50,642 nt of DNA from Teichococcus aerophilus (GTDB lineage Bacteria; Pseudomonadota; Alphaproteobacteria; Acetobacterales; Acetobacteraceae), in NCBI RefSeq assembly GCF_014490485.1, contig NZ_JACTVA010000033.1, forward strand, positions 10,226-60,867. Direction: 5' to 3'. The translations under genes and the position numbers were made by a program. This document shows, in pieces, positions 1 to 50,642 of the stretch; position 1 is the stretch's first letter, and each line of letters starts with the position of its first letter. Under the pieces are notes generated by a model. The model saw only the letters and a program-made list of their open reading frames with translations, did no database searches and was not told the DNA's origin.

Positions 1-39
1 AGGGGCCGCGCGAGCACCCTGGACATCGAGCAACGCTGA
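1..39 (+). CDS. possible 3' end of an unidentified gene
   Basis: Frame 1 reads RGRASTLDIEQR and then a TGA stop at 37-39, which could be the last 12 codons of a gene that starts left of the window. The stretch is too short to identify and a chance open frame cannot be excluded. The 111 bases between this stop and mutS show no clear promoter. Confidence 0.25.
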   Translation, partial: RGRASTLDIEQR

Positions 40-150
40 ACAACGGCAAAGGGAAGACAGGGCATCCGAGGGCTTCCTTCCCCGCGGCTTCCACCTTCGC
101 GCCGCAGCACGGCATTCCGGCGTGGCCCGATCCGGTCTAGGACAAGGCGC

Positions 151-2832
151 ATGCAGCGCGCCGTCCTTACCTCCCAGACCGCCCCCCGCTCGCCGGATGG
201 CGCGACGCCCGCCATGGCGCAATGGTTCGTGGCCAAAGCGCAGCATCCCGATGCGCTGGTGTTCTTTCGCATGGGCGATTTCTTCGAGCTGTTCTTCGAG
301 GATGCGCACCGGGCGGCGGACCTGCTGGGCCTGGCCGTCGCGCATCGCGGCGAGCACCGGGGCGAGCCGATCCCGATGGCCGGCGTGCCGGCGCATGCGC
401 TGGAAGGGTACCTGGCGCGGCTGATCCGGCTGGGCTTCCGCGTCGCCATCTGCGACCAGCGGGAGACGCCGGAGCAGGCCAAGGCACGCAAGGCGCCGAC
501 CATCCGGCGGGAGGTGGTACGCCTCGTCACCCCCGGCACCATCACCGAGGACGCGTTGCTGGACGGTGCCCGCCCCGCCTGGCTGCTGGCGCTGTGCCCG
601 GCGGCCGAGGGTGGGCCGGATGCAGGCCGGCTGGGCGCCGCCTGGGCCGACCTCTCCACCGGCGCCTTCCGCACCGAGGCGCTGGCGGAGGCCGAGTTGC
701 CGGCGCTGCTGGCCCGGCTGGAGCCGGCCGAGCTGCTGGCGCCGGATGCGCTGGAACACCACCCCGCTTTGGCAGCGCTGGCCGAGCGCATCGCACCGAT
801 GCAGCCGCCGCGCGACGCGGCGCGCGAGCTGGCCGGCTTCTACGGCGTCGCCACCATGGATGGCTTCGGCAGCTTCGCCGCCGCAGAACTGGGCGCCGCC
901 GCCATGGCGCTCGCCTATATCCGCGCCACCCAGGGCGAGGCGGCGCCGCGCCTGCGGCCGCCCGAGCCGGCGGGCGGCGGCGGCACGTTGCGGATGGATG
1001 CCGCCACCCGCCGCAGCCTGGAAATCCTCCGCAGCGAGCGCGGCGACACCCGCAACTGCCTGCTGACCGCCGTGGACCGTACCCTGACAGCGCCGGGCGC
1101 GCGGGAGCTGGCGGCGCGGCTGGCCTGCCCGTTGGCGGAGCTGGAGCCGATCGCCGCGCGGCACGATGCCGTCGCCTGCCTGCTGGCCGATGCGCCTGCC
1201 CGCGCGACGCTGCGCAACCAGCTGAAGGGCGCGCCGGACATGGCGCGCGCCCTGGCCCGCCTTTCGCTGGACCGTTTTGCTCCCCGCGACCTCGCCGCGC
1301 TGCGGGACGGGTTGGCGCGGGCGGAAGCGATGGCGGAGTTCCTGCATGACCGGGACCTGCCGCCGCTGCTGGCGGCTGCAGCCGATGCGCTGATCCCCGC
1401 CGCCTCTCCCCGCGCCGAGCTGGACCGTGCCCTGGCCGAGACCCTGCCCGCCCGCACCGAGGATGGCGGCGTCGTCGCCCCCGGCTACGATGGCGAGCTG
1501 GATGCGCTGCGCCGGCTGCGCGACGATGGCCGCGCCGCCATCGCCGCCATGCAACTGGACCTCGCCCAGGCCTGGGGCGTCGCCAGCCTGAAGATCCGCC
1601 ACCACCAGCAATTCGGCTATCTGGCGGAGATGCCGGCCGCCGCGGGCGAGAAGCTGCTGCGCAATCCGCTGGCGCCGGGCCCGATGGCGCCTGTGCACCG
1701 GCAGACCATGGCCAACGCCATCCGCTTCACCTGCACCGCGCTGGCCGAGCTGGACCGCAAGCTCTCCGAAGCCGGGCAGCACGCGGCGCGGCGGGAGGCG
1801 CTGGTGGTGCGCCACCTGCGCACGCTGTGCCTGGAGGCCGCCGCCGGCATCGACGCCACCGCCGCCGCCATGGCCGAGTTCGATATCCACGCCGCCGCCG
1901 CCGAGCTGGCGTCCGGCGCCCGCTGGTGCCGCCCGGCGATGCTGGAGCGGCCGGACTTCCACATCAGCCAGGGCCGCCACCCGGTGGTGGAGGCCGCCCT
2001 GGCACGGGACCGGCTGAAGGGAGCCGCCTTCGTGCCCAACGATGCCGACCTCTCGCCCGGGCAGCGGCTGTGCCTGCTGACCGGGCCGAACATGGCCGGC
2101 AAATCCACCTTCCTGCGGCAGAACGCAATCATGGCCGTGCTGGCCCAGGCCGGGCTGTTCGTGCCGGCGGCGGAGGCGCGCATCGGGCTGGTGGACCGGC
2201 TGTTCTCCCGCGTCGGCGCGGCGGACGACATCGCCGGCGGCCGCTCCACCTTCATGGTGGAGATGACGGAGACCGCCGCCATCCTGAACCAGGCCACCGC
2301 CCGCTCCCTGGTGGTGCTGGACGAGGTCGGGCGCGGCACCGCCACCTGGGACGGGCTGGCCATCGGCTGGGCGGTGCTGGAGGCACTGCACGACCGCATC
2401 CGCTGCCGCGCCATCTTCGCCACCCACTTCCATGAGCTGACGGCCCTGACCGGCAAGCTGCCGGAACTTACTCCCGCCACCATGAAGGTGCGGGAGCACA
2501 AGGGCGAGGTGGTGTTCCTGCACCTGGTGGCGCCCGGCGCCTCCGAACGTTCCTGGGGCCTGCATGTCGCCAAGCTGGCCGGCGTGCCGCGGGAGGTGGT
2601 GACGCGCGCCACCGCCGTGCTGGCGGCGCTGGAGGAGCGGGCGCGCGGGCTGGACCCGCTGGCGGAGGAAATGCCTCTCTTCGCCCGCGCGGCACCACCG
2701 GCGGTGCCGGTGGCGGCCGATACCGGCGCCGACGACACGCTGCGCGCGGCGCTGGACGAGATCGACCCGGATACGCTGACCCCCCGGGCGGCGCTGGAGG
2801 CGCTGTACCGGCTGAAGGCGCTGTCGGGCTGA
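151..2832 (+). CDS. mutS: DNA mismatch repair protein MutS
   Basis: MutS binds base mismatches and small loops and starts methyl-independent or methyl-directed repair with MutL. The 893-residue product matches the usual 850-900. The mismatch-reading Phe-x-Glu lies in RMGDFFELF near residue 46. The ATPase domain has Walker A TGPNMAGKST at about 644-653, a Walker B region DEVGRGTATWDG and the His motif FATHFHEL. The C-terminal helix-turn-helix region ends in ALEALYRLKAL. The start at 151 follows an AGGACAAGG-like ribosome site; a second Met at 214 also precedes the first domain. A hairpin-T-tract repeat 27 bases after the stop probably terminates it. Confidence 0.97.
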   Translation: MQRAVLTSQTAPRSPDGATPAMAQWFVAKAQHPDALVFFRMGDFFELFFEDAHRAADLLGLAVAHRGEHRGEPIPMAGVPAHALEGYLARLIRLGFRVAICDQRETPEQAKARKAPTIRREVVRLVTPGTITEDALLDGARPAWLLALCPAAEGGPDAGRLGAAWADLSTGAFRTEALAEAELPALLARLEPAELLAPDALEHHPALAALAERIAPMQPPRDAARELAGFYGVATMDGFGSFAAAELGAAAMALAYIRATQGEAAPRLRPPEPAGGGGTLRMDAATRRSLEILRSERGDTRNCLLTAVDRTLTAPGARELAARLACPLAELEPIAARHDAVACLLADAPARATLRNQLKGAPDMARALARLSLDRFAPRDLAALRDGLARAEAMAEFLHDRDLPPLLAAAADALIPAASPRAELDRALAETLPARTEDGGVVAPGYDGELDALRRLRDDGRAAIAAMQLDLAQAWGVASLKIRHHQQFGYLAEMPAAAGEKLLRNPLAPGPMAPVHRQTMANAIRFTCTALAELDRKLSEAGQHAARREALVVRHLRTLCLEAAAGIDATAAAMAEFDIHAAAAELASGARWCRPAMLERPDFHISQGRHPVVEAALARDRLKGAAFVPNDADLSPGQRLCLLTGPNMAGKSTFLRQNAIMAVLAQAGLFVPAAEARIGLVDRLFSRVGAADDIAGGRSTFMVEMTETAAILNQATARSLVVLDEVGRGTATWDGLAIGWAVLEALHDRIRCRAIFATHFHELTALTGKLPELTPATMKVREHKGEVVFLHLVAPGASERSWGLHVAKLAGVPREVVTRATAVLAALEERARGLDPLAEEMPLFARAAPPAVPVAADTGADDTLRAALDEIDPDTLTPRAALEALYRLKALSG

Positions 2833-2858
2833 GGGCGGCCCCGGCCAGTTCGCAGGGC

Positions 2859-2907
2859 AAAGGCCGGAGAAGGAATTCCCCGGGCCCTTCTTTTTTCTTC
2901 GGGCTTT
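2859..2907 (+). repeat. unpaired forward arm of the terminator-repeat family
   Basis: A GGCCGGAGAA / TTCCCCGGGCC hairpin with loop GGAA is followed by CTTCTTTTTTC. It matches the forward arms at 9467, 13983, 16221, 22128 and 38742. It lies just after the mutS stop in the orientation that would end mutS transcription. One A-C mismatch breaks the stem. No reverse arm follows before glnD; the rest of the 366-base gap (2908-3198) shows nothing I recognise. Confidence 0.75.
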
Positions 2908-3198
2908 GGGTTGGCGCCGGCGCTTGGAGGGGTGGCGCTGGCGAGGTCTGCGCAGGCTTCGCAGGTGGCGATGCGCTACCTATGACCGGAAGCGTGACGG
3001 CAGGCACGGCGCGACCGCACAGGGCCCACTTTGCGTCCAGGCGATAGCTGGCCGCGACATCGTGTATCCCAGGCATGGCAGCCCCGGCGCCGGTTCCGGC
3101 CCCGAAAGGTTGCGAAACTGCCACTGCACCGCGATATCCTCTCGTTTATGGCGTCGAGGGTGCTGTTGCCGCGGCGCGGCACGGGATAACATCGACGG

Positions 3199-5991
3199 AT
3201 GATCCACAGCGGCGACATGCCTGACGCCCTTGTTTCCTCTCTGACCGGCGCACGGCCCATGCGTCCCTTGCCCGACCTGGCGCAGGATCTCATTCCGCGC
3301 CCGGGCGAGCCGGTACCGCGCGACATCGCGCTGGCGCTGCTGCGGCGGCAGCTTGGCCGCATCCAGTCCCGCGTCCAGGAAGCGTTCGAGGCGCATGCCC
3401 TCTCCGGCCTCACCGCCGCGCGCGCGCTGGCGGAGCTGACGGACGGGCTGATCCACGCCATCCATGCCTACACGCTGGCCCAGGTGGCACCGGACGGCAG
3501 CGGGGAACGCGCCTTCACGGCGGCCGAGCCGCCCTTCGTTCTGGCCGCCACCGGCGGCTACGGGCGCGGCGTGCTCGGCCCGTTCTCGGATATCGACCTG
3601 CTGTTCCTCTCCGACTCCCCGCTCGGGCCGCGCGGCCGGCGGGCGGTGGAGTTCATGCTGTATTTGCTGTGGGACCTGGGGCTGAAGGTGGGGCATGCCA
3701 CCCGCAGCATCCGCGAGTGTCTGGTGGATGCGCGGGCCGACGCCACCATCCAGACCGCGCTGCTGGACAGCCGCTTCATCGCCGGTGAGCGCGCGGTGTT
3801 CGACCGCTTCGACGCCGCCTTCAGCCTGGCGCGCCAGGAATGGGGCGTCGGCCAGTTTCTCACCTCCAAGCGGGCGGAGCGCACGGCGCGCCACAAGCGC
3901 TACGGCGACAGCCCCTATCTGGTGGAGCCGCACATCAAGGAAGGCCGCGGCGGCCTGCGGGACATCCAGACCATGTACTGGCTGGCCCGCTACGCCTTCG
4001 GCGTGCAGCGGATGCCGGAACTGGTGGGGGAGGACAGCCCCGGCGGCGGCCTGCTGACCGCGCGCGAAGCCCGTGCCATCCGCCGCGCCTGGGACTTCCT
4101 GTGGACGGTGCGCTTCCACCTCCACTACGTCACCGGCCGGGCGGAGGAGCGCCTGACCTTCGACCTGCAGCCGGTGGTGGGTGCCCGCATGGGCTACACC
4201 CGCCACGGCAAGCAGGACGGGGTGGAGCGCTTCATGAAGCACCTGTTCCTGACGGCGCGGGACGTGGTCCGCCTCTCCCGCCTGCTGGAACCGGCGATCG
4301 AGCGCGCGGCGCTGGGCTCCCCCGCCGTGACCAAGGCGCAGGACCCGGCGCTGGCCACCATCGGCATCGCCATGGCGGACGGCAAGTTGCTGTTCGCGCC
4401 GGACAAGGACATCGCCGCCGACCCGGCAGTGATGCTGCGCCTGCTGCGCGCGGCGCGGGACCGGGGGCTGGAACTGCACCCGCTGGCGCAGCGCGCGCTG
4501 ATCCGCAGCGCCCCCCGCGCCCAGTCGCTGCGGGACGACCCCGCCGCCGCCGCCCTGTTCCTGGACCTGCTGACCGGCAAGGAATCCCACCGCTGGGTGC
4601 GGGTGCTGAACGAGGTCGGCTTCCTCTCCCGCTACATTCCGGACTGGGCCCGCATCGTCGGCCTCATGCAGTTCGACACCTACCACGTGTTCACGGTGGA
4701 GGAGCACACGATCGAGGCGATCGGCGTGCTCAACCAGCTGGAGCAGCAGGAGCTGGAAGAGGCTGTGCCGGTGGCCAGCGAGCTGGTCGGCCAGCTGCAA
4801 TCCCGCCGCGCCCTGTATGTGGCGACGCTGCTGCACGACATCGCCAAGGGCCGTGGCGGCGACCATTCGGAACTGGGCGCCGAGCTGGCGCATGAGATCT
4901 GCCCCCGCCTGGGCCTGAGCCAGGAGGAGACCGAGACCGTCTCCTGGCTGGTGCTGAACCACCTGCTGGTCAGCCAGACCGCTTTCAAGCGCGACATCGA
5001 CGACCCCAAGACCATCCTGGACATCGCCGAGGTCGTGCAATCGCCCGAGCGGCTGCGCCTGCTGCTGGTGTTGACCGTGGCGGATATGCGCGCCGTCGGC
5101 CCCAAGGTGTGGAATGGCTGGAAGGCCACGCTGCTGCGGGAGCTGTACTGGCGCGTGGCGGAAGTGCTGGCCGGTGGCCTTTCGGTGCCCGAGCGCGACG
5201 TGCGCGTGGCCCGCGCCAAGCAGGCCGCCGCCGCCATGATGGAGGAACTACCCAAGGAGGCGGTGGAGAACTTCCTGGCCTTGGGCTACCCCGGCTACTG
5301 GCTCTCCTTCGACCCCGAGACCCATGCCCGCCATGCCGGGCTGATCCGGGAGGCCGAGGCCACCGGCGCGCCGCTGACCGTTTCCACCCGCGTGCTGGAA
5401 GCGCGGGCGGTGACAGAGGTCACCGTCTATGTCACCGACCACCCAGGCCTGTTCAGCCGCATCGCCGGCGCGCTGGCAGTGGCGGGGGCCAGCATCGTCG
5501 ATGCGCGCATCCACACCATGACCAACGGCCGGGCGCTGGACACCTTCTGGGTGCAGGACGCCCAGGGCGGCGCGTTCGACAGCCCGCACAAGCTGGCCCG
5601 CCTCTCCGTGCTGATCGAGCAGGCGCTGTCCGGCCGGCTCAACCTGGAGCAGGAAATCCGCAAGGTGCGGCGGGAGCCGGCGCGGCTGCGCGCGGTGCAG
5701 GTGCCGGGCCGCGTGGTGATCGACAACCACGCCAGCAACACCCACACCGTCATCGAGATGAACGGCCGGGACCGCCCGGGCCTGCTGCACGACATGACCG
5801 CCGCGATCAGCGAGCAGGGGCTGCAGATCGCCTCCGCCCACATCACCACCTATGGCGTGCGGGCGGTGGACGTCTTCTACGTGAAGGACGTGTTCGGGCT
5901 GAAGGTGGAGAACGAGCGCAAGCTGACCAGCCTGCGCGCCGCCCTGCTCTCCGCCCTGACGCCGGCGAACGGGGAAGCGGGCGCGGCCTGA
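3199..5991 (+). CDS. glnD: bifunctional [protein-PII] uridylyltransferase / uridylyl-removing enzyme GlnD
   Basis: GlnD senses glutamine and adds or removes UMP on PII proteins (GlnB/GlnK), controlling nitrogen assimilation. The order of domains is complete: nucleotidyltransferase motif GGYGRGVLGPFSDIDLLFL at about 119-137, an HD hydrolase motif LLHDIAKGRGGDHSELG near 544-560, and two C-terminal ACT domains starting near 738 (YVTDHPGLFSRIAGAL) and 849 (MNGRDRPGLLHDMTAAI). At 930 residues it is slightly longer than the E. coli protein. The first Met is uncertain: 3217 and 3259 are in-frame alternatives and no strong ribosome site favours one. The mutS-glnD neighbourhood is common in alphaproteobacteria. 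Confidence 0.96.
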   Translation: MIHSGDMPDALVSSLTGARPMRPLPDLAQDLIPRPGEPVPRDIALALLRRQLGRIQSRVQEAFEAHALSGLTAARALAELTDGLIHAIHAYTLAQVAPDGSGERAFTAAEPPFVLAATGGYGRGVLGPFSDIDLLFLSDSPLGPRGRRAVEFMLYLLWDLGLKVGHATRSIRECLVDARADATIQTALLDSRFIAGERAVFDRFDAAFSLARQEWGVGQFLTSKRAERTARHKRYGDSPYLVEPHIKEGRGGLRDIQTMYWLARYAFGVQRMPELVGEDSPGGGLLTAREARAIRRAWDFLWTVRFHLHYVTGRAEERLTFDLQPVVGARMGYTRHGKQDGVERFMKHLFLTARDVVRLSRLLEPAIERAALGSPAVTKAQDPALATIGIAMADGKLLFAPDKDIAADPAVMLRLLRAARDRGLELHPLAQRALIRSAPRAQSLRDDPAAAALFLDLLTGKESHRWVRVLNEVGFLSRYIPDWARIVGLMQFDTYHVFTVEEHTIEAIGVLNQLEQQELEEAVPVASELVGQLQSRRALYVATLLHDIAKGRGGDHSELGAELAHEICPRLGLSQEETETVSWLVLNHLLVSQTAFKRDIDDPKTILDIAEVVQSPERLRLLLVLTVADMRAVGPKVWNGWKATLLRELYWRVAEVLAGGLSVPERDVRVARAKQAAAAMMEELPKEAVENFLALGYPGYWLSFDPETHARHAGLIREAEATGAPLTVSTRVLEARAVTEVTVYVTDHPGLFSRIAGALAVAGASIVDARIHTMTNGRALDTFWVQDAQGGAFDSPHKLARLSVLIEQALSGRLNLEQEIRKVRREPARLRAVQVPGRVVIDNHASNTHTVIEMNGRDRPGLLHDMTAAISEQGLQIASAHITTYGVRAVDVFYVKDVFGLKVENERKLTSLRAALLSALTPANGEAGAA

Positions 5992-6124
5992 GGCGCGGAA
6001 GCCCGGGCAGCATTCCTTGGCCCCCGGCGCCAGCCGGGCGCCAAAGCCTGGAGTAGGCTGGTCCCCGGCGCAGCATTGCCCATCCGGGGCGGTGCGGACG
6101 TGATCTGAGCAGGAGACAGGCGGC

Positions 6125-6553
6125 ATGGCGGGCAACACGAATCTCCGGGCGGGCCAGTGCCATTGTGGCGCCGTGCGGTTCGAGGCGACGCTCAGCGACG
6201 GCTTCCATTCGATCCGCCGCTGCACCTGTTCCTATTGCCGGATGCGGGGGGCCGTCGTCGTCATGGCGGAGATGGGCGGGGTCAGGCTGCTGCGGGGCGA
6301 GGAGGCGCTGACCAGCTACCGCTTCCACACCGGCTCGGCGCAGCACTTCTTCTGTTCCCGCTGCGGCATCTACACCCACCACCAGCGGCGGTCCGACCAA
6401 AGCCTGTATGCCGTCAACGTCGCCTGCCTGGATGGGGTCAGCCCGTTCGACTTCGCCGAGGTGCCGGTCATGGACGGCATCAACCACACCAACGACACCG
6501 GGCAGCCGACACGCCGGGCTGGGACGCTCCGCTTCATCCCGGCCGAGGAGTGA
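6125..6553 (+). CDS. GFA (glutathione-dependent formaldehyde-activating) family protein
   Basis: This 142-residue protein has the zinc-binding cysteine pattern of the GFA fold: CHCGAVRF near 12, CTCSYCR near 38 and CSRCGIY near 78. The founding member was proposed to form S-hydroxymethylglutathione from formaldehyde and glutathione, but most homologues have no proven activity. The start at 6125 follows a good AGGAGACAGG ribosome site. It lies 133 bases after glnD and is probably transcribed separately or by read-through. No formaldehyde dehydrogenase gene is nearby, so the substrate is unknown. Confidence 0.85.
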   Translation: MAGNTNLRAGQCHCGAVRFEATLSDGFHSIRRCTCSYCRMRGAVVVMAEMGGVRLLRGEEALTSYRFHTGSAQHFFCSRCGIYTHHQRRSDQSLYAVNVACLDGVSPFDFAEVPVMDGINHTNDTGQPTRRAGTLRFIPAEE

Positions 6554-6658
6554 CGTCTCGGCGCAAGCCATCCGCGCTGTGAGCCGCCGGACCGGCCTGG
6601 TGCCACGCGCTTCACCCCGCGCCCGTCCCGATACAGCTCACGCTCGCTCATGGCCGGA

Positions 6659-6706
6659 CTCGCAAAAAGCTGGGGTTCGGGGAATTCCTTCCCCGGCGTT
6701 CCTCTC
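6659..6706 (-). repeat. unpaired reverse arm of the terminator-repeat family
   Basis: Read on the minus strand this is CGCCGGGGAA, loop GGAA, TTCCCCG, then a short interrupted T-rich tail (AGCTTTTTG). It is a reverse copy with no forward partner in the 105 bases back to the GFA stop. The flanking genes are both on the plus strand, so unlike most copies it does not terminate an obvious gene. The rest of 6554-6921 shows no coding sequence I can support. Confidence 0.65.
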
Positions 6707-6921
6707 CCTCGCCGGTTCACGAGAATTCGAAGACGCCAAAGCCCTGGCCCTCACCGAGTTCTTTCCACCCGGCATTATTTCTCAGCCCTTTGAATAATAA
6801 CCGCACGAATCCGTGTTGGTCGCCTTGTCGGCCAGAGTGCCGATGACATTCTCTTCATCAGCCAGGCTTCCGTTACTCTTTGATGGATTGGCGCGCGGCG
6901 CGGAGTGCTAGCGTCCGCGCC

Positions 6922-8238
6922 ATGGACACGCGCCCCTTGCAGGCGGCTATCCGTTTCGGCCTTGGGCCTCGCCCGGATCAGCCCGTGCCTGCCGACCCCA
7001 TTGCCTGGCTGGACGGGCAGCTTGATGGCCCGGACGTGCCGCCCTTGCCGGCCGGCTGGCCGGCGCCCCCCGTCATCGCCGACGGCTATCGCATCTGGAA
7101 AGCGCTGGACGCCGCCGGGCAACCCGGACCGGGCCAGACCAACCCGATCGAGCTGAATTTCCAGGCCGAAGCCATCGCCGCCATGGCCACGCGGATCGAT
7201 ACCGCCCGCCCGTACCGGGAGCGACTGGTGGAGTTCTGGGCCAACCACTTCACGGTCAGCAAGCGCGGCGGCTACCCGGTCTCCACCGTGATCGGGCCGT
7301 ATATGCGGGAGGCGATCCGCCCGCATGTCACCGGCCGGTTCTCCGACATGCTGCTGGCGGTGTTCAAGCACCCGGCGATGCTGGGGTATCTGGACCAGGC
7401 GGCCTCGGTGGGGCCGAACAGCGCCTATGGCAAGCGCAGCGGCCGCGGCCTGAACGAGAATCTGGCGCGCGAGATCCTGGAGTTGCACACCGTCTCCCCC
7501 GCCGCCGGCTACAGCCAGGCGGATGTGACGGAGTTCGCCCGGCTGCTGACCGGCTGGGGCTACGAGCGCAACAAGGAGCCCTTCGGCACTCTCTTCCGCC
7601 CCGCCAACCACGAGCCGGGCAGCAAGACCGTCATGGGAAGGGAGTTCGGCCAAGGGCCGGAGGAGGCCGAGGCCGCGTTGCGCTTCCTGGCCGCGCACCC
7701 GGCCACCCACCGCTTCCTGGCCACCAAGCTGGCCCGCCACTTCATTACCGACGAGCCGCCGCCCGAGGTGGTGGCGCGGCTGGAAGGCGTGCTGCGCGAT
7801 ACCGATGGCGACCTCGGCGCCGTTGCGCGCGCCTTGCCGCGCATCGAGCAGGCCTGGGACCCGCCGCTGACGAAGCTGCGCAGCCCGCTGGACTATATCA
7901 CCGCCGCCTACCGTGCCTGCGGCGCCAGTGGGGAGGCGATGGGCCGCCCAGCCTGGGGCAGTTGCTTCAACCTGAACCAGCCCTACTGGACCGCCCTGCA
8001 GCCGAATGGCTGGCCCGACCGCGCGCCGGACTGGCTGGGGCCCGAGCCGGTGATGCAGCGGCTGGACTGGGCCTACGAGACCGCCGGCCGCTTCACCCGC
8101 CAGGACCCGATGGCGATCCTGGACACGGCGCTCGGCCCGCTGGCGCCTTCCACCACGCGCGAGGCCATGCGCCGCGCCGGCTCCCCCCGCGATGCCATCG
8201 CCATCCTCCTCGCCAGCGCGGAGTTCCAGCGTCGATGA
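6922..8238 (+). CDS. DUF1800 family protein
   Basis: The 438-residue product has the conserved DUF1800 blocks RERLVEFWANHFTVS (about residues 94-108), NENLAREILELHTVSPAAGY (about 178-197) with DVTEFARLLTGW, and a C-terminal HRFLATKLARHFI. The function of the family is unknown. No signal peptide is seen. The Met at 6922 was chosen because the family fold starts near MDTRPLQAAIRFGLG; a TTG at 6880 would add 14 poorly conserved residues. Its stop overlaps the start of the DUF1501 gene by four bases (ATGA), so the two are translationally coupled, as is usual for this pair. Confidence 0.88.
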   Translation: MDTRPLQAAIRFGLGPRPDQPVPADPIAWLDGQLDGPDVPPLPAGWPAPPVIADGYRIWKALDAAGQPGPGQTNPIELNFQAEAIAAMATRIDTARPYRERLVEFWANHFTVSKRGGYPVSTVIGPYMREAIRPHVTGRFSDMLLAVFKHPAMLGYLDQAASVGPNSAYGKRSGRGLNENLAREILELHTVSPAAGYSQADVTEFARLLTGWGYERNKEPFGTLFRPANHEPGSKTVMGREFGQGPEEAEAALRFLAAHPATHRFLATKLARHFITDEPPPEVVARLEGVLRDTDGDLGAVARALPRIEQAWDPPLTKLRSPLDYITAAYRACGASGEAMGRPAWGSCFNLNQPYWTALQPNGWPDRAPDWLGPEPVMQRLDWAYETAGRFTRQDPMAILDTALGPLAPSTTREAMRRAGSPRDAIAILLASAEFQRR

Positions 8239-9446
8239 GCAGCCACCTCCCCCGCATCGGCAGGCGCGGCCTGCTGTTGGGCCTTACCGCGATGGCCGCC
8301 ACGGCCAATGCGCGCCTGGCCTTCGCCGAGACCCCCCTGGTGCCCACCGCCACCGACAATCGATTGGTCGTGGTCATCCTGCGCGGCGCCATGGACGGCA
8401 TGGCCGCCCTGGCCCCCTACGGGGACGCGCGCTACCGCGAGCTGCGCGGCCCGATCGCCCTGGCGGAGCCGGGGCAGGAAGGCGGGCTGCTGGATTGCGG
8501 CGGCTTCTTCGGCCTGAACCCGCGGCTGGAGAACTTCCATCGCTTCTTCACCGAGGGCAGCCTACTGCCCATTCACGCCATCGCCGGCCCCTACCGCAAC
8601 CGCAGCCACTTCGAGGCGCAGGACATGCTGGAGAGCGGGGCGCCGCAGCGCCTGACCTCCGGCTGGCTGAACCGCGCCCTGCAAGGCCTGCCGGATGCAC
8701 CGGCGGACCAGCCGGAGACCGGGCTGGTGGTCGGGCTGGACCTGCCGCTGCTGATGCGCGGGCCGCATTCCGTCGGCATGTGGGCACCGCCGCGCCCGGT
8801 GCGGCCACCGCCGGACCTGTATGCCCGCATGGCCGACGTGCTGCATGCCGACCCGCTGCTCGGCCCGGCGGTAGAGGAGGGGCTGCGCGGCCGCGGCTAC
8901 GCCACCAGCGTACTGAGCGGGGAGCCGCCGCCGCGTGGTGGCTTCGTCGCCCTGGCGGCTTCGGCCGGCAAGCTGCTGGCGGCGCCGCATGGCCCGCGGG
9001 TCGCCGCTATGGAGATCGGCGGCTGGGACACCCATGCGGACCAGGCACGGCGGCTGGACCCGGTGCTGGTGCAACTGGACCAGGGGCTGGCGGCCATGCG
9101 CGGCCAACTGGGCGACGTGTGGTCCCGCACCGCCATCCTGGTCATGACCGAATTCGGCCGCACCGCCCGCGCCAACGGCAATAACGGCACCGACCACGGC
9201 ACCGGCGGCGCGGCCTTCCTGTTGGGCGGCGCCGTGCAAGGCGGCCGCGTGCTGGCCGACTGGCCCGGGCTGGCCGAGGGCCAGTTGTTCGAGAAACGCG
9301 ACCTGCAGCCGACGCGGGACCTGCGCGCCATCGCCAAGGGATTGCTACGCGACCACCTGCGGCTGCCGGAAAGCACCATTGCGGCGGCCTTCCCAGGCGC
9401 GGGCGATGTCGGCGCGGAGGGTGGGCTGGTGCGGGGGATGGCCTGA
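8235..9446 (+). CDS. Tat-exported DUF1501 family protein
   Basis: The 403-residue product starts with a twin-arginine signal (GRRGLLLGL at 9-17, likely cleavage after LAFA at 31), so it should be exported folded to the periplasm. The mature part has the DUF1501 signatures VVVILRGAMDGM, a NRSHFEAQDMLESG block, and near the C-terminus ILVMTEFGRTARANG with NGTDHGTGGAAFLLGG. DUF1501 belongs to the alkaline-phosphatase-like/sulfatase superfamily by fold, but its reaction is unknown. It overlaps the DUF1800 gene by four bases. A terminator-like repeat arm begins 20 bases after the stop. Confidence 0.9.
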   Translation: MSSHLPRIGRRGLLLGLTAMAATANARLAFAETPLVPTATDNRLVVVILRGAMDGMAALAPYGDARYRELRGPIALAEPGQEGGLLDCGGFFGLNPRLENFHRFFTEGSLLPIHAIAGPYRNRSHFEAQDMLESGAPQRLTSGWLNRALQGLPDAPADQPETGLVVGLDLPLLMRGPHSVGMWAPPRPVRPPPDLYARMADVLHADPLLGPAVEEGLRGRGYATSVLSGEPPPRGGFVALAASAGKLLAAPHGPRVAAMEIGGWDTHADQARRLDPVLVQLDQGLAAMRGQLGDVWSRTAILVMTEFGRTARANGNNGTDHGTGGAAFLLGGAVQGGRVLADWPGLAEGQLFEKRDLQPTRDLRAIAKGLLRDHLRLPESTIAAAFPGAGDVGAEGGLVRGMA

Positions 9447-9466
9447 GCGCGCCCTTCTCCAGTGTG

Positions 9467-9822
9467 GGGAAGGCTGGGGGAAGGAATTCCCCCAGACCCC
9501 CATCTTCTTTTTTGCGAGTTTGAGGGCGGGGCAGTGGCGGGTCTTCCCAGGTCGGGAAACGGGTAGGCCGCGCGAGAGACTGTTATCGTCCCCCGGTAAC
9601 CATGAGCTCGCTTCGGTTGTCACAGCAACACGCCACGGAAAGCCTGCAAGTCAGCCCCCTAACGGCTGGTTCATAACTACCTCCGAGGCGGCCCCCGGCT
9701 GCTCACGGTTCAGCCCACGCGACCTTTAAAAACATCATGAGCGCCTACCCTCAGTCCCGCAGCCATCCAAACTTGCAGAAATAAAGAAGGGGTCTGGGGA
9801 ATTCCTTCCCCAACCTTCCTTC
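9467..9822. repeat. paired terminator repeat element, copy A
   Basis: The forward arm at about 9467-9521 (stem CTGGGGGAA, loop GGAA, stem TTCCCCCAG, then CATCTTCTTTTTT) and reverse arm at about 9772-9822 face each other. The reverse arm reads TTGGGGAA, loop GGAA, TTCCCCAG on the minus strand, followed by ACCCCTTCTTTA. The right part of the core (about 9710-9765) shares GGTTCAGCCCACGCG, TTTAAAAACATCAT and CCCTCAGTCC with the cores of copies C, D and E. At about 356 bp it is the longest copy. The gap 9447-9916 holds nothing else I recognise. Confidence 0.8.
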
Positions 9823-9916
9823 CCCTTCCCTCAGCGAGAGGGTGGACTTTCCCGCGCCAGGGCGTTGCTCTGGCGCAGGGCGGATCATCCAGCCGCCGCC
9901 AGGGACAGGGACGACC

Positions 9917-10807
9917 ATGAGCGATCGGCACACCATCGGCACCGCTGCGATCTCCGCCACCATCAAGCCGGAGGGCGCCGAGCTGACCAGCCTGCGCGAT
10001 TCGGCCGGGGAGGAGTTGTTGTGGCAGGCCGGGCCGGAATGGCCGCGGCACTCCCCGGTGCTGTTCCCCGTGGTCGGCCGGCTGGCGGGGGATACGCTGC
10101 GCCACCAAGGCCAGGAGTACCGGGTGACGCAGCATGGCTTCGCGCGGGACAGCCTGTTCGCCTGGACCGAGCGCAGCGCCACCCGCGCCGTGCTGCGCTT
10201 GGTGGACAGTGCGGAGACGCGGGCGGTGTATCCCTTCCCCTTCCTGCTGGAGATGATCTACGCGGTCGAGGGTGAGACGCTCTCCGTCGCCGCGCGGGTG
10301 ACCAATCCGGGCGATGCGGTGCTGCCCTGCGGCGTCGGCGCGCATCCGGCCTTCCGCTGGCCGCTGGCCGCCGGCGTGGCGAAGGAGGCGCATGTGCTGG
10401 AATTCGACACGCAGGAGACCGGCCCGGTGCTGGCGGTGGAAGGCGGCCTGCTGGGTGAGGAAGAGAAGCTTCCGTTCGACGGCCGCGTGCTGCCGCTCTC
10501 CCCGGCGCTGTTCGCCCAGGATGCGCTGGTGATGCCGGGTGTCGCCAGCCGCTCCGTCCGCTTCGTGGCGGCGGGAGAGGACGGGGTGCCGGCACGGGTG
10601 CTGACCGTGGCGTGGGAAGGGTACAAGGACCTGGGCATCTGGTCCAAGCCGGGCGGCGCGCCGTTCCTGTGCATCGAGCCCTGGTTCAGCATGGCCAGCC
10701 CGGTGGGCTGGGATGGCGAGATTGCCGACAAGCCCGGCATCCTGCTGCTGCCGCCGGGCGAGAGCCGGGACTTCACCTGGACCGTGCGGAGCAGCGACGG
10801 CGGGTAG
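9917..10807 (+). CDS. aldose 1-epimerase family protein
   Basis: The 296-residue product resembles the aldose 1-epimerase/LacX group, which fold as a beta-sandwich of the galactose mutarotase type. Recognisable blocks are ISATIKPEGAELTSLRD, SPVLFPVVGRL, QHGFARDSLF (catalytic His region, about residues 74-83), GVGAHPAFRWPL (second His) and FLCIEPW (catalytic Glu, near 252). It probably interconverts sugar anomers, but members often act on sugar phosphates or have unknown substrates. The start at 9917 follows AGGGACAGGGACG; an upstream in-frame Met at 9842 lies in non-conserved sequence. It stands alone. Confidence 0.85.
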   Translation: MSDRHTIGTAAISATIKPEGAELTSLRDSAGEELLWQAGPEWPRHSPVLFPVVGRLAGDTLRHQGQEYRVTQHGFARDSLFAWTERSATRAVLRLVDSAETRAVYPFPFLLEMIYAVEGETLSVAARVTNPGDAVLPCGVGAHPAFRWPLAAGVAKEAHVLEFDTQETGPVLAVEGGLLGEEEKLPFDGRVLPLSPALFAQDALVMPGVASRSVRFVAAGEDGVPARVLTVAWEGYKDLGIWSKPGGAPFLCIEPWFSMASPVGWDGEIADKPGILLLPPGESRDFTWTVRSSDGG

Positions 10808-10974
10808 GGCGTGAACGCCTGAGGGTGGGACACCGGAAGGCCTGGAGCGTGATGTGTCGGCAGATCGCGCGTCAGGCTGGCTGGTGGGCGATAGGCCGCC
10901 CCGATACGGTCGTGGCGCAGAGCGGGAAGGAAAGTCAGGGGAAAGAATTCCCCTGTGTAAACGTGGGCCTGTCT

Positions 10975-11421
10975 TCAAACTAGCCAGAGGTAGGCGGCTG
11001 CGGCGTGGACACCGGCGAGGAAGTGGATGGCCCGCTTGTCGTAGCGGGTGGCGATAGCGCGGAACTGCTTGAGCTTGCAGAAAAAGTTTTCAACGAGGTG
11101 GCGGGCCGCATACAGGTCACGGTCGAAAGGCTGCGGCCGCTTGCGGTGGCGTTTTGGCGGGATGGCTGCGGTTTTGCCGGCCGCCCGGAGCCGGTCGATC
11201 ACGCGCTGGTCAGTATCATAGGCGCGATCGGCCAGCAGCGTCGGCGCCACGATGCGCGGCAGCAGCACGTCGCTGCCGCAGAGGTCATGCGCCTGGCCTG
11301 GCGTCAGGTGAAAGCTCAGCGGATTGCCCAGCGCATCGACCAGGGCATGGATCTTCGTGCTCAGCCCGCCTCGGGCAGGGCCAATGGCTTCTTCGGCACG
11401 GTTTTTTAGCCGCCCCCGCAC
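10975..11421 (-). CDS. IS5 family transposase, C-terminal frame (orfB)
   Basis: The frame continues the transposase from the slippery A tract: EEAIGPARGGLSTKIHALVD, then the second catalytic Asp in LLADRAYDTD and the catalytic Glu in ARHLVENFFCKLKQFRAIA, with the usual end AAAYLWLV. All three DDE residues are therefore present across the two frames. The stop codon lies inside the terminal inverted repeat. The GTG at 11421 is only the first possible start; expression is expected through frameshifting from orfA, as described for many IS5 relatives. Confidence 0.88.
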   Translation of the reverse strand: MRGRLKNRAEEAIGPARGGLSTKIHALVDALGNPLSFHLTPGQAHDLCGSDVLLPRIVAPTLLADRAYDTDQRVIDRLRAAGKTAAIPPKRHRKRPQPFDRDLYAARHLVENFFCKLKQFRAIATRYDKRAIHFLAGVHAAAAYLWLV

Positions 11422-11767
11422 TGTGCTGGTGCGCCCGGACCAGGGTCGCGTCGATCATCGCGTATTCATTGTCCGCATCCACCGCCAGGGCCTGAAGCAG
11501 ACGCTCCCAGACACCACGTCGCGCCCAGCGGCTGAAGCGCGTATGCACCACTTTCCAGGGGCCATAGCGCTCCGGCAGGTCGCGCCAGGGAATGCCGGCC
11601 CGATACCGGAACAGGACCGCCTCCACAAAGCGCCGGTTGTCCTGGGCCGGACGACCCACGCCGCCGGCACGGCCGGGGAGAAGATCCTTGATCCGCTCCC
11701 ATTGATCATCCCGCAAACCATAGCGCCCGCATGACACAGGTCTCCGACCCTTCCACCGGAGACCCAT
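11285..11767 (-). CDS. IS5 family transposase, N-terminal frame (orfA)
   Basis: This 160-residue frame carries the N-terminal IS427-type sequence RYGLRDDQWERIKDLLPG, a helix-turn-helix-like region ending in YRAGIPWRDLPERYGPW, and the first catalytic Asp in YAMIDATLVRAHQHSAG. After HQHSAGAAKK the reading leaves the family consensus and ends in unrelated residues. The real product joins orfB at an A6 run (plus-strand T tract at 11402-11407). Joining needs a +1 (or -2) shift, giving a fused protein of about 264 residues. The ATG at 11767 or a GTG at 11740 could start it. Confidence 0.88.
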   Translation of the reverse strand: MGLRWKGRRPVSCGRYGLRDDQWERIKDLLPGRAGGVGRPAQDNRRFVEAVLFRYRAGIPWRDLPERYGPWKVVHTRFSRWARRGVWERLLQALAVDADNEYAMIDATLVRAHQHSAGAAKKPCRRSHWPCPRRAEHEDPCPGRCAGQSAELSPDARPGA

Positions 11768-12048
11768 GAATCACCCATGACCCCAAAAGAAAATCCGCAA
11801 TTTGAGGACAGGCCCGTATACGTTTACGCCATCTTTCTTCTGTCAGTTGGCGTGGGGCTTCGGAACCGGCAGTTGCGGCCGTGAGACAGATCACGGGCCA
11901 CCTAGCCAGGCCATCAGCCTCCTGCGTCATCCCGCCCTTGGCCTCCAAAGGCCAACGCCGCATCGGCCACCCCCGAAAGACTCGCAGAAGAAAGATGGGG
12001 TCCGGGGAATTCCTTCCCCGGCCTTCCAAGCCTGAATGCCATCGGGCT

Positions 12049-13176
12049 CTAACAGAAATGCGCTCCGCGCGTTTCCACCGGCAGCACGTAGAGCGACTGG
12101 CTGGCGCACATGTAGAGCTGGTTCCGCCGCGTGCCGCCGAAGCAGAGATTGGCGCAGATCTCCGGCAGCTTGATCAGGCCGATGCGCTGGCCATCCAGCC
12201 CGAAGATGTGCACGCCGTCATAGCCATCCCCCACCCAGCCGGCGCCGACCCACACATTGCCGGCTTCGTCGCAGCGGATGCCGTCCCCCATGCCGGTCTT
12301 GCCGTCCATCTCCATGCTGCAGAAGGTGCGGGGGTTGCTGAGGCGGGCGCCGTCCACGTCGAAGGCCCAGACGATGCTCTTGGCCTCCGGGTAGTGGGAC
12401 ATGCCGGTATCGGCGACGTAGAGGGTGCGGTAGTCCGGGCTGAAGCACAGGCCGTTCGGCTTGAAGGGCTGGTCCGCGACCTTCTCCACCGCGCCGCTGC
12501 CGGGATCGATGCGATAGACCGCTTCCTTGATCAATGGGCGGGGCGAGTCGGTGGATTGCGGCAGGCGGTTGCCCTCGTAGTCCATCAGCCCGCCATAGCC
12601 GGGGTCGGTGAACCAGATGGCGCCGTCATTCGGGTGCACCACCACGTCGTTGGGGGCGTTAAAGGGGCCGTCCGGGCCGCGCGCCGCCAGGATGGTCAGC
12701 TTGCCGTCCGGCTCGTAGCGGACGACGTCCCGGTGATAGTGCCGGCAGGCGATCTGCCGCCCTTCCCGGTCGAAAGTATTGCCGTTGGAATAGCCGGCTG
12801 GGCTGCGGAAGCGGCGGGAGACGTGGTTGTCCTCCTCCATCAGCCGCAGGCATTCGTCGTTCGGGATGTCGGACCAGATCAGGAAGCGGCCGGTGGCGTG
12901 CCAGGCGGGGCCTTCCGCCCAGCCCAGGCCGGTATGCAGGCGGCGGATGCGGCTGTTGCCCAGCTTGGCCGAGAAGCGCTTCGGGTCCAGCGCCACCACG
13001 TCCGGGTCGGGGTAGCGCATCGGCGGCGCGTCCGGCCCATAGTCACGCTGGGCGCGGATGGCCTGGTCACGCACGGCCTGGGCGCTGGCGGTGCGCAGCA
13101 CGGCCGGCATGGAAAGGGCGGCGAAGGCGGAGGCGCCCAGCACGGTGCGGCGCCTGGACGCGAGAACGTGGTACAT
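12049..13176 (-). CDS. Tat-exported SMP-30/gluconolactonase/LRE family protein
   Basis: The 375-residue product begins with a twin-arginine signal (SRRRTVLGASAFAAL, about 7-21; cleavage near residue 32), so it is likely periplasmic. The rest is a six-bladed beta-propeller of the SMP-30 type with its metal-ligand motifs: AEGPAWH, SNGNTFDREGR, FNAPNDVVVHPNDGAIWFTD and PNGLCFSPDYRTLYVADTG. Family members hydrolyse sugar lactones such as gluconolactone. The Met at 13176 follows AGGGAAGAAACGCC and directly precedes the signal; upstream residues are not signal-like. It is a single-gene unit ending at a terminator-type repeat arm. Confidence 0.9.
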   Translation of the reverse strand: MYHVLASRRRTVLGASAFAALSMPAVLRTASAQAVRDQAIRAQRDYGPDAPPMRYPDPDVVALDPKRFSAKLGNSRIRRLHTGLGWAEGPAWHATGRFLIWSDIPNDECLRLMEEDNHVSRRFRSPAGYSNGNTFDREGRQIACRHYHRDVVRYEPDGKLTILAARGPDGPFNAPNDVVVHPNDGAIWFTDPGYGGLMDYEGNRLPQSTDSPRPLIKEAVYRIDPGSGAVEKVADQPFKPNGLCFSPDYRTLYVADTGMSHYPEAKSIVWAFDVDGARLSNPRTFCSMEMDGKTGMGDGIRCDEAGNVWVGAGWVGDGYDGVHIFGLDGQRIGLIKLPEICANLCFGGTRRNQLYMCASQSLYVLPVETRGAHFC

Positions 13177-13293
13177 GGCGTTTCTTCCCTGTTGCCGCGG
13201 CGTCCTTGGCGCGCCGCGTGCGGGCGCCAGCTTGGCACAGGTTGAAGCCGCCTGCCGCACACGCCTCGCGGCGCGCAGGCCAGTCAGACCAGA

Positions 13294-13815
13294 TCAGGCC
13301 GGGGGCACGGTCTTGTCGCCGGCGCCCAGCGCGCGCTGCATGTAGACCACGTCCAGCCAACGGCCGAACTTCAGCCCGGCCGCCTTCAGCACGCCCACCT
13401 GCTTGAAGCCCAGGGAGAGGTGGAGGCCGATGGAGCCCACATTCTCCGAGTCGCCGATCACGGCGAACATCTGGCGGAAGCCGGCGGCCTCGGCCCGCTT
13501 CAACAGGGCCTCCACCAACGCCTTGCCGACGCCCTGGCCGCGCACGTCATCCCGCACATAGATGGAATCCTCGGCGGCGAAGCGGTAGGCGGAACGGTCC
13601 CGCAGGGCGGCGTAGTAGCCGTAGCCCTTCACCTCCCCCGCATCCTCGGCCACCAGCCAGGCCCAGCCATGCGCCTGGTTGCGGGCCAGGCGGGCACCCA
13701 GCTCGGCCTCGTCCGGGGGCAGTTCCTCGAAGGTACCGGTGCCGTTCAGGACGTGATGCGCATAGATGGCGGCCATGGCGGGCAGGTCGGCCTGGGTGGC
13801 ATCACGATAGATCAT
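13294..13815 (-). CDS. GNAT family N-acetyltransferase, phosphinothricin acetyltransferase-like
   Basis: The 173-residue product has the layout of the Pat/Bar/YncA group: IYRDATQADLPAMAAIYAHH at the start, FEELPP, RSAYRFAAEDSIYV, the acetyl-CoA loop VRGQGVGKALV (about 93-103) and the closing GLKFGRWLDVVYMQRAL. Enzymes of this group acetylate methionine analogues, methionine sulfoximine or amino acids; herbicide resistance is not implied by the sequence. The start at 13815 follows GGAGACTCCGG. The gene lies 117 bases downstream of the SMP-30 start and is transcribed towards it. Confidence 0.9.
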   Translation of the reverse strand: MIYRDATQADLPAMAAIYAHHVLNGTGTFEELPPDEAELGARLARNQAHGWAWLVAEDAGEVKGYGYYAALRDRSAYRFAAEDSIYVRDDVRGQGVGKALVEALLKRAEAAGFRQMFAVIGDSENVGSIGLHLSLGFKQVGVLKAAGLKFGRWLDVVYMQRALGAGDKTVPPA

Positions 13816-13982
13816 CCGGAGTCTCCAACACTCACGCCATGGGCGCCGGTGCCGGAACAGCCGGACGGCGCAGGCCCGCACAGAGAGGGCCTGAACCATG
13901 GGTAAGGTCGGTTCCGGGCGACGGCAAGAGCCCGGGTCTCGCTCAGCGCCTCCGGTGGGGGCGGTGAGCGCTGCTGAACAGA

Positions 13983-14238
13983 GGAAGGCTGGGGAAAGAA
14001 TTCCCCAGACCCCTTCTTTTCCTTTTTCGGGTTTTGCAGGTGTGGCGGTTGAGAGAGCTGTCTGGTTGGAGTGACGGCTCGTTCGCGCCGGAGGTCCTAG
14101 ACCTCCGGCGAATGAGGGTTCAGCCCGCGTCCCCTATTAGACATATCATCGGGGCACCCGCTCTCAGCCCTGAAGCGCCGCGTCGAACTTGTAGAGAAAA
14201 GAAGGGGTCTGGGGAATTCATTCCCCAGCCTTGCTTCC
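13983..14238. repeat. paired terminator repeat element, copy C
   Basis: The forward arm is at about 13983-14037 (stem CTGGGGAA, loop AGAA, TTCCCCAG, then ACCCCTTCTTTTCC). The reverse arm is at about 14189-14238 (minus strand: CTGGGGAA, loop TGAA, TTCCCCAG, ACCCCTTCTTTTC). The core has a palindrome with 10-bp arms GCCGGAGGTC/GACCTCCGGC at 14087-14109, then GGTTCAGCCCGCGT and CTCTCAGCCCTGAAGCGC. The reverse arm is placed to terminate the phytase-like gene, whose stop is 64 bases away. The rest of the 487-base gap 13816-14302 shows no gene. Confidence 0.88.
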
Positions 14239-14302
14239 TCCAATCTCTCTCACAGGCAGCAAAAACCAAGCGCAGCCGACCTTGTCGGCCGATGCGAGCC
14301 GC

Positions 14303-15676
14303 TCAGCGGGCGCGCAGCAGTTCCGGCACGTGCAGCAGGATCAGTTCGTTGTCGTCGGCGCGGGTCAGGTGGCGGCCGGCGCTGAAGGGCAGGTTGTTGT
14401 CGTTGCCGACGATGATGTGATCGGCGTCGACCATCGCCACATTCTCGATGGTGAAGAACGGGAAGGACAGGCGGTTGGCGGGGGCGTTCGGCCCGCGGTC
14501 CCCACGCGTGCGGGCCAGGTTCTCGGGGTCCTGGATGTCCATCAGGTCGATATAGCCGATCTTGCGGACGAAGCCCTCGGCATCCGGCGCACCCAGATCC
14601 ACCAGGGAGACGCGCTTGATACGCGCGGGGGCATGGAAGCAGGCGGGCGGCTGCTGGCCCTGGGCGCAGGCCAGGGACGGGTCGCCTTCCGCGTTGTCGC
14701 GCTCGATCACCAGGGCGCGGCGGTCGTCGATCATGTTGAAGTCGCCGATGGCGGCGGCGCCCTCGGCCAGGCGGTATTTCAGGCTGCGGCCGGTCCAGGC
14801 ACCGCGGGCGGTGTCGAATTCCATCATGCGGATGAAATTGCCCTCGGGGCGGTCGGTGCCCTCGATGAAGAGCGGCTGCTCCAGCAGCGCCCACAGGCGG
14901 CTGCCATCGGGCGACATCGCCATGCCCTCATACCCGCCGGAGCGGCGGGCGCGGAAGTTAGCGCCGGCGACGGGCGTGGCGCCGATGGAGAGCGCGGGGT
15001 TGTCCGGGCTCATCAGCGGCTTGCCGTCCAGCAGGGTCTGGTGGACCTGCTGCACCCGGCCCTGCGCATCCAGGCGGAGGATGAAGGGGCCGAACTCCTC
15101 GCCGATCCAGAAGCCACCGCCCTCGATCGGCTGGATGCTCTCCGGGTCGAAATCCGCACCGGTCAGGTAGCGGGCGTCGGTGCCCTCGTAGGCGATGCGG
15201 AAGGGCACGCGGCGGTCGGGGTCGGAGAAGAAGACGGTCTGCAGCACCGTCACCTGGCCGGTGCGGAAATCCGGGCGGATCTTGCGCAGCGCCAGCAGGG
15301 CGTCGCCGCTGTTGCGGCGGTTGCCGAAGCCGTTGTCGGTCAGCACCCAATAGGCGCCGGCCTCCCCCGCCACCGGCTTGATGCCGGAGAAGCCCTGCAC
15401 CGGCTGGCCGATGAAGGGCAGCGACAGGCCGGTGGGGCGGCCAGTCGGCGCCGGGCCGGTGGTGCCGGGCACGCTGCCAGGACGCTCGTTCCGCGCATCG
15501 CCGGTGAACTTGCCGGAGACGAGGGCATCGCGCGGCGCATCGGCCGGCGGCAGCTCCATGGTGAAGGCGGGCAGAATGGCGTGGCCGGCCAGGCGGGCGT
15601 CGAAGCGCTGCTCCTGAGCCATGGCGGCGGTGGCGGTCGCGATCAGGGCCGTGGCGGCCAGCAGGATCCTGCGCAT
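14303..15676 (-). CDS. exported esterase-like activity of phytase family protein
   Basis: The 457-residue product has a Sec signal peptide (MRRILLAATALIATATAAMA, cleavage near 20). The mature part fits the phytase-like beta-propeller family (esterase-like activity of phytase): GFSGIKPV and YWVLTDNGFG near 105, FDPESIQPIEGGGFWIGEEF near 176, YEGMAMSPDGSRLWALLEQP near 252, and late ENVAMVDADHIIVGNDNNLP. It probably acts on phosphate esters or related substrates in the periplasm, but the family reaction is poorly defined. The ATG at 15676 fits the signal peptide. It is alone in its unit and ends at the reverse arm of repeat copy C. Confidence 0.88.
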   Translation of the reverse strand: MRRILLAATALIATATAAMAQEQRFDARLAGHAILPAFTMELPPADAPRDALVSGKFTGDARNERPGSVPGTTGPAPTGRPTGLSLPFIGQPVQGFSGIKPVAGEAGAYWVLTDNGFGNRRNSGDALLALRKIRPDFRTGQVTVLQTVFFSDPDRRVPFRIAYEGTDARYLTGADFDPESIQPIEGGGFWIGEEFGPFILRLDAQGRVQQVHQTLLDGKPLMSPDNPALSIGATPVAGANFRARRSGGYEGMAMSPDGSRLWALLEQPLFIEGTDRPEGNFIRMMEFDTARGAWTGRSLKYRLAEGAAAIGDFNMIDDRRALVIERDNAEGDPSLACAQGQQPPACFHAPARIKRVSLVDLGAPDAEGFVRKIGYIDLMDIQDPENLARTRGDRGPNAPANRLSFPFFTIENVAMVDADHIIVGNDNNLPFSAGRHLTRADDNELILLHVPELLRAR

Positions 15677-15816
15677 GTGGTCTGTATCCCGGTTACGTCA
15701 GCGTGGCGCTGTTACCGGGTGCGTGTTGCAGCGCCTTGACGCCGGCATGACGAAACGGCGACACGGGCGGAAGGCCCCTGCCCCCCGCCCGCGTCCGCGA
15801 CAGGCCGTAACGGCGA

Positions 15817-16083
15817 TCAGCGATAGACGATCACCGGCTCACCACCACTGTTGCCGACAATCACCGGCACGCCGGCACTGAGATTGCCAACCGCCGGGCC
15901 GTGGTAGCGGATGACCGGGCTGCCATCCTGGCTGCCGACCACCGTGGCGATGCCCTGGCTGACCGCCTGGCTGTGCGGCTGCTGCGCCATCAGCGCATCG
16001 ATATTGGCATCGCCATTGGCGGCAAAAGCGGCACCGGAGAAACCGGCCACCAGGATCGCGGAAAGCAGGACCTTGCTGAACAT
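15817..16083 (-). CDS. small exported protein with an internal repeat, function unknown
   Basis: I do not recognise this 88-residue protein. It has a clear Sec signal peptide (residues 1-21, ending AAFA) and a short mature chain of about 67 residues without cysteines. The mature part holds two similar copies of a 13-residue unit, VVGSQDGSPVIRY at 48-60 and IVGNSGGEPVIVY at 75-87. The start follows an AAAGGAATTC ribosome site at good spacing, and codon use is like that of its neighbours, so it is likely real. It is separated by 140 bases from the phytase-like gene. Confidence 0.75.
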   Translation of the reverse strand: MFSKVLLSAILVAGFSGAAFAANGDANIDALMAQQPHSQAVSQGIATVVGSQDGSPVIRYHGPAVGNLSAGVPVIVGNSGGEPVIVYR

Positions 16084-16220
16084 GACTAAAGAATTCCTTT
16101 CAACTAGGCTGCGGCTGCGTGCCGCTCCGTTGGGATTCTTCTACGCCCGGCAGCCTGGGCTGGGCCAATCGGCTTTGACCATGCCGGGTATCGGTGGTGG
16201 TGATGCAACGATGGGCAGAT

Positions 16221-16468
16221 CGGTGGGGAAGGAATTCCCCGGGCCCCTTCTTTTTTTCTGCGCGTTTGGCAAAACACTTCAGGACTGAGAGCGGACGCGT
16301 CTTGATGATTTTAATAATGGGCCACGCGGGCTGAACCCTCAGTCGCCGGAGGTCCAGGACCTCCGGCGGACCCAGCCGTATCCCAAGAACACCCTCTCAA
16401 AAGCCGCGCCCGAAAAATCGAAAAAAGAAAAGAAGGGGCCCGGGGAATTCTTTCCCCGGCCTTCCTCT
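16221..16468. repeat. paired terminator repeat element, copy D (core flipped)
   Basis: The forward arm is at about 16221-16268 (GGGGAA, loop GGAA, TTCCCCGGGCC, then CCTTCTTTTTTTC). The reverse arm is at about 16412-16468 (minus strand: GGCCGGGGAA, loop AGAA, TTCCCCGGGCC, CCTTCTTTTCTTTTTT). The core palindrome (GCCGGAGGTC/GACCTCCGGC) is at 16345-16367. The CTCAGTCCTGAAG block lies next to the forward arm here, so the core is inverted relative to copies A, C and E. The reverse arm ends 14 bases from the emrB stop. The gap 16084-16482 holds no other feature except the leader of the small exported gene. Confidence 0.9.
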
Positions 16469-16482
16469 CCATCCCACCCCGA

Positions 16483-18093
16483 TCAGTGCGCATCCCCACC
16501 CGCGCCCTTTCGTGGCCGGCGCAGCAGCAGCACCAGGGGCAGGGAAACCAGGAAGCAGCCGGCCATCACCAGCAGCACGTCGTTATAGGCCAGCACCAGG
16601 GCCTGCTGGGTGACCAGGGCTTTCATCTTCGCCAGGGCCGCGATGTCGGCGGCGCCTTGGCCGACCTGGCCGGCCAGGGCGTCGGCCATGGTGTCCCGGT
16701 AATGCAGCGCGGGCGCGCGGGCCCAGTTCAGGGCTTCGTCCAGATGGACGCGGTGCAGGTAGGAGCGGTCGGTGACCAAGGTGTTGATGATGGCGAGGCC
16801 GACGGCGCCGCCGAGGTTGCGCATCAGGTTGTAGAGGCCGGACGCGTTCTTCAGCACGGCGGGCGCGACGGTGCCGAGGGCGATCTGGTTGATGGGCGCC
16901 ATGCACAGCATCATGGCCACGCCGCGCAGGCCGAGCGGGAAGGCCATCTGCGGGAAGGCGCTTTGCGAGGTAAGGCGCGCCGTCAGCCACATCGCCAGGA
17001 AAAACAGCGACAGCCCGCAGGCGAGCAGGATACGCGGATCGAACTTGCCAAGCAGCTTGCCGACGATGGGGGCGGCGAAGAACATGCAGAGGCCGGTGAT
17101 GAACATCACCTCGCCGATCTGCATGGAGTTGTAGCCACGCACCCGGCCCAGGAAGAGCGGGATGAGGTAGACCGAGCCGTAGAGGCCGATGCCCATGGTG
17201 AAGCTGAACAGGCAGCCAATGGTGAAATTGCGATCCTTGAAGGCACGCAGGTCCACGATCGGTTCCGGCCGCGTCAGCGCCCGCCAGAAGAAAACGATGC
17301 CGGCGACGATGCAGACGGCGGCGAGGTTGCGCACCGTCTCGTCCTGCAGCCAGTCCCAGCGCGGGCCTTCCTCCATCACGTATTCCAGACTGCCGAGGAA
17401 GGCGGCCATGGCGGCCAAACCCCACCAGTCGAACTTCGCCAGCAGGGTGCGGTCGGGCTTGTCGATATCCACCGTCAGCCAGACCGCGGTGGCGATGAGG
17501 ATGCCGACAGGCACGTTGATGAGGAACAGCCAGTGCCAGGAGAGCTGCTCGGTCAGCCAGCCACCAAGGGTGGGGCCGATGGTGGGCGCCATCGTCGCCG
17601 TCAGGCCGATGATGACCGTGGCGCCGGCGCGCTTGTTGGGCGGAAACAGCATGAAGCTGGCGGCGAACACCGTCGGGATCATCGCGCCGCCGATGAAGCC
17701 CTGCGCCGCGCGGAACACGATCATGATGCCGAGATTCGACGCCATGGCGCAGGCCAGGGAGAAGACGGTGAAGCCGACGGCCGAGGCGGTGAACAGTACG
17801 CGGGTGGAGAGCAGGCGGGAGAGGAAGCCGGAGAGCGGGATCATGACGATCTCCGCGATCAGGTAGCTGGTCTGCACCCAGCTTGCCTCATCCGGGCTGG
17901 CGGCGAGGCCGGCCTGGATCTCGGAGATGGAGGCGGAGACGATCTGGATGTCCAGGATCGCCATGAACATGCCGAACACCATCGCCATGAAGCCGAAGCG
18001 GACCTTGGTCGGCATGGCCTGCGGCGGCGGGGCCGGCATAACCTGCGGCGGGGCTTGCGGGGCGGCGGCGGCGGGCATCGTCGTGGCGCTCAT
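16483..18093 (-). CDS. emrB: DHA2 family MFS multidrug efflux permease (EmrB-like)
   Basis: The 536-residue inner-membrane protein has about 14 hydrophobic segments, as in the DHA2 (drug:H+ antiporter-2) group. Seen motifs are AILDIQIVSASISEI in the first segment, an RAAQGFIGG block, and the antiporter motif C TMAPTIGPTLGG near residue 165. With the adjacent EmrA-like adaptor and an outer-membrane TolC-type channel encoded elsewhere it should pump hydrophobic compounds out of the cell. The start lies 13 bases after the emrA stop, so both are one operon. Substrates cannot be read from sequence. Confidence 0.93.
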   Translation of the reverse strand: MSATTMPAAAAPQAPPQVMPAPPPQAMPTKVRFGFMAMVFGMFMAILDIQIVSASISEIQAGLAASPDEASWVQTSYLIAEIVMIPLSGFLSRLLSTRVLFTASAVGFTVFSLACAMASNLGIMIVFRAAQGFIGGAMIPTVFAASFMLFPPNKRAGATVIIGLTATMAPTIGPTLGGWLTEQLSWHWLFLINVPVGILIATAVWLTVDIDKPDRTLLAKFDWWGLAAMAAFLGSLEYVMEEGPRWDWLQDETVRNLAAVCIVAGIVFFWRALTRPEPIVDLRAFKDRNFTIGCLFSFTMGIGLYGSVYLIPLFLGRVRGYNSMQIGEVMFITGLCMFFAAPIVGKLLGKFDPRILLACGLSLFFLAMWLTARLTSQSAFPQMAFPLGLRGVAMMLCMAPINQIALGTVAPAVLKNASGLYNLMRNLGGAVGLAIINTLVTDRSYLHRVHLDEALNWARAPALHYRDTMADALAGQVGQGAADIAALAKMKALVTQQALVLAYNDVLLVMAGCFLVSLPLVLLLRRPRKGAGGDAH

Positions 18094-18106
18094 GGCGCGT
18101 GTGCCT

Positions 18107-19270
18107 TCAGAACAGGCTGCGGATGGCGGCTAGCACGCCGCGCGGGGCGGTCGGGTCGTCGCGGGTATCGACTTCCGCCACGACGGAGAGGCCGGGGCGC
18201 AGGCGGGCCAGGGCATCGGCGTCCTGGCCGGGCTCCAGCACCAGCTTCACCGGCACGCGCTGCACGATCTTGGTGAAGTTGCCGGTGGCGTTCTCGGGCG
18301 GCAGCAGGCTGAACTGGCTGCCGGTGGCGGGGGCGAAGCTGTTGACTCGGGCGTGGAAGGTCAGGCCCGGGATGGCATCCACCGTGATCTCGACCGGCTG
18401 GCCGGGGCGCACGCTGGCCAGCTGGGTTTCCTTGAAGTTGGCGACGACGAAGAGCTGCCCGCCCATCGGCGCCACTGCGATCAGCTGCTGCCCCGGCTGC
18501 ACATGCTGGCCGAGCTGCGCAGCGCGGTTGCCGGCGATGCCGTCCACCGGCGCGCGGATGGCGGTGTAGGTCAGGTTGGTCTCGGCCTGGGCCAGGGCGG
18601 CGGCGGCCTGGGCACGCTTGGCCTCGGCCTGCCGCAGTTGCGCCGCCAGGACGCCGAGCGATTGCCGCTGCACGGAAAGCTGCGCCTGCGCCGCCTGCAC
18701 GGAGGCCTCGGCCTTACGCTGGTCCGCCACCGTCTGGTCGGCGGATTGGCGAGAGGCGTAGCCGCTGCCGACGAGGGACTGGGTGCGGCGGGCATCGGCG
18801 ATGGCGCGGGTCTGCTCCGCGCGGGCCTGCTCCACCTGAGCGCCGGCGGCGTCGATCTGCGCCTGCTGCTGGGCCAGTTGCTCCCGCGCCGTGGCGATGG
18901 CGGCATCGGCCTCGGCCAGGGTAGCGGCGGCCTGGTCCCGCGCATTGCGCAGGTCGCGCTCATCCAACGTGATCAGCACGTCGCCGGCCTTCACCGGTTG
19001 GTTGTCGGCCACCTGGATGCTGGCGACATCGGCCTGGATACGGGCGCCCAGCACGCTGATGTCGCCCTGGACATAGGCATCGTCGGTTTCGACCAGGAAG
19101 CGGCCGGTCTGCCAGTACCAGGTGCCGCCCAGCACGGCGGCCACCAGCAGGACGAGTGGCACGACGCGCAGCAGGATGCGCTTGACGGTCCACCTGCGCG
19201 GCGGCGGCGCGGCAGGGGCGGAGGACCGGCTGGCCTCGAGGGCCGCGGAGGGGGAGACGGGAGCGTTCAT
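18107..19270 (-). CDS. emrA: HlyD/EmrA family efflux adaptor (membrane fusion protein)
   Basis: The 387-residue adaptor has one N-terminal membrane helix (about residues 33-53). Next come the lipoyl-like half TDDAYVQGDISVLGARI, a long Ala/Gln-rich coiled coil (about 105-215), the second lipoyl half IRAPVDGIAGNRAAQLGQHV and a beta-barrel region with LFVVANFKETQLA. It would link the EmrB pump to an outer-membrane channel. The Met at 19270 was chosen; an ORF start at 19345 would run through the operator region. It is the first gene of the emrAB operon and is divergent from a TetR gene, with two operator-like palindromes between. Confidence 0.93.
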   Translation of the reverse strand: MNAPVSPSAALEASRSSAPAAPPPRRWTVKRILLRVVPLVLLVAAVLGGTWYWQTGRFLVETDDAYVQGDISVLGARIQADVASIQVADNQPVKAGDVLITLDERDLRNARDQAAATLAEADAAIATAREQLAQQQAQIDAAGAQVEQARAEQTRAIADARRTQSLVGSGYASRQSADQTVADQRKAEASVQAAQAQLSVQRQSLGVLAAQLRQAEAKRAQAAAALAQAETNLTYTAIRAPVDGIAGNRAAQLGQHVQPGQQLIAVAPMGGQLFVVANFKETQLASVRPGQPVEITVDAIPGLTFHARVNSFAPATGSQFSLLPPENATGNFTKIVQRVPVKLVLEPGQDADALARLRPGLSVVAEVDTRDDPTAPRGVLAAIRSLF

Positions 19271-19284
19271 TCGGAAGGGCCTTC

Positions 19285-19303
19285 GAACTGAACGGTTCAG
19301 TTC
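19285..19303. promoter_or_regulatory. TetR operator O1, perfect palindrome
   Basis: GAACTGAACGGTTCAGTTC has two 8-bp arms around a CGG centre. It lies 14 bases upstream of the emrA start codon. It shares the ACTGAAC/GTTCAGT half-sites with the second site at 19347. Binding here would block the emrAB leader, so the divergent TetR regulator is the obvious candidate. Confidence 0.8.
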
Positions 19304-19339
19304 ATTTGCAGGCGTTGAGTTGCGTCCCTCGTGTCTTTT

Positions 19340-19366
19340 TGTCAAGACTGAACCAAACCGTTCAGT
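19340..19366. promoter_or_regulatory. TetR operator O2 overlapping a probable emrA -35 box
   Basis: ACTGAAC (19347-19353) and GTTCAGT (19360-19366) form an inverted repeat with a six-base spacer, the same half-sites as O1. Next to it the minus strand reads TTGACA at 19345-19340, a consensus -35 hexamer for emrAB, although the matching -10 (AACTCA-like near 19320) is weak. The site is 42 bases from the TetR start, so one repressor could control both directions. Confidence 0.7.
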
Positions 19367-19407
19367 TCACTCTTGAAGCCGCGACAGGGCTCTATTACTA
19401 ACCTTTC

Positions 19408-20058
19408 ATGTCAGCGACCGCCGAGTTCCTCTCCGACGTCAGCAATCCCAAGCGCCACGCCATCATGGCGGCGGCGGCCGAGCTGTTCATGGCGGAGGGC
19501 TATGCCGCCGTCTCCATGGATGCGGTGGCCAAGACTTCCGGCGTCTCCAAGGCCACGCTCTACGCCCACTTCTCCGGCAAGGAAGCGCTGTTCGAGGCGA
19601 TCGTCGCCGCGGGCTGTGAGCATATGCGGGAACAGGCCGAGGAATTCCTCGGCGGCCATGACCGGCCACTGCGGGAGGCTCTGGTGGAACTCGGGCTGCA
19701 CTGGCTGCGCTTCATGCTTCGCCGGCAGGTGCGCGCCCTGCACCGGGTGATGATTGCCGAGGGCGTGCGCTTCCCCGCCCTCGCCCGCGCCTTCTACGCC
19801 GCCGGCCCCCAGGCCATGCATAGCTGGCTGAGCGGCTGGATGGCTGGTGAGCTGGCGCGCGGCCGGCTGCGGCCGGAGGTGCGGCCAGCACAGGCGGCGG
19901 AGCACTTCCTCTCTCTGCTGCGCGGCGACCTGTTCGTCCGTGCCACGCTGGGCCTGGTGGGGGAGGATGCGGCGGCGGCCGAGCTGCAGGGCATCGCGGA
20001 GCAGGTGGCGGATACATTCCTGCGCCTGCACGGAGTGCCGGCGGACGGATTCGCCTGA
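19408..20058 (+). CDS. TetR/AcrR family transcriptional regulator
   Basis: The 216-residue protein has the N-terminal TetR helix-turn-helix: KRHAIMAAAAELFMAEGY (about 14-31), then VSMDAVAKTSGVSKATLYAHF and FSGKEALFEAI. The C-terminal ligand domain contains AEGVRFPALARAFYAAGP, similar to the AefR-like group. It is divergent from emrAB and 137 bases away, with two palindromic operators between, so it most likely represses the pump and itself until a drug binds. The ligand is unknown. The ATG at 19408 sits close to a TATTAC -10-like element at 19394, so its mRNA leader may be very short. Confidence 0.93.
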   Translation: MSATAEFLSDVSNPKRHAIMAAAAELFMAEGYAAVSMDAVAKTSGVSKATLYAHFSGKEALFEAIVAAGCEHMREQAEEFLGGHDRPLREALVELGLHWLRFMLRRQVRALHRVMIAEGVRFPALARAFYAAGPQAMHSWLSGWMAGELARGRLRPEVRPAQAAEHFLSLLRGDLFVRATLGLVGEDAAAAELQGIAEQVADTFLRLHGVPADGFA

Positions 20059-20159
20059 ACCGGCGCTTTGACGCGAGAGGCCACCCGTGCCCCCGCTAGC
20101 CTTAAGGTAACTTTCCGGCTCCGCAGGGGTGGCATGCGGAAAAATAGCGGGTCCGACTC

Positions 20160-20410
20160 CAAAAACCCCTTTCACCTCCTGGGCAACATCTCTATATGCC
20201 GCCTCAGACGCAGTACGCACGTGCCTCTAGGCCCCAGGCCGGCAAGACCGGCCAAAGGTTTACGCAACGACGTCAAGCGTTCTGGCAACCCCGGACAAGG
20301 CGCAAGCCCGATCCGGCCTCTCTTTGGTCGCTGGTTCGTTCGACCGTTTCGTCAACTTGGGGCTGACCCCTTCTACCGGGGCGGTCCTTCCATATTTTGG
20401 AGGGTGTGCG
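20160..20410 (+). ncRNA. candidate speF-type leader RNA upstream of the decarboxylase
   Basis: The roughly 350-base gap between the TetR gene and the decarboxylase has no supported ORF. It holds a structured-looking stretch: CACCTCCTGGGCAACATC, GCCTCAGACGCAGTACGCACG, a GGCCGGCAAGACCGGCC hairpin near 20237, and GGGGCTGACCCC followed by a CTTCTACCGGGGCGG region before the start codon. Alphaproteobacterial ornithine decarboxylase genes are known to carry a conserved leader called the speF motif. Position, length and what I recall of its conserved bases agree, but I could not run a covariance search. The ribosome site GGAGGGTG closes it. Confidence 0.6.
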
Positions 20411-21541
20411 ATGACCCAGAAGGTCTCCCGCTTCCTGCGCGATGTCGCCCCGGCGACCCCGTGCCTCGTCGTCGACGTTGACCGCGTCGGGGAGAACTAC
20501 GGGCGCCTCAAGGCGGCCCTGCCGCTGGCCCGCATCTACTACGCGGTGAAGGCCAACCCGGCGGCGCCGATCCTGGACCGCCTGGTCTCGCTCGACTCCG
20601 CCTTCGACGCCGCATCGTGGGAAGAGGTGCAGGCCTGCCTGCGCGCCGGCGCCCGCCCGGATGCCATCTCCTTCGGCAACACGGTGAAGAAGGAAAGCGC
20701 CATCAAGGCCGCTTTCGAAGCCGGCGTCCGCATGTTCGCCTTCGACTCGGAGCCGGAGCTGCGCAAGCTCGCCCGCTCCGCGCCGGGTGCGAAGGTGTAT
20801 TGCCGCATCCTCGTCGGCAATGTCGGCGCCGAGTGGCCGCTGTCGAAGAAGTTCGGCTGCGAGGTCGAGATGGCGAAGGAGCTGATGGTGCTGGCGGGCG
20901 AGCTCGGCCTCGATCCCTTCGGCATTTCCTTCCATGTCGGCAGCCAGCAGACCCGCACCGCGGCCTATGAGGCGGCGATCGCCAAGGTCGGCATGCTGTT
21001 CACCGACCTGAAGAATGCCGGCGTAAACCCGCGCATGATCAACATCGGCGGCGGCTACCCCGTCCGCTACCGCAGCGAGGTGCCGGAGATCGGCGAGATC
21101 GGCGACGCCATCATGGGCGCGATGGTCGAAGCCTTCGGCAACAACCTGCCGGAGATGGTGATCGAGCCCGGCCGCTTCGTCGTCGGCGATGCGGGCGTGC
21201 TGTCCTCCGAAGTCGTCCTTGTCTCCCGCAAGGAGAAGGACGACCCGGTGCGCTGGGTGTATCTGGATATCGGCCGTTTCGGCGGCCTGGCCGAGACCGA
21301 GGGCGAAGCCATCAAGTACGCCTTCCGCACGCAGCATGACGGCGGGGCGGACGGACCGGTGACGATCGCCGGGCCGACCTGCGACAGCACGGACACGCTG
21401 TACGAAAAGTCCAACTACCGCCTGCCGCTGGCGCTCGACGCCGGCGACCGGATCGAGCTGCTGGCGACCGGTGCCTATGTCACCACCTATGCCAGCCAGG
21501 CCTTCAACGGCTTCGCGCCGCTGGCCGAACACTACATCTGA
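20411..21541 (+). CDS. type III PLP-dependent ornithine/lysine decarboxylase
   Basis: The 376-residue enzyme belongs to the alanine-racemase-fold (fold III) decarboxylases, which remove CO2 from ornithine or lysine to give putrescine or cadaverine. The PLP lysine is in YYAVKANP (about residues 38-45). The phosphate and active-site motifs SFHVGSQQ, NIGGGYPV and IEPGRFVVG follow, and the cross-subunit Cys lies in GPTCDSTDTLYE (about 324-335). In alphaproteobacteria such proteins are often ornithine decarboxylases, some with lysine activity; the sequence alone does not settle it. The Met at 20411 follows GGAGGGTGTGCG. A strong terminator follows and a speF-like leader precedes it. Confidence 0.92.
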   Translation: MTQKVSRFLRDVAPATPCLVVDVDRVGENYGRLKAALPLARIYYAVKANPAAPILDRLVSLDSAFDAASWEEVQACLRAGARPDAISFGNTVKKESAIKAAFEAGVRMFAFDSEPELRKLARSAPGAKVYCRILVGNVGAEWPLSKKFGCEVEMAKELMVLAGELGLDPFGISFHVGSQQTRTAAYEAAIAKVGMLFTDLKNAGVNPRMINIGGGYPVRYRSEVPEIGEIGDAIMGAMVEAFGNNLPEMVIEPGRFVVGDAGVLSSEVVLVSRKEKDDPVRWVYLDIGRFGGLAETEGEAIKYAFRTQHDGGADGPVTIAGPTCDSTDTLYEKSNYRLPLALDAGDRIELLATGAYVTTYASQAFNGFAPLAEHYI

Positions 21542-21565
21542 CGCTCCCCCTTCCGGGCGCGGCAG

Positions 21566-21597
21566 GGCGGAGAGGGAAACCTCTCCGCCTTTTTTTG
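21566..21597 (+). terminator. intrinsic terminator after the decarboxylase gene
   Basis: GGCGGAGAGG, loop GAAA, CCTCTCCGCC forms a perfect 10-bp stem with a GNRA loop, followed by seven T. It is 24 bases after the stop codon and unrelated in sequence to the dispersed repeat hairpins. Confidence 0.95.
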
Positions 21598-21632
21598 TTT
21601 CAAGCCCGCCATGTGCCGGATACTGTCCCGCC

Positions 21633-22097
21633 ATGGACGAAATCGACCGGAACATCCTCGTTGCCCTACAGGAAGACGGGGCTTCGGGGCTCGCCGAACT
21701 GGCGAAAGTCGCAGGGCTCTCCGTCTCCGCGACCGCGGAGCGGGTCAAGCGACTCGAGGAACGCGGCACCATCCGTGGCTGGCGCGCCGACCTGGACCCC
21801 GCCGCCATCGGCTGCGCCATGCTGGCCTTCGTGTTTGTGGAGCTGCGCGCAGGCAAGGATGAAACCGCCTTCCGCACCGCGATGCGCGCGGCCGAAGCCG
21901 TGCTGGAATGCCACCGCGTAACCGGCAGCTGGACCTACCTGGTCAAGCTGCGCCTGCCCGACCTCGCCGCCGTGGAGCGCTTCGTGGCGGAGGACATCCG
22001 TGCCCAGCCTGGCGTGGAACGGACGGAAACCGTCCTCGCCATCGGCTCGGCCAAGGAAACCTCCATCCTGCCCGTGGCGGAAGCAACGGAGGAGTAG
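21633..22097 (+). CDS. Lrp/AsnC family transcriptional regulator
   Basis: The 154-residue protein has the N-terminal helix-turn-helix of the family (MDEIDRNILVALQEDG, then LAELAKVAGLSVSATAERVKRLEE) and a C-terminal RAM/ligand domain (CHRVTGSWTYLVKLRLPDL, about residues 90-110, and VLAIGSAKETSILP at the end). Such regulators respond to amino acids. It starts 36 bases after the terminator of the decarboxylase and in the same direction, so control of that gene is possible but not shown. A forward repeat arm starts 30 bases after its stop. Confidence 0.93.
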   Translation: MDEIDRNILVALQEDGASGLAELAKVAGLSVSATAERVKRLEERGTIRGWRADLDPAAIGCAMLAFVFVELRAGKDETAFRTAMRAAEAVLECHRVTGSWTYLVKLRLPDLAAVERFVAEDIRAQPGVERTETVLAIGSAKETSILPVAEATEE

Positions 22098-22127
22098 CAG
22101 CTGCCTTGGCGTTTTTCTGGGCGGGAA

Positions 22128-22375
22128 AAGGCCGGGGAAGGAATTCCCCGGGCCCCTTCTTTTTTTCGAGTTTAAGGGCGGGGCTTTCGGGCGGGTGCGC
22201 TTGAGACACGGCTGGGTGTGCCGGAGGTCCTGGACCTCCGGCGACTGACGGTGCAGCCCGCGTGGCCCATTTTAAATATCATCAAGCAGCGCCCGCTCTC
22301 AGTCCTGAAGCGCTTCGCCAAACTCGCAGAAAAAAAGAAGGGGTCCGGGGAATTCTTTCCCCGGCCTTCCCTTCC
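22128..22375. repeat. paired terminator repeat element, copy E
   Basis: The forward arm is at about 22128-22173 (GGCCGGGGAA, loop GGAA, TTCCCCGGGCC, CCTTCTTTTTTTC). The reverse arm is at about 22322-22375 (minus strand: GGCCGGGGAA, loop AGAA, TTCCCCGGA, CCCCTTCTTTTTTTC). The core palindrome GCCGGAGGTC/GACCTCCGGC is at 22220-22242, followed by GGTGCAGCCCGCGTGGCCC, AAATATCATCAAG and CTCTCAGTCCTGAAGCGC. Here the flanking genes converge, so each arm is oriented to stop one of them: the Lrp gene from the left and the solute-binding gene from the right. It fills most of the gap 22098-22474. Confidence 0.92.
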
Positions 22376-22474
22376 CCAAAAATTCCAGAAACCGGAACAA
22401 CGCTGGCAGCTACTGACGGGATTGCCTTTCCAGGAGAAGGCAGTCGCCTCCTCCTGGAAGGCCGTGCGTCGTGC

Positions 22475-24070
22475 TCAGGGCGCGGCGCGGACGCCCATGG
22501 CGGTCGTGCGCTCGTCCATGCGCGGTGCGTAGGTCAGGCCGCGGCGGACGGCCCAGATGTTCACCAGCTGCACCACAGGGATCAGCGCGGCTTCGTCCGT
22601 CGCCAGCTTCACCGCTTGGCGCAGCACGGCCTCGCGTTGCGCGTCATCCACGGTGGTGGAGGCGCGGGTCAGCAGCGCATCCAGCTCGGGGTTGCTGTAG
22701 CGGGCGTGGTTGTTGCTGCCCAGGCGCTTCGCCGTGTCGTGCGTCGCCAGGATGTTGATGATCATCGAGGAGGCTTCGCCGGTGGTGCTGCCCCAGCCGG
22801 CCAGGCGCATGCCGAATTCCTGGCGGGCGGAGCGTGCGGCGAAGGTCGTCCACGGCAGTGCCTCGACCTGCGTCTGCACGCCGATGCGGGACCACATCTG
22901 CGCCACGGCCTGGGCCAGCTTCGCGTCGTTCGGGTAGCGATCGTTCGGGCTGTGCAGGGTCAGGCGGAAGCCGTTGGGGAAGCCGGCCTCGGCCAGCAGG
23001 CGGCGGGCGCCGGCGGCGTCGTAGGCGGGCGGGCGCACGTCCGGGTTGTAGCCAAAGGTGCCTTCCGGCATCCACTGCCCGGCCGGCGCGGCGGTGCCTT
23101 CCATGATCCGCTCGGCCAGCGCGTCCCGCTGGATGGCGATGGAGAGCGCCTGCCGCACCCGGCGGTCCCGGAACGGATTCTGCGCCAGCGGCTTGCCATC
23201 GTTGTCGGTGACGAAGGGCACGCTGCCTTCGCGCGCATCGGGCGAGATGTACATCAGCCGCACGCCCTGCACTTCGGACAGGCCGACGCGGTTGTCCCGC
23301 CGCAGCCGGGCCAGGTCGCTGGAGGGCACTTGGTCGATCACGTCGACATCGCCGGCCAGCACGGCGGCGCTGCGGGCGCCATCATTGGGCAGGAAGCGGT
23401 AGTTCACAACTTCCCACGGTTCCCGCCCGCCCCAATAGGTTTCATTGCGGCGCAGCACGGCGCGGTCGCCCGGCCGGTACGAATCCAGGCGGTAGGGGCC
23501 GGTGCCGATGGCGGCGCGGCCGGAATTATAGTCCTCCGTCCCGGCCCCTTCGCCGACATGGCGGGAGACGATGGAGACGGCGCCGAGTTCCACCGGCAGC
23601 AACGGGTGCGGCGCGGCCGTGTGCATGCGCACCGTCAGATCGTCCAGCACCTCGACCTTGGTGATGGCGCGGACGAAGCCGCCGAATCCACCGGGGCTGT
23701 TCGGCACGTTGGGTGCGCGGGCGATGGAGAAGGCGACGTCGTCGGCGGTGAAGGGCTTGCCGTCATGCCAGGTCACGCCAGGGCGCAGCTTGAATTCCCA
23801 GACCGTGGGCTCGACCGCGCGCCAGCTTTCGGCGAGGCCGGGGACGGGCTGCGCCTTCTCGTCGCGCCCGACCAGGAAGTCGAACAGATGCATGGCCAGG
23901 CCGTTATTGGGCGAGGCGTTGTAGAAATGCGGGTCGATGGACGTCACGGCCCCGCCAATGCCGATGTTCAAGGTTTGCGCGCTGGCGCCTTGCATTGCGG
24001 CAAACAGGCCCAGCGGGGCGGCAAGGGCGGCCGCCAGAAATCGGGTCCGCGGGCGGGAGAAGTTCAACAA
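22475..24070 (-). CDS. ABC transporter substrate-binding protein, family 5 (peptide/nickel/opine type)
   Basis: The 531-residue exported protein has a signal peptide (about residues 1-31, ending GASA) and the family 5 layout: AVTSIDPHFYNASPNNG, PGLAESWRAVEPTVWEFKLR, TWHDGKPFTADDVAFSI, GTGPYRLDSYRPGDRAVL and VRQALSIAIQRDALAERI. It captures peptides or similar solutes in the periplasm. The start codon is TTG at 24070, supported by AAGGGG about eight bases upstream and by the signal peptide that follows. It has no permease of its own here and is divergent from a paralogue that leads the permease operon, so it may feed the same transporter. Confidence 0.93.
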   Translation of the reverse strand: MLNFSRPRTRFLAAALAAPLGLFAAMQGASAQTLNIGIGGAVTSIDPHFYNASPNNGLAMHLFDFLVGRDEKAQPVPGLAESWRAVEPTVWEFKLRPGVTWHDGKPFTADDVAFSIARAPNVPNSPGGFGGFVRAITKVEVLDDLTVRMHTAAPHPLLPVELGAVSIVSRHVGEGAGTEDYNSGRAAIGTGPYRLDSYRPGDRAVLRRNETYWGGREPWEVVNYRFLPNDGARSAAVLAGDVDVIDQVPSSDLARLRRDNRVGLSEVQGVRLMYISPDAREGSVPFVTDNDGKPLAQNPFRDRRVRQALSIAIQRDALAERIMEGTAAPAGQWMPEGTFGYNPDVRPPAYDAAGARRLLAEAGFPNGFRLTLHSPNDRYPNDAKLAQAVAQMWSRIGVQTQVEALPWTTFAARSARQEFGMRLAGWGSTTGEASSMIINILATHDTAKRLGSNNHARYSNPELDALLTRASTTVDDAQREAVLRQAVKLATDEAALIPVVQLVNIWAVRRGLTYAPRMDERTTAMGVRAAP

Positions 24071-24176
24071 AGGCGTTTCCCCTTAAGATTCTTCATGAAA
24101 CCCCGTTCATCTAGCGATTCAAGGGGTGCGCTGCTACAGTCTCATGGCAAGAAGGCGGCAGCCTCTGGGGGATGAG

Positions 24177-25778
24177 ATGAAACAAACTTTGCAGGCGGCC
24201 TTGTTGGCCGCCGTTTCGGCGTTCGGCCTGACCGCCTTCGTGCCTGCCCAGGCGCAGAACGTGCAGAGCGTGACGATCGCCGTCGGCGCGCAGGTCACCT
24301 CACTGGATCCGCACTACCACGCGCTGTCGCCCAACTACGCCGTGGCCGAGATGCTGTTCGGCGCGCTGGCCGGCTTCGATGCCCATGGCCGCATCCAGCC
24401 CGGCCTGGCCGAGAGCTGGCGCCCGGTGAGCGAGAGCGTATGGGAATTCAAGCTGCGGCCGAATGTGCGCTTCCACAACGGCAACGCCTTCACCGCCGAG
24501 GACGTGGCCTTCACCGTCGCCCGGGTGCCGACGGTGCCGAACAGCCCGTCCTCCTACGCCCTCTACACCCGCGCCATCAAAAGCGTGGAAGTCGTCGACC
24601 CGATGACGGTCCGCTTCCACACCGAAGGCCCCTACCCCAACCTGCCCAACGACCTCGCCCAGGTCTCCATGCTCGACAGGGAGACGCATGACGGCGCGGC
24701 GACGGAGGACTTCAACTCCGGCAAGGTCGCCATCGGCGCCGGCCCGTACCGCTTCGTCTCCTTCCGCTCCGGCGACCGCCTGGAGCTGGCGCGGAACGAG
24801 GAATACTGGGGCCCCAAGCCGGCCTTCGAGCGCGTCTCCTACCGCATCATGACCAACAATGCCGCGCGCATGGCCGCCGTGCTGAGCGGCGACGTGGACA
24901 TGATCGACCAGGTGCCGACCACCGACATCGCCCGGCTGCGGCGCGAGGAGCGGGTCCGCCTGTCCGAAGCCGACGGCCTGCGCGTCATCTTCCTGGGGCT
25001 GGACAATTCGCACCCGGAAGGCTCGCCCTTCATCACCGACAATGACGGCAAGCCGCTGACGGTCAATCCGCTGCACGACGTGCGGGTCCGGCGCGCGCTG
25101 AACATGTCGATCGACCGCAACGCGATCGTCGAGCGGGTGATGGAAGGCAGCGCGATCCCCACCGCGCAATTCCTGCCCCCTGGCACCTTCGGCTACGTGC
25201 CGGGCCTGGAGCCGGTGCGGCCGGACCTGAACGCGGCACGGAAGTTGCTTGCCGATGCGGGGTACCCCAACGGTTTCCGCATGACCCTGCACGGCCCGAA
25301 CGACCGCTACATCAATGACGCCCGCATCATCCAGGCCGTCGGCCAGATGTGGACGCGCATCGGCGTGCGCACCGCCGTCGAGGGCCAGCCCTGGACCACC
25401 TTCGTCGCCCGCGCCGGGCGGCAGGAGTTCAGTGCGTTCCTGGCCGGCTGGGGCACCGCCTCGGGCGAGGCTTCCTCTCCGCTTCGCTCGCTGACCGCCA
25501 CTTACACGCGGGATCGCGGCTGGGGTGGTTCCAACCGCGGGCGCTACAGCAACCCCGCCGCCGACGCCAAGCTGGAGGCCGCCCTGCGTGAGCTGGACGA
25601 TGCCAAGCGCGAGGTCCTGCTGCAGGAAGCCACCCGTATCACCATGGAAGACGTGGGCATCATGCCGATCCATATTCAGAAGAACGTCTGGGCCTTGCGC
25701 CCTGGCCTGGCGCACGAAGCCCGGGCCGATGAACTGACCCGCGCGCAGGACGTGCGCCCAGCCCCGGCGGCCCGCTGA
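24177..25778 (+). CDS. ABC transporter substrate-binding protein, family 5, first gene of a Dpp/Opp-type operon
   Basis: The 533-residue protein has a signal peptide (MKQTLQAALLAAVSAFGLTAFVPAQA without the first residue; cleavage near 25). It is clearly paralogous to the minus-strand protein next to it: AQVTSLDPHYHALSPNYAVA, GLAESWRPVSESVWEFKLR, VRFHNGNAFTAEDVAFTVAR and GAGPYRFVSFRSGDRLEL line up block by block. It should deliver peptides, opines or similar compounds to the permeases that follow. The Met at 24177 precedes the signal; the upstream Met at 24126 does not fit. Its stop is four bases before the first permease gene. Confidence 0.94.
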   Translation: MKQTLQAALLAAVSAFGLTAFVPAQAQNVQSVTIAVGAQVTSLDPHYHALSPNYAVAEMLFGALAGFDAHGRIQPGLAESWRPVSESVWEFKLRPNVRFHNGNAFTAEDVAFTVARVPTVPNSPSSYALYTRAIKSVEVVDPMTVRFHTEGPYPNLPNDLAQVSMLDRETHDGAATEDFNSGKVAIGAGPYRFVSFRSGDRLELARNEEYWGPKPAFERVSYRIMTNNAARMAAVLSGDVDMIDQVPTTDIARLRREERVRLSEADGLRVIFLGLDNSHPEGSPFITDNDGKPLTVNPLHDVRVRRALNMSIDRNAIVERVMEGSAIPTAQFLPPGTFGYVPGLEPVRPDLNAARKLLADAGYPNGFRMTLHGPNDRYINDARIIQAVGQMWTRIGVRTAVEGQPWTTFVARAGRQEFSAFLAGWGTASGEASSPLRSLTATYTRDRGWGGSNRGRYSNPAADAKLEAALRELDDAKREVLLQEATRITMEDVGIMPIHIQKNVWALRPGLAHEARADELTRAQDVRPAPAAR

Positions 25779-25782
25779 CACC

Positions 25783-26754
25783 ATGAGCCTTTACCTCCTG
25801 CGGCGGCTGCTCCAGGCCGCGCTCGTCATGCTGGCGATGTCCGTCATCGTCTTCGTCGGCGTCTACGCCATCGGCGACCCGGTCGAGATCCTGATCTCGC
25901 CGGACGCCGACCAGATGGAGCGTGAGCGCGCCATCAAGGCCCTCGGCCTCGATCTGCCGCTGTGGATGCAGTATCTCTCCTTCCTCGGCAACGCGCTGCG
26001 CGGCGATCTCGGCCGCAGCTTCGTGTTCAACGAGCCCGCCCTGCAGCTGATCCTGCAGCGCATGCCGGCGACGTTGGAGCTGGCCTTCGGCGCTACCATC
26101 ATGGCGCTGATCATCGGCATCCCGCTCGGCCTCTATGCCGGACTGAAGCCGAAGTCCTTCGGCGCCAAGTGCATCATGACCGGCTCCATCCTCGGCTTCT
26201 CGCTGCCTACATTCTGGGTGGGCCTGATGCTGATCATGGTCTTCGCCGTGCAGCTCGGCTGGCTGCCCTCGACCGGCCGTGGCGAGACGGTGGACGTGAT
26301 GGGCATGCGCTGGTCCTTCCTGACCTGGGACGGGCTGCGCCACCTGGCGATGCCGGCGCTGAACCTGGCGCTGTTCAAGATCAGCCTGGTCATCCGCCTC
26401 ACCCGCGCCGGCGTGCGGGAGACAATGCTGATGGACTTCGTGAAGTTCGCCCGCGCCAAGGGCCTGACCAACCGCCGCGTCATTTCTGTCCACGTCTTCA
26501 AGAACATCATGATCCCGGTCGTCACCGTCGTCGGCCTGGAACTCGGCTCCACCATCGCCTTCTCCGTCGTGACGGAGAGCGTGTTCGCCTGGCCGGGCAT
26601 GGGCAAGTTGATCATCGACAGCATCAACGTGCTCGATCGTCCCGTGATCGTCGCCTACCTGATGATCATCGTGCTGATGTTCATCACCATCAATCTGCTG
26701 GTCGACCTGTCCTACTCGGCCCTCGACCCGCGCGTCCGGCTGGAGAACAAGTGA
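25783..26754 (+). CDS. ABC transporter permease, DppB/OppB type
   Basis: The 323-residue integral membrane protein has about six hydrophobic helices, starting with LYLLRRLLQAALVMLAMSVI, the typical N-terminus of DppB-like subunits. The cytoplasmic EAA loop that contacts the ATPases is seen as FARAKGLTNRRVISVHVFKN (about 223-242). It is followed by a last helix and the family end YSALDPRVRLE. It forms the membrane channel with the next gene product. Spacing is four bases from the binding-protein gene and one base to the next permease. Confidence 0.94.
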   Translation: MSLYLLRRLLQAALVMLAMSVIVFVGVYAIGDPVEILISPDADQMERERAIKALGLDLPLWMQYLSFLGNALRGDLGRSFVFNEPALQLILQRMPATLELAFGATIMALIIGIPLGLYAGLKPKSFGAKCIMTGSILGFSLPTFWVGLMLIMVFAVQLGWLPSTGRGETVDVMGMRWSFLTWDGLRHLAMPALNLALFKISLVIRLTRAGVRETMLMDFVKFARAKGLTNRRVISVHVFKNIMIPVVTVVGLELGSTIAFSVVTESVFAWPGMGKLIIDSINVLDRPVIVAYLMIIVLMFITINLLVDLSYSALDPRVRLENK

Positions 26755-26755
26755 C

Positions 26756-27694
26756 ATGAGCGCGAGTTCCCTTCCCAAGACCGGCCTGCCGGCCGCCGCG
26801 GTCCCCGAAGTGGCGCTGAAGGTGGAAACGCCGTTCCGCCGCTTCGTTTCCGAGTTCTTCGAGAGCAAGACGGCGACGGTCGGGCTGATCGTCTTCGTCA
26901 GCCTGGTTCTGATCGCCCTGCTGGCGCCCTTTATCGCGCCGCAGAACCCCTACGACCTCGCCCAGCTGGACATCATGGACGGCCGGATGGAGCCGGGTAC
27001 GGTCGGCGGCGCCGGCTTCACCTACTTCCTCGGTACCGATGACCAGGGGCGCGACATGCTCTCCGGCATCATGTACGGCCTGCGGATCAGCCTGACCGTC
27101 GGCATCGGCTCCGCCTTCATCGCCTGCATGGTCGGCGCCTCGCTCGGCCTGCTGGCGGCTTATGCCGGCGGGCGCACCGACAGCGTCATCATGCGCCTGG
27201 TCGACCTGCAGCTCTCCTTCCCGTCCATCCTGGCGGCGCTGATGATCCTGGCCTTCCTCGGCAAGGGCATCACGAACGTCGTGCTGGCGCTGGTGATCGT
27301 GGAATGGGCCTACTACGCCCGTACCGTGCGCGGCACCGCGCTGGTGGAGCGCCGGCGCGAGTATATCGAGGCCGCGCAGTGCCTGGCGCTGCCGACCCAC
27401 CGCGTCATCTTCCGCCACCTGCTGCCCAACTGCATGCCGCCGCTGATCGTCGTCGGCACCATGCAGATCGCCCGCGCCATCGCGCTGGAGGCGACCCTGT
27501 CCTTCCTCGGCCTCGGCGTGCCGATCACCGAACCCTCGCTCGGCCTGCTGATCTCCAACGGCTACGAGTACATGCTCTCCGGCAAGTACTGGATCAGCTT
27601 CTACCCGGGCATCGCGCTGCTCGTGACCATCGTCTCGATCAACCTGGTGGGCGACCATCTGCGCGACGTGCTGAACCCGCGCCTGAAGAAGTAA
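26756..27694 (+). CDS. ABC transporter permease, DppC/OppC type
   Basis: The 312-residue permease has the N-terminal extension and first helix typical of DppC (TATVGLIVFVSLVLIALLAP), then LGTDDQGRDMLSGIMYGLRI, and an EAA loop AAQCLALPTHRVIFRHLLPN (about 205-224). It ends in the family signature GDHLRDVLNPRLKK. It pairs with the DppB-type subunit. Its start follows the previous stop by one base and the first ATPase gene starts seven bases after its own stop, so translation is likely coupled. Confidence 0.94.
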   Translation: MSASSLPKTGLPAAAVPEVALKVETPFRRFVSEFFESKTATVGLIVFVSLVLIALLAPFIAPQNPYDLAQLDIMDGRMEPGTVGGAGFTYFLGTDDQGRDMLSGIMYGLRISLTVGIGSAFIACMVGASLGLLAAYAGGRTDSVIMRLVDLQLSFPSILAALMILAFLGKGITNVVLALVIVEWAYYARTVRGTALVERRREYIEAAQCLALPTHRVIFRHLLPNCMPPLIVVGTMQIARAIALEATLSFLGLGVPITEPSLGLLISNGYEYMLSGKYWISFYPGIALLVTIVSINLVGDHLRDVLNPRLKK

Positions 27695-27701
27695 AGCAAG
27701 G

Positions 27702-28718
27702 ATGCCCACACCGATGACTGCCCTCACGGCGGCGGCTCCGACCCTCGAGGTCCGTAATCTCCAGACCCATTTCTTCACCCGCGCAGGGGTGGTGAAGGCG
27801 GTCGACGACGTCTCCTTCAGCGTCGGCCGCGGCAAGGTGCTCGGCCTGGTGGGGGAGTCCGGTTCCGGCAAGACCGTGACCGGCTTCTCCATCCTCGGCC
27901 TGGTCGACGAGCCGGGCCGCATCGTCGGCGGCTCGATCCTGTTCCACGGACAGGACCTGGCCAAGCAGTCGGAAGAGCAGATGCGGCAGCTGCGTGGCAA
28001 CCGCATCGCCATGATCTTCCAAGACCCGATGATGACGCTGAACCCGGTCCTGCGCATCGACACGCAGATGATCGAGACGGTGCAGGCGCATACCAAGGTC
28101 AGCAAGGAGGAAGCCCGCCAGCGCGCCCGCGATACGCTGGGCATGGTCGGCATCCCCTCCCCCGACGAGCGGCTGAAATCCTACCCGCACCAGTTCTCGG
28201 GCGGCATGCGCCAGCGCGTGGCCATCGCCATCGCGCTGCTGCACCGCCCCGAGCTGATCGTGGCCGACGAGCCGACGACGGCGCTGGACGTGACCATCCA
28301 GGCGCAGATCCTGGCCGAGGTGCAGAAGCTCTGCGCCGAGACCGGCACGGCGATGATCTGGATCACCCACGATCTGTCCGTCGTCGCTGGCCTGGCCGAC
28401 GACATCGCGGTCATGTACGCCGGCAAGGTGGTGGAGAAGGGCGAGGTCGCGCCCGTGCTCGACATGCCGCTGCACCCTTATACCGCCGGCCTGATCGGCA
28501 GCGTGCCCAGCCGCAACAAGCGCGGCGAGCCGCTGAAGCAGATCCCGGGCATGACGCCGAACGTGATGCGCCTGCCGCCCGGCTGCGCCTTCCGCACCCG
28601 CTGCGCCTATGCCACCGAGGTCTGCAAGCAGGAGGTTCCCTTCGGCGAGGTGGCGCCGGGCCGCGAGGTCCGTTGCTTCCACCCGCTGTTCCCCGCCAAG
28701 CAGGGAGAGGCCGCATGA
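27702..28718 (+). CDS. ABC transporter ATP-binding protein, DppD/OppD type
   Basis: The 338-residue ATPase has Walker [15 protein letters not shown] (about 50-63), the Q-loop [11 protein letters not shown], the signature [15 protein letters not shown], Walker [17 protein letters not shown] and the switch His in WITHDLS. The C-terminal oligopeptide-transporter tail has clustered Cys ([17 protein letters not shown]), which in some DppD proteins binds an iron-sulfur cluster. The start could be 27702 or the next Met at 27714; the AAGG site fits the second slightly better. The last four bases overlap the next ATPase gene (ATGA). Confidence 0.94.
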
Positions 28719-29716
28719 GCACCCCGATCATCGAACTGAAGGGCGTCTCCAAGCGCTTCTCCAAGAAGCTGGATTTCGCCGGCAAGATCCTGCAGCGCCT
28801 GGGTGCGCCGGTGCGGGACGAGACGGTGCACGCCGTGGACGGCGTGGACCTGACCGTGAACAAGGGCGAAGTGGTCGGCCTGGTCGGTGAATCCGGCTGC
28901 GGCAAGTCCACGCTGGGCCGCATGGTGGCCGGCATTATGCCGGCCAGCGACGGCACCATCCGCTGGCACGGCAAGGAACTGGCGGAGCTGACCGGCAGCG
29001 AAGGCCGCCGCGCCAAGCTGCAGACGCAGATGATCTTTCAGGATCCGATGTCGTCGCTGAACCCGCGCATCCGCGTCGCCGACATCATCGGCGAGGCGCC
29101 GCTGGTGCATGGCCTGACCAAGCGCAGCGAGTACGACGGCTACGTGGACGAGCAGATGCGCCGCGCGGGGATGGACCCCACCCTGAAGCGCCGCTACCCG
29201 CATCAGTTCTCCGGCGGCCAGCGCCAGCGCATCGGCATCGCCCGCGCGCTGGCGGTGCAGCCGGAATTCATCGTCTGCGACGAGTCCGTCGCGGCGCTGG
29301 ACGTGTCCATCCAGGCGCAGATCCTGAACCTGTTCATGGACCTGCGGCGCGACCTGAACCTGACCTACCTGTTCATCAGCCATGACCTCGGCGTGGTGGA
29401 GCACCTCTCCGACCGCGTCGTCATCATGTATCTGGGCCGGGTGGTCGAGGAAGCGCCGTCCGAGGAGATCTTTGCCCGCCCCAACCATCCGTACACCCAG
29501 GCCCTGCTGTCCGAGGTGCCGCGGATCGATGCGCGCAAGAAGAGCTTCGCCGGCGTGAAGGGCGAGATCCCCTCACCCCTCAATCCGCCGCCGGGCTGCC
29601 ACTTCCACCCGCGCTGCCCCTTCGCCTTCGACCGCTGCAAGGTGGAGCGGCCGATGCTGAAGACCGTCGCCTCAGGCCACCGCAGCGCCTGCCACCTGAA
29701 CGACAAGGTGGCCTGA
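28715..29716 (+). CDS. ABC transporter ATP-binding protein, DppF/OppF type
   Basis: The 333-residue ATPase is the second motor subunit. It has Walker A GLVGESGCGKST, the Q-loop IFQDPMSSLNPRI, signature FSGGQRQRIGIARAL, Walker B FIVCDESVAALDVSIQ and switch FISHDLGVVEHL. Its Cys-rich tail (PPGCHFHPRCPFAFDRC) matches the DppF family. It overlaps the DppD-type gene by four bases, and the Met at 28715 fits the family start [15 protein letters not shown]. It closes the five-gene operon and is followed by a strong terminator. Confidence 0.94.
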   Translation: MSTPIIELKGVSKRFSKKLDFAGKILQRLGAPVRDETVHAVDGVDLTVNKGEVVGLVGESGCGKSTLGRMVAGIMPASDGTIRWHGKELAELTGSEGRRAKLQTQMIFQDPMSSLNPRIRVADIIGEAPLVHGLTKRSEYDGYVDEQMRRAGMDPTLKRRYPHQFSGGQRQRIGIARALAVQPEFIVCDESVAALDVSIQAQILNLFMDLRRDLNLTYLFISHDLGVVEHLSDRVVIMYLGRVVEEAPSEEIFARPNHPYTQALLSEVPRIDARKKSFAGVKGEIPSPLNPPPGCHFHPRCPFAFDRCKVERPMLKTVASGHRSACHLNDKVA

Positions 29717-29741
29717 GAAGGCCCAGGCTCATCTGATCTTG

Positions 29742-29769
29742 AAAACCCCGCTTGATGCGGGGTTTTTTT
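29742..29769 (+). terminator. intrinsic terminator of the ABC transporter operon
   Basis: AAAACCCCGC, loop TTGAT, GCGGGGTTTT and three more T form a 10-bp stem with a T tract, 25 bases after the last stop codon. It marks the boundary to the glycan island. Confidence 0.95.
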
Positions 29770-29925
29770 GGCATTGTTCCGCCGGCAGCCATGCAGCTGT
29801 GCCACACTCGCTGAAAGAAAGAAGCTTCCCGCCAAGTGTGGCTAGACGGATTTTCGCCGTTAGGTAGAAACTCTGGAACACGGACTAAAACAAAAAATAT
29901 TGGATTTGCATTTAAGGACCGAGAC

Positions 29926-31266
29926 GTGGCCAATTTTGTTTCGTATTCGCAAAATTATGAGGACGTCATGTTGTGGCGTGCGTTCCGGTCAATTAAAGAC
30001 GGCTTCTATATTGATATAGGCGCTGGAGATCCTAAGCGCGATTCAGTCACCGCAGCATTTTACAGCCGCGGCTGGCACGGACTAAATGTAGAACCCAACC
30101 CCGATATTTACCGAAAGCTCGCTGAACACCGAGAACGCGACGTCAATCTCCATATGGCGGTCGGCGACGTCATCGGGGAAACCGAGCTTTTCATTGTCGA
30201 AGACGATGATCGCCTGTCGACCACCAAGCACGATGTCGCCGGGCTGCACGGCCAGGCTGGCCATGGCACGCGCAGTACCTGTATTGCGGTCCGTCCGTTG
30301 CGCGACCTGTGCGCTGAACATATCACAGGCCCCATCCACTTCCTGAAGATCGATGTTGAAGGCGCCGAGGCCGAGGTCATCCGCGGAGCAAATTTTGGCC
30401 GGTGGCGCCCCTGGGTCATCCTGGTGGAAGCGATCGACCCGGTGACCCTGATGCCCAGCCACGCCGAATGGGAAGGCATGCTGGTGAAGGCTGGCTACCA
30501 TTTTGTCTATTTCGACGGCCTGAACCGTTTCTATGTCGCCGATGAGCATTCAGAGCAGCTCGACGCCCATTTCACCACTCCGCCCAATGTGCGCGACGCA
30601 TTCATCCGCAGTTCCGAAGCCTTGGCGCTGAACCTGCAACGCATCGAGGCGGACCATTCCGCGGTTGTCCAGGAACTCCACACCACGGCCTATCGGCTCC
30701 GTGCGGAGCGCGACGCCTGCATCGCTTCCCGCGACGAGGTAGCCTTGGCACTTCGCGCCGCACAAGAGCAGGCAGCCGGCACTGCGCCGCGCGAGGACAT
30801 CGAGCGCCTGACCGCCGAGCGTAACGGCTGGATGCAGGAACTGTTCGAGACCAACCGCCACGCCGCATCTCTGGCGCAGGAGCGCCAGTCCCTGTTGGAG
30901 CGCCTGGGGCCGCTGCAGCATTATGCTGAAAATGTAGAGCGCGCATTCAAAGCGGCGCGGCTGGAGATCGAGCGGCTCGAAAGTGAGAATGATCGCCTTG
31001 CCGCCGGGCAGGCGCCACTGCAGACCTATGCCGACAACGTTCAGCATGCCCTTGAGAATTCACAGGCGGAGCTTGATAGGAAGCAAGCCGAGATTGCGAG
31101 AGCGCAGGCCGAGGTCGTGGCCGCGCGGGCGGAAGCCGAGTTACATCGCAGCGGGGCAGAAGCCGGCCGGCGGCATATCGAGGCCATCCGCCGCAGCACC
31201 TCCTGGCGTCTGACCTTGCCGCTGCGGGCCTTGCGTCGGCTGGCCCCCGGTCAGCACCGGGGCTGA
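29926..31266 (+). CDS. FkbM family methyltransferase with long C-terminal coiled coil
   Basis: The 446-residue protein has an N-terminal FkbM methyltransferase domain (about 1-230): FVSYSQNYEDVMLWRAF, the SAM-binding FYIDIGAGDP (about 28-36), NVEPNPDIY and the catalytic-region motif FLKIDVEGAEAEVI (139-152). Residues about 250-420 are Ala/Glu/Arg-rich heptads likely to form a coiled coil, and the end RRSTSWRLTLPLRALRRL resembles the tail seen in many surface-glycan enzymes. It would methylate a sugar hydroxyl in a surface polysaccharide. The GTG at 29926 follows AAGGACCGAG and starts the conserved domain; the frame stays open upstream to 29836. The first 250 bases are markedly more AT-rich than the rest of the window. 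Confidence 0.85.
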   Translation: MANFVSYSQNYEDVMLWRAFRSIKDGFYIDIGAGDPKRDSVTAAFYSRGWHGLNVEPNPDIYRKLAEHRERDVNLHMAVGDVIGETELFIVEDDDRLSTTKHDVAGLHGQAGHGTRSTCIAVRPLRDLCAEHITGPIHFLKIDVEGAEAEVIRGANFGRWRPWVILVEAIDPVTLMPSHAEWEGMLVKAGYHFVYFDGLNRFYVADEHSEQLDAHFTTPPNVRDAFIRSSEALALNLQRIEADHSAVVQELHTTAYRLRAERDACIASRDEVALALRAAQEQAAGTAPREDIERLTAERNGWMQELFETNRHAASLAQERQSLLERLGPLQHYAENVERAFKAARLEIERLESENDRLAAGQAPLQTYADNVQHALENSQAELDRKQAEIARAQAEVVAARAEAELHRSGAEAGRRHIEAIRRSTSWRLTLPLRALRRLAPGQHRG

Positions 31267-31270
31267 GCGG

Positions 31271-33448
31271 ATGCTGCATCTCACCAATGCCGACCCCCGC
31301 ATCTGTATCGTCGGCCGCTGTGACTTCCACACAGGAATCGGCGCGATCACCTATGGGTTGGCCGAGGTCCTTTCGCGCAGCTTCGCCATCTGCGTCCTTC
31401 CTACCGATCCGACACTTCGCCAGCAGGAAGCAGTGGTTCTGCCGAACGGGCGACGCATTCCTGTCTGCAAGGATCCGGACTCGGTCTCGGTGTCGTTCTT
31501 CTGCGACGTCCTATGGAACGGCGTCCATGATTTCAACTACGCCTTGATGCCACCAAACAGCCTGAAATTCGCCTATCTGGTTTATGATTCGGACGAGTTG
31601 CCATCTCGCTGGGCCCAACTGCTTAATACGCATTTCGATCTCATCATCGCCTCAAGCCCCGAGATGATTCCGGTTGCGCGCGCTTCCCAGGTCGAGACCC
31701 CGATCGCGACCCTGCCAATCCCGCTCGACCTCGATGGCATGCTGGCGGAAGGCCTCAGCCCGCGGGAGGAGAAGGTGCGCTTCGGCTCGGTCGCTGCCTT
31801 CCATCCCCGCAAGGGCGTGCAGACGCTGCTGGACGCTTTCCTCCGGCTCTACGGCAACCGTCCCGACGAGGCGGAACTGGTCCTGCATTCCAACCTGGCC
31901 TTCGGCGAAGCCTTCCGCGACGTGCAGCGCCTGATCGAGAAAAGCGGCGCGACCAACGTGGTGGTCAGCCACGGTTCCCTGAGCTCGCAGCAGAAGAACG
32001 AGCTGATCAAGAGCTTCGATGTCTTTGCCAACTGCTCGCGCGGTGAAGGCTACTCGATCGGCGCGCGCGAGGCCCTTGCCTATGGCAAGAGCCTGGTCCT
32101 CTCAAATGTCGGTGGCCACCGCGACCTGCTAGGCCATCCGGGCGTCTTCGCCATCGCTGCCGATGTCGCTCTGCCTGCCCGTTACCCTGAGATCGACAAC
32201 GGCGTCTTTGGCCAACAACGCGCGGTGCGTGTTCAGCCCACCATGGCGGCGCTGGAACAGGCTTTCGCCTTCGTCCGCTCCCCCGACTATGAGAAGACCC
32301 TGCATATTCGCCGCGGCATTGCCCAGGACTTCACCTTCTCTCGTCTCTCCGCCGCTTTCGCCGCATTGATCGACCCTGGGACCGGGCGGTTCCGGCCCTC
32401 TCGGGAAGACGGACGACTCCTTGCCATTCCCGCTGACGTCCGGTCGGTCGTGGAAAGCCGGCTAGGCCGCCATGCCAGCGCCATCCCTCACGCCCGCCGG
32501 CGCGTGGTAGCGGCGCATGACGGCGGTTTCTTCTCCATCTTCAATGCTTTTATGAATCACCTCGCCTGGGACATCCGGGAGGACCGCTGCCACTCGACCC
32601 TTCCAGATTGGGATGTCGACCGGCTGATCGAGCGGCAGGGTGATACCCGGGTCATGAGCTTCTGCTACGGCCAGCCTGGCGACGGTAACCTGTGGACCCG
32701 GCTGTTCCAGCCGCTTTACGGCTTCACGGCAGCAGAGATGAATGACGAGGCAGCGCTCTATCTCCATACGGATGGCGTCTCGATCGGCGGTGACTATGCA
32801 CGGGAACCGCTCATGACCTACGTGCATGCTTACAAGCTCTACCACAGCCGGGGTTTCGAGGGCTGGCGCCGCCAGTATCACCGGGTCTTCCAGGACCACG
32901 TGCGCCTGCGGCCTGAGTTGCAGGCGGAAATTGACGGCTTCGCGGAGCGCCATCTGCGGCACCCCTTCCTGATTGCCGCTCATGTCCGCCATCCCAGCCA
33001 CACCGTCGAGCAGCCCAACGCAGAAATCGCGCATACCGACAGCTATATCCGCCGCATCTACGCGGTGCTGGAGGAGCGCGGCATCGCTCGGGACAGCGAG
33101 GATTGGGGCGTGTTCCTAGCTACCGATCAAGAACGCGTCGTCGCCATGTTCCGCGCCGAGTTCGGCGACCGCGTGGCCTATTTTGATGACGTGCGCCGCA
33201 CCCGTGCCGCCGAAGACGCAGTCTTCGAAGCGCTGTCCGCCGAGGAAAAAAACAAGGAAGGGCACCAGCTACAACACCTCGTCGCAGCTTCGAGGGACCA
33301 GTGGTCTCTCGCCATGGCCTGGGAAGTGGTGCGGGATGCCTACTGCATGGCGCGGTGCAACGTCCTGCTGCACGTGGTCAGCAATGTGTCCACGGCGGTG
33401 GCCTACATGAACCCGGACATGGACATGATTTTCTGCTCAGCCGCCTAG
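31271..33448 (+). CDS. fused glycosyltransferase: GT4-type half plus fucosyltransferase-like half
   Basis: The 725-residue protein seems to have two domains. The N-terminal half is a GT-B group 1 (GT4) enzyme: GRCDFHTGIGAITYGLAEVL near 15, FGSVAAFHPRKGVQTLLDAF near 171 and the donor-binding EGYSIGAREALAYGKSLVLS near 258. The C-terminal half (about 410-725) has features of O-fucosyl/NodZ-type transferases: an HxR motif in AAHVRHPSH near 569, VFLATDQERVVAMF near 615 and CNVLLHVVSNVSTAVAYM near 697. It starts four bases after the FkbM stop, so the two are coupled. The second assignment rests on short motifs only. Confidence 0.7.
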   Translation: MLHLTNADPRICIVGRCDFHTGIGAITYGLAEVLSRSFAICVLPTDPTLRQQEAVVLPNGRRIPVCKDPDSVSVSFFCDVLWNGVHDFNYALMPPNSLKFAYLVYDSDELPSRWAQLLNTHFDLIIASSPEMIPVARASQVETPIATLPIPLDLDGMLAEGLSPREEKVRFGSVAAFHPRKGVQTLLDAFLRLYGNRPDEAELVLHSNLAFGEAFRDVQRLIEKSGATNVVVSHGSLSSQQKNELIKSFDVFANCSRGEGYSIGAREALAYGKSLVLSNVGGHRDLLGHPGVFAIAADVALPARYPEIDNGVFGQQRAVRVQPTMAALEQAFAFVRSPDYEKTLHIRRGIAQDFTFSRLSAAFAALIDPGTGRFRPSREDGRLLAIPADVRSVVESRLGRHASAIPHARRRVVAAHDGGFFSIFNAFMNHLAWDIREDRCHSTLPDWDVDRLIERQGDTRVMSFCYGQPGDGNLWTRLFQPLYGFTAAEMNDEAALYLHTDGVSIGGDYAREPLMTYVHAYKLYHSRGFEGWRRQYHRVFQDHVRLRPELQAEIDGFAERHLRHPFLIAAHVRHPSHTVEQPNAEIAHTDSYIRRIYAVLEERGIARDSEDWGVFLATDQERVVAMFRAEFGDRVAYFDDVRRTRAAEDAVFEALSAEEKNKEGHQLQHLVAASRDQWSLAMAWEVVRDAYCMARCNVLLHVVSNVSTAVAYMNPDMDMIFCSAA

Positions 33449-33584
33449 CCTGATGGCCGCCAAGCTGGCGGCCATAGCGTGATTACGTTTGCGGCCAGTA
33501 CGTCCGCCGACGACCACGCCTTCAGCCTCTTCGCCTGATGATTTACCCCAGCGCTGCTGAAGCGCATTTCTTAGCGAGATCACA

Positions 33585-34523
33585 ATGGCCAATACCACCT
33601 CTGATGTCGCACTGGTCACCGGTGCGTCAGGCCTGATGGGCCGGGCCCTGGTGCAAGAACTGCGCGATGCCGCAGGCACCACGACGGTCGCCGTCTCGAG
33701 TCAGGACGCAGACCTAACCAAGTTCGAGCAGACATTGGAGATGATGGAGCGGCACCGGCCCACCATCGTCTATCACCTGGCTGCACGAGTCACCGGCATC
33801 ATGGGCAACATGCGTGCCCAAGGCCAAGCCTATCTCGATAATGTCCGTATGAATACCAACGTCATCGAGGCGGCGCGAATCGCGGGCGTCAGGAAAATCG
33901 TGGCCATGGGTTCGGCCGCCGTCTACTCGGACATGGTCCGGTTACCGATGGTCGAGGAAGAGGTCTGGATTGGCCCTCCACACGGTTCAGAGGCAGGTTA
34001 CGCCCATGCGAAGCGTGGCATGCTGGCGCAACTGGAAGCCTACCGCGACCAGTACGGGATGGAGTTTGCCTTCTGCATCTCCACCAACCTGTTTGGCCCC
34101 CACGACAAGTTCGACGAGGAATGCGGCCATGTCCTGCCGTCGCTGATCTCGAAGTTCCATCGCGCGGTCCAGGAGGATCAGCCGGTTACCATTTGGGGCA
34201 CCGGCAAGCCGGAACGGGATTTCCTCTATGTTAAGGACGCCGCCGCCGCCATGCGGCTCATAGGCCGCAGCTTCAGCGGCCCCATTAATCTAGCGACGGG
34301 CCAGGCCATCTCGATTGCCAACGTGGCGGGCCTACTGAAGGAGATCTCCGGCCTCCGGCACGAACTGCAATGGGACCGGACCAAGCCAGACGGACAGAAA
34401 ATGCGCAGCTATGACATCGGCAAGCTGCAGAACCTGGGCTTCCAGCCCGGCTCCTCGCTGAAGCAGGCGCTGCGCGAGACCTTCGAATGGTACGCCGCGC
34501 ACTGCGACACCGCGCGGCGCTGA
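33585..34523 (+). CDS. NAD-dependent epimerase/reductase, GDP-L-fucose synthase-like
   Basis: The 312-residue short-chain dehydrogenase-type enzyme follows the GDP-L-fucose synthase (Fcl/WcaG) pattern along its length: GASGLMG (13-19), VYHLAARVTGIMGN, GSAAVYS (109-115), YAHAKRG with the Tyr139/Lys143 pair, ISTNLFGPHDKFD, GHVLPSLISKFH (181-192), WGTGKPERDFLYVKDAA and WDRTKPDGQ. In Fcl this makes GDP-fucose from GDP-4-keto-6-deoxymannose by epimerisation and reduction. Here the epimerisation Cys of the usual GSSCIYP is Ala112, while the His (182) is kept. It may therefore make another deoxysugar, such as a simple reduction product. No gmd is in the window. Confidence 0.72.
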   Translation: MANTTSDVALVTGASGLMGRALVQELRDAAGTTTVAVSSQDADLTKFEQTLEMMERHRPTIVYHLAARVTGIMGNMRAQGQAYLDNVRMNTNVIEAARIAGVRKIVAMGSAAVYSDMVRLPMVEEEVWIGPPHGSEAGYAHAKRGMLAQLEAYRDQYGMEFAFCISTNLFGPHDKFDEECGHVLPSLISKFHRAVQEDQPVTIWGTGKPERDFLYVKDAAAAMRLIGRSFSGPINLATGQAISIANVAGLLKEISGLRHELQWDRTKPDGQKMRSYDIGKLQNLGFQPGSSLKQALRETFEWYAAHCDTARR

Positions 34524-34533
34524 GCCGCAGGCG

Positions 34534-35172
34534 CTACCCCGGCGGCAGCTTCGGGGCTGCCGGCGGGTGGGACTCCTCCTCCGGCCCGGCATCGATCGCC
34601 AGGGCGCGCTGGAAGGCGGGGCGGGCCTCGCAGCGGGACACGTAGGCGGTGCGGACCGGCGTTGCCTCGATCATGCCGAACATCACACCCCAGCGCAGCG
34701 CGGAGCCGACGACGACGTCCGCCGCGCTGAACTGCTGGCCCAGCAACCATGGGCCGGAATCCAGCCCGGCATCCAGCGTGGCCATCACGCGGCCGTAGTC
34801 GCCCCAGGCATGGGCGATGGTATTGGGCGTCCAGCCGCCCAGCTTCTCGGCCAGGGCGGGCTCGATATAGCCGCCGGAGAACATCAGCCACTGCAGGTAG
34901 CGGCCGCGATCGGTGTGGTTCAGCGGCGGGGCCAGCCCGGCCTCCGGCATCCGGTCGGCCAGCCAGCCGCAGATGGCGCTGGAATCGGCGATCACGATAG
35001 CGCCCTGCTGCAGCACCGGCACCTTGCCCATCGGGCTCAACGCCAGGAAGGCCGGGTCTTTTTGCTGCCCGCCATGGATATCCACCAGCACCCGCTCATA
35101 GGCCGCGCCAGCTTCTTCCAACATCCAAAGCGCGCGCAGCGAGCGGGTCCTCGGGCACCAGTACAGTTTCAT
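34534..35172 (-). CDS. glutathione S-transferase family protein
   Basis: The 212-residue protein has the N-terminal thioredoxin-like domain (MKLYWCPRTRSLRALWMLEE, then LSPMGKVPVLQQGAIVIADSSAI with the cis-Pro and the glutathione-binding Asp-Ser) and an alpha-helical C-terminal domain with GPWLLGQQFSAADVVVG. It would conjugate or reduce substrates with glutathione; the substrate is unknown. It converges on the fucose-synthase-like gene with only ten bases between the stop codons. It lies 20 bases downstream of NAD kinase and is probably co-transcribed with it. Confidence 0.9.
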   Translation of the reverse strand: MKLYWCPRTRSLRALWMLEEAGAAYERVLVDIHGGQQKDPAFLALSPMGKVPVLQQGAIVIADSSAICGWLADRMPEAGLAPPLNHTDRGRYLQWLMFSGGYIEPALAEKLGGWTPNTIAHAWGDYGRVMATLDAGLDSGPWLLGQQFSAADVVVGSALRWGVMFGMIEATPVRTAYVSRCEARPAFQRALAIDAGPEEESHPPAAPKLPPG

Positions 35173-35192
35173 TTCAAGCGTTTCCTCGGCGA

Positions 35193-36020
35193 TCAGACAG
35201 TGAACTGCTCAGCAATAATGCGCTCGGAGAGGCCATGGTCAGGGTCAAACAGTAAAGTGAGGCGTTTGCTGCGGTCTTCCCGGACCTCGACCGAACGGAC
35301 GTCGCGGACCTCGACATAGTCGGCGACGGCGGCCACCGGCCGCTTGGAGGGCTCCAGCACCTCGAATACCACCTGGGCTTCGGAGGGCAGGAGCGCGCCG
35401 CGCCAGCGGCGGGGACGGAAGGCGGAGATCGGCGTCATCGGCAACAGGTTAGTGCCCAACGGCACGATCGGGCCGTGGGCGGAGAGGTTGTAGGCCGTGC
35501 TGCCGGCGGGGGTGGAGACCAGGATTCCGTCGCAGATCAGCTCCGGCAGGCGCTCCTTGCCATCGACCAGGATACGCAGCTTGGCGGCCTGGCGGGTCTC
35601 TCGCAGCAGGGACACCTCGTTGATGGCCAGGGCCTCGTGCAGGGTACCGTCGCCGTCCCAGGCCCGCATCCGCAGCGGGTGCAGCGTCGCCGCCTGGGCG
35701 GCGGCCAGGCGCGCCAGCAGGTCGTCCTCATGGAAGGCGTTCATCAGGAAGCCGACGCTGCCGCAATTCATGCCGTAGGTGGGCATGTTGTGGCCGAGGA
35801 AGCGGTGCTGGGTTTCCAGCATGAAGCCATCGCCGCCCAGCGCCACCACCACGACGGCGTCGTCCGGCCCGGCATCGCCATGCAGGGCGACCAGCCGATC
35901 CCGTGCCGCTTCGGCGACCTCGGTCGGCGCGGCCAGGAAGGTGATGCGGCCATGCAGGTCGGCGGGGAGGTCCGGTGTGTCGGGCCCCTGGCCGGAATCG
36001 CCCATCAAAGCGGCCGTCAT
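35193..36020 (-). CDS. nadK: NAD kinase
   Basis: NAD kinase phosphorylates NAD to NADP. The product (about 275 residues) has the catalytic GGDG in [27 protein letters not shown], the EVSLLRE region, [20 protein letters not shown] (family block, about residues 153-172) and a C-terminal [19 protein letters not shown]. The start is uncertain: Met at 36020 and Met at 36005 both precede the conserved [11 protein letters not shown], and neither has a strong ribosome site. The longer frame to 36170 would run through the terminator of the ribosomal operon and is not credible. Confidence 0.92.
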
Positions 36021-36122
36021 GGCAGTGGAGGCGGCAAGGCGGGAGCGTGCATGAAACAAAGTGTCTCCCGCCGCCCGCACGCCATCAAGTCTGACAGCAT
36101 GACATTCGGCGCCCCAACATAG

Positions 36123-36151
36123 AAAAAGGGCGGATGGTTGCCCATCCGCCC
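36123..36151 (-). terminator. intrinsic terminator of the alpha ribosomal operon
   Basis: On the minus strand GGGCGGATGG, loop GCAA, CCATCCGCCC and then five T form a perfect 10-bp stem with a GNRA loop. It lies 74 bases after the rplQ stop and ends the long minus-strand ribosomal gene cluster. NAD kinase starts about 100 bases further on. Confidence 0.95.
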
Positions 36152-36224
36152 CTGATCCTGGGCCATGCACGATCCGCGCCGGCGGTGAAGCCGCTGCGGA
36201 CCACGCCTGGCTGCGGGAAGCGGC

Positions 36225-36653
36225 TTACGCCGCGTCCTGCTGGCCTTCGGCCTCGGCTTCCGGCTTCGGGCCGGAATCCAGGCCCTTGGCGGCCACGTCG
36301 CGCTCGACCAGCTCAATCACCGCCATGTCGGCGGCGTCGCCGTAGCGGACGCCGGCCTTCAGCACGCGGGTGTAGCCACCCGTGCGGGTCTTGTACCGCT
36401 CGGCGATGGTGGTGAAGAGCTTGGCCACCACCTTCTCGTCGCGGATCTGAGCATAGGCCTGACGGCGGGCGTGCAGGTCGCCACGCTTGCCGAGGGAGAT
36501 GATGCGCTCCACGTAGGGGCGCAGTTCCTTCGCCTTCGGCAGAGTCGTGGTGATCTGCTCGTGCTTGATCAGGCTGGTCGCCATATTGCGCAGCATCGCA
36601 ATACGGTGGGTGGAGGTAACGCCGAGCTTCCGGCCGGCAACCCCGTGACGCAT
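36225..36653 (-). CDS. rplQ: 50S ribosomal protein L17
   Basis: L17 lies near the exit of the peptide tunnel in the large subunit. The 142-residue protein starts [20 protein letters not shown] and keeps [20 protein letters not shown] and [22 protein letters not shown]-terminal acidic tail of about 15 residues extends past the E. coli core, common in alphaproteobacteria. It is the last gene of the alpha operon, 27 bases after rpoA. Confidence 0.98.
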
Positions 36654-36680
36654 GGGTCTATTCCTTCAGGTGGCCGAAAA

Positions 36681-37700
36681 TCAGAACGGCTCTTCGATCT
36701 TCTTCGCGAGGTCCTCGATATTCTCAGGCGGCCAGCCCGGCACGGTCATGCCGAGGGACAGCCCCATGGAAGCGAGGACTTCCTTGATTTCGTTCAGCGA
36801 CTTGCGGCCGAAATTCGGCGTGCGGAGCATTTCCTGCTCGGTCTTCTGAACGAGGTCGCCGATATAGACGATGTTGTCGTTCTTCAGGCAGTTCGCGCTG
36901 CGGACCGACAGTTCCAGCTCATCGACCTTGCGCAGCAGGTTGCGGTTGAAGGGCAGGTCGTCCTGCACCTCTTCCACCTTCCGCTCACGCGGCTCATCGA
37001 AGTTGATGAACAGCTGGAGCTGGTCCTGCAGAATGCGCGCGGCCAGGGCAATGGCATCGTCCGGGGCGATGGTGCCGTCCGTCTCCACCGTCAGCACCAG
37101 CTTGTCGTAGTCGGTGCGCTGGCCCACGCGGGTCGGCTGCACCTGGTACGCCACGCGGCGGACAGGGGAGTAGATGGCATCGACCGGGATCAGCCCGATG
37201 GGGGCGTCTTCCGGGCGGTTCTCGCTGGCCGGGACATAGCCCTTGCCCACATCGACCGTCAGCTCCATCGACAGCTTGGCGCCGTCGTCGAGCGTGCAGA
37301 TGACCAGGTCCGGGTTGGCGATCTCGATGTCGCCAGTCGTCTGGATCTGCCCGGCGGTGACTTCGCCGGGGCCGGTAGCCGTGAGCTGAAGACGCTTCGC
37401 GCCTTCGGACTGCATGCGGATCGCCAGCCGCTTGATGTTCAGGACGATGTCGGTGACATCCTCCCGAACGCCCTGCAGGCTGGAGAACTCATGCAGTGCG
37501 CCGTCGATCCGGATGGCCGTAACGGCGGCACCCTGCAGCGACGACAGAAGAATCCGCCGCAGCGCGTTGCCGAGCGTCATGCCGAAGCCGCGCTCCAGCG
37601 GCTCCGCCACCACGGTCGCGGTGCGGGACGGCTCCGCGCCGGAAAGCTCGACTTCGAGCTTCTCGGGGCGGATCAGGGAACGCCAGTTGCGCTCGAGCAA
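36681..37700 (-). CDS. rpoA: DNA-directed RNA polymerase subunit alpha
   Basis: The 339-residue subunit nucleates polymerase assembly and contacts activators. The N-terminal domain includes [20 protein letters not shown] (dimer and beta contact region, about residues 30-49). The C-terminal domain includes [20 protein letters not shown] and [19 protein letters not shown], which bind UP elements and regulators. Length and ends match alphaproteobacterial RpoA. It lies 27 bases after rpsK and before rplQ. Confidence 0.99.
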
Positions 37701-37727
37701 ATTGGGTGCCTCCTGCGACCGTGTGCC

Positions 37728-38120
37728 TTAGACGCGCCGACGCTTGCGCGGACGGCAGCCATTGTGCGGGATCGGGGTCACGTCGCGGATGGCGGTGACG
37801 TAGAAGCCGACGGTCTGCAGAGCGCGCAGAGCCGACTCACGCCCCGAACCGGGACCGGACACCATGATCTCCAGCGTCTCCATCCCGTGCTCGCGTGCCT
37901 TGCGGCCCGCGTCCTCGGCCGCGACCTGCGCGGCGTACGGGGTGGACTTGCGGCTGCCCTTGAAGCCCTGGCTGCCGGCCGAGGACCACGCGATGGCGTT
38001 GCCCTGGCTGTCCGTGATGGTGACGATGGTATTGTTGAAGGAGGCGAGGACGTGGGCCACGCCGGACGCAATATTCTTGCGTTCCTTCTTGCGGGGACGA
38101 CCGCTCGGCTGACGGGCCAT
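37728..38120 (-). CDS. rpsK: 30S ribosomal protein S11
   Basis: S11 sits on the platform of the small subunit next to the Shine-Dalgarno helix. The 130-residue protein has the family core [36 protein letters not shown] and the C-terminus [18 protein letters not shown]. Its start is one base after the rpsM stop, so translation is coupled. Confidence 0.99.
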
Positions 38121-38121
38121 A

Positions 38122-38499
38122 TTACTTGGTCACCTTCTTCTTGCCGGCGATCGCAACGGCCTTGCCCTTACGCGTGCGCGCATTGGTATGGGTGCGCTGG
38201 CCGCGGACCGGCAGGCCCTTGCGGTGACGCAGGCCGCGGTAGCAGGCCATGTCCATCAGGCGCTTGATGTTCATCGCGTTCTCGCGACGCAGATCGCCCT
38301 CGACCCGATAATCGCGGTCGATCACTTCACGCAGCTTGACGATCTCTTCGTCCGTCAGCTGGTTGACGCGCCGATCCTCGGGGATGCCGAGCTGCTCGCA
38401 GATCACCTTCGCATTCGCCGGACCGATGCCGTAAATGTAGCGAAGGGAAATGAGAACGCGTTTGTTGGTGGGGATGTTCACGCCTGCAATGCGCGCCAC
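38122..38499 (-). CDS. rpsM: 30S ribosomal protein S13
   Basis: S13 is in the head of the small subunit and contacts P-site tRNA. The 125-residue protein starts [19 protein letters not shown] and ends in a basic tail after [20 protein letters not shown]. It is the first gene of the alpha operon here and has its own promoter upstream, in the gap that separates it from adk. No infA or rpmJ is found between secY and this gene. Confidence 0.99.
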
Positions 38500-38650
38500 G
38501 TACCTGCTCCCGAAGCCCTTGGGGCTTCTGTTCGTCTGCCTGACACCGAATGCGCCAGGCGAGGTGATCGTCTACACCCCGCTTAGAATGACGCGCGGAA
38601 TGCAAACAGCCTCACGGCGCGGAGAGTACCCCGCGACCGCAAGAGGCGGC

Positions 38651-38679
38651 GGTGTAGGCCCCGTACCGCCGAGAGTCAA
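38651..38679 (-). promoter_or_regulatory. probable promoter of the rpsM-rpsK-rpoA-rplQ operon
   Basis: On the minus strand TTGACT (38679-38674), 17 bases, then TACACC (38656-38651) fits a sigma-70 type promoter. It lies about 150 bases upstream of rpsM, between the repeat element and the gene. It gives the alpha operon a start separate from the spc operon. Confidence 0.65.
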
Positions 38680-38741
38680 GAAGACGTTTGAAAAAGTGCT
38701 TCGCCTGGCAGGGCGATGGGCCGCCGCACCGGGCGGTGCCG

Positions 38742-38949
38742 TGAGGCCGGGGAAGCAATTACCCGGACCCCTTCTTCTTTTCTGGAAGCTTGGCGGTGCC
38801 ATTCAAGGCAGGCACGGCGGCGCTTCGACAGGCCATTTAAAGACTGAGGCGCCTCGGCACGACGAGCGAGGCATCACCGCGCCAAACACCCGAATGCTGC
38901 AGAAAAAAGATGGGGGCCTGGGGGAATTCTTTCCCCCAGCCTTCCCTTC
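38742..38949. repeat. paired terminator repeat element, copy F, at the end of adk
   Basis: The forward arm is at about 38742-38795 (CCGGGGAA, loop GCAA, TTACCCGG with one mismatch, then ACCCCTTCTTCTTTTC). The reverse arm is at about 38898-38949 (minus strand: CTGGGGGAA, loop AGAA, TTCCCCCAG, then CCCCCATCTTTTTTC). The outer tail of the reverse arm touches the adk stop codon (38948-38950), so it acts as the probable terminator of the spc operon. At about 208 bp this is the shortest pair. The gap 38500-38947 otherwise holds only the alpha-operon promoter. Confidence 0.85.
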
Positions 38950-39601
38950 AGCCCGGCTCACCCAAAATGGCGCCGATCTGCTGCGACACCTCGGCCATCG
39001 AGGCCATGCCATCCACCTGGCTCAGCTTGCCCTGTGCCGAGTAGTAAGGCAGCAGCGGCGCCGTCTGGCGGTGATAGGCTTCGAGGCGCGCTGCCACCGT
39101 TTCGGCCTTGTCGTCGGCACGGCGGGTGAACTCGGTGCTGCCGCAGACGTCGCAGACGCCCGGCACCTTGGTCGGCTTGAAGCTATCGTGGTAGCCCTCG
39201 CCGCACTTGGCGCAGGTGAAGCGGCCGGCGATGCGTTCGACCAGCGCACCGTCATCCACCTTCAGCTCGATCACGTGGTCGAGCTTCAGGCCCTTGTCCT
39301 TCAGCATGATATCCAGCGCTTCCGCCTGGGGCGTTGTGCGCGGGAAGCCATCCAGGATGAAGCCCTTGGCGCAATCGGGCTGGGAGACGCGGTTGGCCAG
39401 CATCGCAGTGATGATGGCGTCCGGCATCAGCTCGCCGCGCTCCATGATGCCTTTGGCATGCTGGCCGATCTCGCTGCCGCTCTTGACCTCGGCGCGAAGC
39501 ATGTCGCCCGTGGAGATCTGCGCGATGCCGTAGCGCTCTTCCAGGCGCTTGGCCTGGGTGCCTTTGCCGGCACCCGGCGGACCGAGCAGAATCAGGTTCA
39601 T
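38948..39601 (-). CDS. adk: adenylate kinase with a four-cysteine LID
   Basis: The enzyme interconverts ATP + AMP and 2 ADP. The 217-residue protein has the P-loop [10 protein letters not shown] (8-17), [25 protein letters not shown] and a long-form LID with four Cys (130, 133, 150, 153; C-x2-C-x16-C-x2-C), which should bind a structural zinc. Many Gram-negative Adk proteins lack these. The start at 39601 gives the canonical [14 protein letters not shown]; the frame is open further upstream but not conserved. It lies 58 bases after secY, the usual place in alphaproteobacteria. Confidence 0.98.
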
Positions 39602-39659
39602 CGACGCTTGTTCCCCAGCAAACCGGGCCCCCGCAGGCCCTTGAGACGACCCGCGTGCC

Positions 39660-41021
39660 TTAGCGCACGCGGGGAGCACCACGCCCACCAAGCCGGGACT
39701 TCTTGATCAGCCCCTCATACTGGTGAGCGAAGAGATGAGACTGGATCTGTGCCACCGTGTCCATCGTGACCGACACGATAATCAGCAGGGAGGTACCGCC
39801 GAAGTAGAAGGGCACGCCGTACTGGCTGATCAGGATTTCGGGCAGCAGGCAGACGATGCAGAGATAGATGGCGCCGACGCCGGTCAGCCGGCTCAGCACG
39901 CGGTCGAGGTAATCGGCCGTCGCCTGGCCCGGGCGGATGCCGGGGATGAAGCCACCGTTCTTCTTCAGCTGGTCCGCCGTCTCGGTCGGGTTGAACACCA
40001 CGGCCGTGTAGAAGAAGGCGAAGAAGATGATCAGCGCCACATACAGGATCATGTAGCCCGGCCGGCCATGCGCCAGCAGGTTGGCGATGCTGGTCAGCCA
40101 GCCTTCCTGCTGCGCCCCGCCGGAGAAGCCCGCGAAGGTGGCCGGCAGCAGCAACAGCGAGGACGCGAAGATCGGCGGAATGACGCCGGCGGTGTTCAGC
40201 TTCAGCGGCAGGTGAGTGTTCTCGCCGCCGAACATGCGGTTGCCGACCTGGCGCTTCGGGTACTGCACCGGGATGCGGCGCTGCGCCCGCTCCATGAACA
40301 CCACGAACGCGATGACGGCCAGGGCGATGACCAGGAAGGCGATGATGAAGCCGGTGGAGAGTGCGCCGGTGCGGCCCAGCTCCAGCGTCGCGATCGCGGC
40401 ATGCGGCAGGTTGGCCACGATGCCGGCGAAGATGATGAGGCTGATGCCGTTGCCGACGCCGCGGGCGGTGATCTGCTCGCCCAGCCACATCAGGAACAGC
40501 GTGCCGCCGACCAGGGTGACGACGCAGGAGAGGCGGAAGAACATGCCGCTCTCATACACCGCGGTCTGGCCCATGCTGCCGCGCATGGCCTCCAGCCCGA
40601 TGGCAATGCCCCAGGCCTGGAAGATGGCGATCAGCACCGTCAGGTAGCGCGTATACTGGTTCAGCTTCTTCCGGCCGGACTCGCCCTCCTTCTTGAGGGC
40701 CTCCAGGCTGGGTACCGCACTGCTCATCAACTGCACGATGATGCTGGCCGAGATGTACGGCATAATATTGAGCGCGAAGACCGTCATGCGGCCCAGCGCC
40801 CCCCCCGTGAACATGTCGAACATGCCCAGGATGCCACCGCCATGCTGGCGGAGGATGTCGGCCATGACATTGGCATCGACGCCTGGCACCGGCACGTAGG
40901 TGCCAATGCGATAGACGATGAGCGCAGCCAGGGTGAACCAGATGCGCTTCTTCAGCTCTGTGGCTTTGGAAAGCACGCCCAGGTTCAGGTTGGCTGCGAG
41001 CTGCTCAGCGGCGGACGCCAT
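39660..41021 (-). CDS. secY: protein translocase subunit SecY
   Basis: SecY is the channel of the Sec translocon. The 453-residue protein has ten predicted membrane helices, starting near [20 protein letters not shown]. It has the plug and pore region with [20 protein letters not shown], the cytoplasmic loop [19 protein letters not shown] that contacts SecA and ribosomes, and a C-terminus [14 protein letters not shown]. It is preceded by a 109-base gap after rplO, the largest inside the spc operon. Confidence 0.99.
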
Positions 41022-41102
41022 CAGTTCTGACCCTTACAACATGACTGCGGCGCCGGGAGCATGCCCCACGGCGCCGTTGCCAGCCCTCAAGTGCGACACC
41101 TA

Positions 41103-41124
41103 GCGCCCCCACGCAGGGGGGCGC
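41103..41124 (-). promoter_or_regulatory. strong hairpin between rplO and secY
   Basis: GCGCCCCC (41103-41110), loop of six, GGGGGCGC (41117-41124) forms a perfect 8-bp GC stem six bases after the rplO stop. No T tract follows on the minus strand, so it is not a standard terminator. It could protect the 3' end of a processed mRNA or lower secY expression relative to the ribosomal genes; this is inference. Confidence 0.55.
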
Positions 41125-41130
41125 AAGGCG

Positions 41131-41628
41131 TTACGCCTTCGGCGCTTCTTCTTCAGCAGCAGCAACCGGCACCGTGACGGTGACGGAGCCGCCGGCCGCC
41201 TCAACCGCCGCGATGGCAGCCGCCGAAGCGCCAGACACCGTGACCTTGATGGCCCGCTTGATTTCGCCACGCGCCAGGAGGCGCACGCCGACGACCTTGC
41301 CACCGGTCCGCACCAGGCCAGCGGCCTTCAGTGCGTCCTCGGTGATCTCAGCGCTCTGAAGGCGGCCCGACTCCAGGGCATCCTCCAGCGTGTTGAGATT
41401 GATCGGCGCATATTCCTTGCGGAAGATGTTGACGAAGCCGCGCTTCGGCAGACGACGGTAGATCGGAAGCTGACCACCCTCGAAACCGTTCAGCGACACG
41501 CCGGTACGGGCCTTCTGGCCCTTCACGCCACGGCCGGAGGTCTTACCCTTACCGGAACCGATGCCGCGACCAACGCGCTTGAACTTGTTGCGCGCGCCTT
41601 CGTTGTCGCGCAGTTCGTTCAGCTTCAT
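41131..41628 (-). CDS. rplO: 50S ribosomal protein L15
   Basis: L15 is a late assembly protein of the large subunit. The 165-residue protein starts [20 protein letters not shown] and has the basic glycine-rich [20 protein letters not shown], then [17 protein letters not shown]. The Ala/Val/Glu-rich C-terminal tail makes it longer than the E. coli protein (144). It starts one base after rpmD. Confidence 0.98.
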
Positions 41629-41629
41629 C

Positions 41630-41827
41630 TTACTTCTCCGTGGTCTCGCCCACCTGAATCAGGTGCGCGACCTTGCGGATCATGCCGCGAACGGCCGGAG
41701 TGTCCTCCAGCTCCCGCGAACGGCGGATCTTGTTGAGGCCCAGACCGATCAGCGTCTCACGCTGACCGGGCTTGCGGCCGATGGGCGACGCAATCTGCGT
41801 CACCACGACGGTCTTCTTCTCAGCCAT
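41630..41827 (-). CDS. rpmD: 50S ribosomal protein L30
   Basis: The small L30 protein (65 residues) contains [19 protein letters not shown] and ends in a [11 protein letters not shown]-type C-terminus. The Met at 41827 was chosen because [18 protein letters not shown] is the family start; the frame is open far upstream but only as an antisense-like shadow of rpsE. It overlaps the end of rpsE by eight bases. Confidence 0.97.
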
Positions 41828-42434
41828 TGGCCACAGCCTCCGTGCCGGCTTCGTCCTTGCGGCCGCCGCCCAGCAGGTCGGAGACCTTCTTGCCACGGCG
41901 CGAGGCAACAGCGCGGGGGCTGGTGCAGCGCGACAGGGCGGAGAACGTCGCCTTGACCATGTTGTGCGGGTTCGTGGAACCCGTGCACTTCGCGACAACG
42001 TCGCCCATGCCCAGGGTCTCGAACACCGCGCGCATCGGGCCGCCGGCGATGATGCCGGTACCGGCGGGCGCCGCACGCAGGATCACGCGGCCGGCACCGA
42101 AATCGCCGACAACATCGTGATGCAGCGTCCGACCCTCGCGCATCGGCACGCGGATCATCGTCTTCTTGGCGCGCTCGGTGGCCTTGCGGATGGCCTCCGG
42201 CACTTCGCGCGCCTTGCCTGCGCCCCAGCCAACCCGGCCCTTCTCGTCACCCACGACGACCAGAGCGGCGAAGGAGAAGCGACGGCCACCCTTCACCACC
42301 TTGGCGACGCGGTTGATCGTGACCAGCTTGTCCTTCAGCTCATCGCCGGGCTCGCGCTCGGCGTTGCGATCGGGGCCACGGCCACGGCCGCGACGGTTCT
42401 CGTCGCTGCCACCGCTCCTCGGTTCACGTGCCAT
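41820..42434 (-). CDS. rpsE: 30S ribosomal protein S5
   Basis: S5 helps decoding accuracy and mRNA entry. The 204-residue protein has an Arg/Gly-rich N-terminal extension of about 30 residues, then [20 protein letters not shown] (RNA-binding half), [20 protein letters not shown] and the C-terminal half with [19 protein letters not shown]. Length and order fit alphaproteobacterial S5. It lies 12 bases after rplR. Confidence 0.99.
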
Positions 42435-42446
42435 ATTCTGTGCTCC

Positions 42447-42809
42447 TTAGAACGACAGCCCGCCCTCGCGGGCGCCGTCCGCCAGGGCTTTCACCCGGCC
42501 GTGATACAGGTAGGGCCCACGGTCGAAGACGACCTCGGTCACCCCGGCGGCGATGGCGCGTTCGGCCAGCAGCTTGCCGATGGTGGTCGCGGCATCCTTG
42601 TCGGCACCGGTCTTGAGGCTGTCGCGCTGCGCCTTCTCGAGCGACGAAGCGGCAGCGAGCGTGCGGCCGGCCTTGTCGTCGATGACCTGGGCGTAGATGT
42701 GACGGCCCGAGCGGAAGACCGACAAACGCGGACGACCACCACTCTTGAGGCGAAGCTGGAAGCGCAGACGCGCACGACGGCGGGTCTGCAAAGCGAGTTT
42801 GTTCGCCAT
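42447..42809 (-). CDS. rplR: 50S ribosomal protein L18
   Basis: L18 binds 5S rRNA together with L5. The 120-residue protein has a basic N-terminus ([20 protein letters not shown]), [14 protein letters not shown] and the C-terminal [20 protein letters not shown]. Its start codon directly follows the rplF stop with no gap. Confidence 0.99.
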
Positions 42810-43346
42810 TTACTTCTTCTTCCCCTCCTTCCGGAGGATCGTCTCGTTGTCGTAGCGCACGCCCTTGCCCTTGTAGGGCTCGGGGCCACGGAAGCCGCGG
42901 ATCTCGGCGGCCACCTGACCGACGCGCTGCTTGTCCGAACCCTCGACCTTGACGGCCGTCGGGCGCTCGCAGGTGATCTTGATGCCCTCAGGCACCGGGT
43001 AACGGATCTCGTGGCTGAACCCGAGGTTCAGCACCAGCTCCTTACCCTGCACCGCGGCACGGTAACCCGTACCGGTGATCTCCATCGACTTCGAGAAGCC
43101 GGTGGAAACGCCGATGCACATGCCGTTAATCAGGCTGCGGGTGGTGCCCCACATGGTGCGGGCCCGGCGGTCGTTCCCCTTGGGGGAGACGGCCACTTCG
43201 TTGCCCTTGATCTCGATGTCCACGGCATCCGTGACGATCGGCAGGGACAGCTCGCCGAGCTTGCCCTTGGCCGTCACGACGCCGTCGTTCAGCGAGACGG
43301 TGACACCGGCGGGAACGGAGACGGGATATTTGCCGACGCGCGACAT
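42810..43346 (-). CDS. rplF: 50S ribosomal protein L6
   Basis: L6 lies near the factor-binding site of the large subunit. The 178-residue protein starts [19 protein letters not shown] and contains [19 protein letters not shown] and [19 protein letters not shown] at the end. The start at 43346 is the family start; an upstream Met at 43412 lies inside rpsH. It is 13 bases after rpsH. Confidence 0.99.
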
Positions 43347-43359
43347 GCTTCTCCCTCCC

Positions 43360-43758
43360 TCAGAACACGCGGCAGAGGACTTCGCCGCCAACATTGGCAG
43401 CGCGGGCCTCATTGTCGCTCATCACGCCGCGGGGCGTGGACAGGATGGAGATGCCGAGGCCGTTGTAGAACTTCGGCAGCTCCTTGATCTTGGAGTACAC
43501 GCGGCGGCCCGGCTTGGAGACACGAGTGATCTCCTTGATGGCGGGCTCGCCCTCAGAGTACTTCAGCTCGATGTCGAGCACGGCCACGCCGGGGCGCACC
43601 TGCTCGGAACGCCAGGCGCGGATGTAGCCTTCGCGCTTCAGGACATCGAGAACGTCGGAACGCAGGCGGCTGGCCGGCGAAACGATGCGGCTGTGCTTGG
43701 CGCGCTGTCCGTTACGGATGCGCGTCAGCATATCGCCGAGGGGATCGGAGAGAGACAT
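43360..43758 (-). CDS. rpsH: 30S ribosomal protein S8
   Basis: S8 binds the central domain of 16S rRNA and in E. coli also represses the spc operon. The 132-residue protein starts [20 protein letters not shown] and ends with the conserved [20 protein letters not shown] and EVLCRVF. It is 15 bases after rpsN. I did not find an obvious copy of its rRNA target in the mRNA. Confidence 0.99.
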
Positions 43759-43773
43759 GGAGAGCCCCCTTCC

Positions 43774-44079
43774 TTACCAGCTGGCCTTAACGAGACCCGG
43801 GATCTGACCAACGGCGGCCAGGTCGCGGAGCGCGTTACGGCTCAGCTTGAACTTGCGATAATTGGCGCGGGGGCGACCCGTCAGCTCGCAGCGCAAGCGC
43901 ACGCGCACACGGGCGCCGTTGCGCGGCAGCTCAGCGAGCTTCAGCGACGCTTCGAAACGCTCCTCAACCGGAAGCTCACGGTCCATGACCGTGGCTTTCA
44001 GCGCGGCGCGCTTGCCAGCGTGCAGCTTCGAGAGGCGCTCACGGCGCTTGTTCTTCTCGACAGCCGATGTCTTGGCCAT
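43774..44079 (-). CDS. rpsN: 30S ribosomal protein S14 (zinc-independent type)
   Basis: S14 is in the head of the small subunit. The 101-residue protein is the long form without the CxxC zinc motif: [20 protein letters not shown] at the start and [19 protein letters not shown] near the end. The start at 44079 is the family start; the frame is open to 44118. It follows rplE after a 66-base gap, the second largest within the spc operon. Confidence 0.99.
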
Positions 44080-44145
44080 ACGGTTATAATCCTCCGGAAC
44101 CTGCCCGGTCTGGCTCAAGAGGCCAGCCGGGGCGGTTTTCCAAAC

Positions 44146-44706
44146 TCAGTTGACGAAAGGAAGGTCGAAGGCCTTGAGCAGAGCCTTAGCTTCCTTGTCC
44201 GTCTTCGCCGTCGTGACGAACACGATGTCCATGCCGCGGATCTGATCCACCTTATCATAGCTGATTTCGGGGAACAGGATCTGCTCCTTCAGGCCCAGGG
44301 CGAAGTTGCCCCGGCCGTCGAAGCCCTTATTAGCAGGAAGGCCGCGGAAGTCACGCATGCGAGGCAGCGCGATCGTCACCAGACGGTCGAGGAACTCGAA
44401 CATCCGGGCGCGACGCAGCGTCACCTTGCAACCGATCGCCTGGCCTTCGCGGATCTTGAAACCCGCGATCGCCTTCTTCGCCTTGGTCTTGACCGGCTTC
44501 TGGCCGGCGATGAGCGTCAGCTCACCGACCGCGACGTCGAGCTTCTTCTGGTCGCCGGCGGCTTCGCCGACACCCATGTTGATGACGATCTTCTCGAGCT
44601 TCGGCACTTCCATCGGATTGCCGTAGCCGAATTCCTCAGCCAGCTTCTTCCGCACCACTTCGGCGTAGTGCGTCTGAAGGCGAGGGAGCTCCTTCACGTC
44701 GCTCAT
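44146..44706 (-). CDS. rplE: 50S ribosomal protein L5
   Basis: L5 binds 5S rRNA and contacts P-site tRNA. The 186-residue protein contains [38 protein letters not shown] and [20 protein letters not shown] near the end. Its start overlaps the end of rplX by four bases. Confidence 0.99.
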
Positions 44707-45023
44707 GCGTCAATCACCTCACCGGAAGGACGGGCAACCCGCACCTTCTTGCCGTCCTCAAGCACCTTGAAGCCGACGCGGGTCGGCTTGCCGGACTTCG
44801 GATCGAGCAGGGCCAGGTTCGAGAGGTCGATGGTCGCCTCCTTCTCCACGATCCCGCCTTCCTGGCCCGCGCTCTTGGGCTTGGTGTGGCGCTTCACGAC
44901 GTTGACGCCCTGCACCACCGCGCGGCCATCGGCCGGCAGAACGCGCAGAACCTCACCCTTCTTGCCCTTGTCCTTGCCCGTGAGGACCTGGACCTGATCG
45001 CCCTTTTTGATCTTGGCGGCCAT
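44703..45023 (-). CDS. rplX: 50S ribosomal protein L24
   Basis: L24 starts assembly of the large subunit. The 106-residue protein has the KOW motif [20 protein letters not shown] at about residues 4-23 and [20 protein letters not shown]. It lies two bases after rplN and overlaps rplE by four bases. Confidence 0.99.
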
Positions 45024-45025
45024 GA

Positions 45026-45394
45026 TTACAGGACCTCCGGCGCCAGGGAGATGATCTTCATGAACTTGCGCGCACGCAGCTCACGGACCACCGGGCCAAA
45101 GATACGGGTGCCGATGGGCTCGTTCTGCTTGTTGATCAGAACGGCCGCATTGCGGTCGAAGCGGATGGCCGTGCCATCGCCGCGACGCACCGGATAGGCG
45201 GTGCGGACGATGACAGCGCGCTGCACATCACCCTTCTTCACCTTGCCGCGCGGAATCGCTTCCTTGACGGAGACGACAATGATGTCGCCCACCGACGCGG
45301 TGCGGCGCTTCGAGCCACCCAGCACCTTGATGCACTGAACCCGGCGAGCGCCGGAGTTGTCGGCGACTTCCAGGTTGGATTCGACGATAATCAT
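45026..45394 (-). CDS. rplN: 50S ribosomal protein L14
   Basis: L14 forms part of the subunit interface. The 122-residue protein starts [20 protein letters not shown] and keeps [20 protein letters not shown] and [20 protein letters not shown] near the end. Length equals that of E. coli (123). It lies 11 bases after rpsQ. Confidence 0.99.
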
Positions 45395-45405
45395 CGATCG
45401 CTACC

Positions 45406-45696
45406 TCAGACCGCTGCCGGCTCGGCCGCGGCATTAAAGCCGGCCGGTGCCGCAACGGGCTCGCCATTGCGCGCGACCAGAAGCCAGGTCTTGCGCTTGC
45501 TGATGGGACGGCATTCCTCGATCGAAACGAGGTCGCCTTCCTTGCACAGGTTCGCGTCGTCATGCGCGGCGTACTTCTTAGAGCGCCGGATGAACTTCTT
45601 GTAGAGCGGATGCATAACGCGACGCTCGACGAGAACCGTAATGGTCTTGTCCTGCTTATCGCTGGTCACCCGCCCGGTGAGGACGCGCTTCGGCAT
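45406..45696 (-). CDS. rpsQ: 30S ribosomal protein S17
   Basis: S17 is a primary 16S rRNA binding protein. The 96-residue protein starts [20 protein letters not shown] and contains [20 protein letters not shown] and [14 protein letters not shown]. An Ala/Pro-rich tail extends about 15 residues past the E. coli end. The frame is open to 45807, but only the Met at 45696 matches the family. Confidence 0.98.
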
Positions 45697-45712
45697 TGCC
45701 GGGGTCTCCTCG

Positions 45713-45919
45713 TCAGGCTTTGGCTGCCGAGCGAGACTGCTCGGCAAGCACCGTCTTAACACGCGCAATGTCGCGACGCACCACCTTGATGCGGGAAACC
45801 GCTTCAAGCTGACCTGTTGCGCGCTGGAAGCGCAGGTTGAACTGCTCCTTGCGGAGGTCCAGCAACATCGCCTTCAATTCGTCCGGGCTCTTAGCCCGGA
45901 CGTCCACGATCTTCGTCAT
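45713..45919 (-). CDS. rpmC: 50S ribosomal protein L29
   Basis: L29 lies at the tunnel exit and helps dock SRP and trigger factor. The 68-residue protein has the family core [20 protein letters not shown] and ARVKTVL. The Met at 45919 ([16 protein letters not shown]) is the family start; a longer frame to 45985 overlaps rplP. It lies four bases after rplP. Confidence 0.98.
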
Positions 45920-45923
45920 CTGA

Positions 45924-46346
45924 TCAGAGCTCCGCCGCACCCAGACGGGTGACCAGCTTGGTCTTGATCGGCAGCTTCGCGGCACCCAGAGCCAGGGCTT
46001 CGCGCGCCGTCTCCAGGCTGACGCCGTCGATCTCGAACATGATGCGACCCGGCTTCACGCGGGCCACCCAATACTCCGGCGCGCCCTTACCCGAACCCAT
46101 GCGGACTTCCGCAGGCTTCGTGGAGACGGGAACGTCGGGGAAGATGCGGATCCACACGCGACCGGCGCGCTTCATCGCACGCGTGATCGCGCGGCGGGCC
46201 GCCTCGATCTGACGCGCGGTGACACGCTCGGGCTCGAGCGCCTTCAGGCCGTAGGCGCCGAAGGTGAGGCTGAAGCCACCCTTCGCCAGGCCCTTGATAC
46301 GACCCTTGTGCGCCTTCCGGAACTTCGTCCGCTTCGGACTCAACAT
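45924..46346 (-). CDS. rplP: 50S ribosomal protein L16
   Basis: L16 organises the A-site region of the large subunit. The 140-residue protein starts [20 protein letters not shown] and contains [40 protein letters not shown] and KLPIKTKLV at the end. It lies 12 bases after rpsC. Confidence 0.99.
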
Positions 46347-46358
46347 GGTGCCAATCCC

Positions 46359-47036
46359 TTAGCGCTGAGGCGCCTGCTCGGCGGCGCGCTTGTCCTGCGC
46401 CATCGGGTCATGGCCCAGAATCTCGCCCTTGAAGATCCACACCTTGACACCGCAGGTGCCGTAGGTGGTCTTCGCCGTAGCCGTGCCGTAATCGATATCG
46501 GCGCGGAGCGTGTGCAGCGGCACCCGGCCCTCACGATACCATTCCATGCGCGCAATCTCGGCGCCGCCCAGACGGCCACCGCAATTGATGCGGATGCCAC
46601 CGGCACCCAGACGCATGGCGGACTGCACGGCGCGCTTCATCGCACGGCGGAACGCCACGCGGCGCTCCAGCTGCTGCGCGATGCTCTCGGCCACCAGCTG
46701 CGCCTCGATTTCCGGCTTGCGGATCTCGACGATGTTCAGCGCCACTTCGGCCCCGGCCAGCTTGGCCAGGTCCTTGCGCAGCACCTCGATGTCGGCGCCC
46801 TTCTTGCCGATCACGACGCCCGGACGGGCGGCATGGATCGTCACGCGGGGCTTCTTCGCCGGACGCTCGATGATCACCTTGGAGACGCCGGCGCCCTTGA
46901 GGCGGTCCTTCAGCGTCTTCCGCAGCTTCAGATCATCGTGCAGCAGGCGGGAGTAGTCGGCATCAGCGAACCAGCGGGAATCCCAGGTCCGGTTGATGCC
47001 GAGCCGCAGCCCGATCGGGTTTACTTTATGGCCCAT
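46359..47036 (-). CDS. rpsC: 30S ribosomal protein S3
   Basis: S3 forms part of the mRNA entry channel. The 225-residue protein starts [20 protein letters not shown], has the KH domain [20 protein letters not shown] and the C-terminal [20 protein letters not shown]. The start at 47036 is one base after the rplV stop; an upstream frame to 47150 is not conserved. Confidence 0.99.
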
Positions 47037-47037
47037 G

Positions 47038-47442
47038 TTACGCGGCCTCCTGCTCTGCAGACACGGCTTCAGCCTGCGCTTCGGCCACCGTGATCGAGAT
47101 GTGGCTGAACCACTTCTCGACGCGGGACGCCTTGCCGCGGCCACGCGCATGGAAGCGCTTCATCACCACGGCGCGACCAACTTCCACGCGCGAGATGACC
47201 AGGCGGTCAACGTCGAGCTGGTGGTTGTTCTCACCGTTGGCGATGGCGCTTTCCAGCGTCTTCTTCACCGTGTCGGAGATGCGGCGCTTGGAGAAGGTCA
47301 GGATCGCGATCGCGTCCTGCGCCTTCTTGCCCCGGATCAGACCGGCAACGAGGTTCAGCTTGTAGGGCGACACGCGGATGTTCCGCGTGACGGCCTGCGC
47401 CTCGGTCTCAGCCAGGCTGCGGGGGTGCTTCGGCTTGCTCAT
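47038..47442 (-). CDS. rplV: 50S ribosomal protein L22
   Basis: L22 lines the peptide exit tunnel. The 134-residue protein has [20 protein letters not shown], the long hairpin tip region with [20 protein letters not shown] and an Ala/Glu-rich C-terminal extension after HISITV. It lies six bases after rpsS. Confidence 0.99.
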
Positions 47443-47448
47443 ATCGCC

Positions 47449-47727
47449 TTAGCCCCTCTTCGCCTTCTTGTCCGAAGAATGGCCGGTGAAGGTACGGGTC
47501 GGCGAGAACTCGCCGAACTTGTGCCCCACCATGTTCTCCGAAACCTGAACCGGGATGAACTTCTTGCCGTTGTAGACACCGAAGGTCAGCCCGACGAACT
47601 GCGGGAGGATCGTGCTACGACGCGACCAGATCTTGATGATCTCGTTGCGCGTCGAGGCACGGGCCGCTTCCGCCTTGTTCAGCAGGTAGCCGTCGACGAA
47701 CGGCCCCTTCCAGACACTGCGCGACAT
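47449..47727 (-). CDS. rpsS: 30S ribosomal protein S19
   Basis: S19 pairs with S13 in the head of the small subunit. The 92-residue protein starts [20 protein letters not shown] and keeps [20 protein letters not shown] and [20 protein letters not shown]. The start at 47727 is the family start; the frame is open into rplB. It lies five bases after rplB. Confidence 0.99.
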
Positions 47728-47732
47728 CGCGG

Positions 47733-48566
47733 TCAGCCCTTCGTAACGTTGCGGCGACGAACAATCAGCTTGCTCGTACGCTTGTTGGTGCGGGTCTTGT
47801 AACCCTTGGTCGGCTTGCCCCACGGCGTAACCGGGTGGCGGCCGCCCGAGGTCCGGCCTTCACCACCACCATGCGGGTGGTCGACCGGGTTCATCACGAC
47901 ACCGCGCTGATGCGGCTTGCGGCCCAGCCAGCGGCTGCGGCCAGCCTTGCCGAGATGCTGGTTCTGGTTGTCCGGGTTGGACACCGCGCCGATGGCGGCG
48001 ATGCATTCACCACGGACCAGACGCAGCTCACCGGACATCAGCTTGATCTGCGCGTAGCCGGCATCCTTGCCGACCAGCTGGGCATAGGTGCCAGCCGAAC
48101 GCGCGATCTTACCACCCGCACCGGGCTTCATCTCGATGTTGTACACGATGGTGCCGACCGGGATCGCACCGAGCGGCATAGCATTGCCCGGCTTGATATC
48201 GACCTTCTCACCGGCCACGACCGTATCGCCCACCTTCAGGCGCTGCGGAGCGATGATGTAGGAAAGCTCCCCATCCTCGTACTTCAGCAGCGCCAGGAAG
48301 GCGGTACGGTTCGGATCGTATTCCAGCCGTTCGACCGTCGCGGGCACGTTGAACTTGCGCCGCTTGAAGTCGACAAGGCGGTAGGACTGCTTGTGTCCAC
48401 CCCCACGGAACCGGACGGTGATGCGACCATGATTGTTGCGGCCGCCGGAGTGGCTCTTGCCCTCCGTCAGCTGCTTGACCGGCTTACCCTTGAACAGCTC
48501 GGAACGGTCGATGAGGACCGTCCCGCGCAGGCTCGCGGTAACCGGGTTAAAGTGCTTCAGCGCCAT
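47733..48566 (-). CDS. rplB: 50S ribosomal protein L2
   Basis: L2 is close to the peptidyl transferase centre. The 277-residue protein starts [20 protein letters not shown] and has [40 protein letters not shown] and the conserved His region [20 protein letters not shown], followed by [15 protein letters not shown]. It lies four bases after rplW. Confidence 0.99.
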
Positions 48567-48570
48567 GGCG

Positions 48571-48900
48571 TTAAGCGAGCCCCGTCGTCAGGTCGATGCT
48601 CTGGCCCTCGGCCAGACGCACGACAGCCTTCTTCCAGTCGGAGCGCACGCCTTCACGGCCGCGCACCCGCTTGGTCTTGCCCTTCACGACGAGGGTGTTC
48701 ACGGAGACAACCGTCACCCCGAACAGAGCCTCGACAGAAGCCTTGATCTCCGGCTTCGTCGCACCCAGCGTCACCTTGAAGGAGACCTGGCTCTTCTCGC
48801 CGAGCCCGGCCGCCTTCTCGGTCACCAGCGGGGAGAGGATGGTTTGATACATCTTCTCGCGCGACAGCACCGGCTTCTTCTTCGCAGTGGTCTCGCTCAC
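48571..48900 (-). CDS. rplW: 50S ribosomal protein L23
   Basis: L23 is the docking site for trigger factor and SRP at the tunnel exit. The 109-residue protein contains [40 protein letters not shown] and [20 protein letters not shown]. Its start overlaps the rplD stop by four bases, so the pair is coupled. Confidence 0.99.
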
Positions 48901-49517
48901 GACAGCCGCTCCTTCAGGGCCTCGATGGCCGCGCGGGTGACCGCGAGCACATCATGGTTGAGGATGTCGTAGACGTTGGCGCCGAGGGTCGGCAGCACGT
49001 CCACGTGCGGCAGGTTGCGAACGGCGCGGCCGAAGCCCTCTTCCACCGTCACGTCCACCACCAGCGCGCTCTTCCAGCCCAGCGCCTTGACCTTGGAGGC
49101 CATGGCGGAGGTCTTGGCATCCGCGCCCAGCGAGACCGTGTCGAGCACGATCAGCTTGCCTTCGGCGGCCTTCTGGCTCAGCGCGCTGATCAGGCCCAAG
49201 CGGCGGACCTTCTTGTTCAGCGAGTAGCCATGGTCGCGCACGACGGGACCGTGCACCACACCACCGGTGCGGTACTGCGGCGCGCGCAGCGAGCCCTGGC
49301 GGGCGTTACCCGTGCCCTTCTGGCGATAGGGCTTCTTGGTCGTACCCGAAACCTCGCCCATCCCCTTCACCTTGTGGGTGCCGGCGCGGCGCTTGGCGAG
49401 CTGCCAATGCACCACGCGCGCCATGATATCGGCGCGGGGGGAGGTCGCGAACACGTCGTCCGGCAGGTCGATATCGCCTGCCTTGCCGTTATCCAGCGTG
49501 ATGACCGGAACCTGCAT
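48897..49517 (-). CDS. rplD: 50S ribosomal protein L4
   Basis: L4 reaches into the exit tunnel and in E. coli also represses the S10 operon. The 206-residue protein contains [20 protein letters not shown] and [20 protein letters not shown] (tunnel loop region, about 60-105) and [20 protein letters not shown] at the end. It lies 12 bases after rplC. Confidence 0.99.
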
Positions 49518-49529
49518 TGTCCTACTTCC

Positions 49530-50216
49530 TCAGGCCACGGCCGCGGGGAACGGAGCATCAGCGTGGCGTGCATGCTTCACAGCATCCCGCACCAGCACGT
49601 AGCCGCCCTTGGCACCCGGAACCGCGCCCTTCACCAGAAGCAGGCCCTTGTCGAGGTCGAAACCAGCGACTTCCAGGTTCTGCGTGGTGATACGCTCAAC
49701 GCCGAGATGGCCCGCCATCTTCTTGTTCTTGAAGGTCTTGCCCGGATCCTGACGGTTACCCGTGGAGCCGTGCGAGCGGTGCGAGATCGAGACGCCGTGC
49801 GAGGCTTCCAAACCGGCAAAGTTCCAGCGCTTCATGGCGCCGGCAAAACCCTTACCCTTGGACGTACCCGTCACGTCGACGATCTGGCCCTTCACGAAGT
49901 GATTCGCGGAGAGCTTCGCGCCAACCTCGAGCGCAGCGTCGGAACCGACGCGGAACTCGACAACCTTCAGCGGCGCCTCGACACCCGCCTTGGCGAAGTG
50001 ACCCTTATTGGGCTTCGAGACATTCTTCGGCTTCGCCAGGCCAAAGCCCAGCTGAACCGCATCATAACCGTCCTTCTCCGCCGTGCGGGCAGCCACCACG
50101 CGCACCTGATCCAGGTGCAGCACGGTGACGGGCACAGTGGAGCCATCGTCGTTGAACAAGCGGGTCATACCCAGCTTCTTCGCGATCAGGCCGGTGCGAC
50201 CATTCTTCGCGGCCAT
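49530..50216 (-). CDS. rplC: 50S ribosomal protein L3
   Basis: L3 helps start large-subunit assembly. The 228-residue protein starts [20 protein letters not shown] and has [20 protein letters not shown], then [20 protein letters not shown] and [18 protein letters not shown], the conserved loop whose Gln is N5-methylated in E. coli. It lies 16 bases after rpsJ. Confidence 0.99.
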
Positions 50217-50232
50217 GGTAATTCCCCCGGCC

Positions 50233-50541
50233 TTAGAGCTTGATCTCGACGTCCACCCCGGCGGCCAGGTCGAGCTTCATCAGCGCGTCCACGGTCTGCG
50301 GGGTGGGGTCGACGATATCAAGCAAACGCCGATGCGTCCGAATTTCGAACTGCTCACGGCTCTTCTTGTCGACATGCGGCGAACGGTTCACGGTGAACCG
50401 CTCGATCTGCGTCGGCAACGGGATCGGGCCGCGCACGCGCGCGCCCGTCCGCTTCGCGGTGTTCACGATCTCCCGCGTGCTGCCATCCAGCACGCGGTGA
50501 TCGAACGCCTTGAGGCGGATGCGGATGTTCTGGCTGTCCAT
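50233..50541 (-). CDS. rpsJ: 30S ribosomal protein S10
   Basis: S10 is in the head of the small subunit and, as NusE, joins antitermination complexes. The 102-residue protein starts [20 protein letters not shown] and has [20 protein letters not shown] and [20 protein letters not shown]. It starts 29 bases after the tuf stop, so it may be transcribed with tuf as in many alphaproteobacteria. Confidence 0.99.
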
Positions 50542-50570
50542 GACTGGCGCCTATCTCTTCCCGCTGTCCG

Positions 50571-50642
<72 letters not shown>

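What the first reader, a model, noticed from the sequence alone, without database searches (positions are those of the whole stretch)
2859..38949. Dispersed family of inverted terminator pairs: a possible MITE-like element that supplies transcription terminators
Fourteen copies of a 40-50 bp hairpin centred on GAATTC and followed by a CTTCTTTT-type tract occur in the window. Twelve form six inward-facing pairs (9467/9772, 10931/11982, 13983/14189, 16221/16412, 22128/22322, 38742/38898) around a core, mostly giving about 210-260 bp (one is 356). Two are single (2859, 6659). All lie at operon boundaries and none is inside an operon. In most cases an arm lies within about 0-120 bases after a stop codon, pointing the right way to terminate that gene. 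I know REP/BIME and some MITE families with terminator-like ends, but I do not know this one.
Basis: partly seen in the sequence, partly recalled or inferred. Interest (0 to 1): 0.82.

Follow-up and report, generated by a model that had tools for sequence, protein, structure and literature searches.

The report
Mobile paired hairpins resembling transcription terminators
A bacterium related to Roseomonas carries hundreds of small repeated DNA elements that seem to have copied themselves around its genome and that carry a transcription stop signal at each end, so a jumping element may be supplying many of its genes' off-switches.

Summary
In detail: 14 hairpin copies in the window (0.16 expected), six inward pairs, two singles; one pair is split by an IS. 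The genome (Acetobacteraceae, near Pseudoroseomonas) has 845 arms at up to 2 mismatches (reversed control 0). In two samples of it 112 of 150 arms pair inward around a core, giving elements of about 245 or 305 bp; none lies in a called gene, and convergent gaps are preferred. Mobility is supported: 0-845 arms within the genus, 15 of 16 compared filled sites empty in at least one relative, nesting. No target duplication, no Y1/RAYT transposase (16 of 17 genomes), no autonomous partner was found. Arms resemble intrinsic terminators (compensatory stem changes, T tract); at convergent gene ends they outnumber other recognisable terminators 24 to 9 in a 400-kb sample. Termination in the cell is unproven; solitary arms in tandem gaps show no bias to the useful orientation. 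Relatives carry elements with nearly the same core but other arms without a T tract, so terminator arms look like a swapped-in module. Best reading: a MITE-like family carrying bidirectional terminators, a new variant of a known kind (closest: pneumococcal SPRITE).

The parts
2860..2896 (+). solitary arm after mutS (gene 151-2832, +)
   Evidence: fold; no GAATTC arm at the mutS-glnD site in the 13 relatives with both flanks found, of 15 tried
6664..6700 (-). solitary arm, faces no gene end
   Evidence: gene calls
9470..9515 (+). left arm of element 1, just after the DUF1501 gene
9783..9818 (-). right arm of element 1 (element about 9470-9818)
10930..10955 (+). left arm of element 2 (TCAGGGG type), cut by the IS
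10965..11815 (-). IS (DDE_Tnp_1 ORF 10975-11421, IS5-like by recall) inserted in the left arm of element 2; not part of the family
   Evidence: Pfam; sequence; ends read by eye
11988..12025 (-). right arm of element 2
13982..14021 (+). left arm of element 3
14086..14110 (.). core palindrome of element 3
   Evidence: family D10
14196..14235 (-). right arm of element 3, faces the end of gene 14303-15676
16221..16257 (+). left arm of element 4
16344..16368 (.). core palindrome of element 4
   Evidence: family D10
16425..16464 (-). right arm of element 4, faces the end of the MFS gene 16483-18093
22128..22167 (+). left arm of element 5, convergent gap, about 30 bases after the AsnC-type gene
22219..22243 (.). 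core palindrome of element 5
22329..22370 (-). right arm of element 5 (element 22128-22369)
38743..38779 (+). left arm of element 6 (two mismatches, weak hairpin)
38903..38946 (-). right arm of element 6, after adk; no arm at this site in 10 genus loci

Best explanation
These are copies of a non-autonomous mobile element family (MITE-like). Type A is about 245 bp and bounded by AAGGCC...GGCCTT; type B is about 305 bp with an extra outer inverted repeat. Both carry, as inverted subterminal arms, a hairpin followed by a T tract pointing into the element. Inserted downstream of a gene, the arm met first should fold in the nascent RNA and stop RNA polymerase, and because the arms face each other this works from either side. 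Copies spread in bursts in some lineages of the genus, presumably by a transposase acting in trans, and survive where they do least harm: just after stop codons, above all between convergent genes. Shown: repeat anatomy, inward pairing, intergenic placement, filled/empty sites, nesting, stem kept by compensatory change, near-identical core in T-tract-less elements of relatives. Inferred: transposition in trans, recognition of hairpins rather than tips, termination in the cell, and that host genes now rely on the arms.
For: Copies and pairing: (first sample 437 kb: 116 arms, 43 inward pairs, 0 outward; second sample 400 kb: 34 arms, 13 inward, 0 outward). Placement: 0 of 116 and 0 of 34 arms in called genes; second sample, gaps with an arm: 14 of 55 convergent, 4 of 230 tandem, 0 of 44 divergent, Fisher 5e-9. 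Mobility: 0-845 arms among 17 genus genomes; 15 of 16 compared C97 filled sites empty in at least one relative, median gap 613 against 163 bp over 32 comparisons; two clear nested cases. Terminator features: stem-base pair (-1,16) formed in 262 of 284 unique arms against 123 on average when shuffled, four pair types; median hairpin -17.3 kcal/mol; 5 or more T of 10 in 266 of 284. Second sample: right-facing arm at 24 of 110 convergent 3' ends, another intrinsic terminator at 9 of 110.
Against: No target duplication in 70 pairs. No autonomous partner or candidate transposase found. Nearest-neighbour identity 69-94% in the 58 of 60 full-length copies that had a neighbour, so no fresh jump was caught. 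4 of 16 compared sites have an arm in a relative. Solitary arms in tandem gaps, useful against useless orientation: 8 to 10 in G000, 1 to 6 in G007, 0 to 1 in G002. In G007 the convergent preference is not significant (p 0.49), and G007 (of 27) and G002 (of 11) each have one arm in a called gene and G007 one outward pair; a G006 stretch has another outward pair. Window arms fold with z from +0.4 to -3.4, several no better than shuffles, and the strict scan did not call them in their terminating direction. Placement after stop codons could come from purifying selection alone.
Confidence: 0.66

Rival explanations
1. A purely parasitic MITE: the hairpin and pyrimidine tract serve transposition only, and copies are found after stop codons because insertions elsewhere were purged. 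Any termination is a side effect.
For: No orientation bias of solitary arms in tandem gaps, modest z-scores. Croucher et al. read the convergent enrichment of BOX, RUP, SPRITE and IS elements as a sign of mobile, parasitic entities in tolerant places (PMC3049150, passages).
Against: The T tract is conserved in 266 of 284 arms, and T-tract-less relatives with nearly the same core also occur in several copies, so a T tract seems not to be needed for spread.
Confidence: 0.22
2. Ordinary vertically inherited intrinsic terminators that look alike because of convergence or gene conversion.
For: In G009 most arms are solitary (13 of 15 loci viewed lack a GAATTC partner), and several neighbouring arms have the same spacing in G009 and G014. 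4 of 16 sites share an arm with a relative.
Against: Conserved non-terminator core, sharp boundaries, nesting, empty sites, 0 arms in G008 and 845 in G000.
Confidence: 0.07
3. REP/REPIN elements moved by a RAYT (Y1 transposase).
For: Inverted pairs of palindromes, extragenic, high copy number.
Against: Y1_Tnp absent from 16 of 17 genus genomes including G000; the one hit (G005) covers profile positions 86-121 only. The arm foot reads AAGGCC, not GTAG or CGTC (tags as in PMC3733652, abstract and passages).
Confidence: 0.03
4. DNA uptake sequences in inverted dyads, as in Neisseria (recalled).
For: Short conserved palindrome that resembles a terminator.
Against: 0 of 150 arms in called genes in the two G000 samples, and the core is conserved too.
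Confidence: 0.02

Closest known systems
SPRITE of Streptococcus pneumoniae (Croucher et al. 2011, PMC3049150; abstract and passages seen)
   Same: interspersed terminator-like hairpin, enriched between convergent genes and near 3' ends, suggested co-option, TSD not established, no IS with similar ends
   Different: SPRITE: 30 copies, single hairpin, AT-rich, no comparable empty site. Here: 845 arms, mostly back-to-back pairs around a core, empty sites and nesting seen, modular arms, GC-rich Alphaproteobacterium
REP/BIME/REPIN (GTAG and CGTC palindromic repeats, PMC3733652; start of abstract and passages seen)
   Same: extragenic palindromes, singles and inverted dimers, some with conserved spacers
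   Different: no RAYT, no GTAG or CGTC tag, T tract, longer spacer
MITEs in general (review PMC10969869; start of abstract and passages seen)
   Same: short, non-coding, inverted ends, many copies, variable sites
   Different: no TSD found, no parental IS found; the review calls terminator formation by MITEs 'conceivable', pointing to SPRITE

Membership tests
MITE | short multicopy element with inverted ends and defined boundary | tested here: met
MITE | presence/absence at orthologous sites | tested here: met
MITE | target site duplication | tested here: not met
   70 pairs: direct repeats of 4 bp or more outside the boundary at most 1 of 70 at any offset up to 12; only equal offsets on both sides were tried, and the true ends of type A are not exactly known
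MITE | autonomous IS sharing the ends | tested here: inconclusive
   none seen among arm-flanked genes in 437 kb of G000 (few of them typed) nor at 30 places with the type-B end; most of the genome was not examined for it
REP/REPIN | RAYT (Y1) transposase in the genome | tested here: not met
   16 of 17 without; one partial hit
REP/REPIN | GTAG or CGTC tag at the foot of the palindrome | tested here: not met
intrinsic terminator | stable stem kept by compensatory change | tested here: met
   (one pair strongly, one weakly, inner pairs hardly vary and are fixed by the search pattern); single-copy z-scores modest
intrinsic terminator | T tract directly after the stem | tested here: inconclusive
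   my scanner, which allows 0-4 bases, of 116 arms; the tool's 0-2 base rule called none in the terminating direction in 9000-23000
intrinsic terminator | transcript 3' ends at the arm | not testable with these tools
   no RNA data
SPRITE | AAAA/TTTT ends, AT-rich | tested here: not met
   arm profile held against the description in PMC3049150; no sequence alignment was made
Rfam RNA family | match above the gathering score | tested here: not met
   0 matches in the window

The most novel reading that the evidence does not exclude
A self-spreading terminator: a mobile family has swapped T-tract hairpin arms onto an older mobile core and, in one lineage, become the main source of intrinsic terminators at convergent gene ends, moved by an enzyme that recognises subterminal hairpins rather than conserved tips and leaves no target duplication. 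Terminators would then turn over by transposition, not by point mutation.
Probability: 0.3. Interest if true: 0.82.

Novelty: new variant of a known kind. Interest (0 to 1): 0.62.

Why it matters
If the arms terminate, this is transposition rewiring transcription-unit boundaries on a genome scale, in a bacterial group where intrinsic terminators recognisable by my scanner are otherwise rare (1 of 50, 2 of 50 and 5 of 50 convergent ends in stretches of G001, G008 and G006). It makes the origin of terminators testable: nearly the same core carries terminator arms in one species and plain hairpins in others, and empty sites give natural before/after pairs. Some insertions also separate genes that overlap or adjoin in relatives.

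Tried and rejected
IS between 10931 and 11982 as the autonomous partner: rejected, it is inserted inside the left arm. RAYT: rejected. Genes flanked by inward arms in 437 kb as autonomous copies: 24 candidate spans, many overlapping; those in the window have ordinary Pfam domains or the IS, one of the others was typed (SBP_bac_5), the rest were not. Places with the type-B end as partners: 30 places; eight nearby proteins typed, six with ordinary Pfam domains and two without a match, none a transposase. Split-palindrome target (flanks complementary): not significant, 49 of 500 shuffles reach the value at 20 nt and 40 of 500 at 50 nt. Phages and viral contigs: no match. Plasmids: partial matches in P. 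cervicalis only. An exact insertion junction could not be defined: the nearest relative is about 87% identical in genes and spacers do not align. G009/G014, the closest pair on a one-gene tree, were listed for exact junctions but not followed further. The adk-locus scan of genome contigs showed no arms in 80 loci, which says little because it is the ribosomal-protein region.

Literature: eight searches of the held PMC library listed no paper that I recognised from title or start of abstract as describing this family; only three papers were opened beyond listings in passages on it (PMC10969869, PMC3733652, PMC3049150) plus PMC12306157, and subscription papers are not held.
Full report
WHAT IS THERE. 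The hairpin motif occurs at 14 places in the window, against 0.16 expected. The arm reads roughly AAGGCC-GGGGAA-K-GAATTCCCC-GGACCCC-TTCTTTTTTT; conservation runs from about -6 to +35, with a purine bias out to about -15 and nothing shared by all copies beyond that (174 unique G000 arms). Six pairs face inward. The pair 10931/11982 is interrupted by an IS of about 850 bp with a DDE transposase ORF, inserted into its left arm. By my gene of 14 arms point so as to terminate the gene before them. Rfam has nothing here at gathering scores.

GENOME SCALE. The window lies in G000 (C68:10226-60867, 5.66 Mb in 140 contigs). G000 has 845 arms at up to 2 mismatches and 0 for the reversed pattern. In the first sample (C97, C13, C35 and window, 437 kb, rich in copies) there are 116 arms at up to 3 mismatches, 86 of them in 43 inward pairs, and 0 outward pairs. 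In a second sample of 20 stretches taken by position (400 kb) there are 34 arms, 26 of them in 13 inward pairs, 0 outward. None of the 150 arms lies in a called gene. Relatives are less clean: in the fetched stretches 18 of 27 G007 arms, 6 of 11 G002 arms and 8 of 20 G006 arms are in inward pairs, G007 and one G006 stretch have one outward pair each, and G007 and G002 have one arm each in a called gene. In G009, 13 of 15 loci viewed are solitary.

TWO TYPES. Type A is about 245 bp; of 60 unique full-length copies compared, the 58 with a neighbour have a nearest-neighbour identity of 69-94%. Type B has a further outer inverted repeat (GATCGACATTCGG and neighbours; 14 + 16 matches in G000, reversed control 0), one arm with a TCAGGGG stem and one with GCCGGGG; six distinct two-ended copies measure 286-312 bp between the matched ends. 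In two clear cases (L243, and L248 = C97:26414-26908) a type-B element lies inside a type-A element, in L248 within its core palindrome. L237, L242, L253 and L262 look like partial nests, judged by eye.

MOBILITY. Within the genus (17 genomes) arms number 0 (G008) to 845, and differ widely between neighbours on a one-gene tree. Of 299 family genomes searched 30 have any arm (8 of the 299 are of this genus, 7 of them with arms); outside it the highest counts are genus g52 (61, 90, 7), then 13, 11 and 9 in three others; the reversed control rang once in all 299. For C97 I matched flanking genes in G001, G002, G006 and G007: of 16 G000-filled sites that could be compared, 15 are empty in at least one relative and 4 have an arm in at least one; in 32 filled/empty comparisons the gap is 613 bp in G000 and 163 bp in the relative (medians), while 142 both-empty comparisons give 6 and 9 bp; in two comparisons the relative has an arm and G000 none. 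Examples: 613 against 18-21 bp in three relatives, 344 bp against overlapping genes in G001. In the window, no arm lies at the adk-rpsM site in 10 genus loci and the spacer is 185-260 bp against about 450 bp here; of 7 aligned, 5 show an unrelated hairpin-plus-T sequence there, by eye. The mutS-glnD arm is absent from the 13 relatives with both flanks found, of 15 tried. No direct repeats flank 70 pairs beyond chance, at equal offsets.

A SWAPPED MODULE. In G013 the mutS-glnD gap holds an element with nearly the same core (48 bases at 90%, E 5e-10 in a small search) but arms GGGGTGACAGTGTCACCCC and outer GGGGGCGCCGCCCCC hairpins without a T tract. Such arms prevail in the G002 stretch (7 cores with both arms of this kind, 1 with both AATT arms), whereas the G000 samples have 26 cores with both AATT arms; the same loose core search also returns many matches with no arm at all, 95 in G000, mostly chance. 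G008 has neither kind of hairpin in 200 kb. So T-tract arms look like a derived or exchanged part of an older paired-hairpin family; the direction of change is inferred.

TERMINATORS? Stem-base pair (-1,16) forms in 262 of 284 unique arms, shuffled mean 123, with C-G, G-C, T-A and A-T all common; the next pair 254 against 230, one of its sides being restricted by my search pattern. Inner pairs hardly vary and are fixed by the pattern. Shuffling does not allow for relatedness. The median hairpin energy is -17.3 kcal/mol against -6.2 for mononucleotide shuffles, but dinucleotide shuffles of the 14 window arms give z from +0.4 to -3.4. My scanner of 116 arms; the tool's stricter scan of 9000-23000 found 12 sites (7.8 expected) and of the arms only the reverse side of the 10936-10955 stem, I think because the stem has a bulge and C residues before the T tract. 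At convergent 3' ends a right-facing arm lies within 300 bases in 24 of 110 cases in the second sample (49 of 88 in the rich one), another intrinsic terminator in 9 of 110 (16 of 88). Oriented arms lie a median 39.5 bases after the stop codon in the first sample. Against selection for use: solitary arms in tandem gaps show no bias to the useful orientation (8 to 10 in G000, 1 to 6 in G007, 0 to 1 in G002), and the convergent preference is not significant in G007 (p 0.49) though it is in G002 (p 0.009).

COMPARISON. SPRITE in pneumococcus is the closest described repeat that I found: terminator-like, convergent-enriched, suggested co-option, but 30 copies, single hairpins and no empty site (PMC3049150, abstract and passages). 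The 2024 MITE review calls terminator formation 'conceivable' and points to SPRITE (PMC10969869, passages). REP/REPIN membership fails on the RAYT and tag tests.

VERDICT. A real, large repeat family, very probably mobile, with terminator-like paired arms; how it moves is unknown, and termination in the cell is likely but unproven.

Noticed in passing
window 10965-11815: IS inserted in what looks like a 22-bp palindrome (GCGTAAACGTATACGTTTACGC-like) inside the arm; the same palindrome without an IS sits at the same place in other type-B copies (L242, L262, C97 site 53).
   Followed up: partly
L263, L264, L273-L275, L281, L282 (G000 contigs C1, C53, C75, C86): Arm density is very uneven: 1 arm in these 140 kb, but 66 in the 160 kb of C97; these contigs may be other replicons or protected regions. 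Likewise 0 arms in 200 kb of G006 contigs C49 and C144.
   Followed up: no
L305 and stretches of G001, G002, G006: Sister family of paired hairpins with outer GGGGGCGCCGCCCCC caps, often starting right after stop codons, without T tracts.
   Followed up: partly
C97 sites 53 and 68: Another repeat, CATCAGGTGGAATCACCTGATG-like with AGAGCAT stretches, near two elements.
   Followed up: no
window 22475-25778: Two divergent family-5 solute-binding protein genes, related to each other (inverted repeats of 71-78%); in G006 the match to this region lacks the first gene and the element.
   Followed up: no
genus g52 (G067, G153, G205): Another genus of the family with 61, 90 and 7 arms.
   Followed up: no
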